NCBI GenBank assembly: GCA_017470905.1
Contig: JAFUXL010000009.1
Span: 62,001 to 126,000, forward strand
Source of the DNA: Ruminococcus sp.
Lineage (GTDB): Bacteria > Bacillota > Clostridia > Oscillospirales > Ruminococcaceae
Reading direction: 5' to 3'
Length of the DNA: 64,000 nt
Part shown: one piece after another, positions 1 to 64,000 of the stretch
How positions within the stretch are numbered: the first letter of the stretch is position 1
How the letters are laid out: each line of letters opens with the position of its first letter
Notes under the pieces: model-generated
Told to the model about the DNA's origin: nothing
The model's input: only the letters and a program-made list of their open reading frames with translations
The model's database searches: none
Translations under genes and position numbers: made by a program

Positions 1-992
1 ATTACCTCACGGCAGTTTTTTATTATATTCTTTGCAAGATTTATTTTTTCGGGGCTTATCGGTTCATAGGCTTTTTCGGAGATAATCACCGATGCAAGGG
101 CGGTTATTACCGGGTATTCCGCATCGTTCTCATGAACAATTCCTGCTACGAAGGGTATGCCCCGTCTCTGAAGTCTGCGGTATATTTCCGCACCGCCGCC
201 GCTTATCACGAATATTTCGGGCTTTCCGCATATCTTTTCAAGCTCCGAAAAGCCGTATATATCGTTATAGCTGCCGCATTTTATATCATAAAGATAATTT
301 ATGTAATCCCCCGAAAATATCTCGTCGGGAGTTCCCGTGCAGTCGATTTTATTATTCTTGACACATATTATCCTGTCGGATATTTTCTGCGCAAGGTCAA
401 GCTCATGCAGGGACATTATAACCGTTGTCTGCTTTTCACGGACAAGCTTTTTCAGTATGGTCAGGAGTTCAAGCTTATGCTTAATATCAAGATACGAGGT
501 CGGTTCATCAAGTATCATTATATCCGTATCCTGACATATCGCCCTTGCAAGCATTATTTTCTGTCTCTGCCCGTCACTGGTTTTATTTATATCAGTATCG
601 GCTATATCCTCGCCGCCGACAAGTTCAAGGGCATTATAAGCCTTTTTCCTGTCCTCTGCGGAGAGTATGCCGAGCGTTCCCGTATAGGGGTATCTTCCGC
701 TTTCGACAAGCTCAAGACAGGTCATGAGTTCGGGTTCTGTTCTGCCCGTGAGCATTACGGAAAGCTTTTTTGCAAGCTCGTTTCTTCCGTATTCCGAGAT
801 GTTTTTCTCTTGTATGTATATATCCCCCGATATTTTTTCAAGCTGTGAGGATATGGTTTTCAGCAGAGTTGATTTTCCCGAACCGTTGGAGCCTATGAGG
901 GTGATTATTTCGCCCTTGTGTACTGTTATATCGGCATTTCCGACAATTATCCTTTTTCCGTAGCCTGCATTGAGAGATTTGGTTTCGAGCAT
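1..992 (-). CDS. ABC transporter ATP-binding protein, FecE/BtuD/HmuV type (3' end beyond window)
   Basis: ATPase of a type II importer for a metal-chelate substrate (corrinoid, siderophore or heme); it energises the permease encoded just upstream. Reading from the ATG at 992, Walker A (GSNGSGKST) is at residues 34-42, a degenerate signature TSDGQRQ near 138, and Walker B with catalytic Glu (IMILDEP) at 158-164. After the usual ABC domain (to about residue 225) there is a C-terminal extension of at least 100 residues with SGGGAEIYRRL and AGIVHENDAEYP motifs, which I recall from clostridial relatives of this family. The gene starts 1 base after the permease stop. The ORF is still open at base 1, so the true length is unknown. 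The substrate is inferred from the riboswitch-controlled neighbours. Confidence 0.9.
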   Translation of the reverse strand, partial: MLETKSLNAGYGKRIIVGNADITVHKGEIITLIGSNGSGKSTLLKTISSQLEKISGDIYIQEKNISEYGRNELAKKLSVMLTGRTEPELMTCLELVESGRYPYTGTLGILSAEDRKKAYNALELVGGEDIADTDINKTSDGQRQKIMLARAICQDTDIMILDEPTSYLDIKHKLELLTILKKLVREKQTTVIMSLHELDLAQKISDRIICVKNNKIDCTGTPDEIFSGDYINYLYDIKCGSYNDIYGFSELEKICGKPEIFVISGGGAEIYRRLQRRGIPFVAGIVHENDAEYPVITALASVIISEKAYEPISPEKINLAKNIIKNCREV

Positions 993-993
993 A

Positions 994-2001
994 TTAACCC
1001 CTCTTTCGCCTGAGCATTATGAATATGACGACAGGTGCGCCGAAAATCGCCGTCACCGTGCTTATGCTGAGTTCTGTCGGGGCAAACAGTGTCCTTGCAA
1101 TCAAATCGCAGAAAAGACACATAACCCCTCCGCCGAGAAATACGGACGGTATTATCACAATCGGTTTTGCAGTTCCGAACATTCCCTTGATTATATGCGG
1201 AACTGCCACGCCCAGAAATGATACGGGTCCTGCAAATGCCGTAACGCACGAGGAGAGTATGCTCGATAATAATATCAGTTCAAAACGGAAAAGCTTTATA
1301 TTTACCCCCATGCTTTCCGCATAGCCCTCGCCGAGCTGAAATGCCGAAAGCGGTTTTGAGAGCATGAATGTAAAAACTACGCATGGTATCACTATCGCCG
1401 ACATGAAATATACCTCTTCCATGTCCGTACCCGAAAATGTTCCCACTGACCAGTTATGCAGATTTACAATATTAGAGTCGTCCGCAAAGGTAACGGCAAG
1501 CTCCGTGACGGCATTGCATATATATCCCGTCATAACGCCTGCGATTATCAGGAGCGATATATTTTTTATCCTCCCCGACAGCAGGAGTATAAATCCCATT
1601 GACATCATTGAACCTATGAAAGACGCTGTGACGATTATAAATGAATTTGAGGCTATGCCGTTGGCAAGCGTGAATATCATGGTGAGCGCAACTATGAGCT
1701 TCGCCCCTGATGATATTCCCAGAACGAAAGGTCCCGCTATCGGGTTGGAAAAGAAATTCTGCAATAAAAAGCCCGATACTGCCAATGCTCCTCCAAGTAC
1801 AGCCGCCGCAAGTGTACGGGGAAGTCTTATATTTAATATTATATTTCTTGCGATTAAATCCTCTGCGCTGTCCGTCTTTGAGAAAAGATATTTTATTCCG
1901 CTGTCTGTACTGCCCGATACCAGATTTAAAAATATAAAGAGCAGATATAATATTATCAGTGCGGAAAAGCATATTGTATATCTTATTGTCTTTCTATTCA
2001 C
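994..2001 (-). CDS. FecCD/BtuC-family ABC transporter permease
   Basis: Integral membrane subunit of the same metal-chelate importer, 335 residues, the usual length for the family. It is hydrophobic throughout, with about nine to ten membrane segments. Family blocks are visible: RLPRTLAAAVLGGALAVSG at 59-77, NPIAGPFVLGISSGA at 86-100, GPVSFLGVAVPHI at 258-270 (the motif beside the ATPase coupling helix) and a C-terminal PTELSISTVTAIFGAPVVI segment. It overlaps the binding-protein stop by 8 bases and abuts the ATPase, so the three are one transcription unit. Substrate specificity cannot be read from the sequence; regulation by the upstream cobalamin riboswitch suggests a corrinoid, cobalt complex or tetrapyrrole. 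Confidence 0.93.
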   Translation of the reverse strand: MNRKTIRYTICFSALIILYLLFIFLNLVSGSTDSGIKYLFSKTDSAEDLIARNIILNIRLPRTLAAAVLGGALAVSGFLLQNFFSNPIAGPFVLGISSGAKLIVALTMIFTLANGIASNSFIIVTASFIGSMMSMGFILLLSGRIKNISLLIIAGVMTGYICNAVTELAVTFADDSNIVNLHNWSVGTFSGTDMEEVYFMSAIVIPCVVFTFMLSKPLSAFQLGEGYAESMGVNIKLFRFELILLSSILSSCVTAFAGPVSFLGVAVPHIIKGMFGTAKPIVIIPSVFLGGGVMCLFCDLIARTLFAPTELSISTVTAIFGAPVVIFIMLRRKRG

Positions 2002-3112
2002 TTTTTATACGATGGATAAATTCCATATCGTCCTCCGCACTGTCAGTTATTATCTTGTTCATCTCGATTATAATATCCGCAGATGCGCCCGTCTGCTGAA
2101 ACATATCCTTTTCGCTGCACCATGCATTGTTATTCCTTACTGCCCTGAAATCGGACAATATGCTGCATTTTTCGGTAAGCTGCGAGATATTCTCTATCTC
2201 TCCGTCAATGGTGCTGTTATATATTATAATATCGGCATCCTTGGCTTTTTCGTAGAAGGACTCTATCTGCATATTCATGGTTGAAAGAGCATTTTCATCG
2301 ACATTGAGGTCGTCCGCCGTGAAGATGTATCTCCCCCCGGCAAGCTCAATCATCTTTGATACATAGTCATTCGGCTTTCTTACGCTTGCGTATCCGCTCG
2401 ATGTTATATAGAAAAATGCAACGGATTTTTTTTCATCGGGGTTTATATCGTCGATTTTCAGATTTTCGACCTGACGTGCCTTTTCGCTGAATAATTTTTC
2501 AGCCTCGTTCTCGTGACCTGTTAAAAGTCCGTAAAGCTTTATCCATTCCATTCTTCCGAGGGGGTGCGGTTCGTAGCTTGAATATTCAACTATCACGGGA
2601 ATGCCCAGATTTTCAAGCTGTTCCTTTATTTCGGGGGTGTGGTATATCATGGTATTTTCTATCGCAAGACCACAGTTTTCCGATAAAAGCAATTCAAAAT
2701 CGGGTGTTCTGTATTTGCCTGCATAGAGTATATCTCCGTTTTCGAGAGCCTTTTTTACATATTCCGCAGACCAGTCGCTTTCCTTGGTTGATGTGAATTT
2801 TACAAGGTCAAGACAGTCTATTCCGCTGAACAAGTCCATTACAGATGATGATGCAAGATATATATTTTCAACGGGCTTGCGGATAATCTTCATGTTTTTA
2901 TATTCGTCGGGAATATCCGCATCTTCGGGGAGGATTATAAATTCATCGCCGTTTCCTATTTTAACATGAGATATATCTCCGTCGCTTTCAACCGTGAACT
3001 GCTGTGCATATTCAAGCTGCATACTCTGAGCATTCTCATAATTTGTATTGTTATTGTCAGTTCCGCAGGAGGTCAGGAATATAAGCGGAATTATCAGGGC
3101 ATATCTCTTCAT
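1994..3112 (-). CDS. Substrate-binding lipoprotein of metal-chelate ABC transporter (BtuF/FecB-like)
   Basis: Extracellular binding protein that would deliver ligand to the FecCD permease. The N-terminus is a lipoprotein signal with lipobox FLTSC (Cys16). The mature part has the two-lobed TroA/BtuF-like pattern: an N-lobe with the IIRKPVENIYLASSS segment, then a long helix and a C-lobe ending in SADIIIEMNKII. The length of 372 residues is normal for the family. The start overlaps the stop of the preceding lipoprotein gene by 4 bases (ATGA), indicating translational coupling. Ligand unknown. Confidence 0.9.
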   Translation of the reverse strand: MKRYALIIPLIFLTSCGTDNNNTNYENAQSMQLEYAQQFTVESDGDISHVKIGNGDEFIILPEDADIPDEYKNMKIIRKPVENIYLASSSVMDLFSGIDCLDLVKFTSTKESDWSAEYVKKALENGDILYAGKYRTPDFELLLSENCGLAIENTMIYHTPEIKEQLENLGIPVIVEYSSYEPHPLGRMEWIKLYGLLTGHENEAEKLFSEKARQVENLKIDDINPDEKKSVAFFYITSSGYASVRKPNDYVSKMIELAGGRYIFTADDLNVDENALSTMNMQIESFYEKAKDADIIIYNSTIDGEIENISQLTEKCSILSDFRAVRNNNAWCSEKDMFQQTGASADIIIEMNKIITDSAEDDMEFIHRIKSE

Positions 3113-4074
3113 GTCGCAGAATTTATCAAAATCTTGTATTCTATCTCATGAGGCGTACTCATGGCAGTTGTATCCGCATACACGGTAAATTCACTGTCGA
3201 ATATCTCAACGGGTATCTCAAATACTGAATTTTCCTCCGTCGATACGGGGAGGTATTTTTCATCATTTACAATCATATAATCATATTTGTTGCTGCTCCA
3301 TATGATTTCGGCAACGGCTTTTCCGTCCGTGATTGTAATTTCGGCGGGAGAGGCTATGCTTGCCTTGCCCGAACCGCCCGAAAGACTTGCTTCCATCTGG
3401 TATGTTCCGTCCGCAAGTCCCAGAGTTTCAACAGTATTTCCACGCATTTCGGTAAATGCCGTGTCGGGAAGAGAGTCGGCACGGAATACAAGCTGTCTGT
3501 CGTACCATGTTTCCTTTTTCTTGCTGTATGCCGCACAGTCAGTCACTTCGTCGAGTGCATTTACGGGTACGGTGAAAACATAGCTGCCGTCGGTTTCCTC
3601 ATAGGGTATATAATCGCTTTCGGGGGCATTTTCGGCATCATCAGCCGTTCCCATAAATAACCATTCATATCCCGTTCCACTCATGGTCATGGCGGCTGTC
3701 ATCTCTCCGTTATTCACGATAAGCTTACAGCCTACTATCTTGAACATTGAGGAGCTTGAGTCAACGGAAATTTCATATTCTCCGTCCGCAAGGCTTTCGG
3801 CATAGACGGCAGTCATTCCCTCATATCCTACCTCTTCGGGGGGAACGGTCTGCGGTTCGGATTTTTCCTGAGTTTGCCCGGTCAATTCTTCTGTTAATTC
3901 TTCGGTTATCTCTTCCGTGATTTCTTCTGTTACTTCCTCTGTCGTTTCAGCGGCTGAATTTTCCTGAACTTCAGAAACCTGCGGTGCGCTGACGGAAGAA
4001 TTATCTCCCGAAGAACAGGAAAAAAGTGCCGCAGAAATTAAAAACGCAGATATAAAGGCTAAAAATTTTTTCAT
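3109..4074 (-). CDS. Lipoprotein with Glu/Thr-rich linker and two tandem copies of one domain
   Basis: Predicted surface lipoprotein (lipobox ALFSC, Cys20). Residues 35-80 form a Glu/Thr-rich tether with TEEITEE-type repeats, then come two homologous beta-rich domains: about 95-205 (starting SLADGEYEISVDSS) and about 219-316 (starting GLADGTYQMEASLS). The second holds GGSGKASI and WSSNKYDYMIV motifs, seen in proteins next to clostridial metal-tetrapyrrole transporters. The first domain is the more diverged. Function not established; a ligand-capture role for the ABC importer is inferred from its place between cbiK and the binding protein. It shares the Glu/Thr tether style with the CbiK lipoprotein upstream. 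The ribosome site AAGGAGG sits just before the ATG. Confidence 0.75.
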   Translation of the reverse strand: MKKFLAFISAFLISAALFSCSSGDNSSVSAPQVSEVQENSAAETTEEVTEEITEEITEELTEELTGQTQEKSEPQTVPPEEVGYEGMTAVYAESLADGEYEISVDSSSSMFKIVGCKLIVNNGEMTAAMTMSGTGYEWLFMGTADDAENAPESDYIPYEETDGSYVFTVPVNALDEVTDCAAYSKKKETWYDRQLVFRADSLPDTAFTEMRGNTVETLGLADGTYQMEASLSGGSGKASIASPAEITITDGKAVAEIIWSSNKYDYMIVNDEKYLPVSTEENSVFEIPVEIFDSEFTVYADTTAMSTPHEIEYKILINSAT

Positions 4075-4092
4075 AATATCCTCCTTACAAAA

Positions 4093-4120
4093 CGGCGGAA
4101 GAATTAAAATTCTCCCGCCG
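4093..4120 (-). terminator. Strong hairpin between cbiK and the next lipoprotein gene
   Basis: Inverted repeat CGGCGGGAGAATT/AATTCTTCCGCCG (one mismatch) starting 9 bases after the cbiK stop, followed on the minus strand by TTTTG and then directly by the ribosome site of the next gene. The U-run is short, so it may be a leaky terminator or an RNA-stability hairpin lowering downstream expression relative to cbiK. Confidence 0.55.
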
Positions 4121-4129
4121 GTATATAAA

Positions 4130-5254
4130 TTACTGTCCTATTGAGTCAATGGCTGCCCTGGCGTGTTCAACATAAAGCTGTCTTATGCTCTCGTTTTCGC
4201 CCAGACCTCTTAAAAGGCATTCAACCTCATAGCCTGCGCCCTCGAATACAGACTTCCATGAGTCCTCTTCATCGCCTGCCATATCGTTGTTTGCGTGGTC
4301 GCCTGCAACTACCATAAGCGGCTCAAGAACAACCTTCTTGTATTCGCCTGCCTGAACCTTTGCGAGAACATCATCAAGAGTCGGTGTTGCCTCTACAGTT
4401 CCGACGAAATAATTCTTATATCCGTCGGCGGTAAGCAAATCCTGCATTTTCTGATATACTCCGTTGGACTCGGCTTCCGTGCCGTGACCCATGAAGCATA
4501 TTGCGGTTTCGCCGTCATCATACTCTTTAGTCCATTCAACTATTGCGTTTTCAACTTTTTTGAAATCATCATCACTTGTGAGAAGAGGCTCTCCGAATAC
4601 GACATTTTCAAATGCATCGGCATACTGTGCAACCTCGTCCACAACGTCATTGTATTCAAGACCGTCCATGAGATGCGTGGGCTGTATGACAAGATTTTTT
4701 ACACCGTTGTCAACTGCTCTCGTGAGGGCTGCGTCCACATCATCAATGAGTATCTTGTCACGGCGGTTTACATGGTCGATAATTGTATTCGCCGTAAATC
4801 CTCGCCTTACGGAATAGTCGGGGAAAGCCTTTTCGAGAGCGTCCTCTATCGCTCCGATAGTGAGGCGGCGGCTGTCGTTGTAGCTCGTTCCGAAGCTTAT
4901 GACAAGGAGTTCATTGTCGCCGATTTCGTCCTGATTTCTGACATTATCGAGACTTGCATCGCCCGTGTCATAATTTTCCTCTTCGTCCTCTTCCTCTTCT
5001 TCTTCCGTATCCTCGGAGGCGGTTTCTGTAGTCTCTTCGGAGGATACTTCTGTTTCAGCCTCTGTTTCAGCCTCTGTTTCGGCTTCTGTTTCGAGGTCAA
5101 TATCGTCGTCAACCTCTTTCTGTTCGGTTTCCTGCACTACCTCGCCGACAATCTCGTCATCAACCTTGGTTTCGGAAGATGTATCGGAATTTCCGCATGA
5201 AGTCATTGCTGCGGTGAGTGCAAGGCAGATTAAAAATATACCTGTTTTTTTCAT
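4130..5254 (-). CDS. cbiK: Lipoprotein form of sirohydrochlorin cobaltochelatase CbiK
   Basis: Class II chelatase that inserts Co2+ into sirohydrochlorin in the anaerobic B12 route. The chelatase domain runs from about residue 114 to 374: SFGTSYNDSR at 120-129, PTH at 192-194, GHGTE with His257, and AGDHANND with His320. The two histidines match the metal-site/catalytic pair of Salmonella CbiK. Unlike cytosolic CbiK there is a lipoprotein-type signal (Cys20 in MTSC) and a 70-residue Glu/Thr tether (ETEA repeats, then a run of Glu), so the enzyme should sit outside the membrane. A periplasmic CbiK is known in Desulfovibrio. First gene behind the cobalamin riboswitch. It may metallate, demetallate or hand over a scavenged tetrapyrrole rather than serve cytosolic synthesis; this is inference. 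Confidence 0.9.
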   Translation of the reverse strand: MKKTGIFLICLALTAAMTSCGNSDTSSETKVDDEIVGEVVQETEQKEVDDDIDLETEAETEAETEAETEVSSEETTETASEDTEEEEEEDEEENYDTGDASLDNVRNQDEIGDNELLVISFGTSYNDSRRLTIGAIEDALEKAFPDYSVRRGFTANTIIDHVNRRDKILIDDVDAALTRAVDNGVKNLVIQPTHLMDGLEYNDVVDEVAQYADAFENVVFGEPLLTSDDDFKKVENAIVEWTKEYDDGETAICFMGHGTEAESNGVYQKMQDLLTADGYKNYFVGTVEATPTLDDVLAKVQAGEYKKVVLEPLMVVAGDHANNDMAGDEEDSWKSVFEGAGYEVECLLRGLGENESIRQLYVEHARAAIDSIGQ

Positions 5255-5265
5255 TATAAATCAAT

Positions 5266-5283
5266 CCTTTCATTAAAGAAAGG
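5266..5283 (-). promoter_or_regulatory. Hairpin covering the cbiK ribosome-binding site
   Basis: On the minus strand CCTTTC-TTTAAT-GAAAGG forms a perfect 6-bp hairpin whose 3' arm is the Shine-Dalgarno (GAAAGGA) of cbiK, 11-12 bases before its ATG. It lies between the riboswitch aptamer and the gene, so it is the likely expression platform, giving translational control by cobalamin. Confidence 0.6.
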
Positions 5284-5329
5284 CATGACACGTAAAATGT
5301 ACGGTCAATACCTCGTGACCTGAAACTTT

Positions 5330-5485
5330 CGTTTCTGTACAACAGGCGGCAGGTTTCCTGACTTATGCATCATCATACGGAGCAGCCTTCCCGATTTCTC
5401 AGTGACATAAAAAGCTCCGCACTCCGCAATTACAGTGACGAGTTCGTGCATGATTTTCACACGCTTCCCTTTTAACTTTTTATGA
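5330..5485 (-). promoter_or_regulatory. Cobalamin (B12) riboswitch aptamer
   Basis: The minus strand carries the conserved blocks in order: GGGAAGCGTGTGAAAATC (about 5452-5469), CACGAACTCGTCACTGTAA, a GGAAGG block near 5386, and the B12 box AGTCAGGAAACCTGCCGCCT at 5344-5363. These define the cobalamin riboswitch core. Downstream lie a GAAAC-GAAA-GTTTC hairpin and the hairpin that masks the cbiK ribosome site, so cobalamin binding is expected to shut off the CbiK/ABC uptake group. The exact 5' boundary is approximate. No second copy was found in front of the biosynthetic operon. Confidence 0.95.
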
Positions 5486-5499
5486 AAAACACAAATGAG

Positions 5500-5600
5500 C
5501 ATTTTAAAACAACAGACAAAAATTTTTATATCTTTCTTGGTTTCCCACACCTGCGGTGTGGGAAACAGTGTTTTTACTGTAAATTTGCTCAATTGCAGAT
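5500..5600. repeat. Family B hairpin repeat inside the riboswitch leader
   Basis: Hairpin GTTTCCCACACC-TGC-GGTGTGGGAAAC (5540-5566, perfect arms) flanked by ACAAAAATTTTTATAT on one side and TGTTTTTACTGTAAATT on the other, the arms shared by the other family B copies. It lies between the putative promoter (5651-5678) and the riboswitch, so it would be part of the transcribed leader. Confidence 0.75.
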
Positions 5601-5650
5601 AAAACATAAAAAGCACCGACTGCAATATATTCATAGCTATGATAATAACA

Positions 5651-5678
5651 ATTATACCACAAAATGCAGAAAATGCAA
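5651..5678 (-). promoter_or_regulatory. Putative sigma-A promoter of the riboswitch-cbiK-ABC unit
   Basis: Minus strand TTGCAT, 16-base spacer, TATAAT. The transcript would begin near 5643 and run about 390 bases before cbiK. The stretch from 5679 to the cbiC stop at 5793 shows no other feature that I can support. Confidence 0.6.
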
Positions 5679-5792
5679 GTATTTTTGGCGAAATCATTGA
5701 TTTATACAATTTATGTATGAAAAGTTTCATATTTTTCTGTATCCGTCAGTTTCAACACTGCGGCGGAGTAAATTAATTGTGGATATAATAAG

Positions 5793-6419
5793 TTATTTCC
5801 TCGTTATCATATACATGAGGGAATTGCATACAGCGGCGGCGACATTGCTGCCGCCCTTTCTTCCCCTTGCGACTATGCAGGGAATGCCCGATTGTATTAT
5901 CATTTCTTTGGACTGTATCACATTCACAAATCCAACGGGACAGCCTATGACGAGTTCGGGGATAAAATCGCCGCTTTTTATATGCTCGTTCAGTCTTATC
6001 AATGCAGTGGGGGCATTTCCTGCCGCAAATATGACGGGCTTATCAATTCCGGCGGCTTTATCGACCGATACCGCCGCACGGGTAAGACCCTTTTCCTTTG
6101 CGGTTTCGGCTACGTCCTTATCAGCCATAAAGCAAAAAGCCTTACAGCCGAGGGTATTCAGTGCGGTTTTATTTATCCCCGAAAGTGCCATATTCGTATC
6201 GGTAACTATGACACAGCCCTTTTTCAGCGTTGAAACTGCCTTGTCTATGACGTTTTCGGAAAAATACAAATTTTCCGCATAGTCAAAATCCGCCGTGGTA
6301 TGTATTACTCTCATCACAACGGGGCGAATATCATCGGGGATATTTTTTTCAAGCTCCGAGGATATTATCTCAAAGCTGCGTTTCTCGATTTCGTTTGGAA
6401 GTATATATTCAAGCTCCAT
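5793..6419 (-). CDS. cbiC: Cobalt-precorrin-8 methylmutase CbiC
   Basis: Moves the C11 methyl group to C12, converting cobalt-precorrin-8 to cobyrinate. It has 208 residues, as is usual for CbiC/CobH. The catalytic His is His40 in RVIHTTADFDYAENL, and the C-terminal PCIVARGRKGGSNVAAA segment closes the active site. Last gene of the biosynthetic operon, starting 7 bases after the cbiP stop; its stop lies near the start of the riboswitch-controlled unit, which has its own promoter. A weak ribosome site (AAAGGG) precedes the ATG. Confidence 0.95.
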   Translation of the reverse strand: MELEYILPNEIEKRSFEIISSELEKNIPDDIRPVVMRVIHTTADFDYAENLYFSENVIDKAVSTLKKGCVIVTDTNMALSGINKTALNTLGCKAFCFMADKDVAETAKEKGLTRAAVSVDKAAGIDKPVIFAAGNAPTALIRLNEHIKSGDFIPELVIGCPVGFVNVIQSKEMIIQSGIPCIVARGRKGGSNVAAAVCNSLMYMITRK

Positions 6420-6426
6420 ATTATCA

Positions 6427-7884
6427 TCAGCCCTTTATTATCTCATATATTTTGTCAATATCCATATTTTTCCTTACGTTTTCCGCAAGTATATCAAACT
6501 GGTTTTCCTTGTATTTTTTTCTGTCGGCAGTGCCGCCCATATATTCAAGACCTTTTTTGCGGAAGAGATTTTTAACTGTGTCCTCTGCGATTTCATCGAA
6601 TATCCCGTGAATATAGCAGCCTGCGGCATTATTTTTATAAGAGCCGCCGCAGTCGGTCAGAATATCGCCCCTGTTTTCGGTGCGACCCATATGTATTTCG
6701 TAGCCGCTGAAGGATTTTCCCGACAGAAAGCCGAAAAATCCCGATATATCATTGAATTTTCCGCTTGTGCGGACGGTTTTCTTTTCGGGTGAAAATACCG
6801 TTTCGCAGTCGAGCAAATTCATGCCGTCTATACTTCCTCCGCATTCTGTATTATAGGGGTCTGAAATTTTTCTGCCGAGTATCTGATAGCCGCCGCATAT
6901 CCCGAAAACGGGGGTATCCTTACGGCTTTTTACAGCGGCTTCAAGACCGCTTTCACGCAGATATTTCATATCGGAAATTGTACTCTTTGTGCCGGGAATT
7001 ATTATCATATCTGCGCCGTCAATATCTTCGGGCTTTTCGGCATAGCGCACGCCTACTCCCCTGTATTGCAGGAATACGTCAAAATCCGTGAAATTTGACA
7101 TTTTAGGGAGCTTCACCACAACTATATTAATTTTCACATCGCCGTTCAAATTATGATTTTTAATCTTTTCGGACAGACTGTCCTCGTCCTCAATATCGCA
7201 TTGCAGATATGGAATTACCCCTAAAACAGGCACTCCGCAGAGATTTTCGAGGATTTTTACTCCGTCATCGAAAAGACTTTTATCCCCCCTGAACCTGTTG
7301 ACTATTATGCCCTTTACGAGTTTTCTCTCTTCGGGTTCAAGAAGTGAAACAGTACCGTAAAGCTGTGCAAACACTCCCCCCCTGTCAATATCCCCCACGA
7401 GTATCACGGGCGACTGTGCGATTTTTGCCATGCCCATATTGACTATATCATCGCTTTTAAGATTTAATTCAACGGGACTTCCTGCTCCCTCTATCACAAT
7501 TATATCGTGCATTGAGGAAAGCTTTTTGTAGGCATTTTCAATATAGGGTACAAATTCGGTTTTTCTCCTGAAATATTCCATAGCGGTCATATTGCCGAAC
7601 GGCTTGCCGCCGAGAATTATCTGTGAGCCTGTATCGGTAGTGGGTTTCAGCAATATCGGGTTCATAAGGACAGATGGTTCAATGCCTGCGGCTTCCGCCT
7701 GTACAGCCTGCGCACGTCCCATTTCAAGGCCGTCATTTGTTACGTATGAATTTAAAGCCATGTTCTGGGATTTAAAGGGCGCACAGGAATAGCCGTCCTG
7801 CACAAAAATTCTGCAAAGAGCCGCCGCAAGAAAGCTTTTCCCGGCATTTGACATAGTACCCTGTATCATTAAAGCTTTACTCAA
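6427..7884 (-). CDS. cobQ: Cobyric acid synthase CbiP/CobQ
   Basis: Glutamine-dependent amidation of adenosylcobyrinic acid a,c-diamide at b, d, e and g to give adenosylcobyric acid. The N-terminal MSKALMIQGTMSNAGKS block is the ATP-binding domain; the C-terminal half has a class I glutamine amidotransferase domain with nucleophile Cys in FGICGGYQILG. I chose the TTG at 7884 because AGAGGTG lies 7 bases upstream and the protein then starts like other family members (485 residues). The longer open frame reaches 8001 only by reading through family A repeats, so its NYAFNYALCIMNYAL stretch is not real protein. Confidence 0.93.
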   Translation of the reverse strand: MSKALMIQGTMSNAGKSFLAAALCRIFVQDGYSCAPFKSQNMALNSYVTNDGLEMGRAQAVQAEAAGIEPSVLMNPILLKPTTDTGSQIILGGKPFGNMTAMEYFRRKTEFVPYIENAYKKLSSMHDIIVIEGAGSPVELNLKSDDIVNMGMAKIAQSPVILVGDIDRGGVFAQLYGTVSLLEPEERKLVKGIIVNRFRGDKSLFDDGVKILENLCGVPVLGVIPYLQCDIEDEDSLSEKIKNHNLNGDVKINIVVVKLPKMSNFTDFDVFLQYRGVGVRYAEKPEDIDGADMIIIPGTKSTISDMKYLRESGLEAAVKSRKDTPVFGICGGYQILGRKISDPYNTECGGSIDGMNLLDCETVFSPEKKTVRTSGKFNDISGFFGFLSGKSFSGYEIHMGRTENRGDILTDCGGSYKNNAAGCYIHGIFDEIAEDTVKNLFRKKGLEYMGGTADRKKYKENQFDILAENVRKNMDIDKIYEIIKG

Positions 7885-7885
7885 A

Positions 7886-8135
7886 ACAATCACACCTCTT
7901 TTTAATGCATAATTCATAATGCATAATGCATAATTAAATGCATAATTAAGAATTATATTATTTTCAATAAGTATTTTGAATGAATTTTTTATATTTTTCA
8001 TTGGTCACCCCCACACCTGCGGCAGGAGAAATCACTTTTTTCTTTGTCAGAAAGATATTTATTTGCAAATCTTTGCTTTTGCCTGCGGCAAAAGCAATTA
8101 TGAATTATGAATTATAAATTGTGAATTATGAATTG
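7886..8135. repeat. Repeat cluster between cobD and cbiP: families A and B
   Basis: Holds a family A run of CATAAT/GCATAATTCA words (about 7900-7955), a decayed family B hairpin with CACACC-TGC-GGCAGG (about 8003-8032), a perfect 21-bp palindrome GCTTTTGCC-TGC-GGCAAAAGC (8075-8095), and a second family A run (8096-8135) that runs into the 3' end of cobD. This is the largest gap inside the B12 operon; no gene is visible in it. Confidence 0.75.
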
Positions 8136-9144
8136 ATTGAAGAAGTTTCAGGTTTTCTTTATGCGTTCTTACTGCTATGCGGTAGAAATTATCGTCAAGA
8201 CCGCTGTAGTTTCCACATTTTCTGATTAAGATTTTTTCTTTTAAAAGTATGTCATAAAGCGGAATATCCGTTTTAAGAAGAATAAAATTAACTGCCGAAT
8301 TAAAGGTTTTTATACCGAGCTTTTTAAGATTTTCGGTCAGATATTCCCTCTCGTTCCTGATATAAATCACCGTATCGCTTATATATTTTTCTTCGTCGAG
8401 GGCGGCTGCTCCGGCAATCTGCGCAGGATAGGAAACAGACCAGTACTGCCCTGAATTTCTTACCCTTCCGGCGAGGTTTTTATCCCCGAAAACCGCATAG
8501 CCGAGCCTTAAACCTGCCATTGCATATACCTTTGTGAATGCTTTGAGTATTATAATATTTTTATCAAAATAATTTATTATGCTTAAATTTTTTGAATTTT
8601 CCGCAAAATCAAGAAAACATTCGTCACATATGAATATAATATTATCTTCCCTGCATTTTTCGGATAATTTCCGCATTATATCCGTATCAGGAATCAAGCC
8701 TGTCGGATTATTCGGGGAGCATATTATAACAGCGTCAATATTGTCCGTATAGTTCAGAATATCCTCACGTATACGAAAATCATATTCTTCATAAAGCATA
8801 TATCTCTTAATCTGCGCATTGGAAAATGCCCTCTCATATTCCCCGAATGTCGGGGCACAGATTAATATTTTATTTATATTCAATGCCTGCGCAAGCCTGA
8901 ATATTATATCATCCGCACCGTTTCCGCAGACTATATTTTCTTTGGGAATATTCTCATAAACGGACAGCTTTTCGATAAGCTCCCTGCACCTGCTGTCGGG
9001 GTATCTCTCCCAGAGACCAACCGAGGATACAAGGGCTTTTTTTACATTTTCGGGCATACCGAGGGGGTTTACATTCGAGGAAAAATCATAAATTATATCC
9101 CTTCCGAAAATATCTCCGCCGTGCATTATATTATCACTCCCCAT
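8098..9144 (-). CDS. cobD: L-threonine-O-3-phosphate decarboxylase CobD
   Basis: PLP enzyme making (R)-1-amino-2-propanol O-2-phosphate, the linker of the cobalamin nucleotide loop. The fold is that of aspartate aminotransferases: substrate loop SSNVNPLGMP at 22-31, PNNPTGL at 144-150, Asp174 in CDECFLDF, and PLP Lys205 in AFTKVYAMAGLRLGY. Length 348. The last residues (SIHNSQFIIHNS) are encoded by a family A repeat that also supplies the stop codon, so the native tail has probably been replaced. The start overlaps the end of cbiB by 19 bases; the two products act together. Confidence 0.93.
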   Translation of the reverse strand: MGSDNIMHGGDIFGRDIIYDFSSNVNPLGMPENVKKALVSSVGLWERYPDSRCRELIEKLSVYENIPKENIVCGNGADDIIFRLAQALNINKILICAPTFGEYERAFSNAQIKRYMLYEEYDFRIREDILNYTDNIDAVIICSPNNPTGLIPDTDIMRKLSEKCREDNIIFICDECFLDFAENSKNLSIINYFDKNIIILKAFTKVYAMAGLRLGYAVFGDKNLAGRVRNSGQYWSVSYPAQIAGAAALDEEKYISDTVIYIRNEREYLTENLKKLGIKTFNSAVNFILLKTDIPLYDILLKEKILIRKCGNYSGLDDNFYRIAVRTHKENLKLLQSIHNSQFIIHNS

Positions 9145-10094
9145 AAAATCCCCCTTACTATCAGAGATATTATTAATATTATAAAAGATGTCATATACAT
9201 CAGTTTATTTGCGGATAATATATCATCGTTCCTGATTTCACGCTTATTATCCCCGATAAATTCTTTCTTATGAAGCTTTCCGAAATAATACGCATCACCG
9301 GCAAGGCGGATATTCAAAGCACCTGCGCATACCGCCTCCGTCTGTGCGGAATTGGGGCTTGCGTGTCTGTGCCTGTCACGTTTCCATATTCTGTATGCGC
9401 TTTTATAATCATATCCGAGGAGATATGCTGAAAATATCATCACAGCCGCCGTAATGCGTGATGGGATATAATTAACAGCATCGTCAAGCCTTGCCGCAAA
9501 ACGTCCGAGCTGCAAATATTTTTCGTTTTTATAGCCTATCATCGAGTCCATGGTATTCACAGCCTTATAGAAAAATCCAATCACGCCGCCGCCAAGAGAT
9601 ATATACATCATCGGTGCTGTTATTCCGTCCGAGGTATTCTCCGCAACCGTCTCGACAGCCGCACGGATAATGCCGTTTTTGTCAAGCCTGTCCGTATCTC
9701 TCCCGACAATCATCGAAACGGCTTTTCTTGCGCCCTCCGTGTCGTTATTTTCAATTGCCCTGTATACCTTCATGCTTTCATCTTTAAGGCATTTTGCGGC
9801 TATCAGGTAAAAGCACATTATACCCTCGATGATTATCCCAAATACGACCGATATTCTATATGACAGAATTAAAATAAATGCCGCCACTGTGCAGGATATT
9901 ATCAATACACACATGGCGAGGATTATTCCGCCCGTGAGCAGGTTTTTGAAATTTTTTCTTATCAGTTTTTCGAGCCGTGAAATAAGATTTCCTATCAATC
10001 TTATAGGGTGCGGCATTGAATAGGGGTCGCCGATTATTGTATCGAGAATAAATCCCAGAGCAGGCGGCAGGACAGCCGTTAAAATTTTTTCCAT
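9126..10094 (-). CDS. cbiB: Adenosylcobinamide-phosphate synthase CbiB
   Basis: Membrane enzyme that joins aminopropanol phosphate to adenosylcobyric acid. It has 322 residues and several membrane helices. Family blocks: FILDTIIGDPYSMPHPIRLIG near the N-terminus, VAENTSDGITAPMMY in the middle, and RDRHRHASPNSAQTEAVCA, which is the conserved active-site loop. It overlaps cobC upstream by 16 bases and cobD downstream by 19 bases. Confidence 0.95.
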   Translation of the reverse strand: MEKILTAVLPPALGFILDTIIGDPYSMPHPIRLIGNLISRLEKLIRKNFKNLLTGGIILAMCVLIISCTVAAFILILSYRISVVFGIIIEGIMCFYLIAAKCLKDESMKVYRAIENNDTEGARKAVSMIVGRDTDRLDKNGIIRAAVETVAENTSDGITAPMMYISLGGGVIGFFYKAVNTMDSMIGYKNEKYLQLGRFAARLDDAVNYIPSRITAAVMIFSAYLLGYDYKSAYRIWKRDRHRHASPNSAQTEAVCAGALNIRLAGDAYYFGKLHKKEFIGDNKREIRNDDILSANKLMYMTSFIILIISLIVRGILWGVII

Positions 10095-10633
10095 ATATGT
10101 ATATATTCTCCGTTGTATTCTGTGATATAGCCGTGAGCATTTTCAACAGACCATTCATAAAAGCTTTTTTTCTCATCGCAGAGATTTTCGAGTATTGACA
10201 TTATTGTCCCCCCGTGAATTACCATTGAAACATCGTTATTTATACCCGATATTATATTTTCAAATGCGCAGACACATCTTCTTTTAAATTCTGCGGGGTT
10301 TTCGCCGTTCGGGAAAGTATCTCTTCCGCCTGAGTCAATCCATTTCTGATAGAGGATATTTCCCATGAGTTCGAGGTAATTTTTACCCTCAAAATCCCCG
10401 AAGTCGCATTCTCTGAAATTACTGCATATTGTATATTCCTTACCGGGATATATTATCCCTGCTGTTTGTATACATCTTTTCATGGGGCTTACTATCAGGG
10501 TATCGCATGGCGGATATTCTATACTTTCAATTATCTCAATGCTCCTTTGCGACAATTCCTCATCGGTGCGCCCGATATATCTTTTCATTTCATTCCCGAC
10601 CGTCAGACCGTGACGTATAAAATTAACTATCAT
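10079..10633 (-). CDS. cobC: Alpha-ribazole-5'-phosphate phosphatase CobC (histidine phosphatase family)
   Basis: Phosphoglycerate-mutase-like phosphatase with the RHG motif (Arg7-His8-Gly9) and a second catalytic His in the MVIHGGT segment. In this operon it most likely removes the phosphate from alpha-ribazole phosphate or from adenosylcobalamin 5'-phosphate made by CobS. Length 184. It starts 3 bases after the stop of the cobU-like gene. Without the context it would be only a generic histidine phosphatase. Confidence 0.88.
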   Translation of the reverse strand: MIVNFIRHGLTVGNEMKRYIGRTDEELSQRSIEIIESIEYPPCDTLIVSPMKRCIQTAGIIYPGKEYTICSNFRECDFGDFEGKNYLELMGNILYQKWIDSGGRDTFPNGENPAEFKRRCVCAFENIISGINNDVSMVIHGGTIMSILENLCDEKKSFYEWSVENAHGYITEYNGEYIHIWKKF

Positions 10634-10636
10634 AAT

Positions 10637-11047
10637 TTATATTCTTTCTTTGTCCGCCGTCGTATGCGGAGGAGCAGTATTTTTTATTACAGTCAGTATT
10701 CCGCAGAATACACGTATAACCTTTTCGGACGAAGCGGCAATCATACAGCCGCATTTTCCTGCATTCTCCCTCCATATCCTTTCGGATTTTTCGAGTGGTA
10801 TAATTCCGCAGCCTATTTCGTCCGTTATGATGACAATATCACTGTTTTCATCTATAATTTTCTGCGTAAATTCAACGCAGTCAATATTTTCATCAACAAG
10901 TCTTTTTATGAGCATATGGAAATTAAAAACGCACTCCGCCCCGAATATCTCGTCATAATCGCATATTCTGCCGTCAAGCATATTATTTATCCCGAAATAT
11001 TCTCTTGCGAAAGCTCTCTTTCCCTGATACGCTCCTCCGATTATCAT
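10637..11047 (-). CDS. Divergent second CobU-like protein (P-loop, short)
   Basis: 136 residues from the ATG at 11047, starting with a P-loop-like MIIGGAYQGKRAFA. ITDEIGCGIIPLEKSER resembles the CobU NEVGxGIVP block, and a C-terminal FCGILTVIKN matches the CobU end. It lacks the GRHRxxR guanylate-acceptor His block that the canonical cobU at 11912 keeps (residues 46-52 there). It may have a partial, altered or regulatory role in nucleotide-loop assembly; this is inference. The open frame extends upstream to 11113, but the extra residues (MNESARFKGRKL) are translation of a family C repeat and should not be counted. Confidence 0.7.
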   Translation of the reverse strand: MIIGGAYQGKRAFAREYFGINNMLDGRICDYDEIFGAECVFNFHMLIKRLVDENIDCVEFTQKIIDENSDIVIITDEIGCGIIPLEKSERIWRENAGKCGCMIAASSEKVIRVFCGILTVIKNTAPPHTTADKERI

Positions 11048-11067
11048 ATTTATAAATATCACCACTT

Positions 11068-11160
11068 TTAAAGTCGTCAATTTGCGCCCCTTAAATCTTG
11101 CGCTTTCGTTCACTGCGCTGCGCTCCGTTCACTCCCAGTGCAAGGGCGCAAATTTCCTCC
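11068..11160 (-). repeat. Family C structured leader element, copy 1 (before the cobU-like gene)
   Basis: In minus-strand sense: GGAGGAAATTTGCGCCC, then stem P2 5' arm CTTGCACT, an apical region with two GTGAACG boxes around GGAGCGCAGCGCA, P2 3' arm AGCGCAAG, then the P1 3' arm GGGGCGCAAATT and GACGACTTTAAA. P1 pairs AATTTGCGCC with GGCGCAAATT. P2 has one A-C mismatch. The element starts 4 bases after the cobS stop and ends 20 bases before the next ATG. Confidence 0.85.
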
Positions 11161-11164
11161 TATT

Positions 11165-11908
11165 TTAAACCAACGCCGCAAATGCCGTAACAAGCTCGCA
11201 GACCTGCAAGAACCAGCCTGCCGTATCGCCTGTTATTCCGCCTATCTCCTTATAAAATTTAAATCTGTAATACATCATGACCAAAACAGCCGAAAGAATA
11301 ACGCATATTCCGCTTTTTGGATTTATTAAAACCAATGCCGCCACGCATAAAACCAGCCATACCGCCAGAATTACAAGGCTGATTTTCCTGTGCGAGGGCT
11401 TGACAAAAGCCTGCAATGCACCGTCCTTTTTCGCCGATTTGAATGTAATTGCGCAAAATCCGCTCAACGTCCTCGACAATACAAACGTAAGCGATATAAC
11501 CAGCGCAGATTTTAAATTTTTTACTTCCGAATATATCCCGATTTGCAGTATGAAATACACCGCAAGCCGTATCGCCGCAAATGCCCCGATATGTGAGTCA
11601 CTCATTATTTTCAGTCTCTTGTCCTTATCCCCGTAAGAAGCAAGCATATCGCTCGTATCGCAGAAACCGTCAATATGTATTCCGCCCGTAACCATCACGG
11701 GTATGACCGCCCCGACACAGGAGAAAAATATATCCCCCATGCCGAGATAACTGCACAATATCCGCCAGAGTATGAATATTCCGCCCTGAACCGCCCCGAC
11801 CAGCGGAAAAAAGCTAAGTGCATATCGTCTGTTTTCTTCTTTCCATTCGACCTGCGGAACGGGTATTCTTGAATACATGAGAAAGGCAGAAAGTAATGAT
11901 TTCAGCAT
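11165..11908 (-). CDS. cobS: Adenosylcobinamide-GDP ribazoletransferase CobS (cobalamin synthase)
   Basis: Membrane enzyme joining adenosylcobinamide-GDP with alpha-ribazole (phosphate). It has 247 residues and about six to seven membrane helices. The family signature GGIHIDGFCDTSDMLASYGDK holds the Asp-rich metal site, and SDSHIGAFAAIRLA follows. It starts 3 bases after the cobU stop, so nucleotide-loop genes cobT, cobU and cobS are consecutive. Confidence 0.95.
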   Translation of the reverse strand: MLKSLLSAFLMYSRIPVPQVEWKEENRRYALSFFPLVGAVQGGIFILWRILCSYLGMGDIFFSCVGAVIPVMVTGGIHIDGFCDTSDMLASYGDKDKRLKIMSDSHIGAFAAIRLAVYFILQIGIYSEVKNLKSALVISLTFVLSRTLSGFCAITFKSAKKDGALQAFVKPSHRKISLVILAVWLVLCVAALVLINPKSGICVILSAVLVMMYYRFKFYKEIGGITGDTAGWFLQVCELVTAFAALV

Positions 11909-11911
11909 GAT

Positions 11912-12430
11912 TTATTTCAAAGCTCCTTTTATGACAATAGGTATACCGAACACACATTCCACGACATTATCGGCAAATTCCGCAGTTTTCGCATTTATCT
12001 CCGATATGAAACGCATATAACGCATAGTCTCCTCGGAATAGACTATTCCGTCAGACGATACCTCATTCGATACAATCACAAATTCGGAAACATTTTCGCT
12101 TATTTTTCTGAAAGCATTCAATATTTTTTCGACGGGGTTTTCTGTATCTTTTCCCGAAAACATCTCATTTGCAAGGAGATTTCCGGCACATTCAAGCAGT
12201 ACCGCCGAATTTTCGGGAAATTCAAGCTCGTGCAAATCCGTATATTTTTCAACCGTCACGAAATTTTTCTCCGCCCTCATTGAACGATGCCTTCCGATAG
12301 ACCTCAGAGCCTCCTCGCCGTATGGACGCATTGTAGCAATATAGTATTTTCTCCCCCCGAAATTATGCAGGTAATTTTCCGCAAAGCCCGATTTGCCGCA
12401 TTTTGAACCGCCTGTAACCAGTGTCGTCAT
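11912..12430 (-). CDS. cobU: Adenosylcobinamide kinase / adenosylcobinamide-phosphate guanylyltransferase CobU
   Basis: Bifunctional enzyme that phosphorylates adenosylcobinamide and then transfers GMP to give adenosylcobinamide-GDP. The P-loop GGSKCGKS is at residues 7-14, the guanylylated-His block GRHRSMR at 46-52, and VSNEVSSDGI is the NEVG equivalent. 172 residues, full length. Its start overlaps the cobT stop by 4 bases. Confidence 0.95.
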   Translation of the reverse strand: MTTLVTGGSKCGKSGFAENYLHNFGGRKYYIATMRPYGEEALRSIGRHRSMRAEKNFVTVEKYTDLHELEFPENSAVLLECAGNLLANEMFSGKDTENPVEKILNAFRKISENVSEFVIVSNEVSSDGIVYSEETMRYMRFISEINAKTAEFADNVVECVFGIPIVIKGALK

Positions 12431-13476
12431 GATAATTTTTTGTACCTCTCTATTCCAAGCTCCTCAAAGCTGTGAGAGTTATTGTATATCGAAACCGCAC
12501 CGTCAAGCAGCGGCAGCAATAACATTCCGCCCGTTCCCTCACCGAGCCGCAAGCCTGCATTTATCACCGCTTTAAGCCCCATGAAGTCGAGCAGCATTTT
12601 CCCAGCAGGCTCTTCCGATACGTGTGACGGGAGCATATAATCCGCACAGGCAGGAGAAAGCATAAAGGCAAGTGCCGCCGAAACCGCCGAAATTACGCCG
12701 TCTATCACTATCGGCACATGATATATCGCACCCCCAAGAAATAGCCCCGTCATGCCTGCTATGTCAAGTCCGCCGACCTTCGCAAGAATATCAATCGGGC
12801 TGCTCCTGTCGGGGGAATTTTTCCTCACAGCCGCATTGACAACCTCGATTTTACGCTTTAAACCGTCATCTGTAAGCCCTGCGCCCCTGCCCGTCACGGT
12901 TTCGGCATCAACTCCAAGAATTACCGATGAAACGGCGGCGGCGGCAGTGGTGTTTCCTATCCCCATTTCGCCCGTGATTATAATATTTTTACCATTTTCT
13001 TTAAGCTGCTTAACCATGTCAATTCCCACAGATACGGCATTTTTTGCCTGATTTTCAGACATAGCCGCACCGTGCAAAATATTTTCCGTGCCGTGCATTA
13101 TATTTTTCATGACAAGATTTTTGCATGAAACTTCGTTCTTTATACCTATGTCAACGACGGCAACATCGGCATTGAACTGCCTTGCAAGGGCATTTATATT
13201 CGACCTGCCCCCGGCAATCGCCGCCGCACACAGAGCCGTGACCTCCTGTCCCGACTGGGAGATTTTTTCCGCCGCAACGCCGTTGTCCGCACACATTATA
13301 ACCGCCGTTCTCTTCGATATATCGACATTTTCGGACTCCTGAACAGCTGAAATCTTCTCAATCATTTTTTCAAGCTCGCCGAAGCTGCCGAGGGGCTTTG
13401 CAACGCTGTTCCATTTTTCCCTCGAAATCACGGCGAATTTCTTGTCCGTGGGATTAATTAACTTAATTCTTTCCAT
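12427..13476 (-). CDS. cobT: Nicotinate-nucleotide:dimethylbenzimidazole phosphoribosyltransferase CobT
   Basis: Activates the lower-ligand base by swapping it for nicotinate on the mononucleotide, giving alpha-ribazole phosphate. Family features: PLGSFGELEKM near the N-terminus, TGEMGIGNTTAAAAV in the middle, and the C-terminal LRLGEGTGGMLLLPLLDGA with catalytic Glu. The ATG at 13476 gives 349 residues, the usual length, with GGTGA 6 bases upstream; the open frame to 13521 is inside cbiA. No lower-ligand synthesis genes (bza, bluB) are in the window. Confidence 0.94.
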   Translation of the reverse strand: MERIKLINPTDKKFAVISREKWNSVAKPLGSFGELEKMIEKISAVQESENVDISKRTAVIMCADNGVAAEKISQSGQEVTALCAAAIAGGRSNINALARQFNADVAVVDIGIKNEVSCKNLVMKNIMHGTENILHGAAMSENQAKNAVSVGIDMVKQLKENGKNIIITGEMGIGNTTAAAAVSSVILGVDAETVTGRGAGLTDDGLKRKIEVVNAAVRKNSPDRSSPIDILAKVGGLDIAGMTGLFLGGAIYHVPIVIDGVISAVSAALAFMLSPACADYMLPSHVSEEPAGKMLLDFMGLKAVINAGLRLGEGTGGMLLLPLLDGAVSIYNNSHSFEELGIERYKKLS

Positions 13477-14809
13477 TTTTTTCACCAAATTCAATACATG
13501 ATTTAATAAACCGCCGTGCAAGATTTAAGTCGGAATGAAAATACAGGTGCGGAAAGCCTGCATACAGCGATTTACTGCATATTCCGCCCCTCCATGAAGT
13601 GCCGTCACGCTTTGAAATCAGCAAATCCTCCGCATCTGCGGTACTTCTCCAGTAGTGAAATTCATGCGAAGCAATATTGTCCGATTTTCTGAATAAAAGG
13701 CTGTCGCTTTCGGGCTTCAGCCAAACATATCCGAAATGACTCAGCCTGTCCGTTTTGCAGGCACTGCCCTTTATAACTCCTGCCATAGGATAAATTTCGC
13801 CCCTGTCATTTTCGAGAAATTCATGCAGATACATAAATCCCCCGCATTCCGCAATAGTCGGAATTTCCGAATTTACAGCGGTTTTCACGGAATTGAGCAT
13901 TGAAGCGTTTTCGCTTAATTTTTCCGCATAAAGTTCGGGATAGCCGCCCGAAAGTATCAGCCCGTCCGCATTTTCGGGGATATGCTTATCATTAACCGGT
14001 GAGAAATATTCTATATGGCAGCCCATTTTTTCAAGCAGAGCAATATTATCCGAATAATTGAAACAAAATGCATTGTCGCTGCTCACCGCAATTGTCGGTC
14101 GGTATGAGGTCACGGGAGAATTTAAGCTGATATTTTCATAATTTAAGTTATCGGTAGCCGAAAATTTAAGTATTTTTTTAATTAAAAGATACTTATCGCA
14201 TAAGTCCGCCAGACCGTCAAGCTTATCATTTAAGTTAATAATTTCATCAGCCGTGATAAGTCCAAGGTGTCTGCTGTCGAAATTAAAATTATTTTCGGGG
14301 AGAAATCCGAAGTACTCCGCACCGAGTTCTTCACACAGGGAAATTGCCTGTTTTTCGAGCTTTTTAGGCAGTCGATTAAATATAAAACCGATAATTTTAT
14401 TCGGACATTTATAAGTAATAAAGCCTTTCATGACCGCACCGAGAGAGTCGCTCATTCCCCTGCAATTTATTACCATAATCACAGGGGTGTCGGTTATCTC
14501 CGAGAGGGAAAATGCCGAGCCACGGCCGCCGTCATAAAATCCCATTACCCCCTCAATCACCGAAATATCGCTGTTTTTTGAATTTTCCGCAAGAAGATAT
14601 TTTATTGTATTGTCATCGCAGAAAAAGCTGTCGAGATTATAGGAAGGTGAAGAAATTACCTTTTTGTGAAACATCGGGTCTATATAATCGGGACCGCACT
14701 TAAATGATGATAATTTAAGCCCATATCTCTGCAATAATTTAAGTAGAGCGCAGGTTACAGTGGTCTTTCCGCAGCCGCTGCCCGTGCCTGCAATCATAAT
14801 TCTGCGCAT
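13463..14809 (-). CDS. cbiA: Cobyrinic acid a,c-diamide synthase CbiA
   Basis: ATP- and glutamine-dependent amidation of the a and c side chains of cobyrinate. The N-terminal P-loop is IAGTGSGCGKTTVTCALL, and the C-terminal class I amidotransferase domain has nucleophile Cys in IAECGGFMYLHEF. 448 residues. It overlaps cbiET by 16 bases upstream and cobT by 14 downstream. Confidence 0.95.
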   Translation of the reverse strand: MRRIMIAGTGSGCGKTTVTCALLKLLQRYGLKLSSFKCGPDYIDPMFHKKVISSPSYNLDSFFCDDNTIKYLLAENSKNSDISVIEGVMGFYDGGRGSAFSLSEITDTPVIMVINCRGMSDSLGAVMKGFITYKCPNKIIGFIFNRLPKKLEKQAISLCEELGAEYFGFLPENNFNFDSRHLGLITADEIINLNDKLDGLADLCDKYLLIKKILKFSATDNLNYENISLNSPVTSYRPTIAVSSDNAFCFNYSDNIALLEKMGCHIEYFSPVNDKHIPENADGLILSGGYPELYAEKLSENASMLNSVKTAVNSEIPTIAECGGFMYLHEFLENDRGEIYPMAGVIKGSACKTDRLSHFGYVWLKPESDSLLFRKSDNIASHEFHYWRSTADAEDLLISKRDGTSWRGGICSKSLYAGFPHLYFHSDLNLARRFIKSCIEFGEKNGKN

Positions 14810-15990
14810 TTTCCGCCTCCTGTCAGGATAAAAACGGGGTTATTCGCCGACAGCATGGTATTTTTGCCGATTTTATCCGTTCTTGCCGAGAAAATTTGTA
14901 CAATTTCACAATCCAGTCCAAACTCTCCGAATGCCTCCTGAGCATCTCTGAGCGTTTCAAGCGAAACCGCAGTAACGCAGATTAAAGCATCGGATTTTTT
15001 AGCTAAAACCAGCTTAAATATCTGCTTAATTTTTCCGCTGCTGCCGCCTATAAAAACCTTGTCGGGGGCTGGAATATCATTCGGAATATCGGGCAGACAG
15101 CACTTAAATGTACTTAAATTGTCACAGCCGAATTTATGCGCATTGGCTTGTGTAAGGCTGATTGCTTCGTCTTTTTTGTCAAAAGAAAAAACCTTTCCGC
15201 CCGTACAGCGCAGAGCCGTTTCAATAGAAACAGAACCGGTTCCGCAGCCTATATCCCAACAAATATCGGCATTTTTCACGTTCATCTTCGAGGCGATAAT
15301 GCACCTTGTCTCCGATTTGGTCATGGGAATTTTGCCCCTTATAAACTCGTTGTCGTCAATTCCGCAGGGAATATAATCAATAAAATTATCGTTTACCACA
15401 ACCGCACAGCTTAAATTATCGGAAGTATAATTAATTAAATTATAAGCAAAATCATACTTAATTTTTTCGTTAAAATAACTTAAATTTTCGCCAAAATAAA
15501 CCTTAACATTACTTAAATTATAATCGCACAGGGTACGGCAGAGCATGGAAATATCCATCCGCCCGCCGAGCAGAAAGAAAGATTTCCGATTCATTTTCAC
15601 GTTGACGGCGATATTATTTTCCGTTCCGTGCAGGCTGACAAAGCGCATATCCTCCCATGTTAAGCCAAATTTCGAGCATAGATAAACGGGGGAGGAGATA
15701 CCGCAGACGATTTCGCAGCCGTCCAGACGTTCGGCAAGCTTCTTTGCGCCGCTGAAAAATCCGCAGTCGCCCGACATGAGAACAGCCGCCTGTTCTCCCC
15801 GAAGTTCCGCAATATATCGGCAAATTTCGTCCGTATCATACGTAATTTCAATCTGCTTTCCCATATCCTTGAACGGGCGCACGATTCTTTCCGCACCGAT
15901 GAGCAAATCGGAGTTTTCGATAATTTTTCGGGCTTGTACGGTCAGTGTGAGATTGCCCTCCATGCCCGTTCCTACGATATATACTTTCAC
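14794..15990 (-). CDS. cbiET: Fused CbiE-CbiT cobalt-precorrin-7 (C5)/-6B (C15) methyltransferase
   Basis: SAM-dependent methylation at C5 and C15 with loss of the C12 acetate carboxyl. Residues 1 to about 200 are a CbiE (tetrapyrrole methylase) domain starting MKVYIVGTGMEGNLTL with SGDCGFFSGA. From about residue 215 a Rossmann-type CbiT domain follows, with the SAM motif CWDIGCGTGSVSIETAL. The two domains are separate proteins in many anaerobes; here they are fused as in CobL. 398 residues. Confidence 0.95.
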   Translation of the reverse strand: MKVYIVGTGMEGNLTLTVQARKIIENSDLLIGAERIVRPFKDMGKQIEITYDTDEICRYIAELRGEQAAVLMSGDCGFFSGAKKLAERLDGCEIVCGISSPVYLCSKFGLTWEDMRFVSLHGTENNIAVNVKMNRKSFFLLGGRMDISMLCRTLCDYNLSNVKVYFGENLSYFNEKIKYDFAYNLINYTSDNLSCAVVVNDNFIDYIPCGIDDNEFIRGKIPMTKSETRCIIASKMNVKNADICWDIGCGTGSVSIETALRCTGGKVFSFDKKDEAISLTQANAHKFGCDNLSTFKCCLPDIPNDIPAPDKVFIGGSSGKIKQIFKLVLAKKSDALICVTAVSLETLRDAQEAFGEFGLDCEIVQIFSARTDKIGKNTMLSANNPVFILTGGGKCAEL

Positions 15991-15995
15991 TTAAA

Positions 15996-16733
15996 TTATC
16001 CTCCCGTTAATAGTAATTTTTTTACCTCGTCAAGAGATATTCCCTCATCTGGCGGACGTTTAAGGGTGACAAGGCGAATGCCACAAATTTCAGCCGCTTT
16101 TGCCTTTTCGGAGTATCCGCCCGCCGAGCCGCTTTCCTTTGTGAGCAGAATTTCCGCATTGCAAAGCCTTATATCGGAGATATTTTTTTCGAGGGAAAAC
16201 GGCGGATTTTCCGCAATTATATGCTCTTTCGGAAATCCTGCCTCAATGCATTGCCTGAAATTAGCCTCAATCGGGAGTATTCTAATCCATACACGCTCTT
16301 TAAAATTTTTAATTGTGGTAATTTCATGACATTCCTTGCAGCCCATTGTACTTAAAATACTGCCGCTTGAATTATTGCATAAAGTGATTATTTCACTTAA
16401 ATTATCAAAAATTAAGCCCGATAATTTAATCTCATTCCGCTTAATTCTTAAATATTTAATCCCCGTGCAGACGGATTTTATATTTTCGGTAATTTCGGCG
16501 GCATAGGGGTGAGTAGCGTCAATAACGGCTGTATATCGCCGTTTTTGCAGGATTTCGTCGATTTCGTCCCGGTTCTTCCTGCCTGTCATAATATTGATAT
16601 ATTTGCTTTTCGGAAGAAGATTTGCACCAAAATCCGTGGTCACGCAAATATCGGCTGAAATTTCGTATTCTGCGCAAAATTCCGCAAGAAGCCGTCCCTC
16701 TGTCGTTCCGCCGAATATCAGAACATCAGACAT
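15996..16733 (-). CDS. cbiJ: Cobalt-precorrin-6A reductase CbiJ/CobK
   Basis: Reduces the macrocycle of (cobalt-)precorrin-6A with a nicotinamide cofactor. 245 residues, N-terminal LIFGGTTEGRLLAEF nucleotide-binding block, a VIDATHPYAAEIT motif and a C-terminal LLTKESGSAGGYSEKA block typical of CobK. It starts 8 bases inside the end of cbiH and ends 5 bases before cbiET. Confidence 0.93.
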   Translation of the reverse strand: MSDVLIFGGTTEGRLLAEFCAEYEISADICVTTDFGANLLPKSKYINIMTGRKNRDEIDEILQKRRYTAVIDATHPYAAEITENIKSVCTGIKYLRIKRNEIKLSGLIFDNLSEIITLCNNSSGSILSTMGCKECHEITTIKNFKERVWIRILPIEANFRQCIEAGFPKEHIIAENPPFSLEKNISDIRLCNAEILLTKESGSAGGYSEKAKAAEICGIRLVTLKRPPDEGISLDEVKKLLLTGG

Positions 16734-17454
16734 TGAAATACCCCCTCGGAGTTACCATTTTTCCCCGAATTACAGCCGTTTCGGAGTTTCCGACAAAAAC
16801 AGTCGTGAACATATCCACGCTTTCCTGCGAAAGCTCATTCAATGTCATAATTTTACTATTTTCTCCCTCTCTGCCGATATTTCTGACATAGCCGCAGACG
16901 GTTTCGGGAGACTTGTATTCGAGCATGATTTTGCAGGCTTTTGCGAGATAATCGGCTCTTTTTCGGGACGATGGGTTATAAATCACTATCGTAAAATCGG
17001 CTTGGGAGGCTAATCTAAGCCTTTTTTCGATTTTTTCGGGAGGGGTGAGCAGGTCGGAAAGGCTTATCACGGCGAAATCGTGCGTCAGGGGTGCGCCGAG
17101 GATTGCTCCGCCGCTGAGAGCCGCCGTCACGCCTGCGACTGCCACAATTTCCACGGACGGAAAATCCGCCGACATCTCAATGGCAAGCCCTGCCATTCCG
17201 TAGACGGAGCTGTCGCCGCTGCATACGAGAGCCGTGTTTTTTCCCGATTTAGCGCACTTTAAAGCCATTTTAACACGTTCCTTTTCCATTCTCATTCCCG
17301 TTGAAAGGAAGGTTTTTTCGGGAAAATATTTGGTTAAAATATCTGTATATGTAGTGTATCCCACAATTAAATCACTTGATTTTATGGCATTTTCAGCCTC
17401 CAAGGTCATTCCCTCACGGCTTCCGCAGCCAAATCCGACAACGTACAATTTCAT
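16726..17454 (-). CDS. cbiH: Cobalt-precorrin-3B C17-methyltransferase CbiH
   Basis: Tetrapyrrole methylase that methylates C17 and drives ring contraction in the anaerobic path. 242 residues with the family pattern: VVGFGCGSREGMTLEA at the N-terminus, CSGDSSVYGMAGLA (SAM loop), and IVIYNPSSRKRADYL near residue 160. It overlaps cbiG by 4 bases. Confidence 0.95.
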   Translation of the reverse strand: MKLYVVGFGCGSREGMTLEAENAIKSSDLIVGYTTYTDILTKYFPEKTFLSTGMRMEKERVKMALKCAKSGKNTALVCSGDSSVYGMAGLAIEMSADFPSVEIVAVAGVTAALSGGAILGAPLTHDFAVISLSDLLTPPEKIEKRLRLASQADFTIVIYNPSSRKRADYLAKACKIMLEYKSPETVCGYVRNIGREGENSKIMTLNELSQESVDMFTTVFVGNSETAVIRGKMVTPRGYFNV

Positions 17455-18482
17455 AAAATTTTCCTTTCAAAGTCGACAATTATTTCCCTTTCGGCGGCGG
17501 CAAGAGTTACCCCATTGGCGGCGCATTTGCCTATAATAAGCCGTCCGCCGCCGCAGACGGCACTTCTTTCGCAGATATTGTCAATGCCTGTTATTTTTTT
17601 CACAAACTCCGACCCCGAAAACTGACCGCTTACCTCCGCAAGTCTTTCAGCGGTGTAAAAAGTCGGTTTTACATCTATTTTTCGGCAAAATTCAAGAATA
17701 CCGCTTTCGTTTTCCTTAAGATTTACCGAAGAAACCGCACAGACCCTTTCGGGGAGGATTAAATTTTCACGCATGATTTTCAGAAAAAGGCTGTATATAG
17801 CCGAAAACGGGGTATTTCTCCTGCACCCTATACCGAGGGAGATATTTCTCGGAATAAGCCGAAGCGTCAGCGGAAAAGGCTTAAAATCGGGATTTGTGCC
17901 GATATATATGCCCGTACCGCAGATATTTTCCGTAATTTCGGGCGGCGGATTTCTGAACGGATAATCACAGGAAAAGCCGATTTTTTCGCCGTTCAGGACG
18001 GCGGCGGCAATTTTTTTTGCTTTTTCCATGTCGGTTATTATTAAATCATTTGCCTTTGCGAAGCTGTCGGGGGAAAATTTTCCGCCCGTATCGGTCGCTG
18101 TCGTTATCACGGGAATTGCCCCGATATGCGCTGAAATCAGCGATGTTAAGGCATTTGCGCCGCCCAAATGTCCCGAAATCAGAGAGATGACAAATTTTCC
18201 GCCCTCGTCAATCACCACGACAGCGGGGTCGGTGATTTTCGAGGAAATATGCGGTGCAATCGCCCTGACCGAAATTCCGCAGGCGCATACAAAAATAATC
18301 GCATCATAATTTGAAAATATCTCCGAAACAACGGCATACACACTGTCGAACGAAATGGCTGAACTGTCGGTATATCGCCTGAAACAGTATCTTTTAACCT
18401 CATGCCCGGCGGACAGCAGGACTTTTAATTCCGATGACAAAATTTTACCATTATTTGTCACGGAAACAACAGCGATATTCAT
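17451..18482 (-). CDS. cbiG: Cobalt-precorrin-5A hydrolase CbiG
   Basis: Opens the delta-lactone of cobalt-precorrin-5A and releases acetaldehyde. It has the N-terminal, middle and C-terminal CbiG domains: VFVCACGISVRAIAPHI-like segment near 90, DEGGKFVISLISGHLGGAN near 120, and a C-terminal domain with SLGIGCRRNTPF near 216. 343 residues, normal for unfused CbiG. It overlaps cbiF and cbiH by 4 bases each. Confidence 0.95.
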   Translation of the reverse strand: MNIAVVSVTNNGKILSSELKVLLSAGHEVKRYCFRRYTDSSAISFDSVYAVVSEIFSNYDAIIFVCACGISVRAIAPHISSKITDPAVVVIDEGGKFVISLISGHLGGANALTSLISAHIGAIPVITTATDTGGKFSPDSFAKANDLIITDMEKAKKIAAAVLNGEKIGFSCDYPFRNPPPEITENICGTGIYIGTNPDFKPFPLTLRLIPRNISLGIGCRRNTPFSAIYSLFLKIMRENLILPERVCAVSSVNLKENESGILEFCRKIDVKPTFYTAERLAEVSGQFSGSEFVKKITGIDNICERSAVCGGGRLIIGKCAANGVTLAAAEREIIVDFERKIL

Positions 18483-19228
18483 ATTTTCCTGAACTCCGTT
18501 TCAAAATCGGGGTCGTACAGTTTCGACAGGGAGTAATCATCTCCCAAAAAATTCCCGACAGTAATAAGTGCAGTCTTTCGGATATTGTATCTCCCGGCAG
18601 TTTCGGCAAGCTCCGAAACCCTGCACCGCAAAATTTTTTCATCCTCCCAGCTTGCCTTATAGACAATGGCGGCAGGAGTTTCGGGGGAATATCCGCCTTT
18701 TATCAGCTCATGCGATAATTTTTCAAGCATACCCGTACTTAAAAATATTACCATAGTCGAACCGTGAGCGGCAAGTTTTTGTATGCTTTCGCTTTCGGGG
18801 ACGGGTGTCCGCCCTGCCATTCGTGTAATTATCACGGTCTGCGAAACATCGGGGAGGGTATATTCAGCACGCAGAGCCGCCGCCGCACCGCAGAACGAAC
18901 TCACCCCCGGACAGATTTTATACTCAATGCCGAGAGAATTGAGCCTGTCCATCTGTTCACGCACCGCACCGTACAGCGACGGGTCGCCCGTATGCAGGCG
19001 AACGGTATTTTTTTCCGATTTTTCGGCATTTTCAATGGTATTTATCACTTCATCGAGGGTCATGCGTGAGCTGTCGAAAATCTCACATTCAGCCTTTGCG
19101 TATTTTAATAATTCGGGGTTCACGAGCGAGCCTGCATAGATAATCACGTCTGCGTTTTCGATTAAATTTTTGCCCCTTAAAGTTATGAGGTCAGCCGCAC
19201 CGCAGCCTGCGCCTACAAAATCAACCAT
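18479..19228 (-). CDS. cbiF: Cobalt-precorrin-4 C11-methyltransferase CbiF
   Basis: SAM-dependent methylation at C11. 249 residues with tetrapyrrole methylase blocks VDFVGAGCGAADLITLRG at the N-terminus, HTGDPSLYGAVREQMD (SAM loop) and PGVSSFCGAAAAL, which identify CobM/CbiF. Start and stop overlap both neighbours (8 and 4 bases). Confidence 0.95.
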   Translation of the reverse strand: MVDFVGAGCGAADLITLRGKNLIENADVIIYAGSLVNPELLKYAKAECEIFDSSRMTLDEVINTIENAEKSEKNTVRLHTGDPSLYGAVREQMDRLNSLGIEYKICPGVSSFCGAAAALRAEYTLPDVSQTVIITRMAGRTPVPESESIQKLAAHGSTMVIFLSTGMLEKLSHELIKGGYSPETPAAIVYKASWEDEKILRCRVSELAETAGRYNIRKTALITVGNFLGDDYSLSKLYDPDFETEFRKI

Positions 19229-20363
19229 TTTCTTCCTCCGAGATAAGATTTATAATTTCGTCCGCAAGAGATGTTTTCAGAACAAATTCGTGCCTGAAAG
19301 AGAATATCACCGCACCGATTTTAATCAAACCTGCAGATTTTACATTCAGATGATATTCAATTTTTTTAACCAGTGCGGAGAGAATTTCATTCATAAGACC
19401 CGTACCGTTCAGAATATCGAGTGCGGCATCTGCCGTTGCGCAGTCCTGAATTTGCTTTAAAACGTCCGTTCCGACACCTGCCATTACTCCGCACGAGGTC
19501 AATACCTCCATTCTGCCGTCCGCAAAGGCTGAATGCGTATTCATGATACCTGCTCCGAGCTTTACAAGCTTGCCGATATGCCCGACAATAAGAGCCGATT
19601 TAAAGCCGTATTCCTTTGCGCATTCGACAGCCTCGCCGATAAAATTACTGCATTTTACGCTGTTTTCGAGGGAAAAGGGCATACTATCCCGAATAAATGT
19701 TTCGCTGTAATTTCCGAGGGTCAGCAGTATATTCTCAATCCCCTGAGCCTTCAGCATTTTTGTCTCCGTGCGGATAGTCTGAATAAGCGCAGAATTGCTC
19801 ATAGGCTCGACTATTCCCGTTGTGCCTATTATGGATATGCCGCCGACTATGCCCATTCTCGGGTTATAGGTTTTAACGGCTATGCTCTCGCCCTGCGGTG
19901 CGGATATTTCCACACGAAAACCGCCCGAATATGCCGTATTTTCGGCGATTTCGGAAACAGCAGCCTCTATCATTCTTCTTGGGGTGGAATTTATGGCATA
20001 TTCGCCGACAGGCTGGTCGAGACCTGCCTTTGTGACAATTCCGATACCCTTGCCGCCCGTTATCTCAATTCCGTGGGAGATAAGCGACACACGGGCATAA
20101 ATCTCGATACCCGAAGTTATATCGGGGTCGTCACCGCCGTCCTTTACAATTGCGCACGAGGCATAATCTCCGCCGATTTCGGGATTTATTACACTCAGGT
20201 GCAGCGGTGTGCTGTCGGGGGTGATTATATCGGAAAAATCGGTTATTTTCCCTGTTATGAGCATATAAGCCGAAGCCCTTGCCGCCGCCGCCGCACAAGA
20301 ACCCGTAGTATAACCGCACCTTAATTTTTTATTTCCGACAAAAACCAGTCTTTCGGGCATCAT
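19221..20363 (-). CDS. cbiD: Cobalt-precorrin-5B C1-methyltransferase CbiD
   Basis: Methylates C1, a step specific to the anaerobic route. 380 residues. Conserved blocks: LRCGYTTGSCAAAAARA near the N-terminus, TKAGLDQPVGEYAINSTPR, GIVGGISIIGTTGIVEPMS, and LIVGHIGKLVKLGAGIMNTHS toward the C-terminus. Together with cbiG and cbiK it marks the pathway as cobalt-early. Confidence 0.96.
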   Translation of the reverse strand: MMPERLVFVGNKKLRCGYTTGSCAAAAARASAYMLITGKITDFSDIITPDSTPLHLSVINPEIGGDYASCAIVKDGGDDPDITSGIEIYARVSLISHGIEITGGKGIGIVTKAGLDQPVGEYAINSTPRRMIEAAVSEIAENTAYSGGFRVEISAPQGESIAVKTYNPRMGIVGGISIIGTTGIVEPMSNSALIQTIRTETKMLKAQGIENILLTLGNYSETFIRDSMPFSLENSVKCSNFIGEAVECAKEYGFKSALIVGHIGKLVKLGAGIMNTHSAFADGRMEVLTSCGVMAGVGTDVLKQIQDCATADAALDILNGTGLMNEILSALVKKIEYHLNVKSAGLIKIGAVIFSFRHEFVLKTSLADEIINLISEEENG

Positions 20364-21034
20364 AGGACAATAAATACCGTGAAATAGCCGAATGAGCCGG
20401 CTATATCATTTCCTTTCAATATTTTCTGATTTTCAAGACCGCAGTTTTCGACAGCATATGTCTTTTCAAGCAAATCCGTTTCCTTTAGCATACTAATCAG
20501 TTTATCCGTATTCCTGCCGCATTTCATGATAATCTTAGTGCCGTATGAATTAAGCAGAGTTTTCATATCGTCACAGTCGAAAGGAATAATTATTATCGGC
20601 TTATTTTTATCCGCAAGGCTTATTCCGCACTCATTGGCGCACGCACAGAAGCTGGTTACACCTGCACATTTCACCACCTCAAAGCCCGTTTCTGCGACAA
20701 TATCCCCGATGTACGAGAATGTGGAGTATATCGAAATATCCCCCAAATTCAGCATGGCAACATCGCTGAAATTCAGTTCACGGCAGATATTTTCGGCTAT
20801 GCTCAGATAATTATTATTTAAAATATCCTCGTCCTTCGACATCGGAAAATCCGCATAGATTATTTTTTTATCCGAAAGGTCAGTTATCTTTTCGGCGACT
20901 GACAGGGCAAAGGACTCACTTTTTGTCCGAGGGGCGACAATGACGGGGCATTTTTCTATTATCCGCACGGCTTTAAGGGTAATCAGCTCCGGGTCGCCCG
21001 AACCGATACTCACGCCGTAAAATATGCCCATCAA
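20360..21034 (-). CDS. cbiL: Cobalt-precorrin-2 C20-methyltransferase CbiL
   Basis: First ring methylation after cobalt insertion. 224 residues with VSIGSGDPELITLKAVR at the N-terminus, LGDISIYSTFSYI (SAM loop) and a C-terminal NCGLENQKI segment. It overlaps the rsmA stop by 4 bases, so the first dedicated B12 gene is translationally coupled to a housekeeping rRNA methylase. Confidence 0.95.
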   Translation of the reverse strand: MMGIFYGVSIGSGDPELITLKAVRIIEKCPVIVAPRTKSESFALSVAEKITDLSDKKIIYADFPMSKDEDILNNNYLSIAENICRELNFSDVAMLNLGDISIYSTFSYIGDIVAETGFEVVKCAGVTSFCACANECGISLADKNKPIIIIPFDCDDMKTLLNSYGTKIIMKCGRNTDKLISMLKETDLLEKTYAVENCGLENQKILKGNDIAGSFGYFTVFIVL

Positions 21035-21882
21035 GATTTATTCAGCCTTAAGGACAAATCCATAAGCTGCTCCATGTTAAGCTGTTCGATGCGTGAATTT
21101 TCGGAAAGACCGATATTCCTCAATCCTGAATATACCTCCTGCTTGTCAATTCCGAGCTGGGAGAGCGAATTTACAAGGGTTTTCCGTCTCTGAGAGAAGC
21201 CTGCCTTTATCATTTTAAAGAAAAATTTCTCCTGATTTTCGTCAAGTCTCCTGTCATGGTTTATATTTATTCTTATGACAGCGGAGTCAACATTCGGGGA
21301 GGGCATGAAATTCCCCCTCGAAACACCGAATAATTTTTCCGCATTGCCGTAATAATTCACACCTACCGTTATAGCCCCCGCATTTCTGGTTCCGATTTCG
21401 GCACAAATCCTGTCGGCAGCCTCTTTCTGCACCATGACGGTTATCGACTTTATGGGGAGATTATTTTCGAGGAGCATCATAATCACGGGGGAGGTTATAT
21501 AATACGGAAGATTTGCGCACACGGCGACTTTAAGCCCTTTAAACTCTTCATTGATTATATCGTGCAGACTGCATTTCATTACATCTTCATTAATTATTTT
21601 AATATTGTCAAATTCGGCAAGAGTTTCGCTGAGTACGGGCATAAGTCTTTTGTCAATCTCTATCGCCGTGACCTTGTCGGCACGCAGGGCGAGTTCCTTG
21701 GTGAGAACGCCTATCCCCGTACCGATTTCGAGTATGCCGAAGCCCTTTTGAGCGTTTCCGTATTCGGCGATTTTGGGGCATATATCGGGATTGATTATAA
21801 AATTCTGACCGAGACTTTTCGAGAAATTAAAGCCGTTTCTCGACATAACATCTTTTATTGTGCTGATACTGGTTAAATTCAT
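21031..21882 (-). CDS. rsmA: 16S rRNA dimethyladenosine transferase RsmA (KsgA)
   Basis: Dimethylates two adjacent adenines in the 3' hairpin of 16S rRNA. 283 residues with SLGQNFIINPDI at the N-terminus, SAM motif LEIGTGIGVLTKEL and the catalytic NLPYYITSPVI block. It lies at the 5' end of the overlapping B12 gene run and 2 bases after the small unknown gene, so it may share their transcript. Confidence 0.96.
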   Translation of the reverse strand: MNLTSISTIKDVMSRNGFNFSKSLGQNFIINPDICPKIAEYGNAQKGFGILEIGTGIGVLTKELALRADKVTAIEIDKRLMPVLSETLAEFDNIKIINEDVMKCSLHDIINEEFKGLKVAVCANLPYYITSPVIMMLLENNLPIKSITVMVQKEAADRICAEIGTRNAGAITVGVNYYGNAEKLFGVSRGNFMPSPNVDSAVIRININHDRRLDENQEKFFFKMIKAGFSQRRKTLVNSLSQLGIDKQEVYSGLRNIGLSENSRIEQLNMEQLMDLSLRLNKS

Positions 21883-21884
21883 AA

Positions 21885-22148
21885 TTATACCTTATGTTTT
21901 TCTTTGTCTTTAAATTCGCTTTGCTTTGCGTCGTTTATCTTATTCATATCGTTTACTAGGTAGTCGGCACTGCGGTATGAACGCTGAAAGTCCGTATCGC
22001 TGAAATAGAATTTAAGGTCAACAAATTCGCCGTCAATGATAATGTCAACACCGCTTATCTGTCTGCCCGTGTATTTTTTTCTGCCGTACTCGATGTACTC
22101 ATCGATTTCCTGCCGGCACATATTTCCGCCTTTAACATTAACCCTCAT
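21885..22148 (-). CDS. Small protein of unknown function, 87 residues
   Basis: Not recognised. The ATG at 22148 has a very good ribosome site (AGGGAGGT, 5 bases away), so the longer frame to 22169 is not needed. The protein is hydrophilic, with basic and acidic patches, VDIIIDGEFVDLKFYFSD in the middle and a Lys-rich C-terminus (EFKDKEKHKV). No membrane segment or signal. It overlaps the FAD-enzyme gene by 11 bases and ends 2 bases before rsmA. Confidence 0.75.
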   Translation of the reverse strand: MRVNVKGGNMCRQEIDEYIEYGRKKYTGRQISGVDIIIDGEFVDLKFYFSDTDFQRSYRSADYLVNDMNKINDAKQSEFKDKEKHKV

Positions 22149-23724
22149 ACTTACCTCCCTGTAAATCAATAACTGCCTCGGCGCATTTCATTCCGTCAAC
22201 CGCAGCGGAAACTATCCCCCCTGCGTAGCCTGCGCCCTCTCCGCACGGGAAAATACCTTTCACCGAAACGGATTGCAGATTTTCATTTCTCAATATCCTG
22301 ACAGGAGAGCTGCTCCTGCTCTCGACACCCGTCAGAACCGCACATGGGCTGTCGAAGCCCTTTATTTTCCTGCCCATTTCGGGTATGCCGAGCCTTAAGC
22401 TTTCGCACACAAAATCGGGGAGATATTCATCGGGGAGAGCATAACCGCATGACGGCTTATAGGACGGAACGACCAATTTCCCTGCCGCCTTTATTCCCAG
22501 TAAATCCCCGACAGTGCATACGGGGGCTGAATAACCGCCGCCGCCTGCGACAAAGGCTTTTTCCTCAATCTCCCTCTGAAAATACATACCTGCAAGCGGA
22601 TGAGGACTTTTAAAATCCGCTGTATTTATATTAACGAGCAGTGCGCTGTTGGAATTTTCGGCATTGCGTGCAAAACAACTCATGCCGTTGACCGCAAGCC
22701 TGCCCTCCTCGGAAGATGCCGCCATGACCTCACCGCCCGGACACATACAGAAGGTATACAAAGTCCTGCCGTTGGGAAGATGCTCCGCAAGCTTGTAATC
22801 GGCGGCTTTCAGTGTGGGATTGCCTGCAAATGCGCCGTACATGGATTTGTCAATATCTTTTCTGCGGTGTTCAATTCTCACGCCCACGGCAAAATTTTTC
22901 TGCGCAAGGGATATATTTTTATCATACAGCAATTCAAAAACATCTCTTGCGCTGTGACCCGAAGCAAGTATGAGATTGTGCGTATTTATGCCGGACAATT
23001 CCCCGTTTTTCCTGTACGAAACGGACGAGATACAATTATTTCCGTCCGTATCAAATCCGCAGAACTCAGCCCCGAAAATAACCTCTCCGCCGAGGGAGAT
23101 AACTCTTTTTCTAAGATTTTTGACGGTTTCACGCAGCTTGTCCGTGCCGATGTGGGGTTTTGCAAGGTATAATATCTCATAGGGCGCACCAAATTCCACA
23201 AGTTTTTCAAAAATCCAGCGTATGCGCCTGTCCTTTATGCCCGTGGTTAATTTTCCGTCCGAAAAAGTACCTGCTCCGCCCTCGCCGAACTGAACATTAT
23301 TGTTTATGTTTAAAACTCCCGTCCTGCGGAAGTTTTCAACAGCCTCAGTCCTGCTGTCAACATCGCCGCCCCTTTCGAGGACAATCGGTCTTGCCCCCGA
23401 CATGGAAAGAACCAGAGCCGCAAACATTCCTGCGGGGCCAAAGCCCACGATAACGGGTCTTTCGCAGTTTATGGGGACGTATTTTATTTTGTACCCGTAT
23501 TTTTCAACGGGAACGGAATTTTTAATATGCAGCTTATCCTCATTTTTGGCGGAAATATCGACCGATATAATAAAATGAACGTCCGATTTTTTTCTTGCGT
23601 CAACCGATTTTTTCGAGAGCCTTGCGGAATATAATTTATTAATCCCGAATTTTTTCATACAAAAGCTTTCGAGGTTATCGAAATCAAAATCAAGCGGAAC
23701 TTTTATATTATTTATTCTAATCAT
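22138..23724 (-). CDS. NAD(P)/FAD-dependent dehydrogenase (COG2509 type)
   Basis: Predicted flavoprotein of 528 residues. An N-terminal domain of about 90 residues precedes an FAD-binding motif VIVGFGPAGMFAALVLS near 95-111; GEGGAGTFSDGKLTTG and CMCPGGEVMAASSEEG are typical of this uncharacterised family, and the C-terminus has PCGEGAGYAGGIVSAAVDG, the second FAD block. Substrate unknown. No convincing Shine-Dalgarno precedes the ATG; instead two tandem family C repeats end 8 bases before it. Confidence 0.88.
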   Translation of the reverse strand: MIRINNIKVPLDFDFDNLESFCMKKFGINKLYSARLSKKSVDARKKSDVHFIISVDISAKNEDKLHIKNSVPVEKYGYKIKYVPINCERPVIVGFGPAGMFAALVLSMSGARPIVLERGGDVDSRTEAVENFRRTGVLNINNNVQFGEGGAGTFSDGKLTTGIKDRRIRWIFEKLVEFGAPYEILYLAKPHIGTDKLRETVKNLRKRVISLGGEVIFGAEFCGFDTDGNNCISSVSYRKNGELSGINTHNLILASGHSARDVFELLYDKNISLAQKNFAVGVRIEHRRKDIDKSMYGAFAGNPTLKAADYKLAEHLPNGRTLYTFCMCPGGEVMAASSEEGRLAVNGMSCFARNAENSNSALLVNINTADFKSPHPLAGMYFQREIEEKAFVAGGGGYSAPVCTVGDLLGIKAAGKLVVPSYKPSCGYALPDEYLPDFVCESLRLGIPEMGRKIKGFDSPCAVLTGVESRSSSPVRILRNENLQSVSVKGIFPCGEGAGYAGGIVSAAVDGMKCAEAVIDLQGGKYEG

Positions 23725-23732
23725 ATTTAAAA

Positions 23733-23830
23733 TGGGGGAACGCCGCCGTTAAAGCCTTGTGTCTCCGTTCACTCCGCAAAGCTGTGTTCACTCCCGACAC
23801 AAGAGTGGCTTTTCCCCCAAGCCCCCTTTC
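23733..23830 (-). repeat. Family C element, copy 2a (before the FAD dehydrogenase)
   Basis: Minus-strand sense: outer stem here is GGGGGAA with TTCCCCC instead of the AAATTTTCGCC type. P2 is CTTGTGTC/GACACAAG, perfect. The two GTGAAC boxes flank CAGCTTTGCGGA; in the sister copy 2b this loop can form CGCA-GCTT-TGCG. Ends 8 bases before the ATG at 23724. Confidence 0.85.
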
Positions 23831-23834
23831 TAAA

Positions 23835-23930
23835 TGTGGGAACACCGCCGTTAAAGCCCTGTGTCTCCGTTCACTCCGCAAAGCTGCGTTCACTCCCGAC
23901 ACAAGAGCGGCTTTTCCCCCAAGCCCCCTT
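23835..23930 (-). repeat. Family C element, copy 2b (tandem with 2a)
   Basis: Near-identical tandem duplicate of copy 2a, about 102 bases upstream of it, with P2 CTTGTGTC/GACACAGG and apical CGCA-GCTT-TGCG. The few differences (for example CGCAGC against CACAGC in the loop) suggest a fairly recent duplication. Confidence 0.85.
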
Positions 23931-23931
23931 T

Positions 23932-23968
23932 TTAATTATGAATTATGAATTATAAATTATGCATTATT
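23932..23968. repeat. Family A AT-rich repeat overlapping a gene end
   Basis: Run of AATTATG words at the 3' end of the next flavoprotein gene; the last codons and stop of that gene lie inside it. Confidence 0.7.
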
Positions 23969-25189
23969 TAAGCTTTTGCCGCAGTTTCTGCCTGCCGTTA
24001 TGCCCGATGACCATGCAAACTGTAGGTTAAATCCTCCGCAGTCGCCGACCGTATCGAGAATTTCACCGCAGAAATAAACTCCCCTGTGCAGCTTAGACTC
24101 AAGATTATTGTCTATGCAATCGGCATGAATACCGCCGTATGTTGACTGGGCATTCTGCCATGAGGAACAGCCCGTCACATTAAATCCAAGGTTTTTAATT
24201 CCCCCTGCAAGGAGTTTTATATCATTGTCCGAAAGGGATTTGATTTTATCGCTCAAAGGCTTTCCGAGGATATTTTTGACGAGATAGACGGATAAATTCT
24301 TGACAAAAGCCCCCGTTATCATTTCCTCAATCGGATAACCGGCTCTTTTTTTCCGTATCGAAAAAAGATAGTCTGCCAGCTGATTTTCGTCCATATGCGG
24401 CATTATATCAGCCCTCAGAACCAGATTTTCATAATCACGGAAAAGATATGCAAGGTTGAAAACGCACACCCCCGAAATTGTATTTTCGTTGAACTGAATT
24501 TCGCCCTTTTCGGTGCGGAGGATTTTTCCGCCGCTCAATGCCGATATACTGCCCTTTGCACGGACACCTTTAAGCCCTTTCAGTTGCATGGGATTGACTT
24601 TAAGCGGAGCGACTGCCGGGCATATATCGCTTATCTTATAGCCCATATTTTTCAGAATGCGCAGCATTGAGCCGTCCGTGCCGAATGAAGTACCTGCACA
24701 GCCTCCTGCGGCGATTATTAATTTCCTGCAATAAATTTCATCATCTGCCGAAGATACAACAAAGCCGTTTTCGGTCTGTCTCAGTGAATTTACATCGAAA
24801 CCGCATACTTCACTGATATTCATTTCCTGAATTTTGAGCCTTAAAGCGTTCAGTACGGTCGAAGAGCTGTTGCTTGACGGATATATTCCGCCCTCTCTCC
24901 CCTCGCTGCCCGTTACACATAATACACCGAGATTTTCGGTAAAAAATTCATAATAACCGGGAGCGTTGTTTATTATCTCCATAGCATTTACAGAGCCGTG
25001 GTAATTCCGTGGAGACAGGCTGATATTGCTCAGATTGCATTTGCCGTTGCCCGTGGCGATTATTTTCTTTCCGCACCGTGGGAGCTTTTCGAGTATTGAA
25101 ACTTCCGCAGACGGGCATGATTTCTTAGCCTCGATTGCGGCGGAAAGCCCCGATGCGCCGCCGCCTATCACGGCTATGTCCGTATTCAT
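23957..25189 (-). CDS. BaiN/HI0933-like flavoprotein
   Basis: NAD(P)/FAD-dependent oxidoreductase of 410 residues. FAD motif IAVIGGGASGLSAAIEA at 6-22, KKIIATGNGKCNLSN at about 43-57, and C-terminal CGEILDTVGDCGGFNLQFAWSSG, which closes the FAD site and is diagnostic of this family. Substrate unknown; relatives include a bile-acid reductase and many uncharacterised proteins, so no reaction is assigned. AGGTGA precedes the ATG, and the gene abuts the metallophosphoesterase stop. Confidence 0.88.
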   Translation of the reverse strand: MNTDIAVIGGGASGLSAAIEAKKSCPSAEVSILEKLPRCGKKIIATGNGKCNLSNISLSPRNYHGSVNAMEIINNAPGYYEFFTENLGVLCVTGSEGREGGIYPSSNSSSTVLNALRLKIQEMNISEVCGFDVNSLRQTENGFVVSSADDEIYCRKLIIAAGGCAGTSFGTDGSMLRILKNMGYKISDICPAVAPLKVNPMQLKGLKGVRAKGSISALSGGKILRTEKGEIQFNENTISGVCVFNLAYLFRDYENLVLRADIMPHMDENQLADYLFSIRKKRAGYPIEEMITGAFVKNLSVYLVKNILGKPLSDKIKSLSDNDIKLLAGGIKNLGFNVTGCSSWQNAQSTYGGIHADCIDNNLESKLHRGVYFCGEILDTVGDCGGFNLQFAWSSGITAGRNCGKSLNNA

Positions 25190-26050
25190 TCAATCACCTG
25201 CCTTTATATCAATTACTGCGACTTCGGGGCGGTTGTTGAACCTTATGGGTGCAGGAGAGTCGCCTATGCCCGAAGTTATGAACATTGCACCGCCCTTATA
25301 TTCAAACCAGCCCTTGTCGTATATATTTTTATATCCCTTTAATTCGGGGAAATAAATCCCCGAATACGGGTCGTATACAGTACCGCCCCCGAAAGGAAGC
25401 TGTATCATTCCGCCGTGGGTATCGGCGCACAATGTCAAATCCGCACCGAAAAGCGAAAATTTTTCATAATTCGGTATATGCGCCATGAGGATATTATAAC
25501 AGCTGCCGTCCGTCTGAAATTCGTTTCGCAGGTCAAATGTCGGGCTGTAGTATGCGTTGTCAATGCCAATTATGTTGAAAACATTATTTCTGATTGTGAT
25601 ATATTCGTTTCTGTAGCACAGGACATGAACGCCCGTTTCGGATAGCTTATTCATATAATCCTTGCCGTTGTCATGCTCTCCGGGGACGAAAAATGTCGGA
25701 TAGCCCGAAGCGATGAGCATATCGGCGAGGTCAAGGGGTATCTGTATAATATCATCGCTGCTGCCCCTTGAATACATATCGCCGAGGATAAAAACCATGT
25801 CGGGATTTGCGCCGTTTATTTTCCTGAAAACCGTTTCACTGCCCATGCCGTTTCTGTGGGCGTGCATATCGGCTATGACGGCTATTCTCACATCAGAAGA
25901 TATTTTACTTGAATAAACCGAAGATTTGTTTAATTTCAGCGTATAATTATTAAAATACCATACAAAAAACAATACGATACAAAAAATTATAAAACCTGCC
26001 GTCTGCCTTCTCTTTTTCTTTATGGCTCTTATATTTTTCTTTTCTGCCAT
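25190..26050 (-). CDS. Membrane-anchored metallophosphoesterase
   Basis: 286 residues: a basic N-terminus, one membrane helix at about 18-35, then a calcineurin-like phosphoesterase domain outside the membrane. Metal ligands are visible as DMHAH (Asp61, His63), GDMYSRG (Asp91), GEHD (124-127), and further His in the MAHIP and DTHGG blocks. Resembles YkuE/YaeI-type enzymes, some of which act on lipid pyrophosphates; the exact substrate is not known. It starts 14 bases after the MscS gene. Confidence 0.88.
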   Translation of the reverse strand: MAEKKNIRAIKKKRRQTAGFIIFCIVLFFVWYFNNYTLKLNKSSVYSSKISSDVRIAVIADMHAHRNGMGSETVFRKINGANPDMVFILGDMYSRGSSDDIIQIPLDLADMLIASGYPTFFVPGEHDNGKDYMNKLSETGVHVLCYRNEYITIRNNVFNIIGIDNAYYSPTFDLRNEFQTDGSCYNILMAHIPNYEKFSLFGADLTLCADTHGGMIQLPFGGGTVYDPYSGIYFPELKGYKNIYDKGWFEYKGGAMFITSGIGDSPAPIRFNNRPEVAVIDIKAGD

Positions 26051-26064
26051 GTAAATCCTCTTAA

Positions 26065-26925
26065 TTATTTCATATGTACATCGAGCTGACTGAAGGGTAT
26101 TTCGATATTATTCCCGTCAAATCCTGATTTTACGGCTTCTGTTATATCATATCTCACGCTGTAATAATCATCATTGAGAACCCATACAAGCACATCAATT
26201 GCAACGGAGCTTTCCTTATGTGCGCTCATTCTGACGACGGGAGCAGGACTTTTCAGGACTTTCTTGTTTTCGTCAATCAGTTCAAGAATAATTCCCCTTA
26301 CCTTTTCGTAGTCTGCGCTGTATGATATGTCGAAACAAAGGTCAATTCTCCTTGTGGGGCTTTCGGTATAGTTTATGATTTTTGCATCGGAAACTTTACC
26401 GTTCGGGATAAATACCGTCTTGTTGTCAAGGGTGCATATTTTTGTGTATAAAATTCCGATAGCCTCAACCTTTCCGACAGTGCCGTCAAATTCAATCATA
26501 TCGCCTGCGGAGAAAAGCTTTGAAAACAAGAGAATAAATCCTCCGCATATATTTGAAAGACAGTTCTGGAGCGCAAGGCTTACCGCAAGACCTGCCGCAC
26601 CGAATATTGTTATTATTGACGACATGGGGACATTTATAACGGAAAGTGCCATGATTATCACTATCACATACAGGAATATCCTCACAAGTGACACAAGGAA
26701 ATTTTTCGCCGTGCCGTCAATACTGGCATTTTTGAGAGTTCTTGCGAAAATTTTTGATATGAGCTTTGAGAGGAATATTCCGATTATAAGCATAATTACC
26801 GCAATTATGAAAAGCGGCAGCGCACGGCTGATATAATCGCCCATTTTATCGACAAAACCCGAAGCCTTGTCAACCTGCTCCTGAATGGCTTCAACGGCGG
26901 CATATGTAACTTCTGTGGTTTCCAT
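26065..26925 (-). CDS. MscS-family mechanosensitive ion channel
   Basis: Small-conductance pressure-release channel, 286 residues. About three membrane helices between residues 30 and 125, the pore-lining helix being the Gly/Ala-rich FGAAGLAVSLALQNCLSN; then the beta domain with FDGTVGKVEAIGILYTKI and FIPNGKVSDAKIINYTESPTRR, and a C-terminal alpha/beta domain. First gene of the run leading into the two flavoproteins and the B12 operon. Confidence 0.93.
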   Translation of the reverse strand: METTEVTYAAVEAIQEQVDKASGFVDKMGDYISRALPLFIIAVIMLIIGIFLSKLISKIFARTLKNASIDGTAKNFLVSLVRIFLYVIVIIMALSVINVPMSSIITIFGAAGLAVSLALQNCLSNICGGFILLFSKLFSAGDMIEFDGTVGKVEAIGILYTKICTLDNKTVFIPNGKVSDAKIINYTESPTRRIDLCFDISYSADYEKVRGIILELIDENKKVLKSPAPVVRMSAHKESSVAIDVLVWVLNDDYYSVRYDITEAVKSGFDGNNIEIPFSQLDVHMK

Positions 26926-26939
26926 GTCCTCTCCTTTCT

Positions 26940-27085
26940 GAATGGGGTTCGCCTTTTAAAATTATTATTTATTCATTATTCTTTAATGTATTTTGGTTTT
27001 CCCCCAGCCGCAGGCGGCAGGGGAATGCATTTTTATCATTTATTCACTATTCTTTAATTATGAATTGTGAATCATGCATTATGAA
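26940..27085. repeat. Repeats between carB and the MscS gene: families A and B
   Basis: Family B hairpin CCCCCAGCCGC/GCGGCAGGGG (27000-27024, imperfect) with the TATTTTGG and GCATTTTTATC flanks, then a family A run (27055-27088) next to the carB stop. No clear terminator or promoter seen. Confidence 0.65.
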
Positions 27086-30000
27086 TTAAATCTTGGTTAT
27101 GTCGATGAGTTCAACATCGTTTATGGTTCTTCCCGACTCAAGCACCTTGACGAGGGATTTAGCCGTATCTATCGCAGTAAGACTGCAAATTGAACGCTCT
27201 ATTGATTTTCTCCTCATTTTAACGCTGTCACGTTCGGGAAGTCTGCCCTTTGCGGAGGTTGAAATTACATAGTGAATTTTTCCGCTTTCAAGCAAGGTGA
27301 CAACATTCGGCTCGCCGTCCGAAATTTTCCTGACAAGATTTGATGCTATCATGTTTCTTGTAAGGACGCTCTGCGTGCCTGATGTTGCATAGAGGTCAAA
27401 TCCCATCTGCTCGAATTTGTCGGCGATTGGCAGAACCTCTCTCTTGTCGCTGTCACGGACGGATATAAGCACGCCGCCCTCATGCTTAAGGTCAAAGCCT
27501 GCCGCAATAAGTCCCTTTAAAAGCGCATCTTCGAGATTTCTTCCGATACCGAGACATTCGCCCGTTGATTTCATTTCAGGGCCGAGCATTGTGTCAACAT
27601 CGGTTAATTTTTCAAAGCTGAAAACGGGGACTTTTACTGCAACATAATCGCCTGCCGGGTAAAGACCGCTTTCGTAGCCCATATCCCTGAGCTTCGCACC
27701 GAACATAATTTTTGTAGCTATATCCACCATGGGAATGCCCGTTACCTTGCTGATATAGGGAACAGTTCTCGATGAACGTGGATTTACCTCGATGACGAAT
27801 ACCTCATGGTTGTACACAACATACTGAATATTCACAAGACCGACAACGTTCAGTTCCTTTGAGAGCTTTTTCGTATATTCAACGATAATTCTCTTTATTC
27901 TTTCGGAGAGGTGCTGTGCAGGATAGATAGATATTGAGTCGCCCGAATGAACGCCTGCACGCTCGATATGCTCCATGATACCGGGGATAAGAAAATCCTC
28001 GCCGTCACATATAGCATCAACCTCAACCTCCGTACCCATCATATACTTGTCAATAAGCACGGGATTTTCAATCATATGGCTTGTGATTATTCCCATATAT
28101 TCAATTACATCTGATTTTGAGTGGGCGATTATCATATTCTGACCGCCCAGAACATAAGACGGTCTCAGAAGCACAGGATAGCCCAGATTTTCGGCGGCTT
28201 CAACGGCTTCCTCCGTAGTCATTACGGTATGACCTGCCGGACGTGGTATTCCGCATTTTTCGAGTATCTCGTCAAAGCGTTCCCTGTCCTCGGCAGCATC
28301 TATCATATCCGAAGATGTACCGAGAATATTTACTCCCATATCCGAAAGGTGACGGGTCAGCTTTATGGCGGTCTGTCCGCCGAACTGCACTACTACACCG
28401 TAGGGCTTTTCGGTTTCGATGATAGCCTCAACGTCCTCTTTGGTGAGAGGGTCGAAATAGAGCCTGTCGCCCGTATCAAAATCCGTCGAAACGGTTTCGG
28501 GGTTATTGTTGCAGATAACAGCCTCATATCCAAGTTCTTTCAATGTCCATACGCAGTGTACGGAGCAGTAGTCAAATTCTATGCCCTGACCTATTCTTAT
28601 GGGACCCGAACCGAACACTATGACTTTCTTCTTGCCGCTGTCATGATTTTCGATAAATTCCGCAGCCTCGTTCTCTTCATCAAAGGTCGAATAGAAATAG
28701 GGTGTTTCGGCATTAAATTCTCCTGCACAGGTATCTACCATTTTAAAGACGGCTCTTTTTCTTGCAGGACATTTCTGACCCGAAATTCTTTCGATAGTGC
28801 TGTCGAGATAGCCGTACTGCTTTGCGATATTGTATTTCTCTTCGGTCAGTTCCCCGTTAGCAAGCCATTTTTCAAGCTCCGCAAGGTTAAGCAATTTGTA
28901 TAAGAACCAGTTGTCTATCATGGTAATATCATGAATTTCTTCGGGAGTTATGCCTCGTTTGAGAGCCTCAAATATTACGAAAGAACGTTCATCGTCCACG
29001 TCATGCAGCTTATTTCTAAGCTCTTCGTCCGTAAACTCCGAGAATTTCTTCATATTCATGCTGTCCACGCCGAGTTCCGTTGAGCGCACGGCTTTCATGA
29101 TAGCCTGTTCAAAGCTTGTGCCGATTGCCATAACCTCGCCCGTGGCTTTCATCTGCGTGCCGAGAGTACGTTTTGCATAGACGAATTTATCAAAAGCCCA
29201 TTTCGGGAATTTTATCACAACATAATCGAGCGCAGGCTCAAAGCAGGCATATGTCTTGCCCGTAACCTGGTTTATAATTTCGTCAAGCGTATAGCCTATG
29301 GCGATTTTTGCGGCGGTTTTGGCTATGGGATAGCCCGTAGCCTTTGATGCAAGTGCGGAAGAACGTGACACACGGGGATTTACTTCTATTACGGCATATT
29401 CAAAGCTTGTCGGGTGGAGTGCAAACTGACAGTTGCAGCCGCCCTCGACCTTTAATTCCTTGATTATGTTTATAGCGGCAGTTCTTAACATCTGATATTC
29501 CCTGTCCGAGAGAGTTACCGCAGGTGCGATAACTATGCTGTCGCCCGTATGAACTCCCACGGGGTCGAAATTTTCCATTGAGCATACGGTAATTACATTG
29601 CCCTTTGCATCACGGATAACCTCAAATTCTATCTCTTTCCAGCCGCTTATGCATTTTTCAACGAGTATCTGTGTTATGGGGGAAAGTCTTAAACCGTTGG
29701 TTGCGATTTCGTGGAGTGCTTCGGGAGTATCTGCGATACCGCCGCCCGTTCCGCCGAGAGTGAATGCAGGGCGGACTATTACGGGATAGCCTATGACCTG
29801 TGCAAATTCCATTGCGTCCTCAATATTTTCAACGACTTTGGACGGAATACAGGGCTGACCGATTTTTTCCATAGTGTCCTTAAATGCCTGTCTGTCCTCT
29901 GCCTTATGGATAGTGAGGGGGTCTGCTCCGAGGAGCTTTACATTGTGCGACTCCAAAAATCCCTCCTCCGCAAGCTGCATTGACAGGGTAAGACCCGTCT

Positions 30001-30277
30001 GACCGCCGAGCGTGGACAAAAGGCTGTCGGGCTTTTCCGTTTCGATTATACGCTTTACGACATCGAGAGTAAGCGGTTCGATGTATACCTTGTCCGCCAT
30101 AGCCTTGTCGGTCATGATAGTTGCAGGATTTGAATTTATCAGGACTACTTCAAGACCCTCCTGCTTCAATGCACGGCAAGCCTGAGTGCCTGCATAGTCA
30201 AATTCGGCAGCCTGACCTATTACAATGGGTCCGGAGCCTATAACGAGGACTTTTTTAATATCTTTTCTCAGCGGCAT
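27086..30277 (-). CDS. carB: Carbamoyl-phosphate synthase large subunit
   Basis: Makes carbamoyl phosphate from bicarbonate, ATP and ammonia delivered by CarA. Two homologous halves: the first begins KVLVIGSGPIVIGQAAEFDY near residue 10, the second KVIVFGSGPIRIGQGIEFDY near 550; each has an ATP-grasp domain (ENFDPVGVHTGDSIV in the first half, EHIERAGVHSGDSIS in the second). The C-terminal 130 residues form the allosteric MGS-like domain. I chose the ATG at 30277 (AGGGAG 10 bases upstream) over the GTG at 30286; this gives 1,063 residues. Confidence 0.97.
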   Translation of the reverse strand: MPLRKDIKKVLVIGSGPIVIGQAAEFDYAGTQACRALKQEGLEVVLINSNPATIMTDKAMADKVYIEPLTLDVVKRIIETEKPDSLLSTLGGQTGLTLSMQLAEEGFLESHNVKLLGADPLTIHKAEDRQAFKDTMEKIGQPCIPSKVVENIEDAMEFAQVIGYPVIVRPAFTLGGTGGGIADTPEALHEIATNGLRLSPITQILVEKCISGWKEIEFEVIRDAKGNVITVCSMENFDPVGVHTGDSIVIAPAVTLSDREYQMLRTAAINIIKELKVEGGCNCQFALHPTSFEYAVIEVNPRVSRSSALASKATGYPIAKTAAKIAIGYTLDEIINQVTGKTYACFEPALDYVVIKFPKWAFDKFVYAKRTLGTQMKATGEVMAIGTSFEQAIMKAVRSTELGVDSMNMKKFSEFTDEELRNKLHDVDDERSFVIFEALKRGITPEEIHDITMIDNWFLYKLLNLAELEKWLANGELTEEKYNIAKQYGYLDSTIERISGQKCPARKRAVFKMVDTCAGEFNAETPYFYSTFDEENEAAEFIENHDSGKKKVIVFGSGPIRIGQGIEFDYCSVHCVWTLKELGYEAVICNNNPETVSTDFDTGDRLYFDPLTKEDVEAIIETEKPYGVVVQFGGQTAIKLTRHLSDMGVNILGTSSDMIDAAEDRERFDEILEKCGIPRPAGHTVMTTEEAVEAAENLGYPVLLRPSYVLGGQNMIIAHSKSDVIEYMGIITSHMIENPVLIDKYMMGTEVEVDAICDGEDFLIPGIMEHIERAGVHSGDSISIYPAQHLSERIKRIIVEYTKKLSKELNVVGLVNIQYVVYNHEVFVIEVNPRSSRTVPYISKVTGIPMVDIATKIMFGAKLRDMGYESGLYPAGDYVAVKVPVFSFEKLTDVDTMLGPEMKSTGECLGIGRNLEDALLKGLIAAGFDLKHEGGVLISVRDSDKREVLPIADKFEQMGFDLYATSGTQSVLTRNMIASNLVRKISDGEPNVVTLLESGKIHYVISTSAKGRLPERDSVKMRRKSIERSICSLTAIDTAKSLVKVLESGRTINDVELIDITKI

Positions 30278-30278
30278 A

Positions 30279-31385
30279 TCAGTCACGCTCCCTTTTCATA
30301 GTTTCAACAAATTCATCAAAAAGATAAGAGGTATCGAGGGGGCCGCCGTGCGCTTCGGGGTGAAACTGCACTGTCCTTGCATTAAAGGCGGTATAGCGTA
30401 TGCCCTCGCAGGTCTTGTCGTTTGCGTTTATATGTGAAACGTGACCGATTTTTTCGTCAAGGCTTTCGCCTATAACAGCATAGCCGTGGTTCTGGCTGGT
30501 TACATAGGTAAGACCGCTTTCGAGGTCGATAACGGGCTGATTTGCACCTCTGTGACCGTATTTTAATTTTTCCGTCCTTGCGCCGTTTGCAAGAGCCATG
30601 AGCTGATGACCGAGACATATTCCGAATATCGGGATATTAAGCTTCTGAATTTCCCTTATATTCTCTATAATTTCGGTATTTTCGGCCGGGTCTCCCGGAC
30701 CGTTAGAGAACATTATGCCGTCGGGATTGGAATTTTTTATGAATGAGGCTTTAGTATTTGCCGGAACGACTATTACCTCACAGCCTCGCTTTATAAGCTC
30801 ACGGCGGATATTTTTCTTATATCCGAAATCGAAAAGCACAACACGGTATTCGACTTTATCGCCCTTGTATGTGTATATTTTATCGCCCGTGACAGACTTT
30901 ACAGCGTTCTTAACGGAAAAAGCCTTTATTTTTTCCATAAGCTCATCCTTTTTTTCATAGATATTATCCGTTGTGATAACGCCGTTCATAACGCCCGTTT
31001 CACGGATAATTCTTGTAAGCTGTCTTGTATCGATATTGCATATTCCTATGACATTATTTTCCTTAAGGAAATTATCTGTATTTCCCTCACTTCTGAAATT
31101 TGACGGGGAGCTGCACCATTCTCTGACGATATAGCCGCTCAGACTGCATTTTTCTGACTCGCTGTCCGAGGAATTTACGCCGTAGTTTCCGATAAGCGGA
31201 AAAGTCTGCGTGACTATCTGTCCGTAATAGCTGGGGTCTGTAAGGGTTTCCTGATAGCCCGTAACGCCCGTGGTGAATACCACCTCGCCGATAACAGTAC
31301 CCTTTGCGCCGAAGCTCCTGCCCTCAAATATCTTACCGTTTTCGAGCATGAGATAAGCTTTTTCGCCGATGTTAAACCAAGACAT
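30279..31385 (-). CDS. carA: Carbamoyl-phosphate synthase small subunit
   Basis: Glutaminase subunit. The N-terminal CPSase domain (MLENGKIFEGRSFGAKG, TGYQETLTDPSYYGQIV) is followed by a class I glutamine amidotransferase with Cys in IFGICLGHQLMALA and the Asn-His-Gly block SQNHGYAV. The ATG at 31385 (AAGGA 8 bases upstream) gives 368 residues; the open frame to 31442 extends into a hairpin-rich leader and is not needed. Two hairpins separate it from pyrF. Confidence 0.96.
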   Translation of the reverse strand: MSWFNIGEKAYLMLENGKIFEGRSFGAKGTVIGEVVFTTGVTGYQETLTDPSYYGQIVTQTFPLIGNYGVNSSDSESEKCSLSGYIVREWCSSPSNFRSEGNTDNFLKENNVIGICNIDTRQLTRIIRETGVMNGVITTDNIYEKKDELMEKIKAFSVKNAVKSVTGDKIYTYKGDKVEYRVVLFDFGYKKNIRRELIKRGCEVIVVPANTKASFIKNSNPDGIMFSNGPGDPAENTEIIENIREIQKLNIPIFGICLGHQLMALANGARTEKLKYGHRGANQPVIDLESGLTYVTSQNHGYAVIGESLDEKIGHVSHINANDKTCEGIRYTAFNARTVQFHPEAHGGPLDTSYLFDEFVETMKRERD

Positions 31386-31407
31386 TTTACCAGTCCTTTC
31401 AGTTGCC

Positions 31408-31470
31408 GCAGGGGTATCCCTGCACATTATGTATATTATCATCGTATATTCACGCCATTGTGAATATACG
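31408..31470 (-). promoter_or_regulatory. Two hairpins in the pyrF-carA gap, one a perfect 11-bp inverted repeat
   Basis: 31443-31470: CGTATATTCAC, 6-base loop, GTGAATATACG (perfect). 31408-31423: GCAGGG, 4-base loop, CCCTGC, ending about 23 bases before the carA ATG. Together they form a structured intercistronic leader. No U-run follows, so these are not obvious terminators. Could be an RNA stability/attenuation element or an operator. Confidence 0.55.
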
Positions 31471-31506
31471 GAACTACCCTGAATGAATTATGAATTAATA
31501 AAGAGT

Positions 31507-32433
31507 TTATTTAAGATTTATATACTGTGTGATGTCGTCTCTCATGCGGATAACCTCACGCCTTGCAGCCTTTGCGAAATCCCTCTCGTCACAGCCCTCT
31601 TTCTTGTATGCGCACATTACGGCTCTCGAAGAGTTCACAATTGCGCCGAGACCGTTTTCATCGAAACCGCCTTTAAGACCCTCTGCGCCGCCGCCCTGTG
31701 CGCCGTAGCCGGGGACGAGGAACATAGTGTGCGGAAGTCTCTTTCTGAGCTCCGTGAGCATTTCGGGATATGTGGCACCTACTACCGCACCAACTGCGGA
31801 ATAGCCGTATCTGCCGATTGTATCTGCGCCCCATTTTTCGCACATATCGCCCATAGCCTCATAGATTGTGCGTCCGTCCTCAAGCTTCATATCCTGAAGT
31901 TCGCCGCTGGAGGGGTTGGAGGTCTTTACAAGAACATATATTCCCTTATCACGCTCACGGCATACTTTGAGCAGCGGTTCAATGCCGTCAGTGCCGAGAT
32001 AGCCGTTGACCGTGAGAGCGTCTGCATTGAAAGGGGAGACTTTATTTCCGATTATATCAACGCTGCCGAGGTGGGCATTTGTATAAGCCTCCATGGTTGC
32101 GCCTATATCGTTTCTTTTGCCGTCCGTTATTACGAACATGCCGTTAATCTGCGCATAGCGGATGGTTTTTGCAAGAGCCTTTATGCCCGAATGACCGTAC
32201 ATTTCGTAATATGCCGCCTGCGGCTTTATTGCCGGAACAATGTCGTGGATTTCGTCAATGATAGCCTTATTGAAGTCGAATATGGCTTTTGCGGCAGCCT
32301 TGATAGTACCGCCGTCATCATCGGTATATTTTTTCTGTATAAATTCAGGGACATATTCAAGCTTCGGGTCAAGTCCGACAACGGTCGGGTTTTTGAGTTC
32401 GATTATTCTTTCGATGAGTCTGTCGAATGACAT
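31507..32433 (-). CDS. pyrF: Orotidine-5'-phosphate decarboxylase, long (type 2) form
   Basis: Converts OMP to UMP. 308 residues, the length of the PyrF2 group. The catalytic block FVITDGKRNDIGATMEA holds the Lys-Asp-Lys-Asp-type charged network; VGLDPKLEYVPEF is at the N-terminus and VPGYGAQGG is the phosphate-binding loop. Ribosome site AAAGGAAG, 4 bases after the pyrC stop. A family A fragment lies just 3' of the stop (about 31480-31500). Confidence 0.95.
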   Translation of the reverse strand: MSFDRLIERIIELKNPTVVGLDPKLEYVPEFIQKKYTDDDGGTIKAAAKAIFDFNKAIIDEIHDIVPAIKPQAAYYEMYGHSGIKALAKTIRYAQINGMFVITDGKRNDIGATMEAYTNAHLGSVDIIGNKVSPFNADALTVNGYLGTDGIEPLLKVCRERDKGIYVLVKTSNPSSGELQDMKLEDGRTIYEAMGDMCEKWGADTIGRYGYSAVGAVVGATYPEMLTELRKRLPHTMFLVPGYGAQGGGAEGLKGGFDENGLGAIVNSSRAVMCAYKKEGCDERDFAKAARREVIRMRDDITQYINLK

Positions 32434-32437
32434 AGCA

Positions 32438-33709
32438 TTACTTCCTTTCGTCGTATCTTATGATACCTTTTGATATGGTTACAAGGTTTCTGCCCGTGAG
32501 GGTCATACCCTTGAATACGGTGTTGTGCGATTTGGAGTGAAGCTTTTCGGGGTCTACAGTCCATTTTCTGTTTATGTCGGCTATTATTAAATCTGCTGTT
32601 TTTCCGACCTGAACTGCCGGGATTTCAAGACCGAGTATTCTTCTGGGGTTCACGCACATGAGTTCGATTATTCTTTTTAGCGGAATTTCTCCCGTGTGGT
32701 AAAGTGCCGTGAGTGCGGCGGCAAGAGATGTTTCAAGTCCGACAACGCCGTTGGGGGCTTTTTCAAAATCGGCTTTCTGCTCCGCCGTGTGGGGCGCATG
32801 GTCGGTGATGATACAGTCGATAGTGCCGTCCTTTATGCCGTCAATAATCGCCCTTACATCTTCGGGAGTTCTCAGCGGCGGATTCATTCTGTAGTCTGCG
32901 TCACGCTTTTCGAGCAGCTTATCCGTGAGCATGAAATAATGCGGAGCAGTTTCGCAGGTTACTTTTATGCCCCTTGATTTCGCAAATCTTACAATCGCAG
33001 TACTGCCCTCCGTGCTTACATGACAGATATGTATTCTCGAATTGACGGACGATGCAAGAATTATCTCCCTTGCGGTTATATAATCCTCCGAGGCTCTGTC
33101 CATGCCCTTTACTCCGAGTTTTGCGGAGGTTTCGCCCTTGTTGATTATGCCGCCGCTTATTATATTCAAATCCTCGCAGTGCGATGCAACGAGCAGACCG
33201 TTTTCGTTTGAGAGTTCAAGGGCTTTTCTCATCATTTCGGCATTTTCAACGGGTCGTCCGTCATCAGAAATGCAGATACAGCCTGCCTTTTTAAGTTCAT
33301 CGTAATCGCAGAGGGCTTCGCCCTTCATGCCCTTTGTGATACAGCCGACAGGATATACATCAACTCCCGTACCCTCGGCTTTCTTCCTGATATATTCAAT
33401 AATTCCGGGATTATCGCAGGGGGGCTTTGTATTCGGCATGGCAAGCACACCCGTCACACCTCCGGCAAGGGCAGCGGCGCAGCCCGTGAGAATATCCTCT
33501 TTTTCGGTCTGTCCGGGGTCACGGAAATGGACGTGCATATCGAAAAGTGACGGCATGAGTACGAGGTCTGTACCGTCAATGAGTTCGTCCGCACCGCTGT
33601 GTATATTGGTTCCCACCTCGGCGATTACGCCGTTATCTATGAAAACATCAGTAAGCACATCATTTCTTGTATCCACCGCACGGATATTTTTTATTAAAAT
33701 TGATGACAT
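32438..33709 (-). CDS. pyrC: Dihydroorotase
   Basis: Zinc amidohydrolase interconverting carbamoyl-aspartate and dihydroorotate. 423 residues. MPSLFDMHVHFRDPGQTEKE holds the His-x-His metal pair; a further His is in ASHCEDL, ICHVSTEGS, and the catalytic Asp in CIITDHAPHTAEQK. First gene of the pyrC-pyrF-carA-carB unit; GGAGG precedes the ATG. pyrB, pyrD and pyrE are not in the window. Confidence 0.96.
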   Translation of the reverse strand: MSSILIKNIRAVDTRNDVLTDVFIDNGVIAEVGTNIHSGADELIDGTDLVLMPSLFDMHVHFRDPGQTEKEDILTGCAAALAGGVTGVLAMPNTKPPCDNPGIIEYIRKKAEGTGVDVYPVGCITKGMKGEALCDYDELKKAGCICISDDGRPVENAEMMRKALELSNENGLLVASHCEDLNIISGGIINKGETSAKLGVKGMDRASEDYITAREIILASSVNSRIHICHVSTEGSTAIVRFAKSRGIKVTCETAPHYFMLTDKLLEKRDADYRMNPPLRTPEDVRAIIDGIKDGTIDCIITDHAPHTAEQKADFEKAPNGVVGLETSLAAALTALYHTGEIPLKRIIELMCVNPRRILGLEIPAVQVGKTADLIIADINRKWTVDPEKLHSKSHNTVFKGMTLTGRNLVTISKGIIRYDERK

Positions 33710-33711
33710 AA

Positions 33712-33920
33712 AAACCTCCTGTTTAATTCATAATTCATAATGCGTAATTCATAATTAGTAATGCTTTCGGCATTACTGAAATATAAAGAGGCATTTTTAA
33801 ATAATATACAAAAATTTTTGTATTTTGTCTTGGTTTCTCCGCCTGCGGCGGAGAAATCATGTTTTTATACATTATCACTGATGATTTTAAATTCGTTCAA
33901 TCACAAATTTGAAATCAAGA
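33712..33920. repeat. Upstream of pyrC: family A, a TAATGC hairpin and family B
   Basis: Family A run (33722-33757), then AGTAATGC-TTTC-GGCATTACT hairpin (about 33757-33776), then a full-length family B element (about 33785-33915) with perfect hairpin TTTCTCCGCC-TGC-GGCGGAGAAA at 33834-33856 and both AT-rich arms (GTATTTTGTCTTGG; TTTAAATTCGTTCAATC). No PyrR-type attenuator was recognised. Confidence 0.75.
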
Positions 33921-33927
33921 AATATTT

Positions 33928-35616
33928 TCAGACTACAAAATACTGATAATTGTTCAGACGCTTTTCAAATTCCTCCGCAGGCAGAGGCTTGTCAAAATAA
34001 AATCCCTGAACAACGTTGCAGCGGTCTGTTTTGAGGAGTTCAACCTGTTCCTTTGTCTCGACACCCTCTGCGACACATTCAAGCCCTATTTCCTGGGCGA
34101 TAGCGACAACGTGCCTGAGCATTATTTTCTTTTTGAGGTCATATTTTTCGCCTGCCTCGGGGAGAAAGCTTTTGTCTATTTTCAGAACGTCCCATGATAT
34201 ATCCTTTATGAGCGTGAGAGAGGAATATCCCACACCAAAATCATCTACGGAGGTAGAAATTCCGGCAGCCTGCAATCCGCTTATGAGTTCCTTGAGAACA
34301 TGAAATTCAACGTCCGTTGTTGTCTCGGTCAGTTCAAGTTCTATGTATTCATGCGGAACGTTGTTCCTGTCGATGGTTTCAAGAATATCCTGAAGAAGAG
34401 AAACATTTGAAAGATGACGGCGTGAGAGATTGACGGAAATTTTTACTGCTTTCTTTCCCATATCGAGCCATCTCCTTATATCTCTGCAAACGTGGTCGAG
34501 CATATAGAAATCAAGGCGGCATATTTCCATACCCCTTTCGAGTACGGGAATGAAATCCGAGGGCGGAACGAGCTTGCCCTCGTGTTTCCACCTGCAAAGA
34601 GCCTCCGCACCGCATATCCTGTACTCCTCCATTGATACCTTCGGCTGATAGTAGACAAGAAATTCCTCGTCATTCATTGCATTTCTGAACACGGAGCTTA
34701 TATGCAGCTCCCTGCGGCTGCGCTCCATCATAATTTCGTCAAAATACGCAACATTATGTTTTGTACGGCTTTTTGCCGCATTGAAAGCTATGCTTATTCT
34801 GTCCATTATGTCCGTGGGAGCGTGGAGGGGGATTTTTCCGTCTATTTCGTATATTCCGGCAGTTGCGGAGATATAAATCCTGTCGCCCGATATGTCGTCA
34901 TAGGTAATTGTTGTGCCGTTAATAGCCTCAACGACTGCCGGGAGATTATCGTTTCTTACGAGGAGTGCAAAATTATCGCCTCCTATTCTTGCGGTAATTT
35001 CGTTTTCGTCTTGCATAAGAGAGCTTATGTAATCTATATAGCGTTTCATTACGAGAGTGCCGTTCTCTCTGCCTATCTGGAGATTTACAACGGAAAATCT
35101 TTTAAGATTTAAATAAACGGCTGTATATTCAAATATCTTGCCTGACGCAAGCAGTTCCCCCGCCTTTTTCATGAATGACTTATGGTTATATATATTCATA
35201 TCATTGTCATAGAAATTAAGGCGGCAGCTCAGTTCCATAAGCTTGCTTCTGCCGTTGAATACAAAAAGCATGGTTATGATAAGCTTTATACAGTCCTTTT
35301 CATCATTATCCCATGCGGTATTGTTTTTACTTCCGAATACGGTATATATGACGACATTTGAAGTATCCGTCACACGGCGTTCGGTAATAAAATTATCGGC
35401 ATTGAAGTCGGCGGACTGATAGAGAATTTTTCTTTTGCAGCTGCCTGTCTTTTCCTTTTCGGGGCTGTCATAAAAGCAGACTTCTATTTTTCCTATGCGA
35501 AGCTTTGCACAGATTTTTGAGAGAGCCTCCCCGACACCTGCGGAAAAGGTATCCGGCATTGCTTCCATTTTTATCAGAAAATCCTTTAAATCGCCGTAGC
35601 TTACATTTTCGGACAT
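33928..35616 (-). CDS. GGDEF/EAL protein, probable c-di-GMP phosphodiesterase
   Basis: Cytosolic signalling protein of 562 residues. Residues 1 to about 130 are a GAF-like region of unknown ligand. The GGDEF domain (about 135-295) has a degenerate site, GGDNF at 212-216, so cyclase activity is doubtful. The EAL domain (about 305-555) keeps EAL at 338-340, the Asn of KISVNLS, Glu of ELTETT, Asp-Asp of VDDFGVGYSS, Lys of LKIDKSF, Glu of AEGVE and the final QGFYFDKPL, so hydrolysis is likely. The ATG at 35616 is preceded by GGGAGG; the upstream ATG at 35631 lies within that site. Confidence 0.92.
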   Translation of the reverse strand: MSENVSYGDLKDFLIKMEAMPDTFSAGVGEALSKICAKLRIGKIEVCFYDSPEKEKTGSCKRKILYQSADFNADNFITERRVTDTSNVVIYTVFGSKNNTAWDNDEKDCIKLIITMLFVFNGRSKLMELSCRLNFYDNDMNIYNHKSFMKKAGELLASGKIFEYTAVYLNLKRFSVVNLQIGRENGTLVMKRYIDYISSLMQDENEITARIGGDNFALLVRNDNLPAVVEAINGTTITYDDISGDRIYISATAGIYEIDGKIPLHAPTDIMDRISIAFNAAKSRTKHNVAYFDEIMMERSRRELHISSVFRNAMNDEEFLVYYQPKVSMEEYRICGAEALCRWKHEGKLVPPSDFIPVLERGMEICRLDFYMLDHVCRDIRRWLDMGKKAVKISVNLSRRHLSNVSLLQDILETIDRNNVPHEYIELELTETTTDVEFHVLKELISGLQAAGISTSVDDFGVGYSSLTLIKDISWDVLKIDKSFLPEAGEKYDLKKKIMLRHVVAIAQEIGLECVAEGVETKEQVELLKTDRCNVVQGFYFDKPLPAEEFEKRLNNYQYFVV

Positions 35617-35639
35617 ATAAAAACCTCCCATGAAAAATT

Positions 35640-35940
35640 TTATACCTGTTTATCTAATTATAACATAAACCGTCATCTTAATAAAGAGAAAAAATAAAAT
35701 TTGTAGAAATACACAAAAGATATGTATGTTATCTATTTAAAAAGATAAAAATATATCTTAAAACGGGCTGAAAAATAATATTCATGGCTTAACGGATTTA
35801 AAATTCTTCGTGATAATACACAAAAAAATATAATAAAAAGCATGGCTTTCCCGACTGCGGCAGTGAAAGCTACAAAATATAGAAATTTTTATTTATAATT
35901 TTAATAAAATAAAGCCGATTCCTCCGTACGCCCGAATATT
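35640..35940. repeat. 300-base AT-rich gap with a decayed family B element
   Basis: No gene. The stretch from about 35795 to 35890 matches family B (TTTAAAATTCTTCGTGATAATAC arm in part, then GCTTTC...GAAAGC hairpin at 35845-35870 with internal mismatches, then AAATTTTTATT). The remainder is plain AT-rich DNA between the EAL gene and the divergent promoter at 35945. Confidence 0.6.
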
Positions 35941-35944
35941 ATAC

Positions 35945-35974
35945 TTGACAAATTTCGGAAATATGTGCTATACT
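35945..35974 (+). promoter_or_regulatory. Sigma-A promoter of the lipoprotein-radA unit
   Basis: TTGACA, 18-base spacer, TATACT. The start point would be near 35981, leaving a leader of about 110 bases before the GTG start at 36092. Confidence 0.8.
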
Positions 35975-36091
35975 ACTATTGGCATAATGAAACACCCTGC
36001 ATTTTTACGATATTTGTCCGTTGAAAATCATTTATTCTGTTTCTGCACACTGCGGGGAATAAAACGGAAAATAAACACTGGAGGACTTAAT

Positions 36092-37168
36092 GTGAAAAAA
36101 TTCAGAATATTATCATTGACTGCGGCACTTCTCTCTCTCTGCACGGCTTTCGGCTGTCAGCAGTCGGGCGAAGAAGAGGAAACCGCCGAAGAGACTGTTA
36201 AAATCTCACCCCGAAGCATTGTCTTTGACTGGCAGTATGTCTATAATTCAAAGCTTACGGAATTTATGCAAAGCTCGGAATATTCCTCGGAGCAGGGAAA
36301 CGAGTCGATGTTTGAACTGTACGATATAACAAACGACGGCAACCCTGAGCTTATTATTTCCCCTGATGCCGGCAGGACTACAAAATGTGATGTGTATACC
36401 TCATACAACGGCTCCGTCCACAGCCTCGGCTCATACGGAAACAACGGCGAAATGGGATATATCCCCGATATGGCGATAGTATGCGATGAATTTCAGGGAA
36501 GCGGATTTGTGATAGGCAAATTTTTAAGCTTTGTCAATTCGGAATTTTCCGAGGTAATGACCTATTACGACAATACCGCATCAGCCGCAAACGGCGCAGT
36601 AATAACCCACAAAATCAACGATGAGGACGTTTCGCTCCCCAAATACGATGCAGCCCTTAAAGAATACAGAGACAAATACACCGAACAGCTCGGCAGAAAA
36701 TATACCTTCGGCTCGGAAACCATCGACTATGCAATACAGTGTTCCGAAAGCTGGGGCGCAGTACTTAATTCCGAACAGAAGGAAAGCTGCAAAACGCTCC
36801 TTGCCTCTGCGATTACCAATTCCGATGACAAAGAACTTCAGCCTGCCTTTGAGCTTTGCGATTTGAATAATGACGAAATCCCGGAGCTTGTCGTATCGGA
36901 GGGTACTTCCGAAAATGCATCGTGCCGTATATATTATTTCTCCGAAAATCAGCTGAAACAGCTTGACGGCGCATACAGGGGCGGCGGCATTATATGGTTC
37001 GATATAGAAAACAATGTGTTCTATGCCTCAACCGAAGAGGGAAATACCTACTGGAGCCTTGCATCGTCCGACTTTTCCGCCGATAATTACGAAAATTCGG
37101 GAAATGTAATGCAGTTCGGCAGAAAATATCTCCTCACGGAAGAAAATATCATAAAGGCTTTTAAATAA
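36092..37168 (+). CDS. Lipoprotein of unknown function
   Basis: 358 residues. The GTG at 36092 follows GGAGG by 7 bases and gives a lipoprotein signal (VKKFRILSLTAALLSL...FGCQQ, Cys22). The mature protein has two similar halves, each with a LYDITNDGNPELIIS / LCDLNNDEIPELVVS motif, which looks like an EF-hand/FG-GAP-type Asp-rich Ca-binding loop. The open frame back to 35945 reads through the promoter and must be wrong. It ends 1 base before radA. Function unknown. Confidence 0.85.
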   Translation: MKKFRILSLTAALLSLCTAFGCQQSGEEEETAEETVKISPRSIVFDWQYVYNSKLTEFMQSSEYSSEQGNESMFELYDITNDGNPELIISPDAGRTTKCDVYTSYNGSVHSLGSYGNNGEMGYIPDMAIVCDEFQGSGFVIGKFLSFVNSEFSEVMTYYDNTASAANGAVITHKINDEDVSLPKYDAALKEYRDKYTEQLGRKYTFGSETIDYAIQCSESWGAVLNSEQKESCKTLLASAITNSDDKELQPAFELCDLNNDEIPELVVSEGTSENASCRIYYFSENQLKQLDGAYRGGGIIWFDIENNVFYASTEEGNTYWSLASSDFSADNYENSGNVMQFGRKYLLTEENIIKAFK

Positions 37169-37169
37169 T

Positions 37170-38540
37170 ATGGCTAAATCGAAATATATCTATATCTGCA
37201 ATCAGTGCGGCTACGAAAGCTCAAAATGGAACGGCAGATGCCCCTCCTGCGGCGCATGGAACAGCTTTGAGGAGGAAATCGCCGAAAAACCCTCCCCGTC
37301 AAAGGGCATTTCTTCGGGTTCTGTCCCCGACCTCTCCGAAAATATCCTTGAGCTTGAAAATATAGGTGCAGAAGATGATGTAAGATACGATACGGGTCTC
37401 GGAGAGCTTAACCGTGTACTCGGCGGAGGACTTGTCAAAGGCTCTCTCGTACTCCTCGGCGGCGAACCCGGTATCGGAAAGAGTACGCTCCTTTTGCAGA
37501 TATGTCAGTTTCTCGGCGAGGAACATTCCGTTCTGTATATATCGGGCGAGGAGTCCGCAAGACAGATAAAATTAAGGGCAAAAAGGCTCGGTGTCGATAC
37601 AGAAAATTTATATATACTGACCGCAACGGACGCAGAAGCAATCGCCTCCACTCTCTCGGAGAGTTCGCCCGACATCGCCATAATAGACTCTATCCAGACC
37701 ATGTGCATAAAAGGCATATCGTCAAGCCCCGGAAGTCTTACTCAGGTCAGGGAATGTACTAATTTATTCATGCATACCGCAAAAGACCGTGAAATTCCCG
37801 TTATAATAGTCGGTCATGTCAATAAGGACGGCGCAATTGCAGGTCCCAAGGTCATGGAGCATATAGTTGATGCGGTACTGCATTTCGAGGGCGAAAGACA
37901 CCAGAGCTACAGAATACTGCGTGCCGTAAAGAACCGTTTCGGCTCGACAAACGAAATAGGCGTTTTTGAGATGATAGACAAGGGGCTTGCGGAGGTTTCC
38001 AATCCGTCACAAATGCTCCTTTCGGGCAGACCGCACAACGTTTCGGGAACCTGCGTTGCCTGCGTAATGGAGGGTACAAGACCCATTCTTGCGGAGGTTC
38101 AGGCTCTTGCGGCAAAGACAAGCTATTCCGCCCCACGGAGAATGGCGACGGGCTTTGATTATAACAGGCTTTATATAATAATTGCCGTGCTTGAAAAAAG
38201 GCTTGGAATATTTCTCGGTTCGCTTGATGTATACCTCAACATAGTCGGAGGATTTCACCTCGATGAACCTGCGGGTGACCTGCCCGTGGCTATGGCTCTT
38301 TACTCTGCGATAATGGACAGGCAGATTGACGAACAGCTTGTGGCATTCGGGGAGATAGGTCTTGGCGGAGAGATACGCTCGGTATCGCATATAACTCAGC
38401 GTTTGCGTGAGGCTGAAAGAATGGGCTTTACGAAATGCATAATCCCGAAGCAGTCCGCAGCATCAATAAATCCCAACGAATACGAAATAGAGATAATCCC
38501 TGCATCTACACTGAAACAGGCATTTTCAACTATAAAATAA
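37170..38540 (+). CDS. radA: DNA repair protein RadA
   Basis: RecA-related ATPase that drives branch migration in recombinational repair. 456 residues: four-Cys zinc finger (Cys10, Cys13, Cys24, Cys27), Walker A GEPGIGKST at 98-106, the RadA-specific KNRFGSTNEIG block near 250, and a C-terminal Lon-protease-like domain (GGFHLDEPAGDLPVAMAL). Starts 1 base after the lipoprotein stop. Confidence 0.97.
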   Translation: MAKSKYIYICNQCGYESSKWNGRCPSCGAWNSFEEEIAEKPSPSKGISSGSVPDLSENILELENIGAEDDVRYDTGLGELNRVLGGGLVKGSLVLLGGEPGIGKSTLLLQICQFLGEEHSVLYISGEESARQIKLRAKRLGVDTENLYILTATDAEAIASTLSESSPDIAIIDSIQTMCIKGISSSPGSLTQVRECTNLFMHTAKDREIPVIIVGHVNKDGAIAGPKVMEHIVDAVLHFEGERHQSYRILRAVKNRFGSTNEIGVFEMIDKGLAEVSNPSQMLLSGRPHNVSGTCVACVMEGTRPILAEVQALAAKTSYSAPRRMATGFDYNRLYIIIAVLEKRLGIFLGSLDVYLNIVGGFHLDEPAGDLPVAMALYSAIMDRQIDEQLVAFGEIGLGGEIRSVSHITQRLREAERMGFTKCIIPKQSAASINPNEYEIEIIPASTLKQAFSTIK

Positions 38541-38542
38541 TC

Positions 38543-38569
38543 TTTCCACCGCCTGCGGCGGAGGGGAAA
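38543..38569. repeat. Family B hairpin core after radA
   Basis: TTTCCACCGCC-TGC-GGCGGAGGGGAAA; only the hairpin core is left. It is directly followed by a family C element. No U-run, so it is not a clear terminator. Confidence 0.6.
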
Positions 38570-38576
38570 CAAGTAT

Positions 38577-38694
38577 GAGGAAATTTTCGCCCTTGTGCTG
38601 GGAGTGAACGGAGCGTAGCGAAGTGAACGAAATCACAAGGTTCAGAAGGCGAAATCCCCCAAGGGGACTTCCTTCGGGCGATTGACGAATTTAA
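38577..38694 (+). repeat. Family C element, copy 3, with an extra hairpin insert
   Basis: Plus-strand sense. 5' part GAGGAAATTTTCGCCC, P2 CTTGTGCT/ATCACAAG (one mismatch), GTGAACG boxes around GAGCGTAGCGAA. The 3' side is unusual: GGCGAAATC is followed by CCCCCAAGGGGACTTCCTTCGGG before ATTGACGAATTT, an insert also present alone at 52326-52362. Ends 18 bases before the CTG start at 38713. Confidence 0.8.
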
Positions 38695-38712
38695 ATAAAA
38701 GAGGTGATATAA

Positions 38713-40311
38713 CTGGATAGTAAAACTCCAAAAATTTTAAAGAATAAATATTATCTGTATCTGACAGAATTTTTTTCGGGAATGTCCGTTATGGCGGTCG
38801 AACTCGGAGCAAGCCGCCTATTAGCCCCGTATTTCAGCTCCTCGCAGATAGTGTGGACTATAATCATCGGCACTATTATGATTGCTATGGCTCTGGGCAA
38901 TATCTACGGCGGAAAAAGCGCAGACAAAAATCCCAATCCCGACAAGCTATATTTCAGAATACTGGTTGCGGCGGTCTGGACGGCGGCAATTCCCTTTGCA
39001 GGTAAATTCGTAATACTCGGAATTTCCGCACTGCTTGTCGTTACCGTAAGCACGAATTTCCTCATATGGGCAGCGTTCATAACCTGTATGGTTGTGTTTG
39101 TCTATCCGCTGTTTCTCCTCGGAACGGTAACGCCCTCTCTCGTAAAATATACCGTTGACAGCCTTGACGACAGCGGAAAAACAGTCGGAACTCTGGGCGC
39201 ATTCAATACTATAGGCAGCATAATCGGTACTTTCGTCCCCACATTCATATCAATACCAGCCGTGGGAACTTCCGCAACGTTTCTGATATTTTCGGGAATA
39301 CTTCTCCTGCTCGGAATTGTATATTTCATAAGTGCAAAAAGAAATGCTGTGAAAACGACTGTAACATCGGCTTTGTTTGCCATGTTCTGTTTTCTTTCGC
39401 AGTCCGTGGGATTTGCATTCTGGCAGAATGATTTGGCATACGAGGGAGAGTCTGTATATAATTATCTTCAGGTTTCGGACAACGAAAAAATGACTGCACT
39501 TTCAACGAATGTACTTTTCGGTGTGCAGTCGGTATATATGAAATCGGGAGAACTTACGGGACTTTATTATGATTATGCAATGGCAGCACCGCTCATGGCA
39601 GGCTATGACGGGAACGGCACGGATATTCTCATACTCGGCATGGGTACGGGTACTTATGCGAAACAGTGCAAATCGTATTTTGAAAATGTTTCGGCGGAGG
39701 GCGTTGAAATCGATGAAAAAATAACCGGCCTTGCGCATGAATATTTTGAACTCCCGAAAGATATTCCCGTTACAACCTATGACGGACGGGCTTTTCTGAA
39801 TGTATGCGACAAAAAATACGATGTCATAATGGTTGACGCATATCAGGATATAACCATCCCCTTTCAGATGTCATCGAGGGAATTTTTCTCCCTTGTGCAT
39901 GAACATCTTAAAGAAAACGGAGTAATGGTCGTGAACATGAATATGCGTTCGGAAAAATCTGACGGCATAAACGCATGGCTTTCCGATACAATCGCAAGTC
40001 AGTTTGAAAATGTATACACGGCGGACGTTTCGGGTTCAACGAACAGGGAGCTTTTCGCCTCGGACAATCCCGATATGATAAATATATTCCGTGAAAAAGC
40101 CGAACAAATATCGGACGGGAATTTATACACTATAATGAGCCGTGTAAATGACAGACTTGAAAGATATACCGGCGGAGAAAATATCTTCACGGATGACAAA
40201 GCCCCCGTTGAGCTTCTCGGAATGAGTGTCATAGATGATTTGATACAGGAGGAGCTTGTATATTACAGGAAAGTATTCAGGGAAGAGGGAATACAGGGAC
40301 TTCTTAAATAA
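38713..40311 (+). CDS. Membrane protein fused to spermidine-synthase-like methyltransferase domain; apparent CTG start
   Basis: 532 residues if started at CTG 38713, which is preceded at 5-6 bases by a strong AGAGGTGA site. The first usable ATG (38782) would cut off KYYLYLTEFFSG, the conserved start of the first membrane helix in this family. No ATG, GTG or TTG lies in the extra segment, and TAA at 38710 closes the frame. About six to eight N-terminal membrane helices are followed by a Rossmann domain (about 300-500) with ILILGMGTGTYAKQC, GVEIDEKI and IMVDAYQDITIPF, as in spermidine synthases. No biochemical role is established for such fusions. Confidence 0.85.
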   Translation: MDSKTPKILKNKYYLYLTEFFSGMSVMAVELGASRLLAPYFSSSQIVWTIIIGTIMIAMALGNIYGGKSADKNPNPDKLYFRILVAAVWTAAIPFAGKFVILGISALLVVTVSTNFLIWAAFITCMVVFVYPLFLLGTVTPSLVKYTVDSLDDSGKTVGTLGAFNTIGSIIGTFVPTFISIPAVGTSATFLIFSGILLLLGIVYFISAKRNAVKTTVTSALFAMFCFLSQSVGFAFWQNDLAYEGESVYNYLQVSDNEKMTALSTNVLFGVQSVYMKSGELTGLYYDYAMAAPLMAGYDGNGTDILILGMGTGTYAKQCKSYFENVSAEGVEIDEKITGLAHEYFELPKDIPVTTYDGRAFLNVCDKKYDVIMVDAYQDITIPFQMSSREFFSLVHEHLKENGVMVVNMNMRSEKSDGINAWLSDTIASQFENVYTADVSGSTNRELFASDNPDMINIFREKAEQISDGNLYTIMSRVNDRLERYTGGENIFTDDKAPVELLGMSVIDDLIQEELVYYRKVFREEGIQGLLK

Positions 40312-40337
40312 AAAAATGCCCCGAAAAGGGGCATTTA
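40309..40337 (-). terminator. Rho-independent terminator of tRNA-Arg (also shields the plus-strand gene)
   Basis: Hairpin ATGCCCC-loop-GGGGCAT (40316-40334); on the minus strand it is followed by TTTTTTT. Confidence 0.85.
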
Positions 40338-40339
40338 AG

Positions 40340-40413
40340 CGTTCCGAAGAGGATTTGAACCTCCGGCCTACCGCTTAGGAGGCGGTCGCTCTATCCAACT
40401 GAGCTATCGGAAC
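40340..40413 (-). tRNA. tRNA-Arg (anticodon CCT)
   Basis: Minus-strand cloverleaf: acceptor GTTCCGA/TCGGAAC, D-loop AGCTCAGTTGGATAGAGC, anticodon stem ACCGC/GCGGT with loop CTCCTAA (anticodon CCT, reading AGG), T-arm with GGTTCAAATCC. Discriminator G; CCA is not encoded. Confidence 0.97.
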
Positions 40414-40422
40414 ATCGAATAT

Positions 40423-40451
40423 ATTATATCATACTTTTCAGAGAAATGCAA
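40423..40451 (-). promoter_or_regulatory. Promoter of tRNA-Arg
   Basis: Minus strand TTGCAT, 17-base spacer, TATAAT, about 10 bases before the mature 5' end of the tRNA. Confidence 0.75.
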
Positions 40452-40479
40452 TACAAATAATATATTTTATATATTTAAT

Positions 40480-40710
40480 TATAACATTGCAAAAATTATT
40501 ATATTTTTTCTTTGTTCCCCCCGCCTACGGCGGGGGGAACATTGCTTTTTATTATATATTATCACAAAAAATTTTATATTTTCTCTAAGTTTTCCACCTC
40601 GCCGCAGGCGAGGAAAACAGTGTTTTTTATATCTCCGCTGTCGGCGGAGATATTTTTAAATCCGCAGTGCCGCAGGCATTGCCAATTATGAATTATGAAT
40701 TATGAATTAG
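40480..40710. repeat. Stacked family B elements, extra hairpins and a family A run
   Basis: Two family B elements side by side: hairpin GTTCCCCCCGCC-TAC-GGCGGGGGGAAC at 40514-40540 and CCTCGCC-GCA-GGCGAGG at 40597-40613. Then a perfect 10-bp hairpin ATATCTCCGC/GCGGAGATAT at 40629-40653, a decayed TCCGCAGTGCCGCAGGCATTGCC block, and family A words (40683-40710) that form the 3' end of the next minus-strand gene. Confidence 0.75.
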
Positions 40711-41739
40711 CTTAAAGAGCTGTTTTTTGTTTGTGGGGGAGAATTTGCTTAAAGATATTCTTCCGTGTGATATTTCGATGACTTTTCCATTTTTATCCCC
40801 GACAGGCGAAAGCGTATAAAGCCCGTCACGGCGGTGCGCAAGATTGAAACTGGTTTTTACCACATTCAGCTTTGACGAGGGGAAAGGATTTACCCCGTGA
40901 AATTCAACGCCCTTCTGTGTGACCTTTAGCGAAAGAGGAGTCTGGTTTATCCTGCATTCAAGACCCGTGACGACAATATCCCCATGCTGCGCCCTTGTCT
41001 GCATATCGGAATAAAATCGCATGAGCAGGCTTGCAGTCACGATTTCGGTATGATAAAGCCTTGCGCATATCTCCTTTACGGGGTCTGACAGAAATTCGGA
41101 CGTTTCGCCCGAAACCTTGCCCGAAATTTTATTTATTGCCTTTTCAAAGCCCGAATGTGAAGAAAAAATATCGGGCAGTGAGCTTATTTTCTGTTCCGCA
41201 AGAAATTCGGGATAATATACTTCCGCAAAATTTTCATAAGCCTTGTGTATCTTTCTTTTTGAGGAATAGTATGTCATTTTTGTGGCATGGGGCAGACAGC
41301 ACATATCGCATATCATATGCACGGCTCTTCCGAGGTTCTCGGCGCACTGACGGCTGAAGCCGGCATATCCGAAAGCGAGTGCCATTGTAAAATTTTCCTC
41401 GAACATCGTCCTTGCACTCCTCGAAAAATCCCCGATACCATTGGCATAATAACCGCCCCTCATGGGATATTTCCTGCCCGACGCATCGGAGGCGCAGTAA
41501 TAATGCAGACCCATGCCGTTTTCGTAATCGCCCTTATTGTCGGGCTTTATTACGGTCTGCATCATGGTTCTGAGCATGGGTGCAAAGAACATCTCCGTTT
41601 CGGGATTTATGTATTTAAGCAGCATCAAAGCCCTTGCGAGGAGTGTCTGGTGGACGTTTCTTATTTCGGCGGTGCGTTCGGAACTATATCTTTCTGTTTG
41701 TGCAAGAAGAATTTTTCTTGCGCTGTTCCATTTTCCCAT
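40693..41739 (-). CDS. Zinc-dependent phospholipase C-fold protein without signal peptide
   Basis: 348 residues. The all-helical phospholipase C/S1-P1 zinc-site pattern is visible: Trp4, His in NVHQTLLARAL near 30, GLHYY near 83, then GRAVHMICDMCCLPHATKM with His-x3-Asp and His, and KIHKAYENFAE. These match the zinc ligands of Clostridium alpha-toxin in order. There is no signal sequence and the Trp is not at position 1, so it is probably intracellular and its substrate is uncertain. The C-terminal region (about 250-345) is beta-rich and basic. The last residues LIHNS come from a family A repeat. Ribosome site GGGAGGT. Confidence 0.72.
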   Translation of the reverse strand: MGKWNSARKILLAQTERYSSERTAEIRNVHQTLLARALMLLKYINPETEMFFAPMLRTMMQTVIKPDNKGDYENGMGLHYYCASDASGRKYPMRGGYYANGIGDFSRSARTMFEENFTMALAFGYAGFSRQCAENLGRAVHMICDMCCLPHATKMTYYSSKRKIHKAYENFAEVYYPEFLAEQKISSLPDIFSSHSGFEKAINKISGKVSGETSEFLSDPVKEICARLYHTEIVTASLLMRFYSDMQTRAQHGDIVVTGLECRINQTPLSLKVTQKGVEFHGVNPFPSSKLNVVKTSFNLAHRRDGLYTLSPVGDKNGKVIEISHGRISLSKFSPTNKKQLFKLIHNS

Positions 41740-41822
41740 AGATACCTCCCTGTATTTCTTTTGTTCTTTCTTATTTTTCTGTATTTTCCCGTAAAAGGGA
41801 GAAAATACCGCTCCTATATTAT

Positions 41823-41850
41823 ATTATACAGCATTGTCGAAAAAAATCAA
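41823..41850 (-). promoter_or_regulatory. Promoter of the phospholipase C-fold gene
   Basis: Minus strand TTGATT, 16-base spacer, TATAAT, about 85 bases before the ATG. Confidence 0.65.
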
Positions 41851-41908
41851 TAGTTTTTTTGACGGTAATATAATATTTTTTATTTTATAAAAACTGTATA
41901 AAATTCCA

Positions 41909-41937
41909 TTGATTATTTTTCTTATATATGTTATAAT
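41909..41937 (+). promoter_or_regulatory. Promoter of the DUF3810 gene
   Basis: TTGATT, 17-base spacer, TATAAT, about 60 bases before the TTG start. Confidence 0.7.
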
Positions 41938-41997
41938 AATTATAGCCGCATCTGTCTGTATGCGGAATAAAAATATAAAACAAAGGAGTGTGAAAAA

Positions 41998-43098
41998 TTG
42001 AAGAAATATATAATTCCGCTTGCCATAACGCTGGTTTCTTTCGGGCTTGCCGTGATTGCAAGATTTTCAAAATCGTTTTCGGATTTCTATACAAACAAAA
42101 TCTTTCATTACATATCTGAGCCGTTTGCATTCATAACGGGGCTTGTGCCGTTTTCTGTCGGCGAAATACTGATAATAATCGGCATACTGTGCGTAGTAAT
42201 CGGCATACCGCTTATGATAATATTATTGATAGCAAAGAAAAATTCGAGGGGAAAAATCGCATCTTTTTCTGTATGCTTTGCGCTGTGGGTACTTAGCTTT
42301 GTAAGCGTCACGGAAAGCCTCAACTGTTTCATAATGTACGGCTGCACGACATTTTCGGAGCGTTATTTCGAGTCAAAGGAACACCCGAAGGAGGAGCTGG
42401 TTTCGCTTTATGCTCTCCTGATTGACAAAACAAACGAACTCTCCGTTCAGGTTCCCCGTGATGAGGACAACCGCTTTGAACTAACGATAAATCCGCAGAA
42501 AGAGAGCATAAAGGCCATGAAAAAAGCCGCAGAAAAATATCCGCAGCTTTCGGGATATTATCCCGATGCAAAGCCTATAAGCTTTTCGTATTTCATGAGC
42601 CAGTCCAACCTCCTCGGAATGTATTTCCCTTTCTCAATGGAGGCAAATTACAACGATGATATGGTAAGGACAAATCTCCCCGAAGTACTCTGTCACGAAT
42701 ACGCTCATCTCAAAGGATTTATTCAGGAGGACGAGGCTAATTTCATATCATTCATAGCGACCTGCGGAAGCGATGACCCGCAGGTGCAGTACAGCGGTTA
42801 TCTTGAAGCTCTTGAATATGTACATAATCAGATATACAAGAATAAAATATCTTCGGGCTATGAGCTTACGGATAAAATTTCCGAAAACGTGCGAAATGAC
42901 TGGTTCAAATTTCTGCCCGAAAATTACTGGGAGGAGAACGAGAAGAAAGAGATAATAAAAACCGAAACCGTAAACTCCGTATCGACTGCCGCCTCCGATG
43001 CAAGCCTTAAAATAAACGGCGTTGAGGACGGTATCGAGAGCTATTCAAGAATGGTTAATCTCCTGCTCGATTATTACTATCCGCCCGAAAATCAGTGA
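41998..43098 (+). CDS. DUF3810 membrane protein with HEXXH metallopeptidase motif
   Basis: 366 residues, starting at TTG 41998 with AGGAG 9 bases upstream. Three membrane helices (about 4-22, 54-79, 88-106), then an outside domain with the zinc motif HEYAH at 233-237 followed by Glu-Asp-Glu-Ala-Asn (EDEANF), the likely third ligand region. The pattern is that of DUF3810, a family of putative membrane zinc proteases. Substrate unknown. Its 3' end overlaps the convergent TetR gene by 7 bases. Confidence 0.82.
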   Translation: MKKYIIPLAITLVSFGLAVIARFSKSFSDFYTNKIFHYISEPFAFITGLVPFSVGEILIIIGILCVVIGIPLMIILLIAKKNSRGKIASFSVCFALWVLSFVSVTESLNCFIMYGCTTFSERYFESKEHPKEELVSLYALLIDKTNELSVQVPRDEDNRFELTINPQKESIKAMKKAAEKYPQLSGYYPDAKPISFSYFMSQSNLLGMYFPFSMEANYNDDMVRTNLPEVLCHEYAHLKGFIQEDEANFISFIATCGSDDPQVQYSGYLEALEYVHNQIYKNKISSGYELTDKISENVRNDWFKFLPENYWEENEKKEIIKTETVNSVSTAASDASLKINGVEDGIESYSRMVNLLLDYYYPPENQ

Positions 43099-43640
43099 CC
43101 CGTGAAGTAAAGCCCCCCGAAAAGACGGAACATTATATTTTCGAGGAATTTTTCGTCCGCATTGCAGCCCGAAAGAACATAGTTCTTTGCAATGCTGTTC
43201 ATTCCCCCCGTTATAAAATCCACAAGATAAACCCTGCTCTCTTCGTCAAGGTCTTTTATGAAATAATTGCACTTCATAAGACTATGATACTGTACATCAT
43301 AGAGATAATGCATCATATCGTTCCTGACGAGTATTTCAAGAATATTTCTCTTACGTATTATATATCCGCTGTAGTCACGGCAGAATTGCCTGAAGGCTGC
43401 GGATTTGCAGACATTTTCCCCGTCCTCGGGAGTAAAGCAGCAGTTATTTTTAAGCTCGTATATTATGACATTTTCCTTTGAGCCGAAAGCGGAGTAGAAG
43501 GTCTGTCTTGAAACATCGGCTTTTTTGCAAAGCTCGCTTATGCTTATATCGGCGATAAGCCTGTCCCTGAGCATTTCAAGCATGGCTTCGGCTATCATTT
43601 TCTGCGACATGAGAGCAGTCTTGTTTTTTCCCTGATACAT
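43092..43640 (-). CDS. TetR-family transcriptional regulator
   Basis: 182 residues. N-terminal helix-turn-helix at about 30-50 (SISELCKKADVSRQTFYSAFGS) in the TetR pattern; the rest is a helical ligand/dimer domain with several Cys. The ATG at 43640 and a TTG two codons earlier are both possible; GAGGT suits either. Divergent from the DUF1858 gene, with a perfect 16-bp palindrome between them that is a likely operator. Confidence 0.85.
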   Translation of the reverse strand: MYQGKNKTALMSQKMIAEAMLEMLRDRLIADISISELCKKADVSRQTFYSAFGSKENVIIYELKNNCCFTPEDGENVCKSAAFRQFCRDYSGYIIRKRNILEILVRNDMMHYLYDVQYHSLMKCNYFIKDLDEESRVYLVDFITGGMNSIAKNYVLSGCNADEKFLENIMFRLFGGLYFTGH

Positions 43641-43680
43641 TGACAAAATACCTCGTTTTGTAAAAGTTTATAATATGCTA

Positions 43681-43737
43681 TTGACAAATCAAATAAGCTG
43701 TGTTATTATTATATCATAAACCTTGACAAATGTCAAG
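43681..43737. promoter_or_regulatory. Overlapping divergent promoters with a perfect 16-bp palindrome
   Basis: Plus promoter: TTGACA 43681-43686, 17-base spacer, TATTAT 43704-43709. Minus promoter: TTGACA (43736-43731), 17-base spacer, TATAAT (43713-43708), a perfect consensus driving the TetR gene. The palindrome CTTGACAAATGTCAAG (43722-43737) covers the start region of the plus transcript and the -35 of the minus one, so a repressor there would block both. Confidence 0.8.
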
Positions 43738-43764
43738 TAAATACTTTCACGGAGGAAAAAAACA

Positions 43765-43971
43765 ATGGCACAGATAACAAAGGAAACTAAAATCGGCGAA
43801 CTCCTCGAAATCAACATGGACGTTGCCCCCATTCTTCTCAGCATAGGTATGCACTGTCTCGGCTGTCCCGCATCTCAGGGAGAGTCAATCGAAGAGGCTG
43901 CCATGGTACACGGCGTTGATGCCGACGAGCTTGTAAAGGTTATCAACGAAAAGCTTGCAGAGGCTAAGTAA
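43765..43971 (+). CDS. DUF1858 small redox protein
   Basis: 68 residues of the DUF1858 family (hybrid-cluster-protein-associated disulfide domain). The CxxC pair is Cys31 and Cys34 in [13 protein letters not shown]. Proteins of this family are linked with nitrosative/redox stress and the N-terminal part of ScdA; the specific role here is not known. Strong GGAGG ribosome site. Monocistronic: own promoter and terminator, with a divergent TetR gene as the likely regulator. Confidence 0.9.
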
Positions 43972-43985
43972 AACCGCATAACAAA

Positions 43986-44021
43986 GGGCTGCATTACCTC
44001 ACGGTTTGCAGCCCTTTTTTT
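43986..44021 (+). terminator. Rho-independent terminator after the DUF1858 gene
   Basis: GGGCTGCA, 13-base loop, TGCAGCCC, then TTTTTTT. Confidence 0.9.
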
Positions 44022-44024
44022 ATT

Positions 44025-44085
44025 TCGTGATAATATATAATAAAAAACGTTTCCCCCACCGTAGGTGGGGGAAACAAAAGATTTT
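44025..44085. repeat. Family B element after the DUF1858 terminator
   Basis: Perfect hairpin GTTTCCCCCACC-GTA-GGTGGGGGAAAC (44049-44075) with the GTGATAATATATAATAAAAA arm on its left. It lies 16 bases from the aspartate kinase stop. Confidence 0.75.
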
Positions 44086-44090
44086 TCTGA

Positions 44091-45425
44091 TTATTTTTCG
44101 GAATTTATGAACATATCATATATTCTGCGTATAGCCTCGGGGAGGTCGTGTTCGCTTACGCCTATGATTACATTCAATTCGCTCGAACCCTGGTCTATCA
44201 TTTTTACGTTTATTCTTGCGTGAGCCATTGATGCGAAAATCCTCGCAACAGTACCCCTTGTATTCTTCATTCTGCGTCCGACAACGGCAAGGAGGGCGAT
44301 ATTGTCCTCAATCTCGATATGGTCGGGATTTACTTCCCTGCGTATGCCTGAAATTACCTTTTCACGGACAGGCTCAAGCTCGGAGCTGTCAACGGTTATG
44401 CTCATAGTATCAATACCGGAGGGCATATGCTCAAAGGATACACCGTTATCATAGAGTACTCTGAGAACCTTCATGCCGAAGCCTTTTTCGCTGTTCATCA
44501 TAGCTTTTTCGATATTTATGGTACTGAAACCCTTTCTTCCTGCTATGCCCGTGATTGTGTGCTTCATGCTCTCACGGCTGAAATTATAATCGTCCGAAAC
44601 AATCATAGTGCCGTCATCTTCGGGGCGGTTTGTATTTCTTATATTTATCGGTATGCCTGCGGAGCGAACGGGGAAAATGGCATCTTCATGGAGTACCGAT
44701 GCGCCCATATATGCAAGCTCACGCAGTTCCCTGTATGTTATGACGCTTATGACATCGGGGTTTTCGACAATTCTGGGGTCGGCAACGAGAAATCCCGAAA
44801 CGTCTGTCCAGTTTTCATATATATCCGCTCTCACGGCATTTGCAACGATAGAACCGGTAACGTCCGAACCGCCTCTTGAAAAGGTCTTTACAATTCCCTC
44901 CGTGGTTCTTCCGTAAAATCCGGGGATAACGGCATTTTCGAGGTTTCTGACCCTTGCCCTTACTGCCTTTACGGTATCGTCAAGCATGAGAGAACCCTTT
45001 GTATCGAAAATTATAACCTCTGCTGCGTCAATGAAATTAAATCCGAGATATTCCGCAAGCACCTTTCCGTTGAGATATTCTCCACGGCTTGCGGCATAAT
45101 CCTTAGCGGGGCGGGCTTTAAGTTCGCTTACAATCTTATCAAATTCATCGTCAAGGCTCATATCAATTCCGAGCTGTGAGATTATATCGTTATATCTGTC
45201 TCTGATAAGCTGAAAATCCTCGGAGAAGTCTATTCCTCCGCCTGCCTTTTCGCAGCATTTATAGAGCATATCGGTGACTTTTATATCATCGGAAAATCTT
45301 TTGCCCGGTGCGGAGGGTACGACAAATCTGCGGTTTTCATCGCTTTTTATTATAGCGGCTACCTTTCTGAACTGGTTTGCATCAGCGAGACTGCTGCCGC
45401 CGAATTTAACAACTTTAATGCTCAT
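44091..45425 (-). CDS. lysC: Aspartate kinase
   Basis: Phosphorylates aspartate, the first step to lysine, threonine and methionine. The ATG at 45425 (AAAGGA 8 bases upstream) gives 444 residues starting MSIKVVKFGGSSLAD. Active-site blocks FSRGGSDVTGS and ENWTDVSGFLVADPRIV; two C-terminal ACT domains (about 305-440) for feedback control. The open frame to 45509 is an extension. No lysine riboswitch was recognised in the 156-base leader. Confidence 0.95.
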   Translation of the reverse strand: MSIKVVKFGGSSLADANQFRKVAAIIKSDENRRFVVPSAPGKRFSDDIKVTDMLYKCCEKAGGGIDFSEDFQLIRDRYNDIISQLGIDMSLDDEFDKIVSELKARPAKDYAASRGEYLNGKVLAEYLGFNFIDAAEVIIFDTKGSLMLDDTVKAVRARVRNLENAVIPGFYGRTTEGIVKTFSRGGSDVTGSIVANAVRADIYENWTDVSGFLVADPRIVENPDVISVITYRELRELAYMGASVLHEDAIFPVRSAGIPINIRNTNRPEDDGTMIVSDDYNFSRESMKHTITGIAGRKGFSTINIEKAMMNSEKGFGMKVLRVLYDNGVSFEHMPSGIDTMSITVDSSELEPVREKVISGIRREVNPDHIEIEDNIALLAVVGRRMKNTRGTVARIFASMAHARINVKMIDQGSSELNVIIGVSEHDLPEAIRRIYDMFINSEK

Positions 45426-45464
45426 TATATCATTCCTTTTATTGTTATTATTGTGACAATACTT

Positions 45465-45493
45465 ATTATATTCCAATTTTCGGGAAAAATCAA
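45465..45493 (-). promoter_or_regulatory. Promoter of lysC
   Basis: Minus strand TTGATT, 17-base spacer, TATAAT; transcript begins about 33 bases before the ATG. Confidence 0.7.
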
Positions 45494-45581
45494 TTGTTAG
45501 AAAGTCCAAATCTTGAGTTTTTAGAAATGTATTTTTGGTAAATACGCTTGTACGTCACAGGCGGACAGTAATTTCATAAAT

Positions 45582-46028
45582 CTATTTCCAGAAGTTATAA
45601 TCAAGACTGTCAATATATTCGGGTGTAAGTATATCTTTCCCTTTTGTATCCACTGCCCTCAGGAATGACGGCTGGTTCATCAAATCCGAACCGATATAAT
45701 AATCCATGAGATAATTATTTTCGCTGTCGCCTTTAAGAGTGTATACTCTTATGTCAGTATCGTTTTCGTCCTCCTGAACGATATAGCCTATGCATATATC
45801 AATATCTTTTTCGCTGATATTTCCGCCGGCTGTTCCATACGGCATATATATCCTGCCGTTATACTCGATAGTCGCATACATGGCATCATCATCATTTTTG
45901 TCGGTATATTCGCCCATTTCAAAGACAATTGCATTTTCGGGCAAATCGGGATACTGAACTTTGCCGCAGTCCGCAAAAGCCGCAGCAGGTATAATACATG
46001 ACAAAATCAGTGCAATTTTTTTAATCAT
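45582..46028 (-). CDS. Small secreted protein of unknown function
   Basis: 148 residues. The N-terminus MIKKIALILSCIIPAAAFADC is a signal peptide with a probable AFA cleavage site; the Cys two residues later does not fit a lipobox well. The mature part is acidic, with beta-strand patterns (MYATIEYNGRIYMPYG, DICIGYIVQEDE). Not recognised. It starts 35 bases past the terminator of the upstream unit, with no clear promoter. Confidence 0.75.
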   Translation of the reverse strand: MIKKIALILSCIIPAAAFADCGKVQYPDLPENAIVFEMGEYTDKNDDDAMYATIEYNGRIYMPYGTAGGNISEKDIDICIGYIVQEDENDTDIRVYTLKGDSENNYLMDYYIGSDLMNQPSFLRAVDTKGKDILTPEYIDSLDYNFWK

Positions 46029-46063
46029 ATGTTTTCCTCACCATAAAGTCAAAAATTCATACA

Positions 46064-46095
46064 CAAAAAAAGCGGTGCAGTATTTCTGCTGCACC
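46064..46095 (-). terminator. Terminator after the GIY-YIG gene
   Basis: Minus strand GGTGCAG, 8-base loop, CTGCACC, GC then TTTTTTT. Confidence 0.88.
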
Positions 46096-46139
46096 ATAAA
46101 CAAAACATATGTCAGAGAGTATCGGAACTTTCTGATATA

Positions 46140-46460
46140 TTATATGCATGAAAATTCAGAAATATTCATTCTATTATAAATTTTTTCATCTTTTTTCAGA
46201 TATTCCGAAAAAAGACTGTTGTCGGATATCAACAACATTTTTTTATTTCTTGCAAGTCTTTTAATCCTGCATTCAAGGACGGAAGCAAGACTTCTGTCCT
46301 GAGCCGTCCATACAGCCTCGATATTTTTAAATCCGTGGGAGCGTGTATATTTCGCTCCCTTTCCGTCTTTATGCTGTTTCATGCGTCTTTGAATATCCGT
46401 AGTTATCCCCGTATAGAGTGTATCATCAAGACAGCGTATGATATATATATAATATATCAC
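46140..46460 (-). CDS. GIY-YIG nuclease-superfamily protein (UPF0213/YhbQ-like)
   Basis: 106 residues holding only a GIY-YIG domain: [18 protein letters not shown] at the N-terminus, Arg in [11 protein letters not shown], and an [12 protein letters not shown] segment. Such stand-alone proteins are suspected DNA-repair or DNA-binding factors; the activity of this one is unknown. The start overlaps the tex stop by 4 bases. Confidence 0.9.
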
Positions 46461-48709
46461 TTCTGTTTAATGCGGAAACTGCTGTTATGGATTTTATTGA
46501 GGTCGAAGCCCTTGGGTTTTCTGTCCTTTTTATCTTTTCTTGTATTCTGTTTTTTCTTGTCGCCGAGGAGCATGGTAAGGGATATTCTGCTGCGCTTGAC
46601 ATCTACATCGAGAACCTTTACCTTTACCACCTGTCCTACCTTTATCGCATCGAGGGGGTGCTTTATGAATTTATCGGTTATCTGTGAAATATGCACAAGT
46701 CCGTCCTCATGAACGCCTATATCGACAAATGCGCCGAAATCAATTATATTGCGCACAGTGCCGACAAGCTCCATGCCGGGCTTCAAATCCTTTATTTCCA
46801 TAATATCTCCGCTTCTCACGAGGGGGGGAGGGAGTTCGTCACGGAGGTCACGTCCGGGCTTTTTAAGCTCGCTGATTATATCGGTAAGTGTCGGAACACC
46901 TATGCCGATAGTGCCGCTTATTTTCTCTATGCCTATTTTGTCGGCTTTTTCGGATATTCCCGCTGCGCCGCCGGCCGAAACGTCCGCAAGGGTAAATCCG
47001 CATTCGCTCAGGAGAGACGCCGCCGCCGCATAGCTTTCGGGGTGAACGGCGGTATTGTCAAGCGGATTGTCTCCGTCACGAACCCTTAAAAATCCTGCGC
47101 ACTGTTCAAAGGCTTTTTTGCCGAGCTTGGGTACTTTCATAAGCTGTTTCCTGTTGGTGAACCTGCCGTTTTCCTCACGGTAAGCGACAATATTTTTTGC
47201 AACGGCGGAATTTATTCCCGAAACATATGAAAGTAGCGAATAAGATGCGGTATTCAAATCCACTCCCACGGAGTTTACGCAGTCCTCGACAACTCCCGAA
47301 AGTGCATCATTCATTCTTGCCTGCGGCATATCGTGCTGATACTGTCCGACTCCTATAGCTTTCGGTTCGATTTTTACGAGTTCGGCAAGGGGATCCTGAA
47401 GTCTCCTTGCGATTGATATGGCACCCCTGACAGAAACGTCATATTCGGGAAATTCCTCTGCGGCAAGCTTTGATGCGGAATACACGGACGCTCCTGCCTC
47501 ACTTACAACGACATATCCGACCTTTCGGGAGACTTCCTTTATGACCTCTGCGGCAAAGGTTTCCGTTTCCCTCGATGCAGTGCCGTTTCCTATGGATATA
47601 ACGTCAATATCGTATTTTTCAATAAACTGCTTTACTTTATTCTTTGCGGCTTCGTAAGCACCCTTTGAAGTGGTGATATATATTATGTCATGGTCGAGGA
47701 CTTTTCCTGTCGGGTCGATTACGGCAGTCTTGCAGCCGTGGAGATAGCCTGGGTCAAGACCAAGCACAACGCTGTTCTTGATAGGTGCCTGCAAAAGAAG
47801 CTGACGGAGATTTGATGCGAATACTTTTATTGAGTCCTCTGCGGCTTTTGCGGAAAGTTCGGAGCGTATCTCCCTTTCAACGGACGGGAATATAAGTCTT
47901 TTATAGCTGTCCTCTGCGGCGGTGCGGACGAGTTCTCCGCAGGAATTATTAGCCTTTATATATTTTCCATATATAATATCCGATGCGAGTGTCTCATCGA
48001 GAGAAAGGGATACCTTGAGAAAGCCCTCCTTTTCGCCCCTGTCCATTGCAAGAATACGGTGATTTGCGGCTTTTCCGACAGGCTCGGAATAGTCGTAATA
48101 TGTCTGATATACGCTTTCCGCCTCGGGGTCTGATGCCTTTGAGAGCAGCTTTCCCTCAGAGCCTGCAAGCGCACGGAGCTTCTTTCTTATGTCGGCATCG
48201 TCTGATATATCCTCGGCGATAATATCCATAGCACCCTGCAAGGCTGATTTTATGTCGGGAACTTTCTTTTCGGCATCTATGAAATTTTCGGCTTCTTTTT
48301 CGGGGTCTGTGTTATTATCCTGCTCCATGATGATAACGGCAAGAGGTTCAAGACCGCTTTCTCTTGCATTGCTTGCCCTTGTCTTTCTCTTGGGCTTGAA
48401 CGGACGGTAAATATCCTCGACTTCAACGAGAGTAAGGGCGGCGGCTATAGCATTTTCGATTTCGGGGGTCATTTTTTCCTGCTCGGTGATAGCGTTTGAA
48501 ATTTCCTCCTTGCGCTTTTCGAGGTTTCGCAGATATGTCAGCCTGTCCGAAAGCTCACGGAGCGTCTGGTCATCGAGAGAGCCTGTTACCTCTTTACGGT
48601 AACGTGCGATAAAGGGGATAGTCATATCCTCGTCAATAAGCTGTACGGTGTTGTCAACCTGTTCTTTTCTGAGATTAAATTCGTCTGCAAGTTTTTTATT
48701 AATGTCCAT
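46457..48709 (-). CDS. tex: Tex-family S1 RNA-binding protein
   Basis: 750 residues. N-terminal helical Tex domain, a YqgF/RNase H-like domain from about 320 ([19 protein letters not shown]), helix-hairpin-helix motifs about 490-560 ([21 protein letters not shown]), and a C-terminal S1 domain from about 640 ([24 protein letters not shown]). Tex proteins bind nucleic acid near the transcription/translation machinery. It overlaps the upstream hydrolase gene by 11 bases. Confidence 0.96.
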
Positions 48710-49661
48710 AATTATTATCCTTTCTGTTATTCCTCCACGAAATTAACTTATCCGCCGTATCCTGCCATACAACATCCTTATTTTTTTCGTTAAGCACCTC
48801 ATGGCGCATATCCTTGTATAATTTATGCGATACATTCGGGAAACCCTGATGTTCGAGGAAACGCACAGCCTCGAAAAATTTATTCTCCGAAAACATACAG
48901 GGGTCGTCCTTTCCCGAAATGAAATGTATAGGAAGATTTTTGTTTTTTATATTTCCCTTTTTCCATTCGTCCTCGGAGTATGTTCTTTTCATGAGATTGA
49001 GAAGTGCCTCGTAGCCGCTTAATGCATAATCGAAATTGCAAAGCGGGTCGCTCCTGAATTTCATAACGACAACAGGGTCGCTACATATCCACGAATGCGG
49101 AGACTCCCCGAAGCCCGCATTCAGAAAGGTATCGGAGAGACTGCATATGCTCCTGCTCCTGAAATCGTGACCGAGAGTGCTTTCAAGACCGCTTTCGACC
49201 ATTCTCACAAACGGCGAAAATCTGCTGTAGCACGGACAGCCCGAAAGTATAACTCCGTCAACCAGCTCGTTTCCGTTTTGCAGAAAGCACCTCGCCGAAA
49301 GCGAACCCATGCTGTGCGCAAGCATAAAATGCGGTATATCGGGATATTTCTCACGGATAAAGGAATTTATCCTGTAAATATCCCCCACAGCCCTTTCGTC
49401 AGGCAGGTCGTACATATCGCCGAGGTCATCGGGGGAGATGACGCTCTTTCCGTGACCCCTGACATCGTTTATAATGCAGGCAAAGCCCTTTTCCGCAAGG
49501 TATTCCATAAACGGATAATATCTCTCCTTGTGTTCGCTCATTCCGTGGACGATTTGCAGGCAGGCGGACGGCGCACTGTCCTTGGGGGAGATAACCGCAG
49601 TATGCAGCCGCAGCGGTGCAGGCTCAGAGCATATATAAAATTCTTCTCTTGAAATATCCAT
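48699..49661 (-). CDS. Alpha/beta hydrolase, lysophospholipase/monoacylglycerol lipase type
   Basis: 320 residues from the ATG at 49661 (GGAGGGA upstream). Oxyanion block VHGMSEHKERY, nucleophile elbow AHSMGS (Ser), Asp in HFISGKDDPCMF and His in DMRHEVLNEK complete the triad. Cytosolic. Substrate not known but the family cleaves lysolipids or monoacylglycerols. First gene of the hydrolase-tex-GIY-YIG unit. Confidence 0.9.
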   Translation of the reverse strand: MDISREEFYICSEPAPLRLHTAVISPKDSAPSACLQIVHGMSEHKERYYPFMEYLAEKGFACIINDVRGHGKSVISPDDLGDMYDLPDERAVGDIYRINSFIREKYPDIPHFMLAHSMGSLSARCFLQNGNELVDGVILSGCPCYSRFSPFVRMVESGLESTLGHDFRSRSICSLSDTFLNAGFGESPHSWICSDPVVVMKFRSDPLCNFDYALSGYEALLNLMKRTYSEDEWKKGNIKNKNLPIHFISGKDDPCMFSENKFFEAVRFLEHQGFPNVSHKLYKDMRHEVLNEKNKDVVWQDTADKLISWRNNRKDNNYGH

Positions 49662-49700
49662 AATAAATCCCTCCGCATATATCATTATATCACAAGGAAT

Positions 49701-49729
49701 ATTATACCACATATATTAATAAAAATCAA
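49701..49729 (-). promoter_or_regulatory. Promoter of the hydrolase-tex unit
   Basis: Minus strand TTGATT, 17-base spacer, TATAAT, about 40 bases before the ATG. Confidence 0.75.
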
Positions 49730-49739
49730 GCGTTAATTA

Positions 49740-49930
49740 ATTTACTGTGATTTGGCAAATTCAAAAGCACTGTCCTCCTGCCTCTGACGTGGAAAAATTA
49801 TAATAAAAAGCTACGTTTCCTCCGCCGCAGTCTGGGAAAACAAAAACCAAAATTTTTTGCATCATTTTAAAATACCTGTTTATAGCATAATAATTTATCA
49901 GGCGGCATATTTTTATTTCAGGAGGCGATA
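49740..49930. repeat. Decayed family B element before the SpoIID-like pair
   Basis: ATTATAATAAAAAGCTACG arm, hairpin GTTTCCTCCGCC-GCAGTCTGGGAAAAC with mismatches (49815-49841), then AAAATTTTTTGCATCATTTTAAAAT. No gene. GGAGG just before 49933 serves the next gene; no confident promoter for it was found. Confidence 0.6.
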
Positions 49931-49932
49931 AT

Positions 49933-50781
49933 ATGGACAATAAGGATATAAATGCGCAGGCTGAAAAATACAGGCTCGAAATGATGAAGCTCTACGGCAG
50001 ACGCTGTGAGGATAAAGAGGATAAAGAAAATAAAAACGAGGAAATCTATGAAACAGACCCGAAAGAGGGCGAAAATTTTCCGCAGGGCGCAAATCCCGAT
50101 ATTGAAGAGGAGGAATACACTCCCCCCGATGAGGATATGACGGAAATTCCCCCCGAAAACGCTCCGCTGCCCGACAATGACAATCTGCCCGAGGATACGG
50201 CTTTTTCGCCGTATATTGAAGAAGATGCCGAAAACAGCAAGGATATTGAGGAGAATTTCAATTCACGCTATCCCGACCCCGAGCTTTCCTCGCTCGATAC
50301 CGATTACGGAACATCTGAGGAGGAAAATATCACTCCGCCCGAATATGTATCCGAAGAAAGCCTCGGCAGCAAGAAAGGCTACATAGTCGTAAACGTCCGC
50401 ACGGGCGATGAGTCCTCCGCAGTGGCAGGTGCAACAGTCCTCGTCACGGCAATTGTTGACGGAAACAGAATGATACTCGCAAACGGTCTTACAAATCAGA
50501 ACGGCACTACACCCGTATTTGAAGTACCCGTACCCGACCTTGAGCTTTCGCAGTCGCCGTATCCGAACCAGAGACCCTACAATCTGTATGATGTATCGGT
50601 TACGGCGGAGGGATATTTCAATGCAAGGAGCGTGGACGTACCCGTATTTGAGAGCATAACCTCGGTGCAGAATTTCAACATGATACCCGTGCCGTCAATG
50701 ATGAGAGAAAATGACGAAACACTGACATATTTTAATCAGGAGCCTGAATTTCCGAATAAACCTGATGAGAACGGAGTGTGA
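49933..50781 (+). CDS. Protein with acidic N-terminus and carboxypeptidase-regulatory-like beta domain
   Basis: 282 residues, no signal. Residues 25-145 are low-complexity and very acidic (Glu, Asp, Pro). Residues 148-258 look like a carboxypeptidase-regulatory/prealbumin-type beta sandwich: GYIVVNVRTGDESSAVAGA, ILANGLTNQNGTTPVFEVP, YNLYDVSVTAEGYFNARSV. The gene ends 3 bases before the SpoIID-like/peptidoglycan-binding gene, so they are likely partners, perhaps in the spore coat or cortex. Function inferred from context only. Confidence 0.7.
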   Translation: MDNKDINAQAEKYRLEMMKLYGRRCEDKEDKENKNEEIYETDPKEGENFPQGANPDIEEEEYTPPDEDMTEIPPENAPLPDNDNLPEDTAFSPYIEEDAENSKDIEENFNSRYPDPELSSLDTDYGTSEEENITPPEYVSEESLGSKKGYIVVNVRTGDESSAVAGATVLVTAIVDGNRMILANGLTNQNGTTPVFEVPVPDLELSQSPYPNQRPYNLYDVSVTAEGYFNARSVDVPVFESITSVQNFNMIPVPSMMRENDETLTYFNQEPEFPNKPDENGV

Positions 50782-50784
50782 AAA

Positions 50785-52176
50785 ATGCTTACAGGAACGC
50801 CGTATATCCCCGAAGTGATAACCGTACATCTCGGTACTCCCGACTCCGATGCGCCGAATGTAACGGTTGACTTTGCCTCATACATAAAAAATGTCGCATC
50901 GAGCGAAATTTTCCCGACATGGCCTGAAAGTGCGCTGAGGGCGAATATATATGCAATAGTCAGCTTTGCCCTCAACAGAATATATACCGAATGGTACAGG
51001 TCAAGGGGGTATGATTTTGATATAACCGCAACGACACAGTATGACCAGAAATTCATAAACGGCAGGGAGTATTTTCAGAATATCAGCTATCTTGTCGATG
51101 AATTATTCAACGACTATGTGCGCAGACAGGGAAGCATTGAACCGCTGTTCACGGCATTCTGCAACGGTACGACAGTAACCTGCGAGGGGCTTTCGCAGTG
51201 GGGAACGGTATCCCTTGCAAATCAGGGCTTTACTCCCTACGAGATATTACAGTATTACTACGGAGATGATATAGAGATTGTGAAAAATGCACCCGTAAAA
51301 AGCACCATGCCGTCATTTCCCGGAATTGACCTTGAATTTGGCTCGGCAGGAAATGACGTGCGCTCAATGCAGATATTTCTCAACAGGATATCGGGCAATT
51401 ATCCCGCTATCCCGAAAATCCCCGCCGCAGACGGAATATTCGATGCCGCAACTCAGGAAGCCGTCAGAACCTTTCAGGAGGTATTCGGCTTAAGACCAAC
51501 GGGAATTATCGACCAGTCAACATGGTACAGGATAACTTATATTTACACGAGCGTCAAGAGAATTGCGGAGCTTGACTCGGAGGGCGTGCGCCTCGAAGAA
51601 GTATCTCCCGCATTCACGGAGGATTTGAAAATAGGTATGCAGAGCATGGAAGTGAGTATGCTGCAATATTATCTTGCGGTAATAGGAGCATATTACGAGG
51701 CTGTCGAGCCTGTGGAGATAACGGGATATTTCGGAGAAATGACCGAAAAATCCGTGAAATCCTTTCAGAGAGTTTTCGGACTTCCCCAGACGGGAGAGGT
51801 TGACCGTGCGACAAGAAACGACCTCTACAGGGCTTACAGAGGCATAGCCGAAACGGTAAAGCCCGAATATACCGATGTTGCACTCTATCCCGGAACGGTA
51901 CTGCGTGAGGGCGACTCGGGCGAGTCCGTGCGCATAATTCAGGAATATCTTTCGCTTATACACAACACATACAATAATATTCCTGCGGTGAATAATACGG
52001 GATATTTCGGACCCCTTACAAGACAGTCAGTCACGGCATTTCAAAGACAGTTCGGCATAAACCCCACGGGAATTGTCGGGGCTGTCACATGGGACGCAAT
52101 AGCAGGGGTATATTCGGATTTGAAATACGGTTTCGACAAACGTCCCTACCAGAACCCCGGCTACACGATAAGTTAA
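50785..52176 (+). CDS. SpoIID-like domain fused to three peptidoglycan-binding domains
   Basis: 463 residues, no signal peptide. Residues 20-170 resemble the SpoIID/LytB fold: SYIKNVASSEIFPTWPESAL with Glu41 in the place of the SpoIID catalytic Glu, two Cys (126, 133), and CEGLSQWGTVSLANQG then PYEILQYYYG, the SpoIID C-terminal block. Three PG_binding_1 domains follow (about 185-260, 285-360, 380-455), each with the GYFGxxTxxSVxxFQRxFG-type pattern. SpoIID is a lytic transglycosylase of engulfment; this is probably a spore-stage wall protein, but the similarity is partial. Confidence 0.78.
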   Translation: MLTGTPYIPEVITVHLGTPDSDAPNVTVDFASYIKNVASSEIFPTWPESALRANIYAIVSFALNRIYTEWYRSRGYDFDITATTQYDQKFINGREYFQNISYLVDELFNDYVRRQGSIEPLFTAFCNGTTVTCEGLSQWGTVSLANQGFTPYEILQYYYGDDIEIVKNAPVKSTMPSFPGIDLEFGSAGNDVRSMQIFLNRISGNYPAIPKIPAADGIFDAATQEAVRTFQEVFGLRPTGIIDQSTWYRITYIYTSVKRIAELDSEGVRLEEVSPAFTEDLKIGMQSMEVSMLQYYLAVIGAYYEAVEPVEITGYFGEMTEKSVKSFQRVFGLPQTGEVDRATRNDLYRAYRGIAETVKPEYTDVALYPGTVLREGDSGESVRIIQEYLSLIHNTYNNIPAVNNTGYFGPLTRQSVTAFQRQFGINPTGIVGAVTWDAIAGVYSDLKYGFDKRPYQNPGYTIS

Positions 52177-52393
52177 TGCATAATGCATAATTCATAATGC
52201 AGAATTATAATCTGCCCTCCGCCTGCGGTAAGGGTACAGAGAAAAATAATTGTCCTTAATGATATACAACAGAAAACGTTTTTCCTCCGCCTGCGGCGGA
52301 GGAAAAACGAAAAAACCAGATTAAATGGGCGAAATCCCCCAAGGTGACTTCCTTCGGTCGTTATGAATTAAGAATTATGAATTAATTTAATAC
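52177..52393. repeat. Repeat mosaic after the SpoIID-like gene
   Basis: In order: family A run (52174-52205) starting at the stop codon; a short decayed CCTCCGCC-TGC-GGTAAGGG hairpin (52215-52233); family B perfect hairpin GTTTTTCCTCCGCC-TGC-GGCGGAGGAAAAAC (52278-52308); a GGGCGAAATCCCCCAAGG...CTTCGG block (52326-52362) like the insert in family C copy 3; and a second family A run (52361-52388). No gene. Confidence 0.75.
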
Positions 52394-52485
52394 AGAAGAA
52401 ATTTTCGCCCTTGTGCTGAAAGCGAACGGAGCGCAGCGCAGTGAACGAAAGCACAAGATTAAAGGGGCAAAAATTGACGATTTTA
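52394..52485 (+). repeat. Family C element, copy 5 (before a peptidoglycan-binding protein gene)
   Basis: Plus-strand sense: P1 AAATTTTCGCCC with GGGGCAAAAATT; P2 CTTGTGCT/AGCACAAG, perfect; the first box is GCGAACG, the second GTGAACG, around GAGCGCAGCGCA. Followed by GACGATTTTAGA and AAGGAG, then the ATG 15 bases after the element. Confidence 0.87.
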
Positions 52486-52500
52486 GATAAGGAGTGTTTT

Positions 52501-53022
52501 ATGGCATATACAAATATTCAGAAAAAACAGCATATTTATGAATTGCAGACTTATCTTCATGCAATAGCACTTATGAATGACAAAATACCCGTAATAATCC
52601 CGGACGGCATATACGGCAAGGAAACCTCCCTCGCCGTCATGGCTTTTCAGCGTGAATACGGTCTTAATGACACGGGCAGCACCGACCCCGCAACATGGAA
52701 TAAAATCGTAAGCGTTTACCGCAGCTATCTTGTCGGAAAACCCCAGCCCTATGCGGTATTCCCCTCCCCCGACTACGTTGCCAAAAACGGCGACAGCGGT
52801 CAGCTCGTCTATATAATTCAGGCTATGCTCAACGATATAGGCAAATGCTATGACAATGCCCCCGATGTGGACGTATGCGGAGAATACAACGAAATTACCG
52901 CCTCCGCAGTAAGACGTTTCCAGCAGTGGAGCGGCATTCCCCAGAACGGAAGAGTTGACAGCGGAACATGGAATATGCTTGTTCACTGTTGTGAACACAT
53001 ATTAAGAATGCATAATTCATAA
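52501..53022 (+). CDS. Peptidoglycan-binding protein with two PG_binding_1 domains
   Basis: 173 residues from the ATG at 52501 (AAGGAG 6 bases upstream). Two domains: about 10-75 (IPDGIYGKETSLAVMAFQREYG) and about 95-165 (VCGEYNEITASAVRRFQQWSG). No signal or enzymatic domain. The C-terminal residues LRMHNS are encoded by a family A repeat. The open frame back to 52441 reads into the family C element (MNESTRLKGQKL) and is an artefact. Related to the three-domain protein upstream. Confidence 0.85.
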   Translation: MAYTNIQKKQHIYELQTYLHAIALMNDKIPVIIPDGIYGKETSLAVMAFQREYGLNDTGSTDPATWNKIVSVYRSYLVGKPQPYAVFPSPDYVAKNGDSGQLVYIIQAMLNDIGKCYDNAPDVDVCGEYNEITASAVRRFQQWSGIPQNGRVDSGTWNMLVHCCEHILRMHNS

Positions 53023-53055
53023 TGCATAATTAGTAATGCCTTCGGCATTACCAAT
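53006..53055. repeat. Family A run plus TAATGC hairpin at a gene end
   Basis: CATAATTCATAATGCATAA run over the stop codon, then AGTAATGC-CTTC-GGCATTACC, the same small hairpin as near 33760. Confidence 0.7.
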
Positions 53056-53074
53056 TACAAAATATGATAAAAAT

Positions 53075-53106
53075 ATTCCCGTCGACAAGGACGGGAATTA
53101 TTTTTT
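53075..53106. terminator. Terminator between convergent genes
   Basis: Perfect ATTCCCGTC-6-base loop-GACGGGAAT, followed on the plus strand by TATTTTTTAAT. Serves the plus-strand gene and possibly pncB from the other side. Confidence 0.85.
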
Positions 53107-54544
53107 AATAATTAAACGACTCGGCAAGAAGTCTCGATTTGAGTTCCCATAAACGGTGGGAAAGGTCTACATAATAATCGTGCGGATTTTCAAAACGTCT
53201 TACCTCGTCCCATATTGTCGAGAGCTGTTCCTTGCAGTAAGCCTTTATTTCCTCAATATCGGGGGATTTATAGATGCATTTTCCCTTATCGAATATCTGA
53301 ACCTGCAATTTTTTTGCTGTGAAGTTTATAAGCGTCATTCTCTTATATGTCTGCTGAGGGTCAAATATAGTATAGGGCTTTGTATCGTCAATTACCTCTC
53401 CTGCAAGGGTAATGACATCGGCGACAGCCTTTCCCGTGTCGTTGTCGAATAATCTCCATACCTCTTTGTACGATGGATTGGTTATTTTGGTTACATTTTC
53501 GGATATTTTTATCTTCGGGATAATACTGCCCTTTTCCTCCACGGCGACAAGCTTGTAAACCCCGCCGAATACAGGTTCTGACTTTGATGTGACAAGCCTC
53601 TCCCCTACTCCGAATATATCCACCTCTGCGCCCTGCATTATCAAATCCCTGATTATAAATTCATCGAGGGAATTTGATGCGACTATCTTAATATAATCAA
53701 GCCCCGCATCGTCAAGCATTTTTCTTGTCTTTTTGGAGAGATAGGCAATATCTCCGCTGTCAATTCTCACTCCTGCGCCTTTGTATCCCTTTTCTTCGAG
53801 TTCCTTGAAAACGGTTATCGCATTAGGAACTCCCGACCGCAGAACGCTGTATGTATCTATAAGAAGTGTACAGCTTTCGGGATATACCTTTGCATAAGCC
53901 CTGAAAGCCTCCAGTTCGCTCGGAAACAACTGCACCCAGCTGTGCGCCATAGTTCCCATAGCCTTAACTCCGAAATCCCTGTCGGAAATAGTACAAGCCG
54001 TACCTGCACAGCCGCCGATATATGCCGCCCTTGCGCCGTATACAGCCCCGTCATAGCCCTGCGCCCTGCGTGAGCCAAATTCCATGACGGGGCGACCCTG
54101 CGCCGCCTCTGTAATTCTGTGGGCTTTTGTGGCGATGAGCGACTGATGATTTATCGTAAGCAGCACCATGGTTTCGATAAACTGCGCCTGAATGGCAGAA
54201 CCTCTGACAGTTATAAGCGGTTCGTTCGGGAATATGGGAGTACCCTCGGGTATCGCCCATACGTCACATTCAAATTTAAAATTCTTAAGATATTCAAGAA
54301 ATTCCTCGCAGAAAATATTCTTATTCCTGAGATATTCTATATCTTTATCGGTAAACTCAAGATTTTCGAGGTATTCTATAAGCTGTTCAACGCCTGCCAT
54401 TACCGCATAGCCTGCATTGTCGGGTACTTTTCGGAAGAACATATCAAAATATGCTGTTTCCTGTCCTCTGCCGTTTTCAAAAAATCCGTTTGCCATAGTA
54501 AGCTCATAAAAATCAACCAGCATTGTAAGATTTCTCTTATCCAT
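53105..54544 (-). CDS. pncB: Nicotinate phosphoribosyltransferase
   Basis: Salvage of nicotinate to nicotinate mononucleotide in NAD synthesis. The ATG at 54544 (AAGGAG 6 bases upstream) gives 479 residues starting MDKRNLTMLVDFYELTMANG. Active-site blocks: FGSRRAQGYDGAVYGARAA, MGTMAHSWVQLF with the phosphorylated His, GVRIDSGDIAYLSKK, and VASNSLDE. The longer frame to 54718 comes from two family C elements. Confidence 0.95.
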   Translation of the reverse strand: MDKRNLTMLVDFYELTMANGFFENGRGQETAYFDMFFRKVPDNAGYAVMAGVEQLIEYLENLEFTDKDIEYLRNKNIFCEEFLEYLKNFKFECDVWAIPEGTPIFPNEPLITVRGSAIQAQFIETMVLLTINHQSLIATKAHRITEAAQGRPVMEFGSRRAQGYDGAVYGARAAYIGGCAGTACTISDRDFGVKAMGTMAHSWVQLFPSELEAFRAYAKVYPESCTLLIDTYSVLRSGVPNAITVFKELEEKGYKGAGVRIDSGDIAYLSKKTRKMLDDAGLDYIKIVASNSLDEFIIRDLIMQGAEVDIFGVGERLVTSKSEPVFGGVYKLVAVEEKGSIIPKIKISENVTKITNPSYKEVWRLFDNDTGKAVADVITLAGEVIDDTKPYTIFDPQQTYKRMTLINFTAKKLQVQIFDKGKCIYKSPDIEEIKAYCKEQLSTIWDEVRRFENPHDYYVDLSHRLWELKSRLLAESFNY

Positions 54545-54560
54545 TTTTATCTCCTTATTT

Positions 54561-54650
54561 AAAATCGTCAGTTTTCGCCTCTTTAATCTTGTGCTTTCGT
54601 TCACTGCGCTGCGCTCCGTTCTCTCCCAGCACAAGGGCGCAATTTTCCTA
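54561..54650 (-). repeat. Family C element, copy 6 (before pncB)
   Basis: Minus-strand sense: P1 AAAATTGCGCCC with GAGGCGAAAACT (weaker pairing); P2 CTTGTGCT/AGCACAAG, perfect; boxes GAGAACG and GTGAACG. Ends 16 bases before the ATG. Confidence 0.85.
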
Positions 54651-54655
54651 TATTT

Positions 54656-54747
54656 AAAATCGTCAATCTTCGCCCCTTTAATCTTGCCACTTCGTTCACT
54701 TGGCACAGCTACGTTCACTTTCGTGGCAAGGGCGAAAATTTCCTCTT
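54656..54747 (-). repeat. Family C element, copy 7 (tandem with copy 6)
   Basis: P1 AAATTTTCGCCC with GGGGCGAAGATT; P2 is CTTGCCAC/GTGGCAAG, a fully compensated variant of the CTTGTGCT/AGCACAAG stem in copy 6. Boxes GTGAACG twice around TAGCTGTGCCAA. Confidence 0.85.
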
Positions 54748-54759
54748 AATAATCCCAAA

Positions 54760-54806
54760 TTTAATTATGAATTATGCATTATGAATTATGCATTAATTAT
54801 GCATTG
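54760..54806. repeat. Family A run
   Basis: AATTATG/GCATTA words over about 45 bases between the family C pair and the upstream lipoprotein gene. Confidence 0.7.
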
Positions 54807-54819
54807 ACAACAGTTTTTG

Positions 54820-55623
54820 TCAATAATAACCATATTCAGACCATTCGTCATAATAACCGTAATTATAACGGTTTTCATCGGGGTCGTATGGCTGTGCCTC
54901 ATTTATGTGATAATTTTCGGGAACGGTTGAAAAATCGGGAGCTTTCTGCCATGAGTCGTCATATTCGACACCCTCCGAATTGAAATGCTCCTGTAATTGT
55001 GATATAATATCCTCTGCGCTCTGCGTTTTTACATATTTGCTTATCATCGGGAAATACATCTGCACATCGGAATTTTCCGAAAGATACGGGCAATAAAAAT
55101 CTATCGCCGCACATTCCGAATAAACCAGCGGGGGATTTGCGATATTATCCGCACTTTCTATCTTAGGCACGGAAGAAACCGCTTCGGCGGCTTTATTCAC
55201 AACGCTTTCTATATCATCATAGGTATTGTACATCACGGTAAATCTGACGGAATTTACCGTATCGCCCTCGCTCCATGAGGGTATCATATCCATACCGGAA
55301 AGAGCCTGATAATATTCGGGGTGCGCTTTCAGATACATTACCTGATAATCCTCCGTGATACGATAGGATATTTCGCTTTCTTCGGTACTTGACGGAACGT
55401 TTGTCGCTTCAACAAAAAAATGGCACTGCACGCCGTCCTCGTCCGTAAAGATATAGCATATATCGCTGTCATTTTCGGAGGTTTCCGCAAGGCTGAAATT
55501 TCTGTCGTACAGCTGTCCGAGGTAATCTGCGGCTTCCTCCTGACTGATTTTATCCTGCTCCGCACAGCCGCACGAAATTAAAGCAAGCACGGCTGAAACC
55601 ATAAATAATCCTGATTTTTTCAT
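54820..55623 (-). CDS. Lipoprotein of unknown function
   Basis: 267 residues with a lipoprotein signal (MKKSGLFMVSAVLALISCGC). Acidic mature protein with a Tyr-rich tail (YNYGYYDEWSEYGYY). Not recognised. An AT-rich leader precedes it, with TTTTACACT/ATACT-like stretches but no promoter I would assert. Confidence 0.75.
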   Translation of the reverse strand: MKKSGLFMVSAVLALISCGCAEQDKISQEEAADYLGQLYDRNFSLAETSENDSDICYIFTDEDGVQCHFFVEATNVPSSTEESEISYRITEDYQVMYLKAHPEYYQALSGMDMIPSWSEGDTVNSVRFTVMYNTYDDIESVVNKAAEAVSSVPKIESADNIANPPLVYSECAAIDFYCPYLSENSDVQMYFPMISKYVKTQSAEDIISQLQEHFNSEGVEYDDSWQKAPDFSTVPENYHINEAQPYDPDENRYNYGYYDEWSEYGYY

Positions 55624-55689
55624 ACATCATCCGCTTCCCGATTTTTTATACTTTAATTTTACACTATTTTGCCGAAAACGTCAAGACCC

Positions 55690-55882
55690 TTTTTTAATTC
55701 ATAATTCATAATTAAGAATTAAGAATTATGAATTAAGAATTAACTATAAGACGGCACTTTAAAATAACGCACAAAAAATTTTATATCTTGTCTGTTTTCC
55801 CCGTCCTTAAACAGACGAGGAAAATATTATTAAAAATTATTAATTTACGGCAATAAATTCAATTATGAATTATGCATTATTT
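55690..55882. repeat. Repeat mosaic between two lipoprotein genes
   Basis: Family A run (55693-55745), family B element with variant hairpin TTTTCCCCGTC/GACGAGGAAAA (55795-55824) and its ACAAAAAATTTTATAT arm, then family A words (55862-55882) overlapping the end of the next gene. No gene in the stretch. Confidence 0.7.
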
Positions 55883-57025
55883 ATATCTTGCGTATCCGTC
55901 TGCGCCTGTATTTATGGCAAGCTCTGCCTGCCGTTCGATTATATCGGGGTTGTCTATCCATTCGCCCTCGCCTGCCTCTCCTGCCCATTCATCGCCCTTT
56001 CCGACCTTGTACTCGGCAAGTCCAACAATGAGAGATACTCCGCTGCCTGCGGTTATCTCCTCCCATTCATAAAGGGTACTCTCAAAGGGGCATATCTCGT
56101 TTTCAAAGCCGAAATATATCTGCGGAACGATATAATCACAATATCCCCTCTGTCCGCCCCATAGCCTCACATCTGCATACTGCGACTCATAATCGGCATT
56201 GATATTCCCCTGCGGACTTATCCCGAAAACCACATCATTTCCGTATGTCCTGACCGTATCATAAAGGGCTTTGACAAATGCAGTACAGTTTTCGGTTCTC
56301 CATTCGGCTAAATCATATGCGCCGCTGTTTTCAAATTCCGTATCGTCAAATTCCTCAAAGCTTGTCGGGTAGAAATAATCGTCAATATGAATGCCGTCAA
56401 CGTTATAATTTTCTATTATCTCCTCGGCACATCTGCATATCAAATCCCTGACCTCTTCGTAAGAGGGGTCGAGATACCACCTGCCGTTGACGATTTTTGC
56501 AAACCTGCAATCGGGGTCGTCAGCCCATTGCTTAATTATAAAGCTGTCGTCAAGATATTTCATCTCCTCAACGCTCTGACATCTGAGCGGATTAATCCAC
56601 GCATGGGCGGATATTTTCAGCGCATGAGCCTCCTGTGTCATTATTTCAAGCGGGTCATAATCGCCGTCAAGCATTGCGCCTTTCGGGAATATTTCAGAAT
56701 TATAATATGCATCCGCAAAAGGATGCGCATGGATATAAAGCGTATTCACCCCCTCATCACGGGCGGCTGAAAATTCTTCCTTTACAATCTCCCTGAACTC
56801 GTCCTCGGATTTGCCGTGCATATATTCCTCATATCTTATATACGGTATCCAGAGGGCATTCTGATTTTTATAATTTATCCTGCCGCTGATTGCCTGTATA
56901 TCGCTCTGTGAGGGAGGTATGTCCTCGACAAGAGAGGTTTCGGGCTGTACGTCATTATCGGGGATTTGCGGAACTGTACACGACACAAGGGCAAGCATCG
57001 GAATTAATAAAATTAATTTTTTCAT
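55877..57025 (-). CDS. GHL10/DUF187-type glycoside hydrolase-like lipoprotein
   Basis: 382 residues with lipobox LVSC (Cys16). The TIM-barrel pattern of family-10-like glycosyl hydrolases (DUF187) is clear: GVNTLYIHAHPFADAYY, LKISAHAWINPLR, DPSYEEVRDLICRCAEEI, NVDGIHIDDYFYPTSF with probable catalytic Asp residues, and VFGISPQGNI. Probably cell-surface and acting on a polysaccharide or peptidoglycan sugar; substrate unknown. Two family C elements precede it; GGAGA is the ribosome site. Confidence 0.88.
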   Translation of the reverse strand: MKKLILLIPMLALVSCTVPQIPDNDVQPETSLVEDIPPSQSDIQAISGRINYKNQNALWIPYIRYEEYMHGKSEDEFREIVKEEFSAARDEGVNTLYIHAHPFADAYYNSEIFPKGAMLDGDYDPLEIMTQEAHALKISAHAWINPLRCQSVEEMKYLDDSFIIKQWADDPDCRFAKIVNGRWYLDPSYEEVRDLICRCAEEIIENYNVDGIHIDDYFYPTSFEEFDDTEFENSGAYDLAEWRTENCTAFVKALYDTVRTYGNDVVFGISPQGNINADYESQYADVRLWGGQRGYCDYIVPQIYFGFENEICPFESTLYEWEEITAGSGVSLIVGLAEYKVGKGDEWAGEAGEGEWIDNPDIIERQAELAINTGADGYARYK

Positions 57026-57040
57026 AATCTTCTCCTATTT

Positions 57041-57132
57041 ATAGTCGTCAATTTTTGTCTGTTAATACTTGCCATTTCGTTCACTTCACTTTGTTGCGTT
57101 CACTATCATGGCAAGGACAAAAATTTCCTCTT
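57041..57132 (-). repeat. Family C element, copy 8 (before the GHL10-type gene)
   Basis: P1 is AAATTTTTGTCC with AGACAAAAATT, a compensated change from the usual CGCC/GGCG; P2 is CTTGCCAT/ATGGCAAG, also compensated. Boxes GTGAACG twice around CAACAAAGTGAA. Ends 15 bases before the ATG. Confidence 0.87.
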
Positions 57133-57224
57133 AAAATCGTAAATTTTCGCCTTCTAAACCTTGTGTCTTTGTTCACTTCGCTATGCTTCATTCACTCCCG
57201 ACACAAGGGCGAAAATTTCCTCTG
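57133..57224 (-). repeat. Family C element, copy 9 (tandem with copy 8)
   Basis: P1 AAATTTTCGCCC with AAGGCGAAAATT; P2 CTTGTGTC/GACACAAG, perfect; boxes GTGAATG and GTGAACA. The gene on its far side (57397) is divergent, so the pair lies in a true 5' leader, not an operon gap. Confidence 0.85.
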
Positions 57225-57225
57225 A

Positions 57226-57380
57226 CAAAAATTTTTATATTTGTTCTTGTTCCCACCGCCTACGGCGGAGGGAACATGGTATAAATTTTTTCTTACATGA
57301 TATTATATGAATAAGGATTTAAGATTATTTCAATCTATTTGTGATATTATTCAATAAGTAATTATGAATTATGCATTAAC
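57226..57380. repeat. Family B element and family A words between divergent genes
   Basis: Hairpin GTTCCCACCGCC-TAC-GGCGGAGGGAAC (57249-57275) with the ACAAAAATTTTTATATTTG arm; family A words at 57358-57378 just before the ribosome site of the plus-strand gene. Promoters for either gene are not clear. Confidence 0.7.
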
Positions 57381-57396
57381 ACCGGGAGATGATTAA

Positions 57397-58269
57397 ATGA
57401 AAAAAATTGCACTTGCAGCAGCTATGATTTTAATGACTTTCACACTGACATCATGCATGGACAAGGGCGAAAAAATAACGGTTGAAGAAACTTCCGAAAT
57501 TCAGCAGGAAACAGTCGATTTCGGCAAGCTTGACCTGACGGTTTTCGATGTCGGAAAAGCCGACAGCATGATATTGACTTCCGAAAACAGCACCGTAATA
57601 ATAGACTGCGGAGAAAAGGGCGATGGCAAGGAAATTATAAACTGTCTCGAAGAAAAAAATATCTCCTCCGTTGATTATCTCATAATAACCCATTACGACA
57701 AAGACCACGTTGGCGGTGCGGCCAAGGTTATAAACAATATCGAAGTAAAAAACGTCCTTGCCCCTGATTATGAGGAGGAAAGCGAGGAAATGGAAAAATA
57801 TAACAAAGCCTTGAATGAATCAGGCATAACCCCTCAGCTTTTAACGAGTGATATTTCTTTCACGCTCGGCAATGCGGATTATACGATATATGCACCGAAG
57901 CAGACCTATTACGGCGATGACGATGACAACGACTTTTCGCTGGTTATGAAAGTAACTCACGGGAATAATGTTCTTCTTTTCACGGGCGATGCAATGGAGC
58001 AGAGACTTGAGGAAATTATGGACATAGGCGACTGCGATTTTCTGAAAGTCCCCTATCACGGACGGCATCTCGATAATTTAAGTCAGTTTCTCGATGCGGT
58101 AACTCCCGAAGTCGCCGTTGTATGCACATCAAAAAGCGAATTTTCAGCTGACACACAGAACGAGCTTATAAACAGGAATATTGAATACTATGCCACCTGT
58201 TTCAACGGACAAATAAAATTATCAAGCGACGGAAACAATATAACCGTATCAGCCGAAAAAGGCGCATAA
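57397..58269 (+). CDS. MBL-fold hydrolase lipoprotein (ComEC/Rec2 C-terminal-like)
   Basis: 290 residues with lipobox LTSC (Cys20). The metallo-beta-lactamase fold begins at about residue 47 (DLTVFDVGKADSMILTSENSTVIIDCG), with the metal motif THYDKDHVGG, a further metal Asp in LLFTGDAMEQR and His in LKVPYHGRHLDN. This resembles the nuclease-like domain of ComEC and its secreted stand-alone relatives; activity unknown. GGGAGATG serves as ribosome site. Confidence 0.88.
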   Translation: MKKIALAAAMILMTFTLTSCMDKGEKITVEETSEIQQETVDFGKLDLTVFDVGKADSMILTSENSTVIIDCGEKGDGKEIINCLEEKNISSVDYLIITHYDKDHVGGAAKVINNIEVKNVLAPDYEEESEEMEKYNKALNESGITPQLLTSDISFTLGNADYTIYAPKQTYYGDDDDNDFSLVMKVTHGNNVLLFTGDAMEQRLEEIMDIGDCDFLKVPYHGRHLDNLSQFLDAVTPEVAVVCTSKSEFSADTQNELINRNIEYYATCFNGQIKLSSDGNNITVSAEKGA

Positions 58270-58285
58270 CTGCCATACAAAATTT

Positions 58286-58312
58286 TTGCCCTGAAATGAT
58301 TTCAGGGCAATT
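58286..58312. terminator. Probable terminator between convergent genes
   Basis: GCCCTGAAAT-G-ATTTCAGGGC, perfect arms, with AATTTATTATTATTT after it on the plus strand; the U-run is interrupted. Confidence 0.65.
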
Positions 58313-58342
58313 TATTATTATTTAGTTATAAGAAGTCAGAAT

Positions 58343-58768
58343 TTATTCAAGATAATAAACCCCTACATAAGCAAGCTGATTATTTTCTATTATAAAACCA
58401 ATAGATTCGCCCCAGTCGCCCTCGCCCTCAACTATATATCTGATTGATTCTTTTTTTTCGGGTGTTTCCACATAAACTGTATTGAACCAGCAGTATTCCA
58501 GAATATCAACCACATTTTTAAGTTCAGGCAATTTAAATTCTTCATTAATACCGCCTTTTTTTGCATATCTTATTATTCCCTCGCAAATCTCATTTATTAA
58601 TGAACTTGGTAAGTTATTAAATGATTCGACACATTTTTCAGCATAATCAGCAAGTGAAGATTTTTCAATATAAATCGTCATTTCCGGCAGATTCTCCTCA
58701 TTATGAAAAAAACTGCTTCTGAATATACCTTCCCAGCTTGCATCCTGTTTATTTATCCATTCAATCAT
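58343..58768 (-). CDS. Unknown cytosolic protein, 141 residues
   Basis: Not recognised. Acidic, no signal, several Trp; the end reads YIVEGEGDWGESIGFIIENNQLAYVG, a layout seen in small immunity-type and DUF proteins of polymorphic-toxin loci, but no toxin is next to it, so no role is claimed. Strong ribosome site (AGGAGG). Base composition is more AT-rich than its neighbours. Confidence 0.7.
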   Translation of the reverse strand: MIEWINKQDASWEGIFRSSFFHNEENLPEMTIYIEKSSLADYAEKCVESFNNLPSSLINEICEGIIRYAKKGGINEEFKLPELKNVVDILEYCWFNTVYVETPEKKESIRYIVEGEGDWGESIGFIIENNQLAYVGVYYLE

Positions 58769-58803
58769 TAGTTTTACCTCCTGAAATTATGATTTATTAT
58801 AAT

Positions 58804-58849
58804 AAAAAAGTCATAGTATTTCCGACAGGAATATCAGAAATACCATGAC
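58804..58849 (-). terminator. Rho-independent terminator of the aldolase gene region
   Basis: Minus strand GTCATGGTATTTC, 14-base loop, GAAATACTATGAC (one mismatch), then TTTTTTA. Confidence 0.88.
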
Positions 58850-58897
58850 TCAATACTTCATATCATAAGCGTACTTTTATGTCAGTTATTTAACTGA

Positions 58898-59761
58898 TTA
58901 AGCCTTGTCTACGCTGCCGAAAAGCTCCATTTTCTCCTTGACTTTAGCCTTGATAGCCTCAAATCCGGGAGCGAGGAGTTTTCTGGGGTCAAAGCCCTTG
59001 CCCTGCTGGTCTTTTCCTGCCTCGATATAGCCTCTTGTAGCCTCTGCGAATACGAGCTGGCACTCTGTATTTACGTTAATCTTTGCAACGCCGAGAGAGA
59101 TAGCCTTTGTAATCTGGTCATCGGGGATACCTGTGCCGCCGTGGAGAACGAGGGGAACATCGCCTACTGTATTCTTGATAGCCTCAAGAGTTTCAAAGCT
59201 GAGACCCTCCCAGTTTGCAGGGTATACACCGTGGATATTTCCGATACCTGCTGCAAGGAAATCAACACCGAGGTCAGCAATCTGCTTGCATTCGTTGGGG
59301 TCTGCACATTCGCCCTTGCCGATAACGCCGTCCTCTTCGCCGCCGATTGCGCCTACTTCAGCCTCGATTGAAAGACCGAGATGATGAGCGGCATTTACAA
59401 GCTCTGTGGTCTTTGCAACGTTTTCCTCAATCGGGAAGTGTGAGCCGTCAAACATGATTGAAGTAAAGCCTGCCTTGATACACTTGTAGCAGCCCTCATA
59501 TGAGCCGTGGTCAAGGTGAAGTGCAACAGGAACGGTAATTCCGAGGGACTCGTCCATAGCCTTTACCATAGCGGCAACTGTCTCGAAGCCTGTCATGTAC
59601 TTTCCTGCGCCCTCTGACACACCGAGGATAACGGGAGAGTTAAGCTCCTGTGCTGTGAGGAGAATAGCCTTTGTCCATTCGAGGTTGTTGATATTGAACT
59701 GACCTACTGCGTACTTGCCTTCTCTTGCCTTTGTGAGCATTTCTGTAGCTGAAACTAACAT
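58898..59761 (-). CDS. fba: Class II fructose-1,6-bisphosphate aldolase
   Basis: Zinc-dependent glycolytic/gluconeogenic aldolase, 287 residues. Zinc ligand block VALHLDHGSYEGC (Asp84, His85), VEAEVG-type block at 133-137 (EAEVGAIGGEEDG), and LVLHGGTGIPD with a second His. Codon use is strongly biased, fitting high expression. Monocistronic: own promoter and terminator; AGGAGG ribosome site. Confidence 0.96.
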   Translation of the reverse strand: MLVSATEMLTKAREGKYAVGQFNINNLEWTKAILLTAQELNSPVILGVSEGAGKYMTGFETVAAMVKAMDESLGITVPVALHLDHGSYEGCYKCIKAGFTSIMFDGSHFPIEENVAKTTELVNAAHHLGLSIEAEVGAIGGEEDGVIGKGECADPNECKQIADLGVDFLAAGIGNIHGVYPANWEGLSFETLEAIKNTVGDVPLVLHGGTGIPDDQITKAISLGVAKINVNTECQLVFAEATRGYIEAGKDQQGKGFDPRKLLAPGFEAIKAKVKEKMELFGSVDKA

Positions 59762-59816
59762 GATTTTATTTCCTCCTGAAATTCAATGTCGGAGCATTTT
59801 ATGCCCCATTGTTATT

Positions 59817-59845
59817 ATTGTATCATATCTTTATGAAAATTGCAA
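59817..59845 (-). promoter_or_regulatory. Promoter of fba
   Basis: Minus strand TTGCAA, 17-base spacer, TACAAT. The 25 bases upstream of the -35 (AAATTTTCTGTAACCCC and flanks) closely resemble those upstream of the promoter at 60575. Confidence 0.75.
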
Positions 59846-59885
59846 GGGGTTACAGAAAATTTTAGAAATATTTAATATTTATAAG

Positions 59886-60533
59886 TTAATCCGCTTTTTC
59901 TATCCAGAGGTTGAACATACCAAAATCGCCTGCCCATTTACTGCCCACTATTTTCATCTGTTGTGCGCCTGTAAGGTCTATCGTATGATGTGTCGGAAGA
60001 GCTTCGGGGTCGAGGTCAAGCTGCCACACAACCTTTCCGTCAAGGTATATGTACAATGTTTCTTCTGTCGCAACTCCACGTTCGTCAATATTTCCAATAT
60101 CAAAGGAAAAATTTTTATAGCCCTGCGAAAGATTGAACAGGGCATATCCCTCGCCGCCCCAGTTTCCCGTACCGCCTATGCTTATGCCTGATGCATATTT
60201 ATTTCCCGCAATGGCAAGATTTGTCCATTCTTCATAGCGGTCTGTCTGGTAAGGCGGACAAAGCTCCAACAAATCTCCCTCTTTTATTTCTATTACTCCG
60301 GGAACATCTTCCGCCGCATTTTCAACGACCTCCGGAGAAGAGCCGTTGTTTTCGGCAATATTATCGACAACACTGCTGTCGGGAACTTCCTGAACAATCA
60401 CAACAGAGCTTTCCGTTCCTTTTCTGTTGCTGTTTATTTCGCTCAGATTGGCGACTATACCCGTAACTATACCTATTACGCTGAGAACACCGACAATGGT
60501 TATAGTACCCTTTTTCTTGTTACTGAGAGCCAT
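59886..60533 (-). CDS. Membrane-anchored protein with NPCBM-like carbohydrate-binding domain
   Basis: 215 residues from the ATG at 60533 (AAGGAG upstream). One membrane helix at about 12-32 as signal anchor, a variable Ser/Asn/Glu linker (about 35-90), then a beta-sandwich domain to the end with AIAGNKYASGISIGGTGNW, GYKNFSFDIGNIDERGVATEETLYIYLDG and a TIDLTGAQQMKIVG block, which fits the NPCBM family. Probably cell-surface glycan binding. Substrate unknown. Confidence 0.78.
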   Translation of the reverse strand: MALSNKKKGTITIVGVLSVIGIVTGIVANLSEINSNRKGTESSVVIVQEVPDSSVVDNIAENNGSSPEVVENAAEDVPGVIEIKEGDLLELCPPYQTDRYEEWTNLAIAGNKYASGISIGGTGNWGGEGYALFNLSQGYKNFSFDIGNIDERGVATEETLYIYLDGKVVWQLDLDPEALPTHHTIDLTGAQQMKIVGSKWAGDFGMFNLWIEKAD

Positions 60534-60574
60534 ACATAAAATCTCCTTTTGCTGTTTAAATTCGATATGATACA

Positions 60575-60603
60575 ATTCTATCATACTTTTTCGCAAATTG
60601 CAA
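60575..60603 (-). promoter_or_regulatory. Promoter of the NPCBM-like gene
   Basis: Minus strand TTGCAA, 17-base spacer, TAGAAT. The insertion sequence begins 30 bases upstream of the -35. Confidence 0.75.
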
Positions 60604-60607
60604 GGAT

Positions 60608-60632
60608 TTACGGAAATTTTCAGAAAGTTTTA
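60608..60632 (+). repeat. 25-bp target-site duplication, left copy
   Basis: Starts TTACGGAAATTTTC and ends AGAAAGTTTTA; directly abuts the TGT end of the insertion sequence and is identical to 61726-61750. Confidence 0.9.
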
Positions 60633-61725
60633 TGTAGGATTACAATAGATGTGAGACAATTAACAAAAAAAGGTAGCGGAGCAGCATAGACCTGTGTTAC
60701 AATTAAGTTGCGAGAAATAAAAGCAACAGGAGGTAAGCTGATCCGCCATGAATACTATAGCACAAATTACCCATCATCGTCAAGCCGCGGTTGAATATGC
60801 AAAGAAAAAAGGAGCAACAGCAGCTGCAAGGAGATATAATATGAGCAGAGCAACGATATATCGCTGGCTAAAACGATATGACGGAACATTAGACTCACTG
60901 AAAGACCGCTCACATCGTCCCCATAGTCACCCCAAACAGCACACTTACGAAGAAATAGCTTTGATAAAGCGTATGCGTAAGAAGAACAAGCACACAGGTT
61001 TAGTAGTGTTCTGGGTAAAGCTTCGACAGAAAGGCTATACACGCTCTATCACAAGCTTATGGAGAATGCTCAGAAAACTTGAATTACAGCCTGTTAAGCC
61101 ACCAAATCCGAAGTATATACCCAAGCCGTATGAGAAGATGCAGTATCCGGGACAAAGAGTTCAGATAGACGTTAAGTACGTTCCTGATGCCTGCATAGTC
61201 GGTGACGCTAAGTCCGAGGAGCGTAAGTTCTATCAGTATACAGCCATAGATGAATACTCTCGCTTCCGATATTTGGAGGCCTTTGAGGAACATAGCTCTC
61301 ACAGTTCAAAGCTATTCCTTTAACATATGCTCAAGGCTTTCAAATTCAAGGTTGAATGCGTTCAGACCGATAACGGTCCTGAATTCACAAAGCGTCTTTG
61401 CAGCGGAGAAAATCCAACACTTACTTCATTTGAGAAAAAGCTTGCAGAACTTGGCATAAAACACAAACTCATAAAACCATACACACCTCGTCATAACGGC
61501 AAAGTTGAGCGTTCTCACCGCAAGGATAACGAGTATTTCTATGCTACACATACTTTCTATTCCTTCAACGATTTCAAGAAGCAATTAGCTGTTCACAGCA
61601 GAAAATACAATATTTTCCCTATGCGCCCTCTCAACTGGAAGTCTCCTTCTGATTACATCAAGGACTTCCTCAAAAACGGTCAAGTTTTTTGATTTAATTT
61701 GTCTCATATCATTGACAAACCAACA
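60633..61725 (+). mobile_element. Insertion sequence, IS481-like transposase, 1,093 bp
   Basis: Ends TGT...ACA with imperfect inverted repeats: left TGTAGGATTACAATAGATG then TGAGACAA; right (reversed) TGTTGGTTTGTCAATGATA then TGAGACAA. It is bounded by perfect 25-bp direct repeats. It carries one transposase gene, now broken. It inserted between the divergent promoters of the NPCBM-like gene and the XRE regulator. The transposase is IS481-like; the duplication is longer than usual for that family and nearer the long duplications known for IS1202-type elements. Confidence 0.9.
60748..61692 (+). pseudogene. DDE transposase interrupted by one in-frame stop
   Basis: N-terminal helix-turn-helix (about 20-45, GATAAARRYNMSRATIYRWL) and an rve-type DDE domain: Asp141 in RVQIDVKYV, Asp208 in CVQTDNGPEF, Glu254 in HNGKVERSHR. 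Codon 192 is TAA (61321-61323), between SSKLFL and HMLKAF, with the frame unchanged on both sides, so a single substitution from a sense codon explains it. The second half has an ATG at 61327 but no clear ribosome site. Without readthrough the protein lacks two of three catalytic residues. Confidence 0.9.
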
Positions 61726-61750
61726 TTACGGAAATTTTCAGAAAGTTTTA
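61726..61750 (+). repeat. 25-bp target-site duplication, right copy
   Basis: Identical to 60608-60632, directly after the ACA end of the element. It is followed 4 bases later by the -35 of the XRE gene. Confidence 0.9.
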
Positions 61751-61754
61751 TATA

Positions 61755-61784
61755 TTGACAGGGGCTGTAATCTCATGATATAAT
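61755..61784 (+). promoter_or_regulatory. Promoter of the XRE regulator
   Basis: TTGACA, 18-base spacer, TATAAT, about 18 bases before the GTG start. Confidence 0.8.
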
Positions 61785-61801
61785 TCTGTCGGGGTGATTT
61801 T

Positions 61802-62020
61802 GTGTATTATTTACAAAGATTAAAAGATTTGCGTGAGGATATTGACTTACAGCAGTCCGACATTGCAAAAATTCTCAGAACAACCCAGCCGCAGTATTCA
61901 CGCTATGAAACGGGTGAACGTGAACTTCCTGTGCGTCATCTTGTGACGCTTGCGGATTTCTATAATGTGTCGGCTGACTATATACTCAGCAGGACTAACA
62001 GAAAAAATTTCATAGAATAA
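61802..62020 (+). CDS. XRE-family helix-turn-helix regulator, 72 residues
   Basis: Single-domain DNA-binding protein. Helix-turn-helix DLQQSDIAKILRTTQPQYSRYETGER (about 15-40) in the Cro/C1 pattern; the C-terminal NVSADYILSRTNR is typical of small clostridial XRE proteins. GTG start with GGGGTG upstream. Very short leader. Targets unknown; it lies next to the insertion sequence and before a GNAT gene with its own promoter. Confidence 0.9.
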   Translation: MYYLQRLKDLREDIDLQQSDIAKILRTTQPQYSRYETGERELPVRHLVTLADFYNVSADYILSRTNRKNFIE

Positions 62021-62030
62021 AATTTACCCC

Positions 62031-62059
62031 TTGACATAATACAGAAAATATATTATAAT
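62031..62059 (+). promoter_or_regulatory. Promoter of the GNAT unit
   Basis: TTGACA, 17-base spacer, TATAAT; leader of about 130 bases before the GNAT ATG. Confidence 0.85.
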
Positions 62060-62093
62060 ATTCCCATAATCTTATTTAAAAGGAGAAAGCTGT

Positions 62094-62129
62094 TTGAAAT
62101 TCAACAACAGAAAAGAGATAGTATCGTAA
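62094..62129 (+). CDS. Possible leader peptide (11 residues)
   Basis: TTG start with AAGGAG 8 bases upstream, reading (M)KFNNRKEIVS then TAA. It ends 2 bases before a hairpin whose 3' arm is complementary to the GNAT ribosome site. Too short to test by composition; the case rests on its ribosome site and position. Confidence 0.45.
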   Translation: MKFNNRKEIVS

Positions 62130-62131
62130 AC

Positions 62132-62189
62132 GGGAGGTTTGCGAATATCTCAACACAAGCCTCCCTTGCCCGTTCAGCACTTTCAGGAG
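62132..62189 (+). promoter_or_regulatory. Possible attenuator in the GNAT leader
   Basis: GGGAGGTTTG (62132-62141) can pair with CAAGCCTCCC (62156-62165, one G-U). The same CCTCC can instead pair with the GNAT Shine-Dalgarno (AGGAGG near 62185-62190). Two exclusive structures, one exposing and one hiding the ribosome site, follow directly after the short leader ORF. Confidence 0.5.
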
Positions 62190-62197
62190 GAAAAACA

Positions 62198-62872
62198 ATG
62201 AATAAATTGAATGAAATCAATAAATCGGATTACATAATCCGCAGAGAAACAGAAAAGGATTACCGTGAGGTCGAAAATCTTGCCCGTGAAGCTTTCTGGA
62301 ATTTGAGTGTCATGGGCTGTACTGAACATTATTTCGTTCATGTACTCAGACAGCACGAGGCTTTTATCCCCGAACTTGACTTCGTAATCGAAAAGGACGG
62401 AAAAATTATCGGCAGTATCATGTATTCCGAAAGCGTACTGACAGACGAAAAAGGAAACGAAAAAACCGTACTCACAATGGGTCCTGTCTGCATACACTCC
62501 GACTTTCAGCGCAGAGGATATGGCAAGGCTCTCCTTGAATATACTTTCGGAAAAGCCGTTGAAATGGGATATGATGCCGTTATAAACTTCGGAAATCCCG
62601 ACAACTATGTCGCCCGTGGCTACAAAAGCTGCAAAAAGTACAACATCTGTCTTGACGGAGATATATTCCCTGCCGCACTTCTCGTAAAAGAGCTTAAAGC
62701 AGATGTTTTCGACGGAAGAAAATGGTACTATCATCAGAATGATGCGGACAAGCCCTGTGACGACGAAAAGGCTGCCGAAGAGTTCGATGCTCTCTTCCCG
62801 CCCAAAGTCAAAGCATGGCAGCCAAGTCAGGAGGAATTTTACATTCACAGTCATTCGGCAATAATGTGGTAA
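62198..62872 (+). CDS. GNAT-family N-acetyltransferase
   Basis: Acetyl-CoA-dependent transferase of 224 residues. The acetyl-CoA block is GPVCIHSDFQRRGYGKALLEYT (about 93-114), preceded by the GSIMYSESVL strand and followed by a FGNPDNYVARGYKSC segment. The C-terminal 60 residues are an extra region typical of this subgroup. Acceptor substrate unknown. Strong AGGAGG ribosome site. Confidence 0.9.
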   Translation: MNKLNEINKSDYIIRRETEKDYREVENLAREAFWNLSVMGCTEHYFVHVLRQHEAFIPELDFVIEKDGKIIGSIMYSESVLTDEKGNEKTVLTMGPVCIHSDFQRRGYGKALLEYTFGKAVEMGYDAVINFGNPDNYVARGYKSCKKYNICLDGDIFPAALLVKELKADVFDGRKWYYHQNDADKPCDDEKAAEEFDALFPPKVKAWQPSQEEFYIHSHSAIMW

Positions 62873-62886
62873 AAAGATTTTTCAGT

Positions 62887-62917
62887 CGCAGACCTCGGCT
62901 CTGCGGCTGTTTTTTTG
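62887..62917 (+). terminator. Terminator after the GNAT gene
   Basis: CGCAGA, 7-base loop, TCTGCG, GCTG then TTTTTTT. Confidence 0.8.
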
Positions 62918-62936
62918 AAAAATTTTGAAAATCCCC

Positions 62937-62965
62937 TTGACAAATCCGAAAATATATGATATAAT
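62937..62965 (+). promoter_or_regulatory. Promoter of tRNA-Leu
   Basis: TTGACA, 17-base spacer, TATAAT (consensus), 16 bases before the mature 5' end. Confidence 0.88.
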
Positions 62966-62981
62966 AATTAGGTTGATTGAT

Positions 62982-63068
62982 GCGGATATGGCGGAATTGG
63001 CAGACGCGCATGGTTCAGGTCCATGTGAACGCAAGTTCATGCAGGTTCAAGTCCTGTTATCCGCACCA
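62982..63068 (+). tRNA. tRNA-Leu (anticodon CAG)
   Basis: Class II tRNA: acceptor GCGGATA/TATCCGC, anticodon stem CATGG/CCATG with loop TTCAGGT (anticodon CAG), a long variable arm TGAACGCAAGTTCA, T-arm with GGTTCAAGTCC. Encoded CCA end. Confidence 0.97.
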
Positions 63069-63075
63069 TTCTGTT

Positions 63076-63097
63076 CCTCCCGAAAGGGAGGATTTTT
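63076..63097 (+). terminator. Terminator after tRNA-Leu
   Basis: CCTCCC-GAAA-GGGAGG then ATTTTTG. It lies just upstream of the ribosome site of the next gene, so some readthrough could feed that gene, which has no other visible promoter. Confidence 0.85.
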
Positions 63098-63112
63098 GTT
63101 ACGGAGTGAAAT

Positions 63113-63829
63113 ATGGAGGAAAATAAAAGAAAAATACTTTCGGGAAGTGCCTTGAAATGCATAGCCCTGATTACCATGATAACAGACCATATCGCCGCAC
63201 ATATCCTAATCAATATGAAAGATATGACAGATGCTCTGATAGTCGTAGCAGGATATAAAATCTCCGTGTATCTTATCATGAGAATTATAGGAAGGCTTGC
63301 ATTTCCGATTTACTGCTTTCTGCTGACGGAGGGATTTATCCACACTCACGACCGAACGAAATACGGGATAAATCTTTTCTTTTTTGCGCTCGTATCCGAA
63401 ATACCGTGGGATTTGGAGCATAAGGGGCAGTGCTTTTACATAAAGTCGCAGAATGTGTTCTTCACGCTGTTTTTGGGCTATCTTGCCCTGTGCATATACG
63501 AAAAATACAAGGACAGTCACAAAGAGCTTACCATAAGTATTATGACAATATTTTTCATCTCGATGTTTCTGAAAGCGGACTACGGTACATTCGGAGTGGC
63601 ATTTATTTTGATAATGTATTTTCTGCGTGACAATAAAATCATACGTGCGGTTGTGGGCAGCAGTATACTTTCGCTGCCCTTTGCTGTGATATTCTCTTTC
63701 TGGCTTATAAATATGTACAGCGGCGAAAGGGGCTTCATAAAGGGAAAAATCGCAAAATATGCATTCTATGCGATATACCCCGTGCATATATTTATAATAT
63801 ATTTAATAAAGAAAGAATTGCTGTCCTGA
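63113..63829 (+). CDS. TraX-family membrane protein
   Basis: 238 residues with about seven to eight membrane helices. The N-terminal LSGSALKCIALITMITDHIAAH and RIIGRLAFPIYCFLLTEGF blocks are typical of the TraX family; F-plasmid TraX acetylates pilin, but chromosomal relatives have no proven role and no conjugation genes are nearby. GGAG ribosome site 6 bases from the ATG. Confidence 0.88.
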   Translation: MEENKRKILSGSALKCIALITMITDHIAAHILINMKDMTDALIVVAGYKISVYLIMRIIGRLAFPIYCFLLTEGFIHTHDRTKYGINLFFFALVSEIPWDLEHKGQCFYIKSQNVFFTLFLGYLALCIYEKYKDSHKELTISIMTIFFISMFLKADYGTFGVAFILIMYFLRDNKIIRAVVGSSILSLPFAVIFSFWLINMYSGERGFIKGKIAKYAFYAIYPVHIFIIYLIKKELLS

Positions 63830-63839
63830 TTAAAAAATT

Positions 63840-63863
63840 CCCCTGTGTATGCAGGGGATTTTT
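63840..63863 (+). terminator. Terminator after the TraX-family gene
   Basis: CCCCTG-TGTATG-CAGGGG then ATTTTTC. Confidence 0.88.
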
Positions 63864-63892
63864 CATTAATTTAATTAATTTGAGTATACGGC

Positions 63893-63921
63893 TTGACAAA
63901 TATTTCCGTATAATATATAAT
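63893..63921 (+). promoter_or_regulatory. Promoter pointing out of the window
   Basis: TTGACA, 17-base spacer, TATAAT. Its gene must start beyond 64000. Confidence 0.75.
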
Positions 63922-63929
63922 TAATTTAT

Positions 63930-64000
63930 ATTAATGCGATTGAGCAAATTTAAAACCATTCGTAATAATATACAAAAACACTGTTTCCCCCGCCCACGGT
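63930..64000. repeat. Family B element cut by the window end
   Basis: GATTGAGCAAATTTAAAACC arm, then AATAATATACAAAAACACTG and the 5' half of the hairpin (GTTTCCCCCGCCCACGG). The arm matches that near 5585 (reversed) and 33895 (reversed). Confidence 0.7.

What the first reader, a model, noticed from the sequence alone, without database searches (positions are those of the whole stretch)
11068..57224. Family C: a structured element always placed in sense just before start codons
Seen directly: nine copies of about 92-98 bases (11068-11160, 23733-23830, 23835-23930, 38577-38694, 52394-52485, 54561-54650, 54656-54747, 57041-57132, 57133-57224) at six loci. At all six the element has the same orientation as the following gene and ends 8-20 bases before its start. 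Common plan in sense: GAGG, P1 arm (AAATTTTCGCCC type), P2 arm (CTTGTGCT type), GTGAACG box, short variable loop, second GTGAACG box, P2 and P1 return arms, then GACGATTTTAAA. The P2 stem changes in a compensated way: TGCT/AGCA, TGTC/GACA, CCAC/GTGG, CCAT/ATGG. So does P1: CGCC/GGCG, GTCC/AGAC, and GGGGGAA/TTCCCCC. Such covariation suggests selection on an RNA structure. The downstream genes (cobU-like, FAD dehydrogenase, membrane-methyltransferase, PG-binding protein, pncB, GHL10-type lipoprotein) are unrelated, so it may be a global 5'-leader regulator, protein-binding site, or a REP-like element adopted as a leader. I know of no described RNA family with this plan.
Basis: partly seen in the sequence, partly recalled or inferred. 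Interest (0 to 1): 0.78.

Follow-up and report, generated by a model that had tools for sequence, protein, structure and literature searches.

The report
Mobile hairpin parked before start codons
A gut Ruminococcus-like bacterium carries well over a hundred copies of a short DNA hairpin that sit, mostly facing the same way, just in front of the ribosome-binding site of unrelated genes, most likely because a mobile element inserts there, although a role in gene control is not excluded.

Summary
A model from the nine window copies finds 137 copies at 90 loci in 1.17 Mb of the host assembly. Of 86 loci with a known downstream gene 80 are in sense; 67 of 90 end within 30 nt of the start, where random placement gives 8.4%. 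The right edge mostly abuts the Shine-Dalgarno (SD). Stem covariation is strong. A-type (GAGG...GACGATTTTA) is strict: 57 of 68 loci. G-type (GGGGG...CCCCC) is looser: 9 of 20, 5 opposite. R1 reports 3 of 125 genus genomes; G-type-like kin occur in other genera. Sites filled in one species are often empty in another. Arrays of unlike copies and four nested insertions suggest repeated targeting of an SD-like purine core. I read it as a non-autonomous mobile palindrome aimed at SDs; no mobilising enzyme was found in three families searched. Against a purely parasitic reading, the host and G037 carry copies at the same genes (13 of 20 versus 13 of 228), most copies stay paired, and A-type mispairs lean to G-T. 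A retained RNA leader function is not excluded. No Rfam family reached its gathering score at the copies.

The parts
11069..11159 (-). A-type copy, upstream of a cobU-like gene (ATG 11047)
   Evidence: R1 match 105.6 bits; PF02283 on the downstream gene; sequence
23728..23818 (-). G-type copy (GGGGG...CCCCC ends), second of a tandem pair, 3 nt before ATG 23724 of a FAD-dependent protein gene
   Evidence: R1 match 90.7 bits; PF21688; sequence
23830..23920 (-). G-type copy, first of the same tandem pair
   Evidence: R1 match 85.5 bits
38577..38693 (+). A-type copy interrupted near its right end by a small hairpin insert (CCCCCAAGGGGACTTCCTTCGGG); a GAGGTG SD-like sequence follows
   Evidence: R1 match 87.3 bits over 38577-38667; alignments; sequence
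52395..52485 (+). A-type copy, 15 nt before the peptidoglycan-binding protein gene at 52501
   Evidence: R1 match 102.4 bits; gene call; PF01471
54655..54745 (-). A-type copy, first of a tandem pair of unlike copies before pncB
   Evidence: R1 match 103.4 bits
54560..54650 (-). A-type copy, second of the pair, 15 nt before pncB ATG 54544
   Evidence: R1 match 97.4 bits; PF17767/PF17956
57132..57222 (-). A-type copy, first of a tandem pair of unlike copies before a GHL10 protein gene
   Evidence: R1 match 108.4 bits
57040..57130 (-). A-type copy, second of the pair, 14 nt before ATG 57025
   Evidence: R1 match 98.4 bits; PF02638

Best explanation
Family C is a non-autonomous, palindromic mobile DNA element of about 91-96 nt that inserts on one strand, directly 5' of a purine-rich core that looks like a Shine-Dalgarno sequence. 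Shown: copies end next to the SD in sense at a near-fixed spacing; sites are filled in one species and empty in another; occupied sites hold further unlike copies head to tail; and copies are nested inside other copies next to a core resembling the SD. Inferred: an enzyme acting in trans recognises the hairpin (near-invariant CTTG/CAAG foot of P2, GTGAACG boxes), and the insertion leaves the host SD downstream intact, so it is tolerated in front of genes but would be purged elsewhere. Also inferred: once in place the copy is transcribed as part of the leader, ending about 14-16 nt before the start codon, and may secondarily affect translation or mRNA life; and the G-type is the older, more widespread form, the A-type a derived form that multiplied in a three-species group.
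For: Fixed position: 67 of 90 loci in sense and within 30 nt of the start, 54 of the 80 sense loci at 13-18 nt, against 8.4% for random placement at <=30 nt; leaving out genes whose start I re-chose, 65 of 77 and 53 of 77. Sequence targeting could suffice: 116 of 139 intergenic AGGAGG and 272 of 395 AGGAG are SDs of called genes. Carrier genes have stronger SDs (5-mer or longer in 47 of 67 against 407 of 927, p 3.7e-5). Insertion polymorphism: host to relatives 17 filled and 11 empty of 28 anchored (62 of 90 not anchored; one of the 11 holds a run of N); relatives to host 18 filled and 17 empty of 35 anchored (30 of 65 not anchored). In the clearest empty allele the host SD is unchanged (own C4:293807 against L228). 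Repeat hits: 28 own loci hold unlike copies where 7-12 are expected; 44 of 79 neighbouring copies are at 85% identity or less. Four of 65 relative loci are copies at the same point of another copy's loop, next to a box of the AGTGAAC kind, which is not an SD; none of 90 own loci. Kin in other genera and in G017 abut an SD and start at 7 of 11 loci by eye. Single copies show weak left/right flank similarity (4.98 against 4.57, 0 of 300 shuffles). No common theme in 16 of 67 carrier genes scanned.
Against: No mobilising enzyme was found: Y1 transposase at E up to 0.001 not reported in G037 or G073 and only a fragment in the host; no reverse transcriptase or IS110-type transposase in the three carriers. 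Only these three families were searched, in incomplete assemblies. No clean target-site duplication: arrays show none (103 of 300 shuffles as good), and the gap from the element end to the SD varies by about 0-3 nt by eye. No identical copies at different loci of the host (best 98.9%, median nearest 88%), so no sign of very recent dispersal. The host and G037 have copies at the same genes far beyond chance (13 of 20 against 13 of 228), which a neutral element explains only through descent with strong constraint or turnover at hot spots. A-type mispairs lean to G-T (59 against 22), as an RNA structure would.
Confidence: 0.55

Rival explanations
1. A true cis-regulatory RNA leader (regulon): the hairpin is transcribed in the 5' leader and bound by a protein or acts on translation or mRNA stability, and selection keeps it in front of particular genes.
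For: Gene-level conservation between the host and G037, odds ratio 31, p 3.5e-10. At 18 shared loci (chosen by me) the copies are no more alike than shuffled pairs (336 of 2000 as high), at a distance where 4-fold sites are 55.5% identical, yet stem pairs differ by 80 compensated double changes and 5 G-T changes against 27 broken. A-type G-T exceeds A-C, 57 against 21 at locus level, p 5.6e-5. Nearly strict sense orientation of A-type.
Against: Unrelated genes (16 of 67 carriers scanned). Of 66 carriers with a known upstream neighbour 19 (29%) lie in divergent gaps, against 202 of 983 (21%) of all genes, so first genes are not singled out much. Predicted RNA folds give the full plan as minimum-energy fold in 3 of 7 A-type window copies; with the SD included, 2 of 5 fold no better than shuffles and the element pairs with the SD region in one of 5. 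The antisense strand of the one copy tried folds about as well relative to shuffles (z -3.96 against -3.40). Recently duplicated tandem copies accumulate broken pairs (17 broken, 11 G-T, 2 compensated). G-T asymmetry can come from strand-biased mutation. Repeated insertion at occupied sites can mimic retention. The second comparison, G073, is not significant (2 of 5 against 6 of 36).
Confidence: 0.25
2. A large REP-like element moved by an IS200/IS605-type (Y1, HUH) single-strand transposase acting on the strand opposite the SD, with the complement of the SD as target and CGTC or CCTC as the foot motif.
For: Hairpin with a tetranucleotide at its foot (GAGG on the sense strand, CGTC on the other), no inverted terminal repeats by eye, strand-specific insertion. 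REP rules with GTAG or GTGG 0-2 nt from the hairpin foot, and CGTC repeats without a dedicated transposase, are in passages I saw of PMC6006769 and PMC3733652.
Against: No PF01797 match reported in G037 (93% complete) or G073, only a fragment in the host. The target edge is not exact to the base. Copies are far longer than the 20-40 bp given for REPs in an abstract, and host arrays are head to tail with no opposite-strand neighbour within 400 nt; the relatives have two such pairs. The G-type lacks the CGTC motif.
Confidence: 0.1
3. Spread by recombination or template switching between short similar sequences around SDs (AAATAAGGAGG), with no transposase; stem compensation produced by palindrome-templated correction.
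For: Copies are framed by AAATAA-like and GAGG-like sequence; recent tandem duplicates exist (35 of 79 neighbouring pairs at 91% or more); no enzyme found in three families.
Against: Does not readily explain nested insertions at one point of the loop or dispersal to some 90 loci in 1.17 Mb.
Confidence: 0.1

Closest known systems
REP / REPIN elements and their RAYT (TnpA-REP) transposases, including CGTC-tagged REPs
   Same: High-copy intergenic hairpins with a foot tetranucleotide; CGTC REPs also lack a linked transposase (passages of PMC3733652; of PMC6006769).
   Different: REPs are given as 20-40 bp (abstract); in a passage on two species, REPs in same-direction gaps lie close to the 3' end of the upstream gene and at varying distance from the downstream gene. 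Here the element is 91 nt or more and mostly abuts the SD in sense, host arrays are head to tail, and no Y1 transposase was reported in G037.
Pneumococcal BOX, RUP and SPRITE repeats
   Same: Small structured dispersed repeats of one or few species, read there as parasitic; they insert into one another (passages of PMC3049150).
   Different: BOX and RUP have terminal inverted repeats and target duplications, and regions downstream of genes are said to tolerate repeats more; none of the 12 passages shown describes a copy abutting the SD in sense.
IS200/IS605-family ends and their MITEs
   Same: Subterminal hairpins, strand-specific target next to one end (passage of PMC6006769).
   Different: The target edge here varies by a few bases and no Y1 enzyme was reported in two carriers.
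Species-limited 5'-leader RNA motifs such as TD-1 and TD-2 of Treponema (recalled)
   Same: Recalled as structured motifs in leaders of many unrelated genes in one organism.
   Different: Neither name occurs in the held main text of PMC2864571, so the comparison rests on memory; no Rfam family reached its gathering score at the copies.

Membership tests
REP (GTAG or CGTC tagged) | GTAG, GTGG or CGTC tetranucleotide at a hairpin foot | tested here: inconclusive
   A-type reads GAGG on one strand and CGTC on the other; the G-type consensus has neither
REP (GTAG or CGTC tagged) | 20-40 bp palindrome; for CGTC families an 8-9 bp stem and 4-5 nt loop | tested here: not met
   91 nt, two stacked stems of 10 and 8 bp and a loop of about 32 nt
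REP / RAYT system | Y1 tyrosine transposase encoded in the genome | tested here: not met
   No PF01797 match reported in G037 and G073 at E up to 0.001; a fragment in the host; assemblies incomplete
Classical MITE (DDE type) | Terminal inverted repeats at both tips | tested here: not met
   By eye on the alignment the arms pair internally, but the tips GAGG and GACGATTTTAAATA do not
Classical MITE (DDE type) | Target-site duplication of constant length | tested here: inconclusive
   Weak similarity of flanks at 95 single copies, none at 54 arrays; examples such as AACAGGAGG and TAGGAGG
Rfam RNA family | Match to a covariance model at or above the gathering score | tested here: not met
   Only a cobalamin riboswitch and two tRNAs in the window; at E up to 1 one weak hit outside the copies in 52300-57300
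Cis-regulatory leader RNA | Conserved position in sense at the 5' end of genes with covarying structure | tested here: met
Cis-regulatory leader RNA | Stable fold of the single transcript including the SD | tested here: inconclusive
   Five window copies with downstream sequence: z -1.92, 0.00, -3.92, -2.22, 0.14
Cis-regulatory leader RNA | Common function of the downstream genes | tested here: not met
   16 of 67 carriers scanned: HSP33, S1-domain protein, DUF951, glycine radical, HPr-like, RpiB, HAD, UPF0047, GH44, flavin reductase, CobU, FAD protein, spermine-synthase-like, PG-binding, PncB, GHL10
Cis-regulatory leader RNA | Structure-dependent effect on expression | not testable with these tools
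   Needs reporter assays
Integron attC / cassette | Core sites and an integrase | not tested
   Considered because of the folded single-strand form; no search made

The most novel reading that the evidence does not exclude
A family of mobile elements has evolved to use the Shine-Dalgarno sequence as its address, and by doing so plants the same structured RNA leader in front of about one in fifteen of the genes called here (67 of 994); in the three-species group the leader is retained for expression control, so that transposition has written a genome-wide post-transcriptional regulon.
Probability: 0.23. Interest if true: 0.88.

Novelty: new variant of a known kind. Interest (0 to 1): 0.6.

Why it matters
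In the papers seen, small bacterial repeats lie at gene ends or scattered through intergenic space. One that lands in sense, a few bases before the ribosome-binding site, would be a natural way to move leader hairpins between genes and would show how a regulon could arise from a mobile element. It also makes a direct test possible: whether a hairpin placed about 15 nt before the start codon changes translation or mRNA life in many genes at once. If a targeting enzyme exists, it would be a tool that addresses start sites.

Tried and rejected
RNA-only reading from covariation: weakened because G-T and A-C mispairs over all 234 copies are equal. Redoing it on A-type alone gave 59 and 22, so neither side is settled; 18 tRNA acceptor stems as a yardstick gave 4 G-T and 0 A-C.

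GAGG as a target duplication: I first took the 5' GAGG as half of the host SD. The four nested copies carry GAGG or AAGG although the usual loop has none there, so I take it as part of the element.

Autonomous parent with the same ends: none seen in the host stretches; 0-2 loose end-like matches per probe outside the copies.

Y1 transposase, reverse transcriptase and IS110-type transposase as mobiliser: not found in G037 and G073, and in the host only a Y1 fragment. Other recombinases were not searched.

Plasmid and phage kin: one plasmid hit over 42% of a consensus query and 13 phage hits over 33%, the loop part; one viral contig holds the loop pattern, without the arms by eye.

Small ORFs inside the element: by eye a frame from the first GTGAACG box is open in some copies but stopped by TAG in others, so I dropped it; no systematic scan was run.

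Orthologous copies as markers of descent: no more alike than shuffled pairs (A-type only, 13 loci, 311 of 2000), and with 4-fold sites at 55.5% identity this cannot tell descent from re-insertion.

Literature searches on repeats and the SD (listings of 1, 13, 15 of 69 and 10 of 68 papers), on Ruminococcus repeats (5 listed) and on RAYT/REP (12 of 21 listed) showed nothing that matched by title and abstract start; one search found no paper and one. This is not proof that it is unpublished.

Limits: gene starts come from a home-made caller that itself rewards an SD. Where a called start fell inside a copy I re-chose a start downstream with a preference for a nearby SD; this touched 2 of 67 carriers. 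R1 was built from the window copies. The host assembly is 73.75% complete. Over 40 genomes the search uses stricter filters and scores few candidates per genome (34, 10); G017, found, was not reported. Of the 28 empty-site cases I displayed 21; by eye two hold decayed remnants of a copy and one holds a run of N. The 18 shared loci are the 17, one with its partner changed to the G037 copy, plus one from the reverse list.
Full report
What was checked. The window lies in a 2.04 Mb, 32-contig assembly estimated 73.75% complete. The nearest named relatives of a window protein (PncB, 84% identity) are uncultured Ruminococcus genomes, by their titles from deer and, as I read 'Lapin', rabbit. Rfam at gathering scores gives only a cobalamin riboswitch and two tRNAs in the window; at E up to 1 over 52300-57300 it gives nothing on the copies.

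Copy number and anatomy. The host has at least 150 matches (which scored 150 of 807 candidates). In 1,172,079 bases of window and stretches R1 finds 137 copies at E up to 0.001 at 90 loci: 54 single, 28 double, 5 triple and 3 quadruple. No opposite-strand neighbours lie within 400 nt in the host; the relatives have two such pairs. The A-type plan in sense is GAGG, P1 (10 bp), P2 (8 bp with a near-invariant CTTG/CAAG foot), a loop with two GTGAACG boxes, the return arms with an 8-nt bulge, and GACGATTTTAAAT. In the RNAalifold consensus the boxes face each other with paired ends around two G-A positions. Over 136 distinct sequences 94.1% of stem cells pair, the covariation score is 0.506 against 0.146 in shuffles, and sliding the partners destroys it. 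That alignment was fitted to the model, so these numbers lean towards it.

Single folds are mixed. Of seven A-type window copies folded in sense, three (57132, 54655, 57040) give P1 and P2 as minimum-energy fold, 11069 gives P1 only, and 52395, 54560 and 38577 fold otherwise. With the SD and start included, z-scores for five copies are -1.92, 0.00, -3.92, -2.22 and 0.14; the element's tail pairs with the SD region in one (11069), and in others the SD is free or partly paired with downstream sequence. The antisense strand of copy 57132 has z -3.96, sense -3.40. So the covarying plan is not always what RNA energetics prefer.

Two types. Sorting by right end gives 113 A-type, 20 G-type and 4 unclear copies. 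G-type has GGGGGYTTGGGGGA...TCCCCCATTTTAAA ends with the same loop and P2. Chimeras occur.

Placement. I wrote a simple coding-potential gene caller (994 genes, 87.5% coding). By locus: A-type 68 loci, of which 57 are in sense with the 3' end at most 30 nt before a start, 2 at 31-60, 5 beyond 60, 1 opposite and 3 at contig ends. G-type 20: 9, 2, 4, 5 opposite, 0. Unclear 2: 1 within 30 nt and 1 at a contig end. In all, 80 of the 86 loci with a known downstream gene are in sense, and 54 of those 80 end 13-18 nt before the start. Random placement in the 435 gaps of 100 nt or more gives 64.6% sense and 8.4% sense within 30 nt. Two of 90 loci overlap a called gene. Starts inside a copy were re-chosen with a bias to nearby SDs; without those genes 65 of 77 sense loci are within 30 nt and 53 at 13-18 nt. 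The listing shows the same directly, with TTTTAAAT followed by AGGAGG, GGAGG, AAGGAG and the like; a minority has no SD there.

Is the SD itself the address? Of intergenic AGGAGG, 116 of 139 are SDs of called genes; AGGAG 272 of 395; GGAGG 218 of 425; GAGG 322 of 821; AGGGG 39 of 256. Carriers have stronger SDs (47 of 67 with a 5-mer or longer, others 407 of 927, p 3.7e-5; for 4-mers 58 of 67 and 707 of 927, p 0.07). Upstream neighbours of carriers are 47 same-strand and 19 opposite (1 unknown), of all genes 781 and 202. Insertion next to an SD-like core would give most of the pattern without much preference for first genes.

Relatives. Among 125 genomes of the genus R1 reports the host, G037 and G073; a less strict search of 30 genomes also gave one match in G017. 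Among 396 genomes of the family it reports the host plus G439 (6), G483 (3) and G292 (1), with at most 10 candidates scored per genome. In those and in G017 the matches are mostly G-type-like, and by eye 7 of 11 loci abut an SD and start. The G-type model R2 finds matches in 4 of 40 genus genomes: host, G037, G017 and G047. I infer that G-type is the older form and A-type a derived one.

Empty sites. In 629,379 bases of G037 and G073 R1 finds 97 copies at 65 loci. The stretches were chosen around matches. With flank anchors, 28 of 90 host loci could be placed: 17 filled (one in opposite orientation) and 11 empty. From the relatives 35 of 65 could be placed: 18 filled and 17 empty. I displayed 21 of these 28 empty cases. 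In the clearest the host SD and spacer are unchanged and the copies sit just upstream (own C4:293807 against L228). Others are less clear because the region around the SD has also diverged; two hold decayed remnants and one a run of N.

Repeated insertion. Neighbouring copies in arrays fall into two groups: 44 of 79 at 85% identity or less (copies at different host loci average 71%) and 35 at 91% or more, recent duplicates. In the host 28 loci hold unlike copies where random insertion would give 7-12. In G037 four copies lie inside the loop of another copy, all at the same point and followed by a box of the AGTGAAC kind. SD (AGGAGG), left end of a copy (AGAGGAA) and loop box share a purine core, which I take as the likely target. 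A duplication was not established: at 95 single loci left and right flanks are slightly more alike than in shuffles (4.98 against 4.57, 0 of 300), at 54 arrays not.

Evidence for a retained function. Of 20 host genes with a copy and a usable G037 counterpart, 13 have one there too; of 228 without, 13 do (odds ratio 31, p 3.5e-10). With G073 it is 2 of 5 and 6 of 36, p 0.25. Copies at 18 shared loci are no more alike than shuffled pairs (0.722 against 0.711, 336 of 2000 as high), in relatives where 4-fold sites are 55.5% identical, yet their stems differ by 80 compensated, 5 G-T and 27 broken pairs. Either selection keeps the structure or new copies keep arriving at the same genes. In 193 nearest pairs at different loci there are 266 compensated, 54 G-T and 81 broken changes; in 30 recent tandem pairs 2, 11 and 17. 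Mispairs: all copies G-T 69, A-C 67; A-type alone 59 and 22, by locus 57 and 21, p 5.6e-5. The last favours a sense-strand structure, or a strand-biased mutation process.

Mobiliser. PF01797 (Y1) is reported in 41 of 125 genus genomes, not in G037 or G073, and as a fragment in the host. PF00078 and PF02371 are absent from the three carriers. Loose element ends outside copies are nearly absent in the host stretches.

Conclusion. The best account is a mobile palindrome with SD-like targets (0.55), then a selected RNA leader (0.25); the two can both be true. The element resembles REP and MITE elements in kind but fails size, tip and enzyme tests, so I file it as a new variant of small mobile repeats rather than a member. 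Papers: PMC3733652, PMC3049150, PMC6006769 and PMC2864571 were seen as found passages only; other papers only in search listings.

Noticed in passing
window 8098, 23929, 40686, 52361, 54765, 55719 and others: AT-rich repeats of the AATTATGAATTATGCATTA kind, by eye often just upstream of family C copies; G037 shows a diverged counterpart.
   Followed up: no
window 5516, 33808, 40490, 40564, 57225: A hairpin repeat with ACAAAAATTTTTATATTT-like sequence followed by a CCGCCTACGGCGG-type stem (family D6).
   Followed up: no
window 38655-38680 and 52330-52360; also own C1:145384 and C8:146446: A small hairpin CCCCCAAGGGGACTTCCTTCGGG inserted into, or next to, family C copies.
   Followed up: no
window 5331-5507 (-): Cobalamin riboswitch (RF00174, 83.4 bits); a cobU-like gene lies at 10637-11047.
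   Followed up: no
window 52441-53022 (+): In the copy at 52395 the GTG of the second box opens a frame that runs in phase into the peptidoglycan-binding gene.
   Followed up: no
genus-wide: A pncB match at E up to 1e-50 was found in 9 of 40 genus genomes, host included.
   Followed up: no
G037: L216:17303, L221:10775, L215:7351, L206:3918: Nested copies all sit at the same point of the host copy's loop, and about four loop bases seem to be missing to the right.
   Followed up: partly
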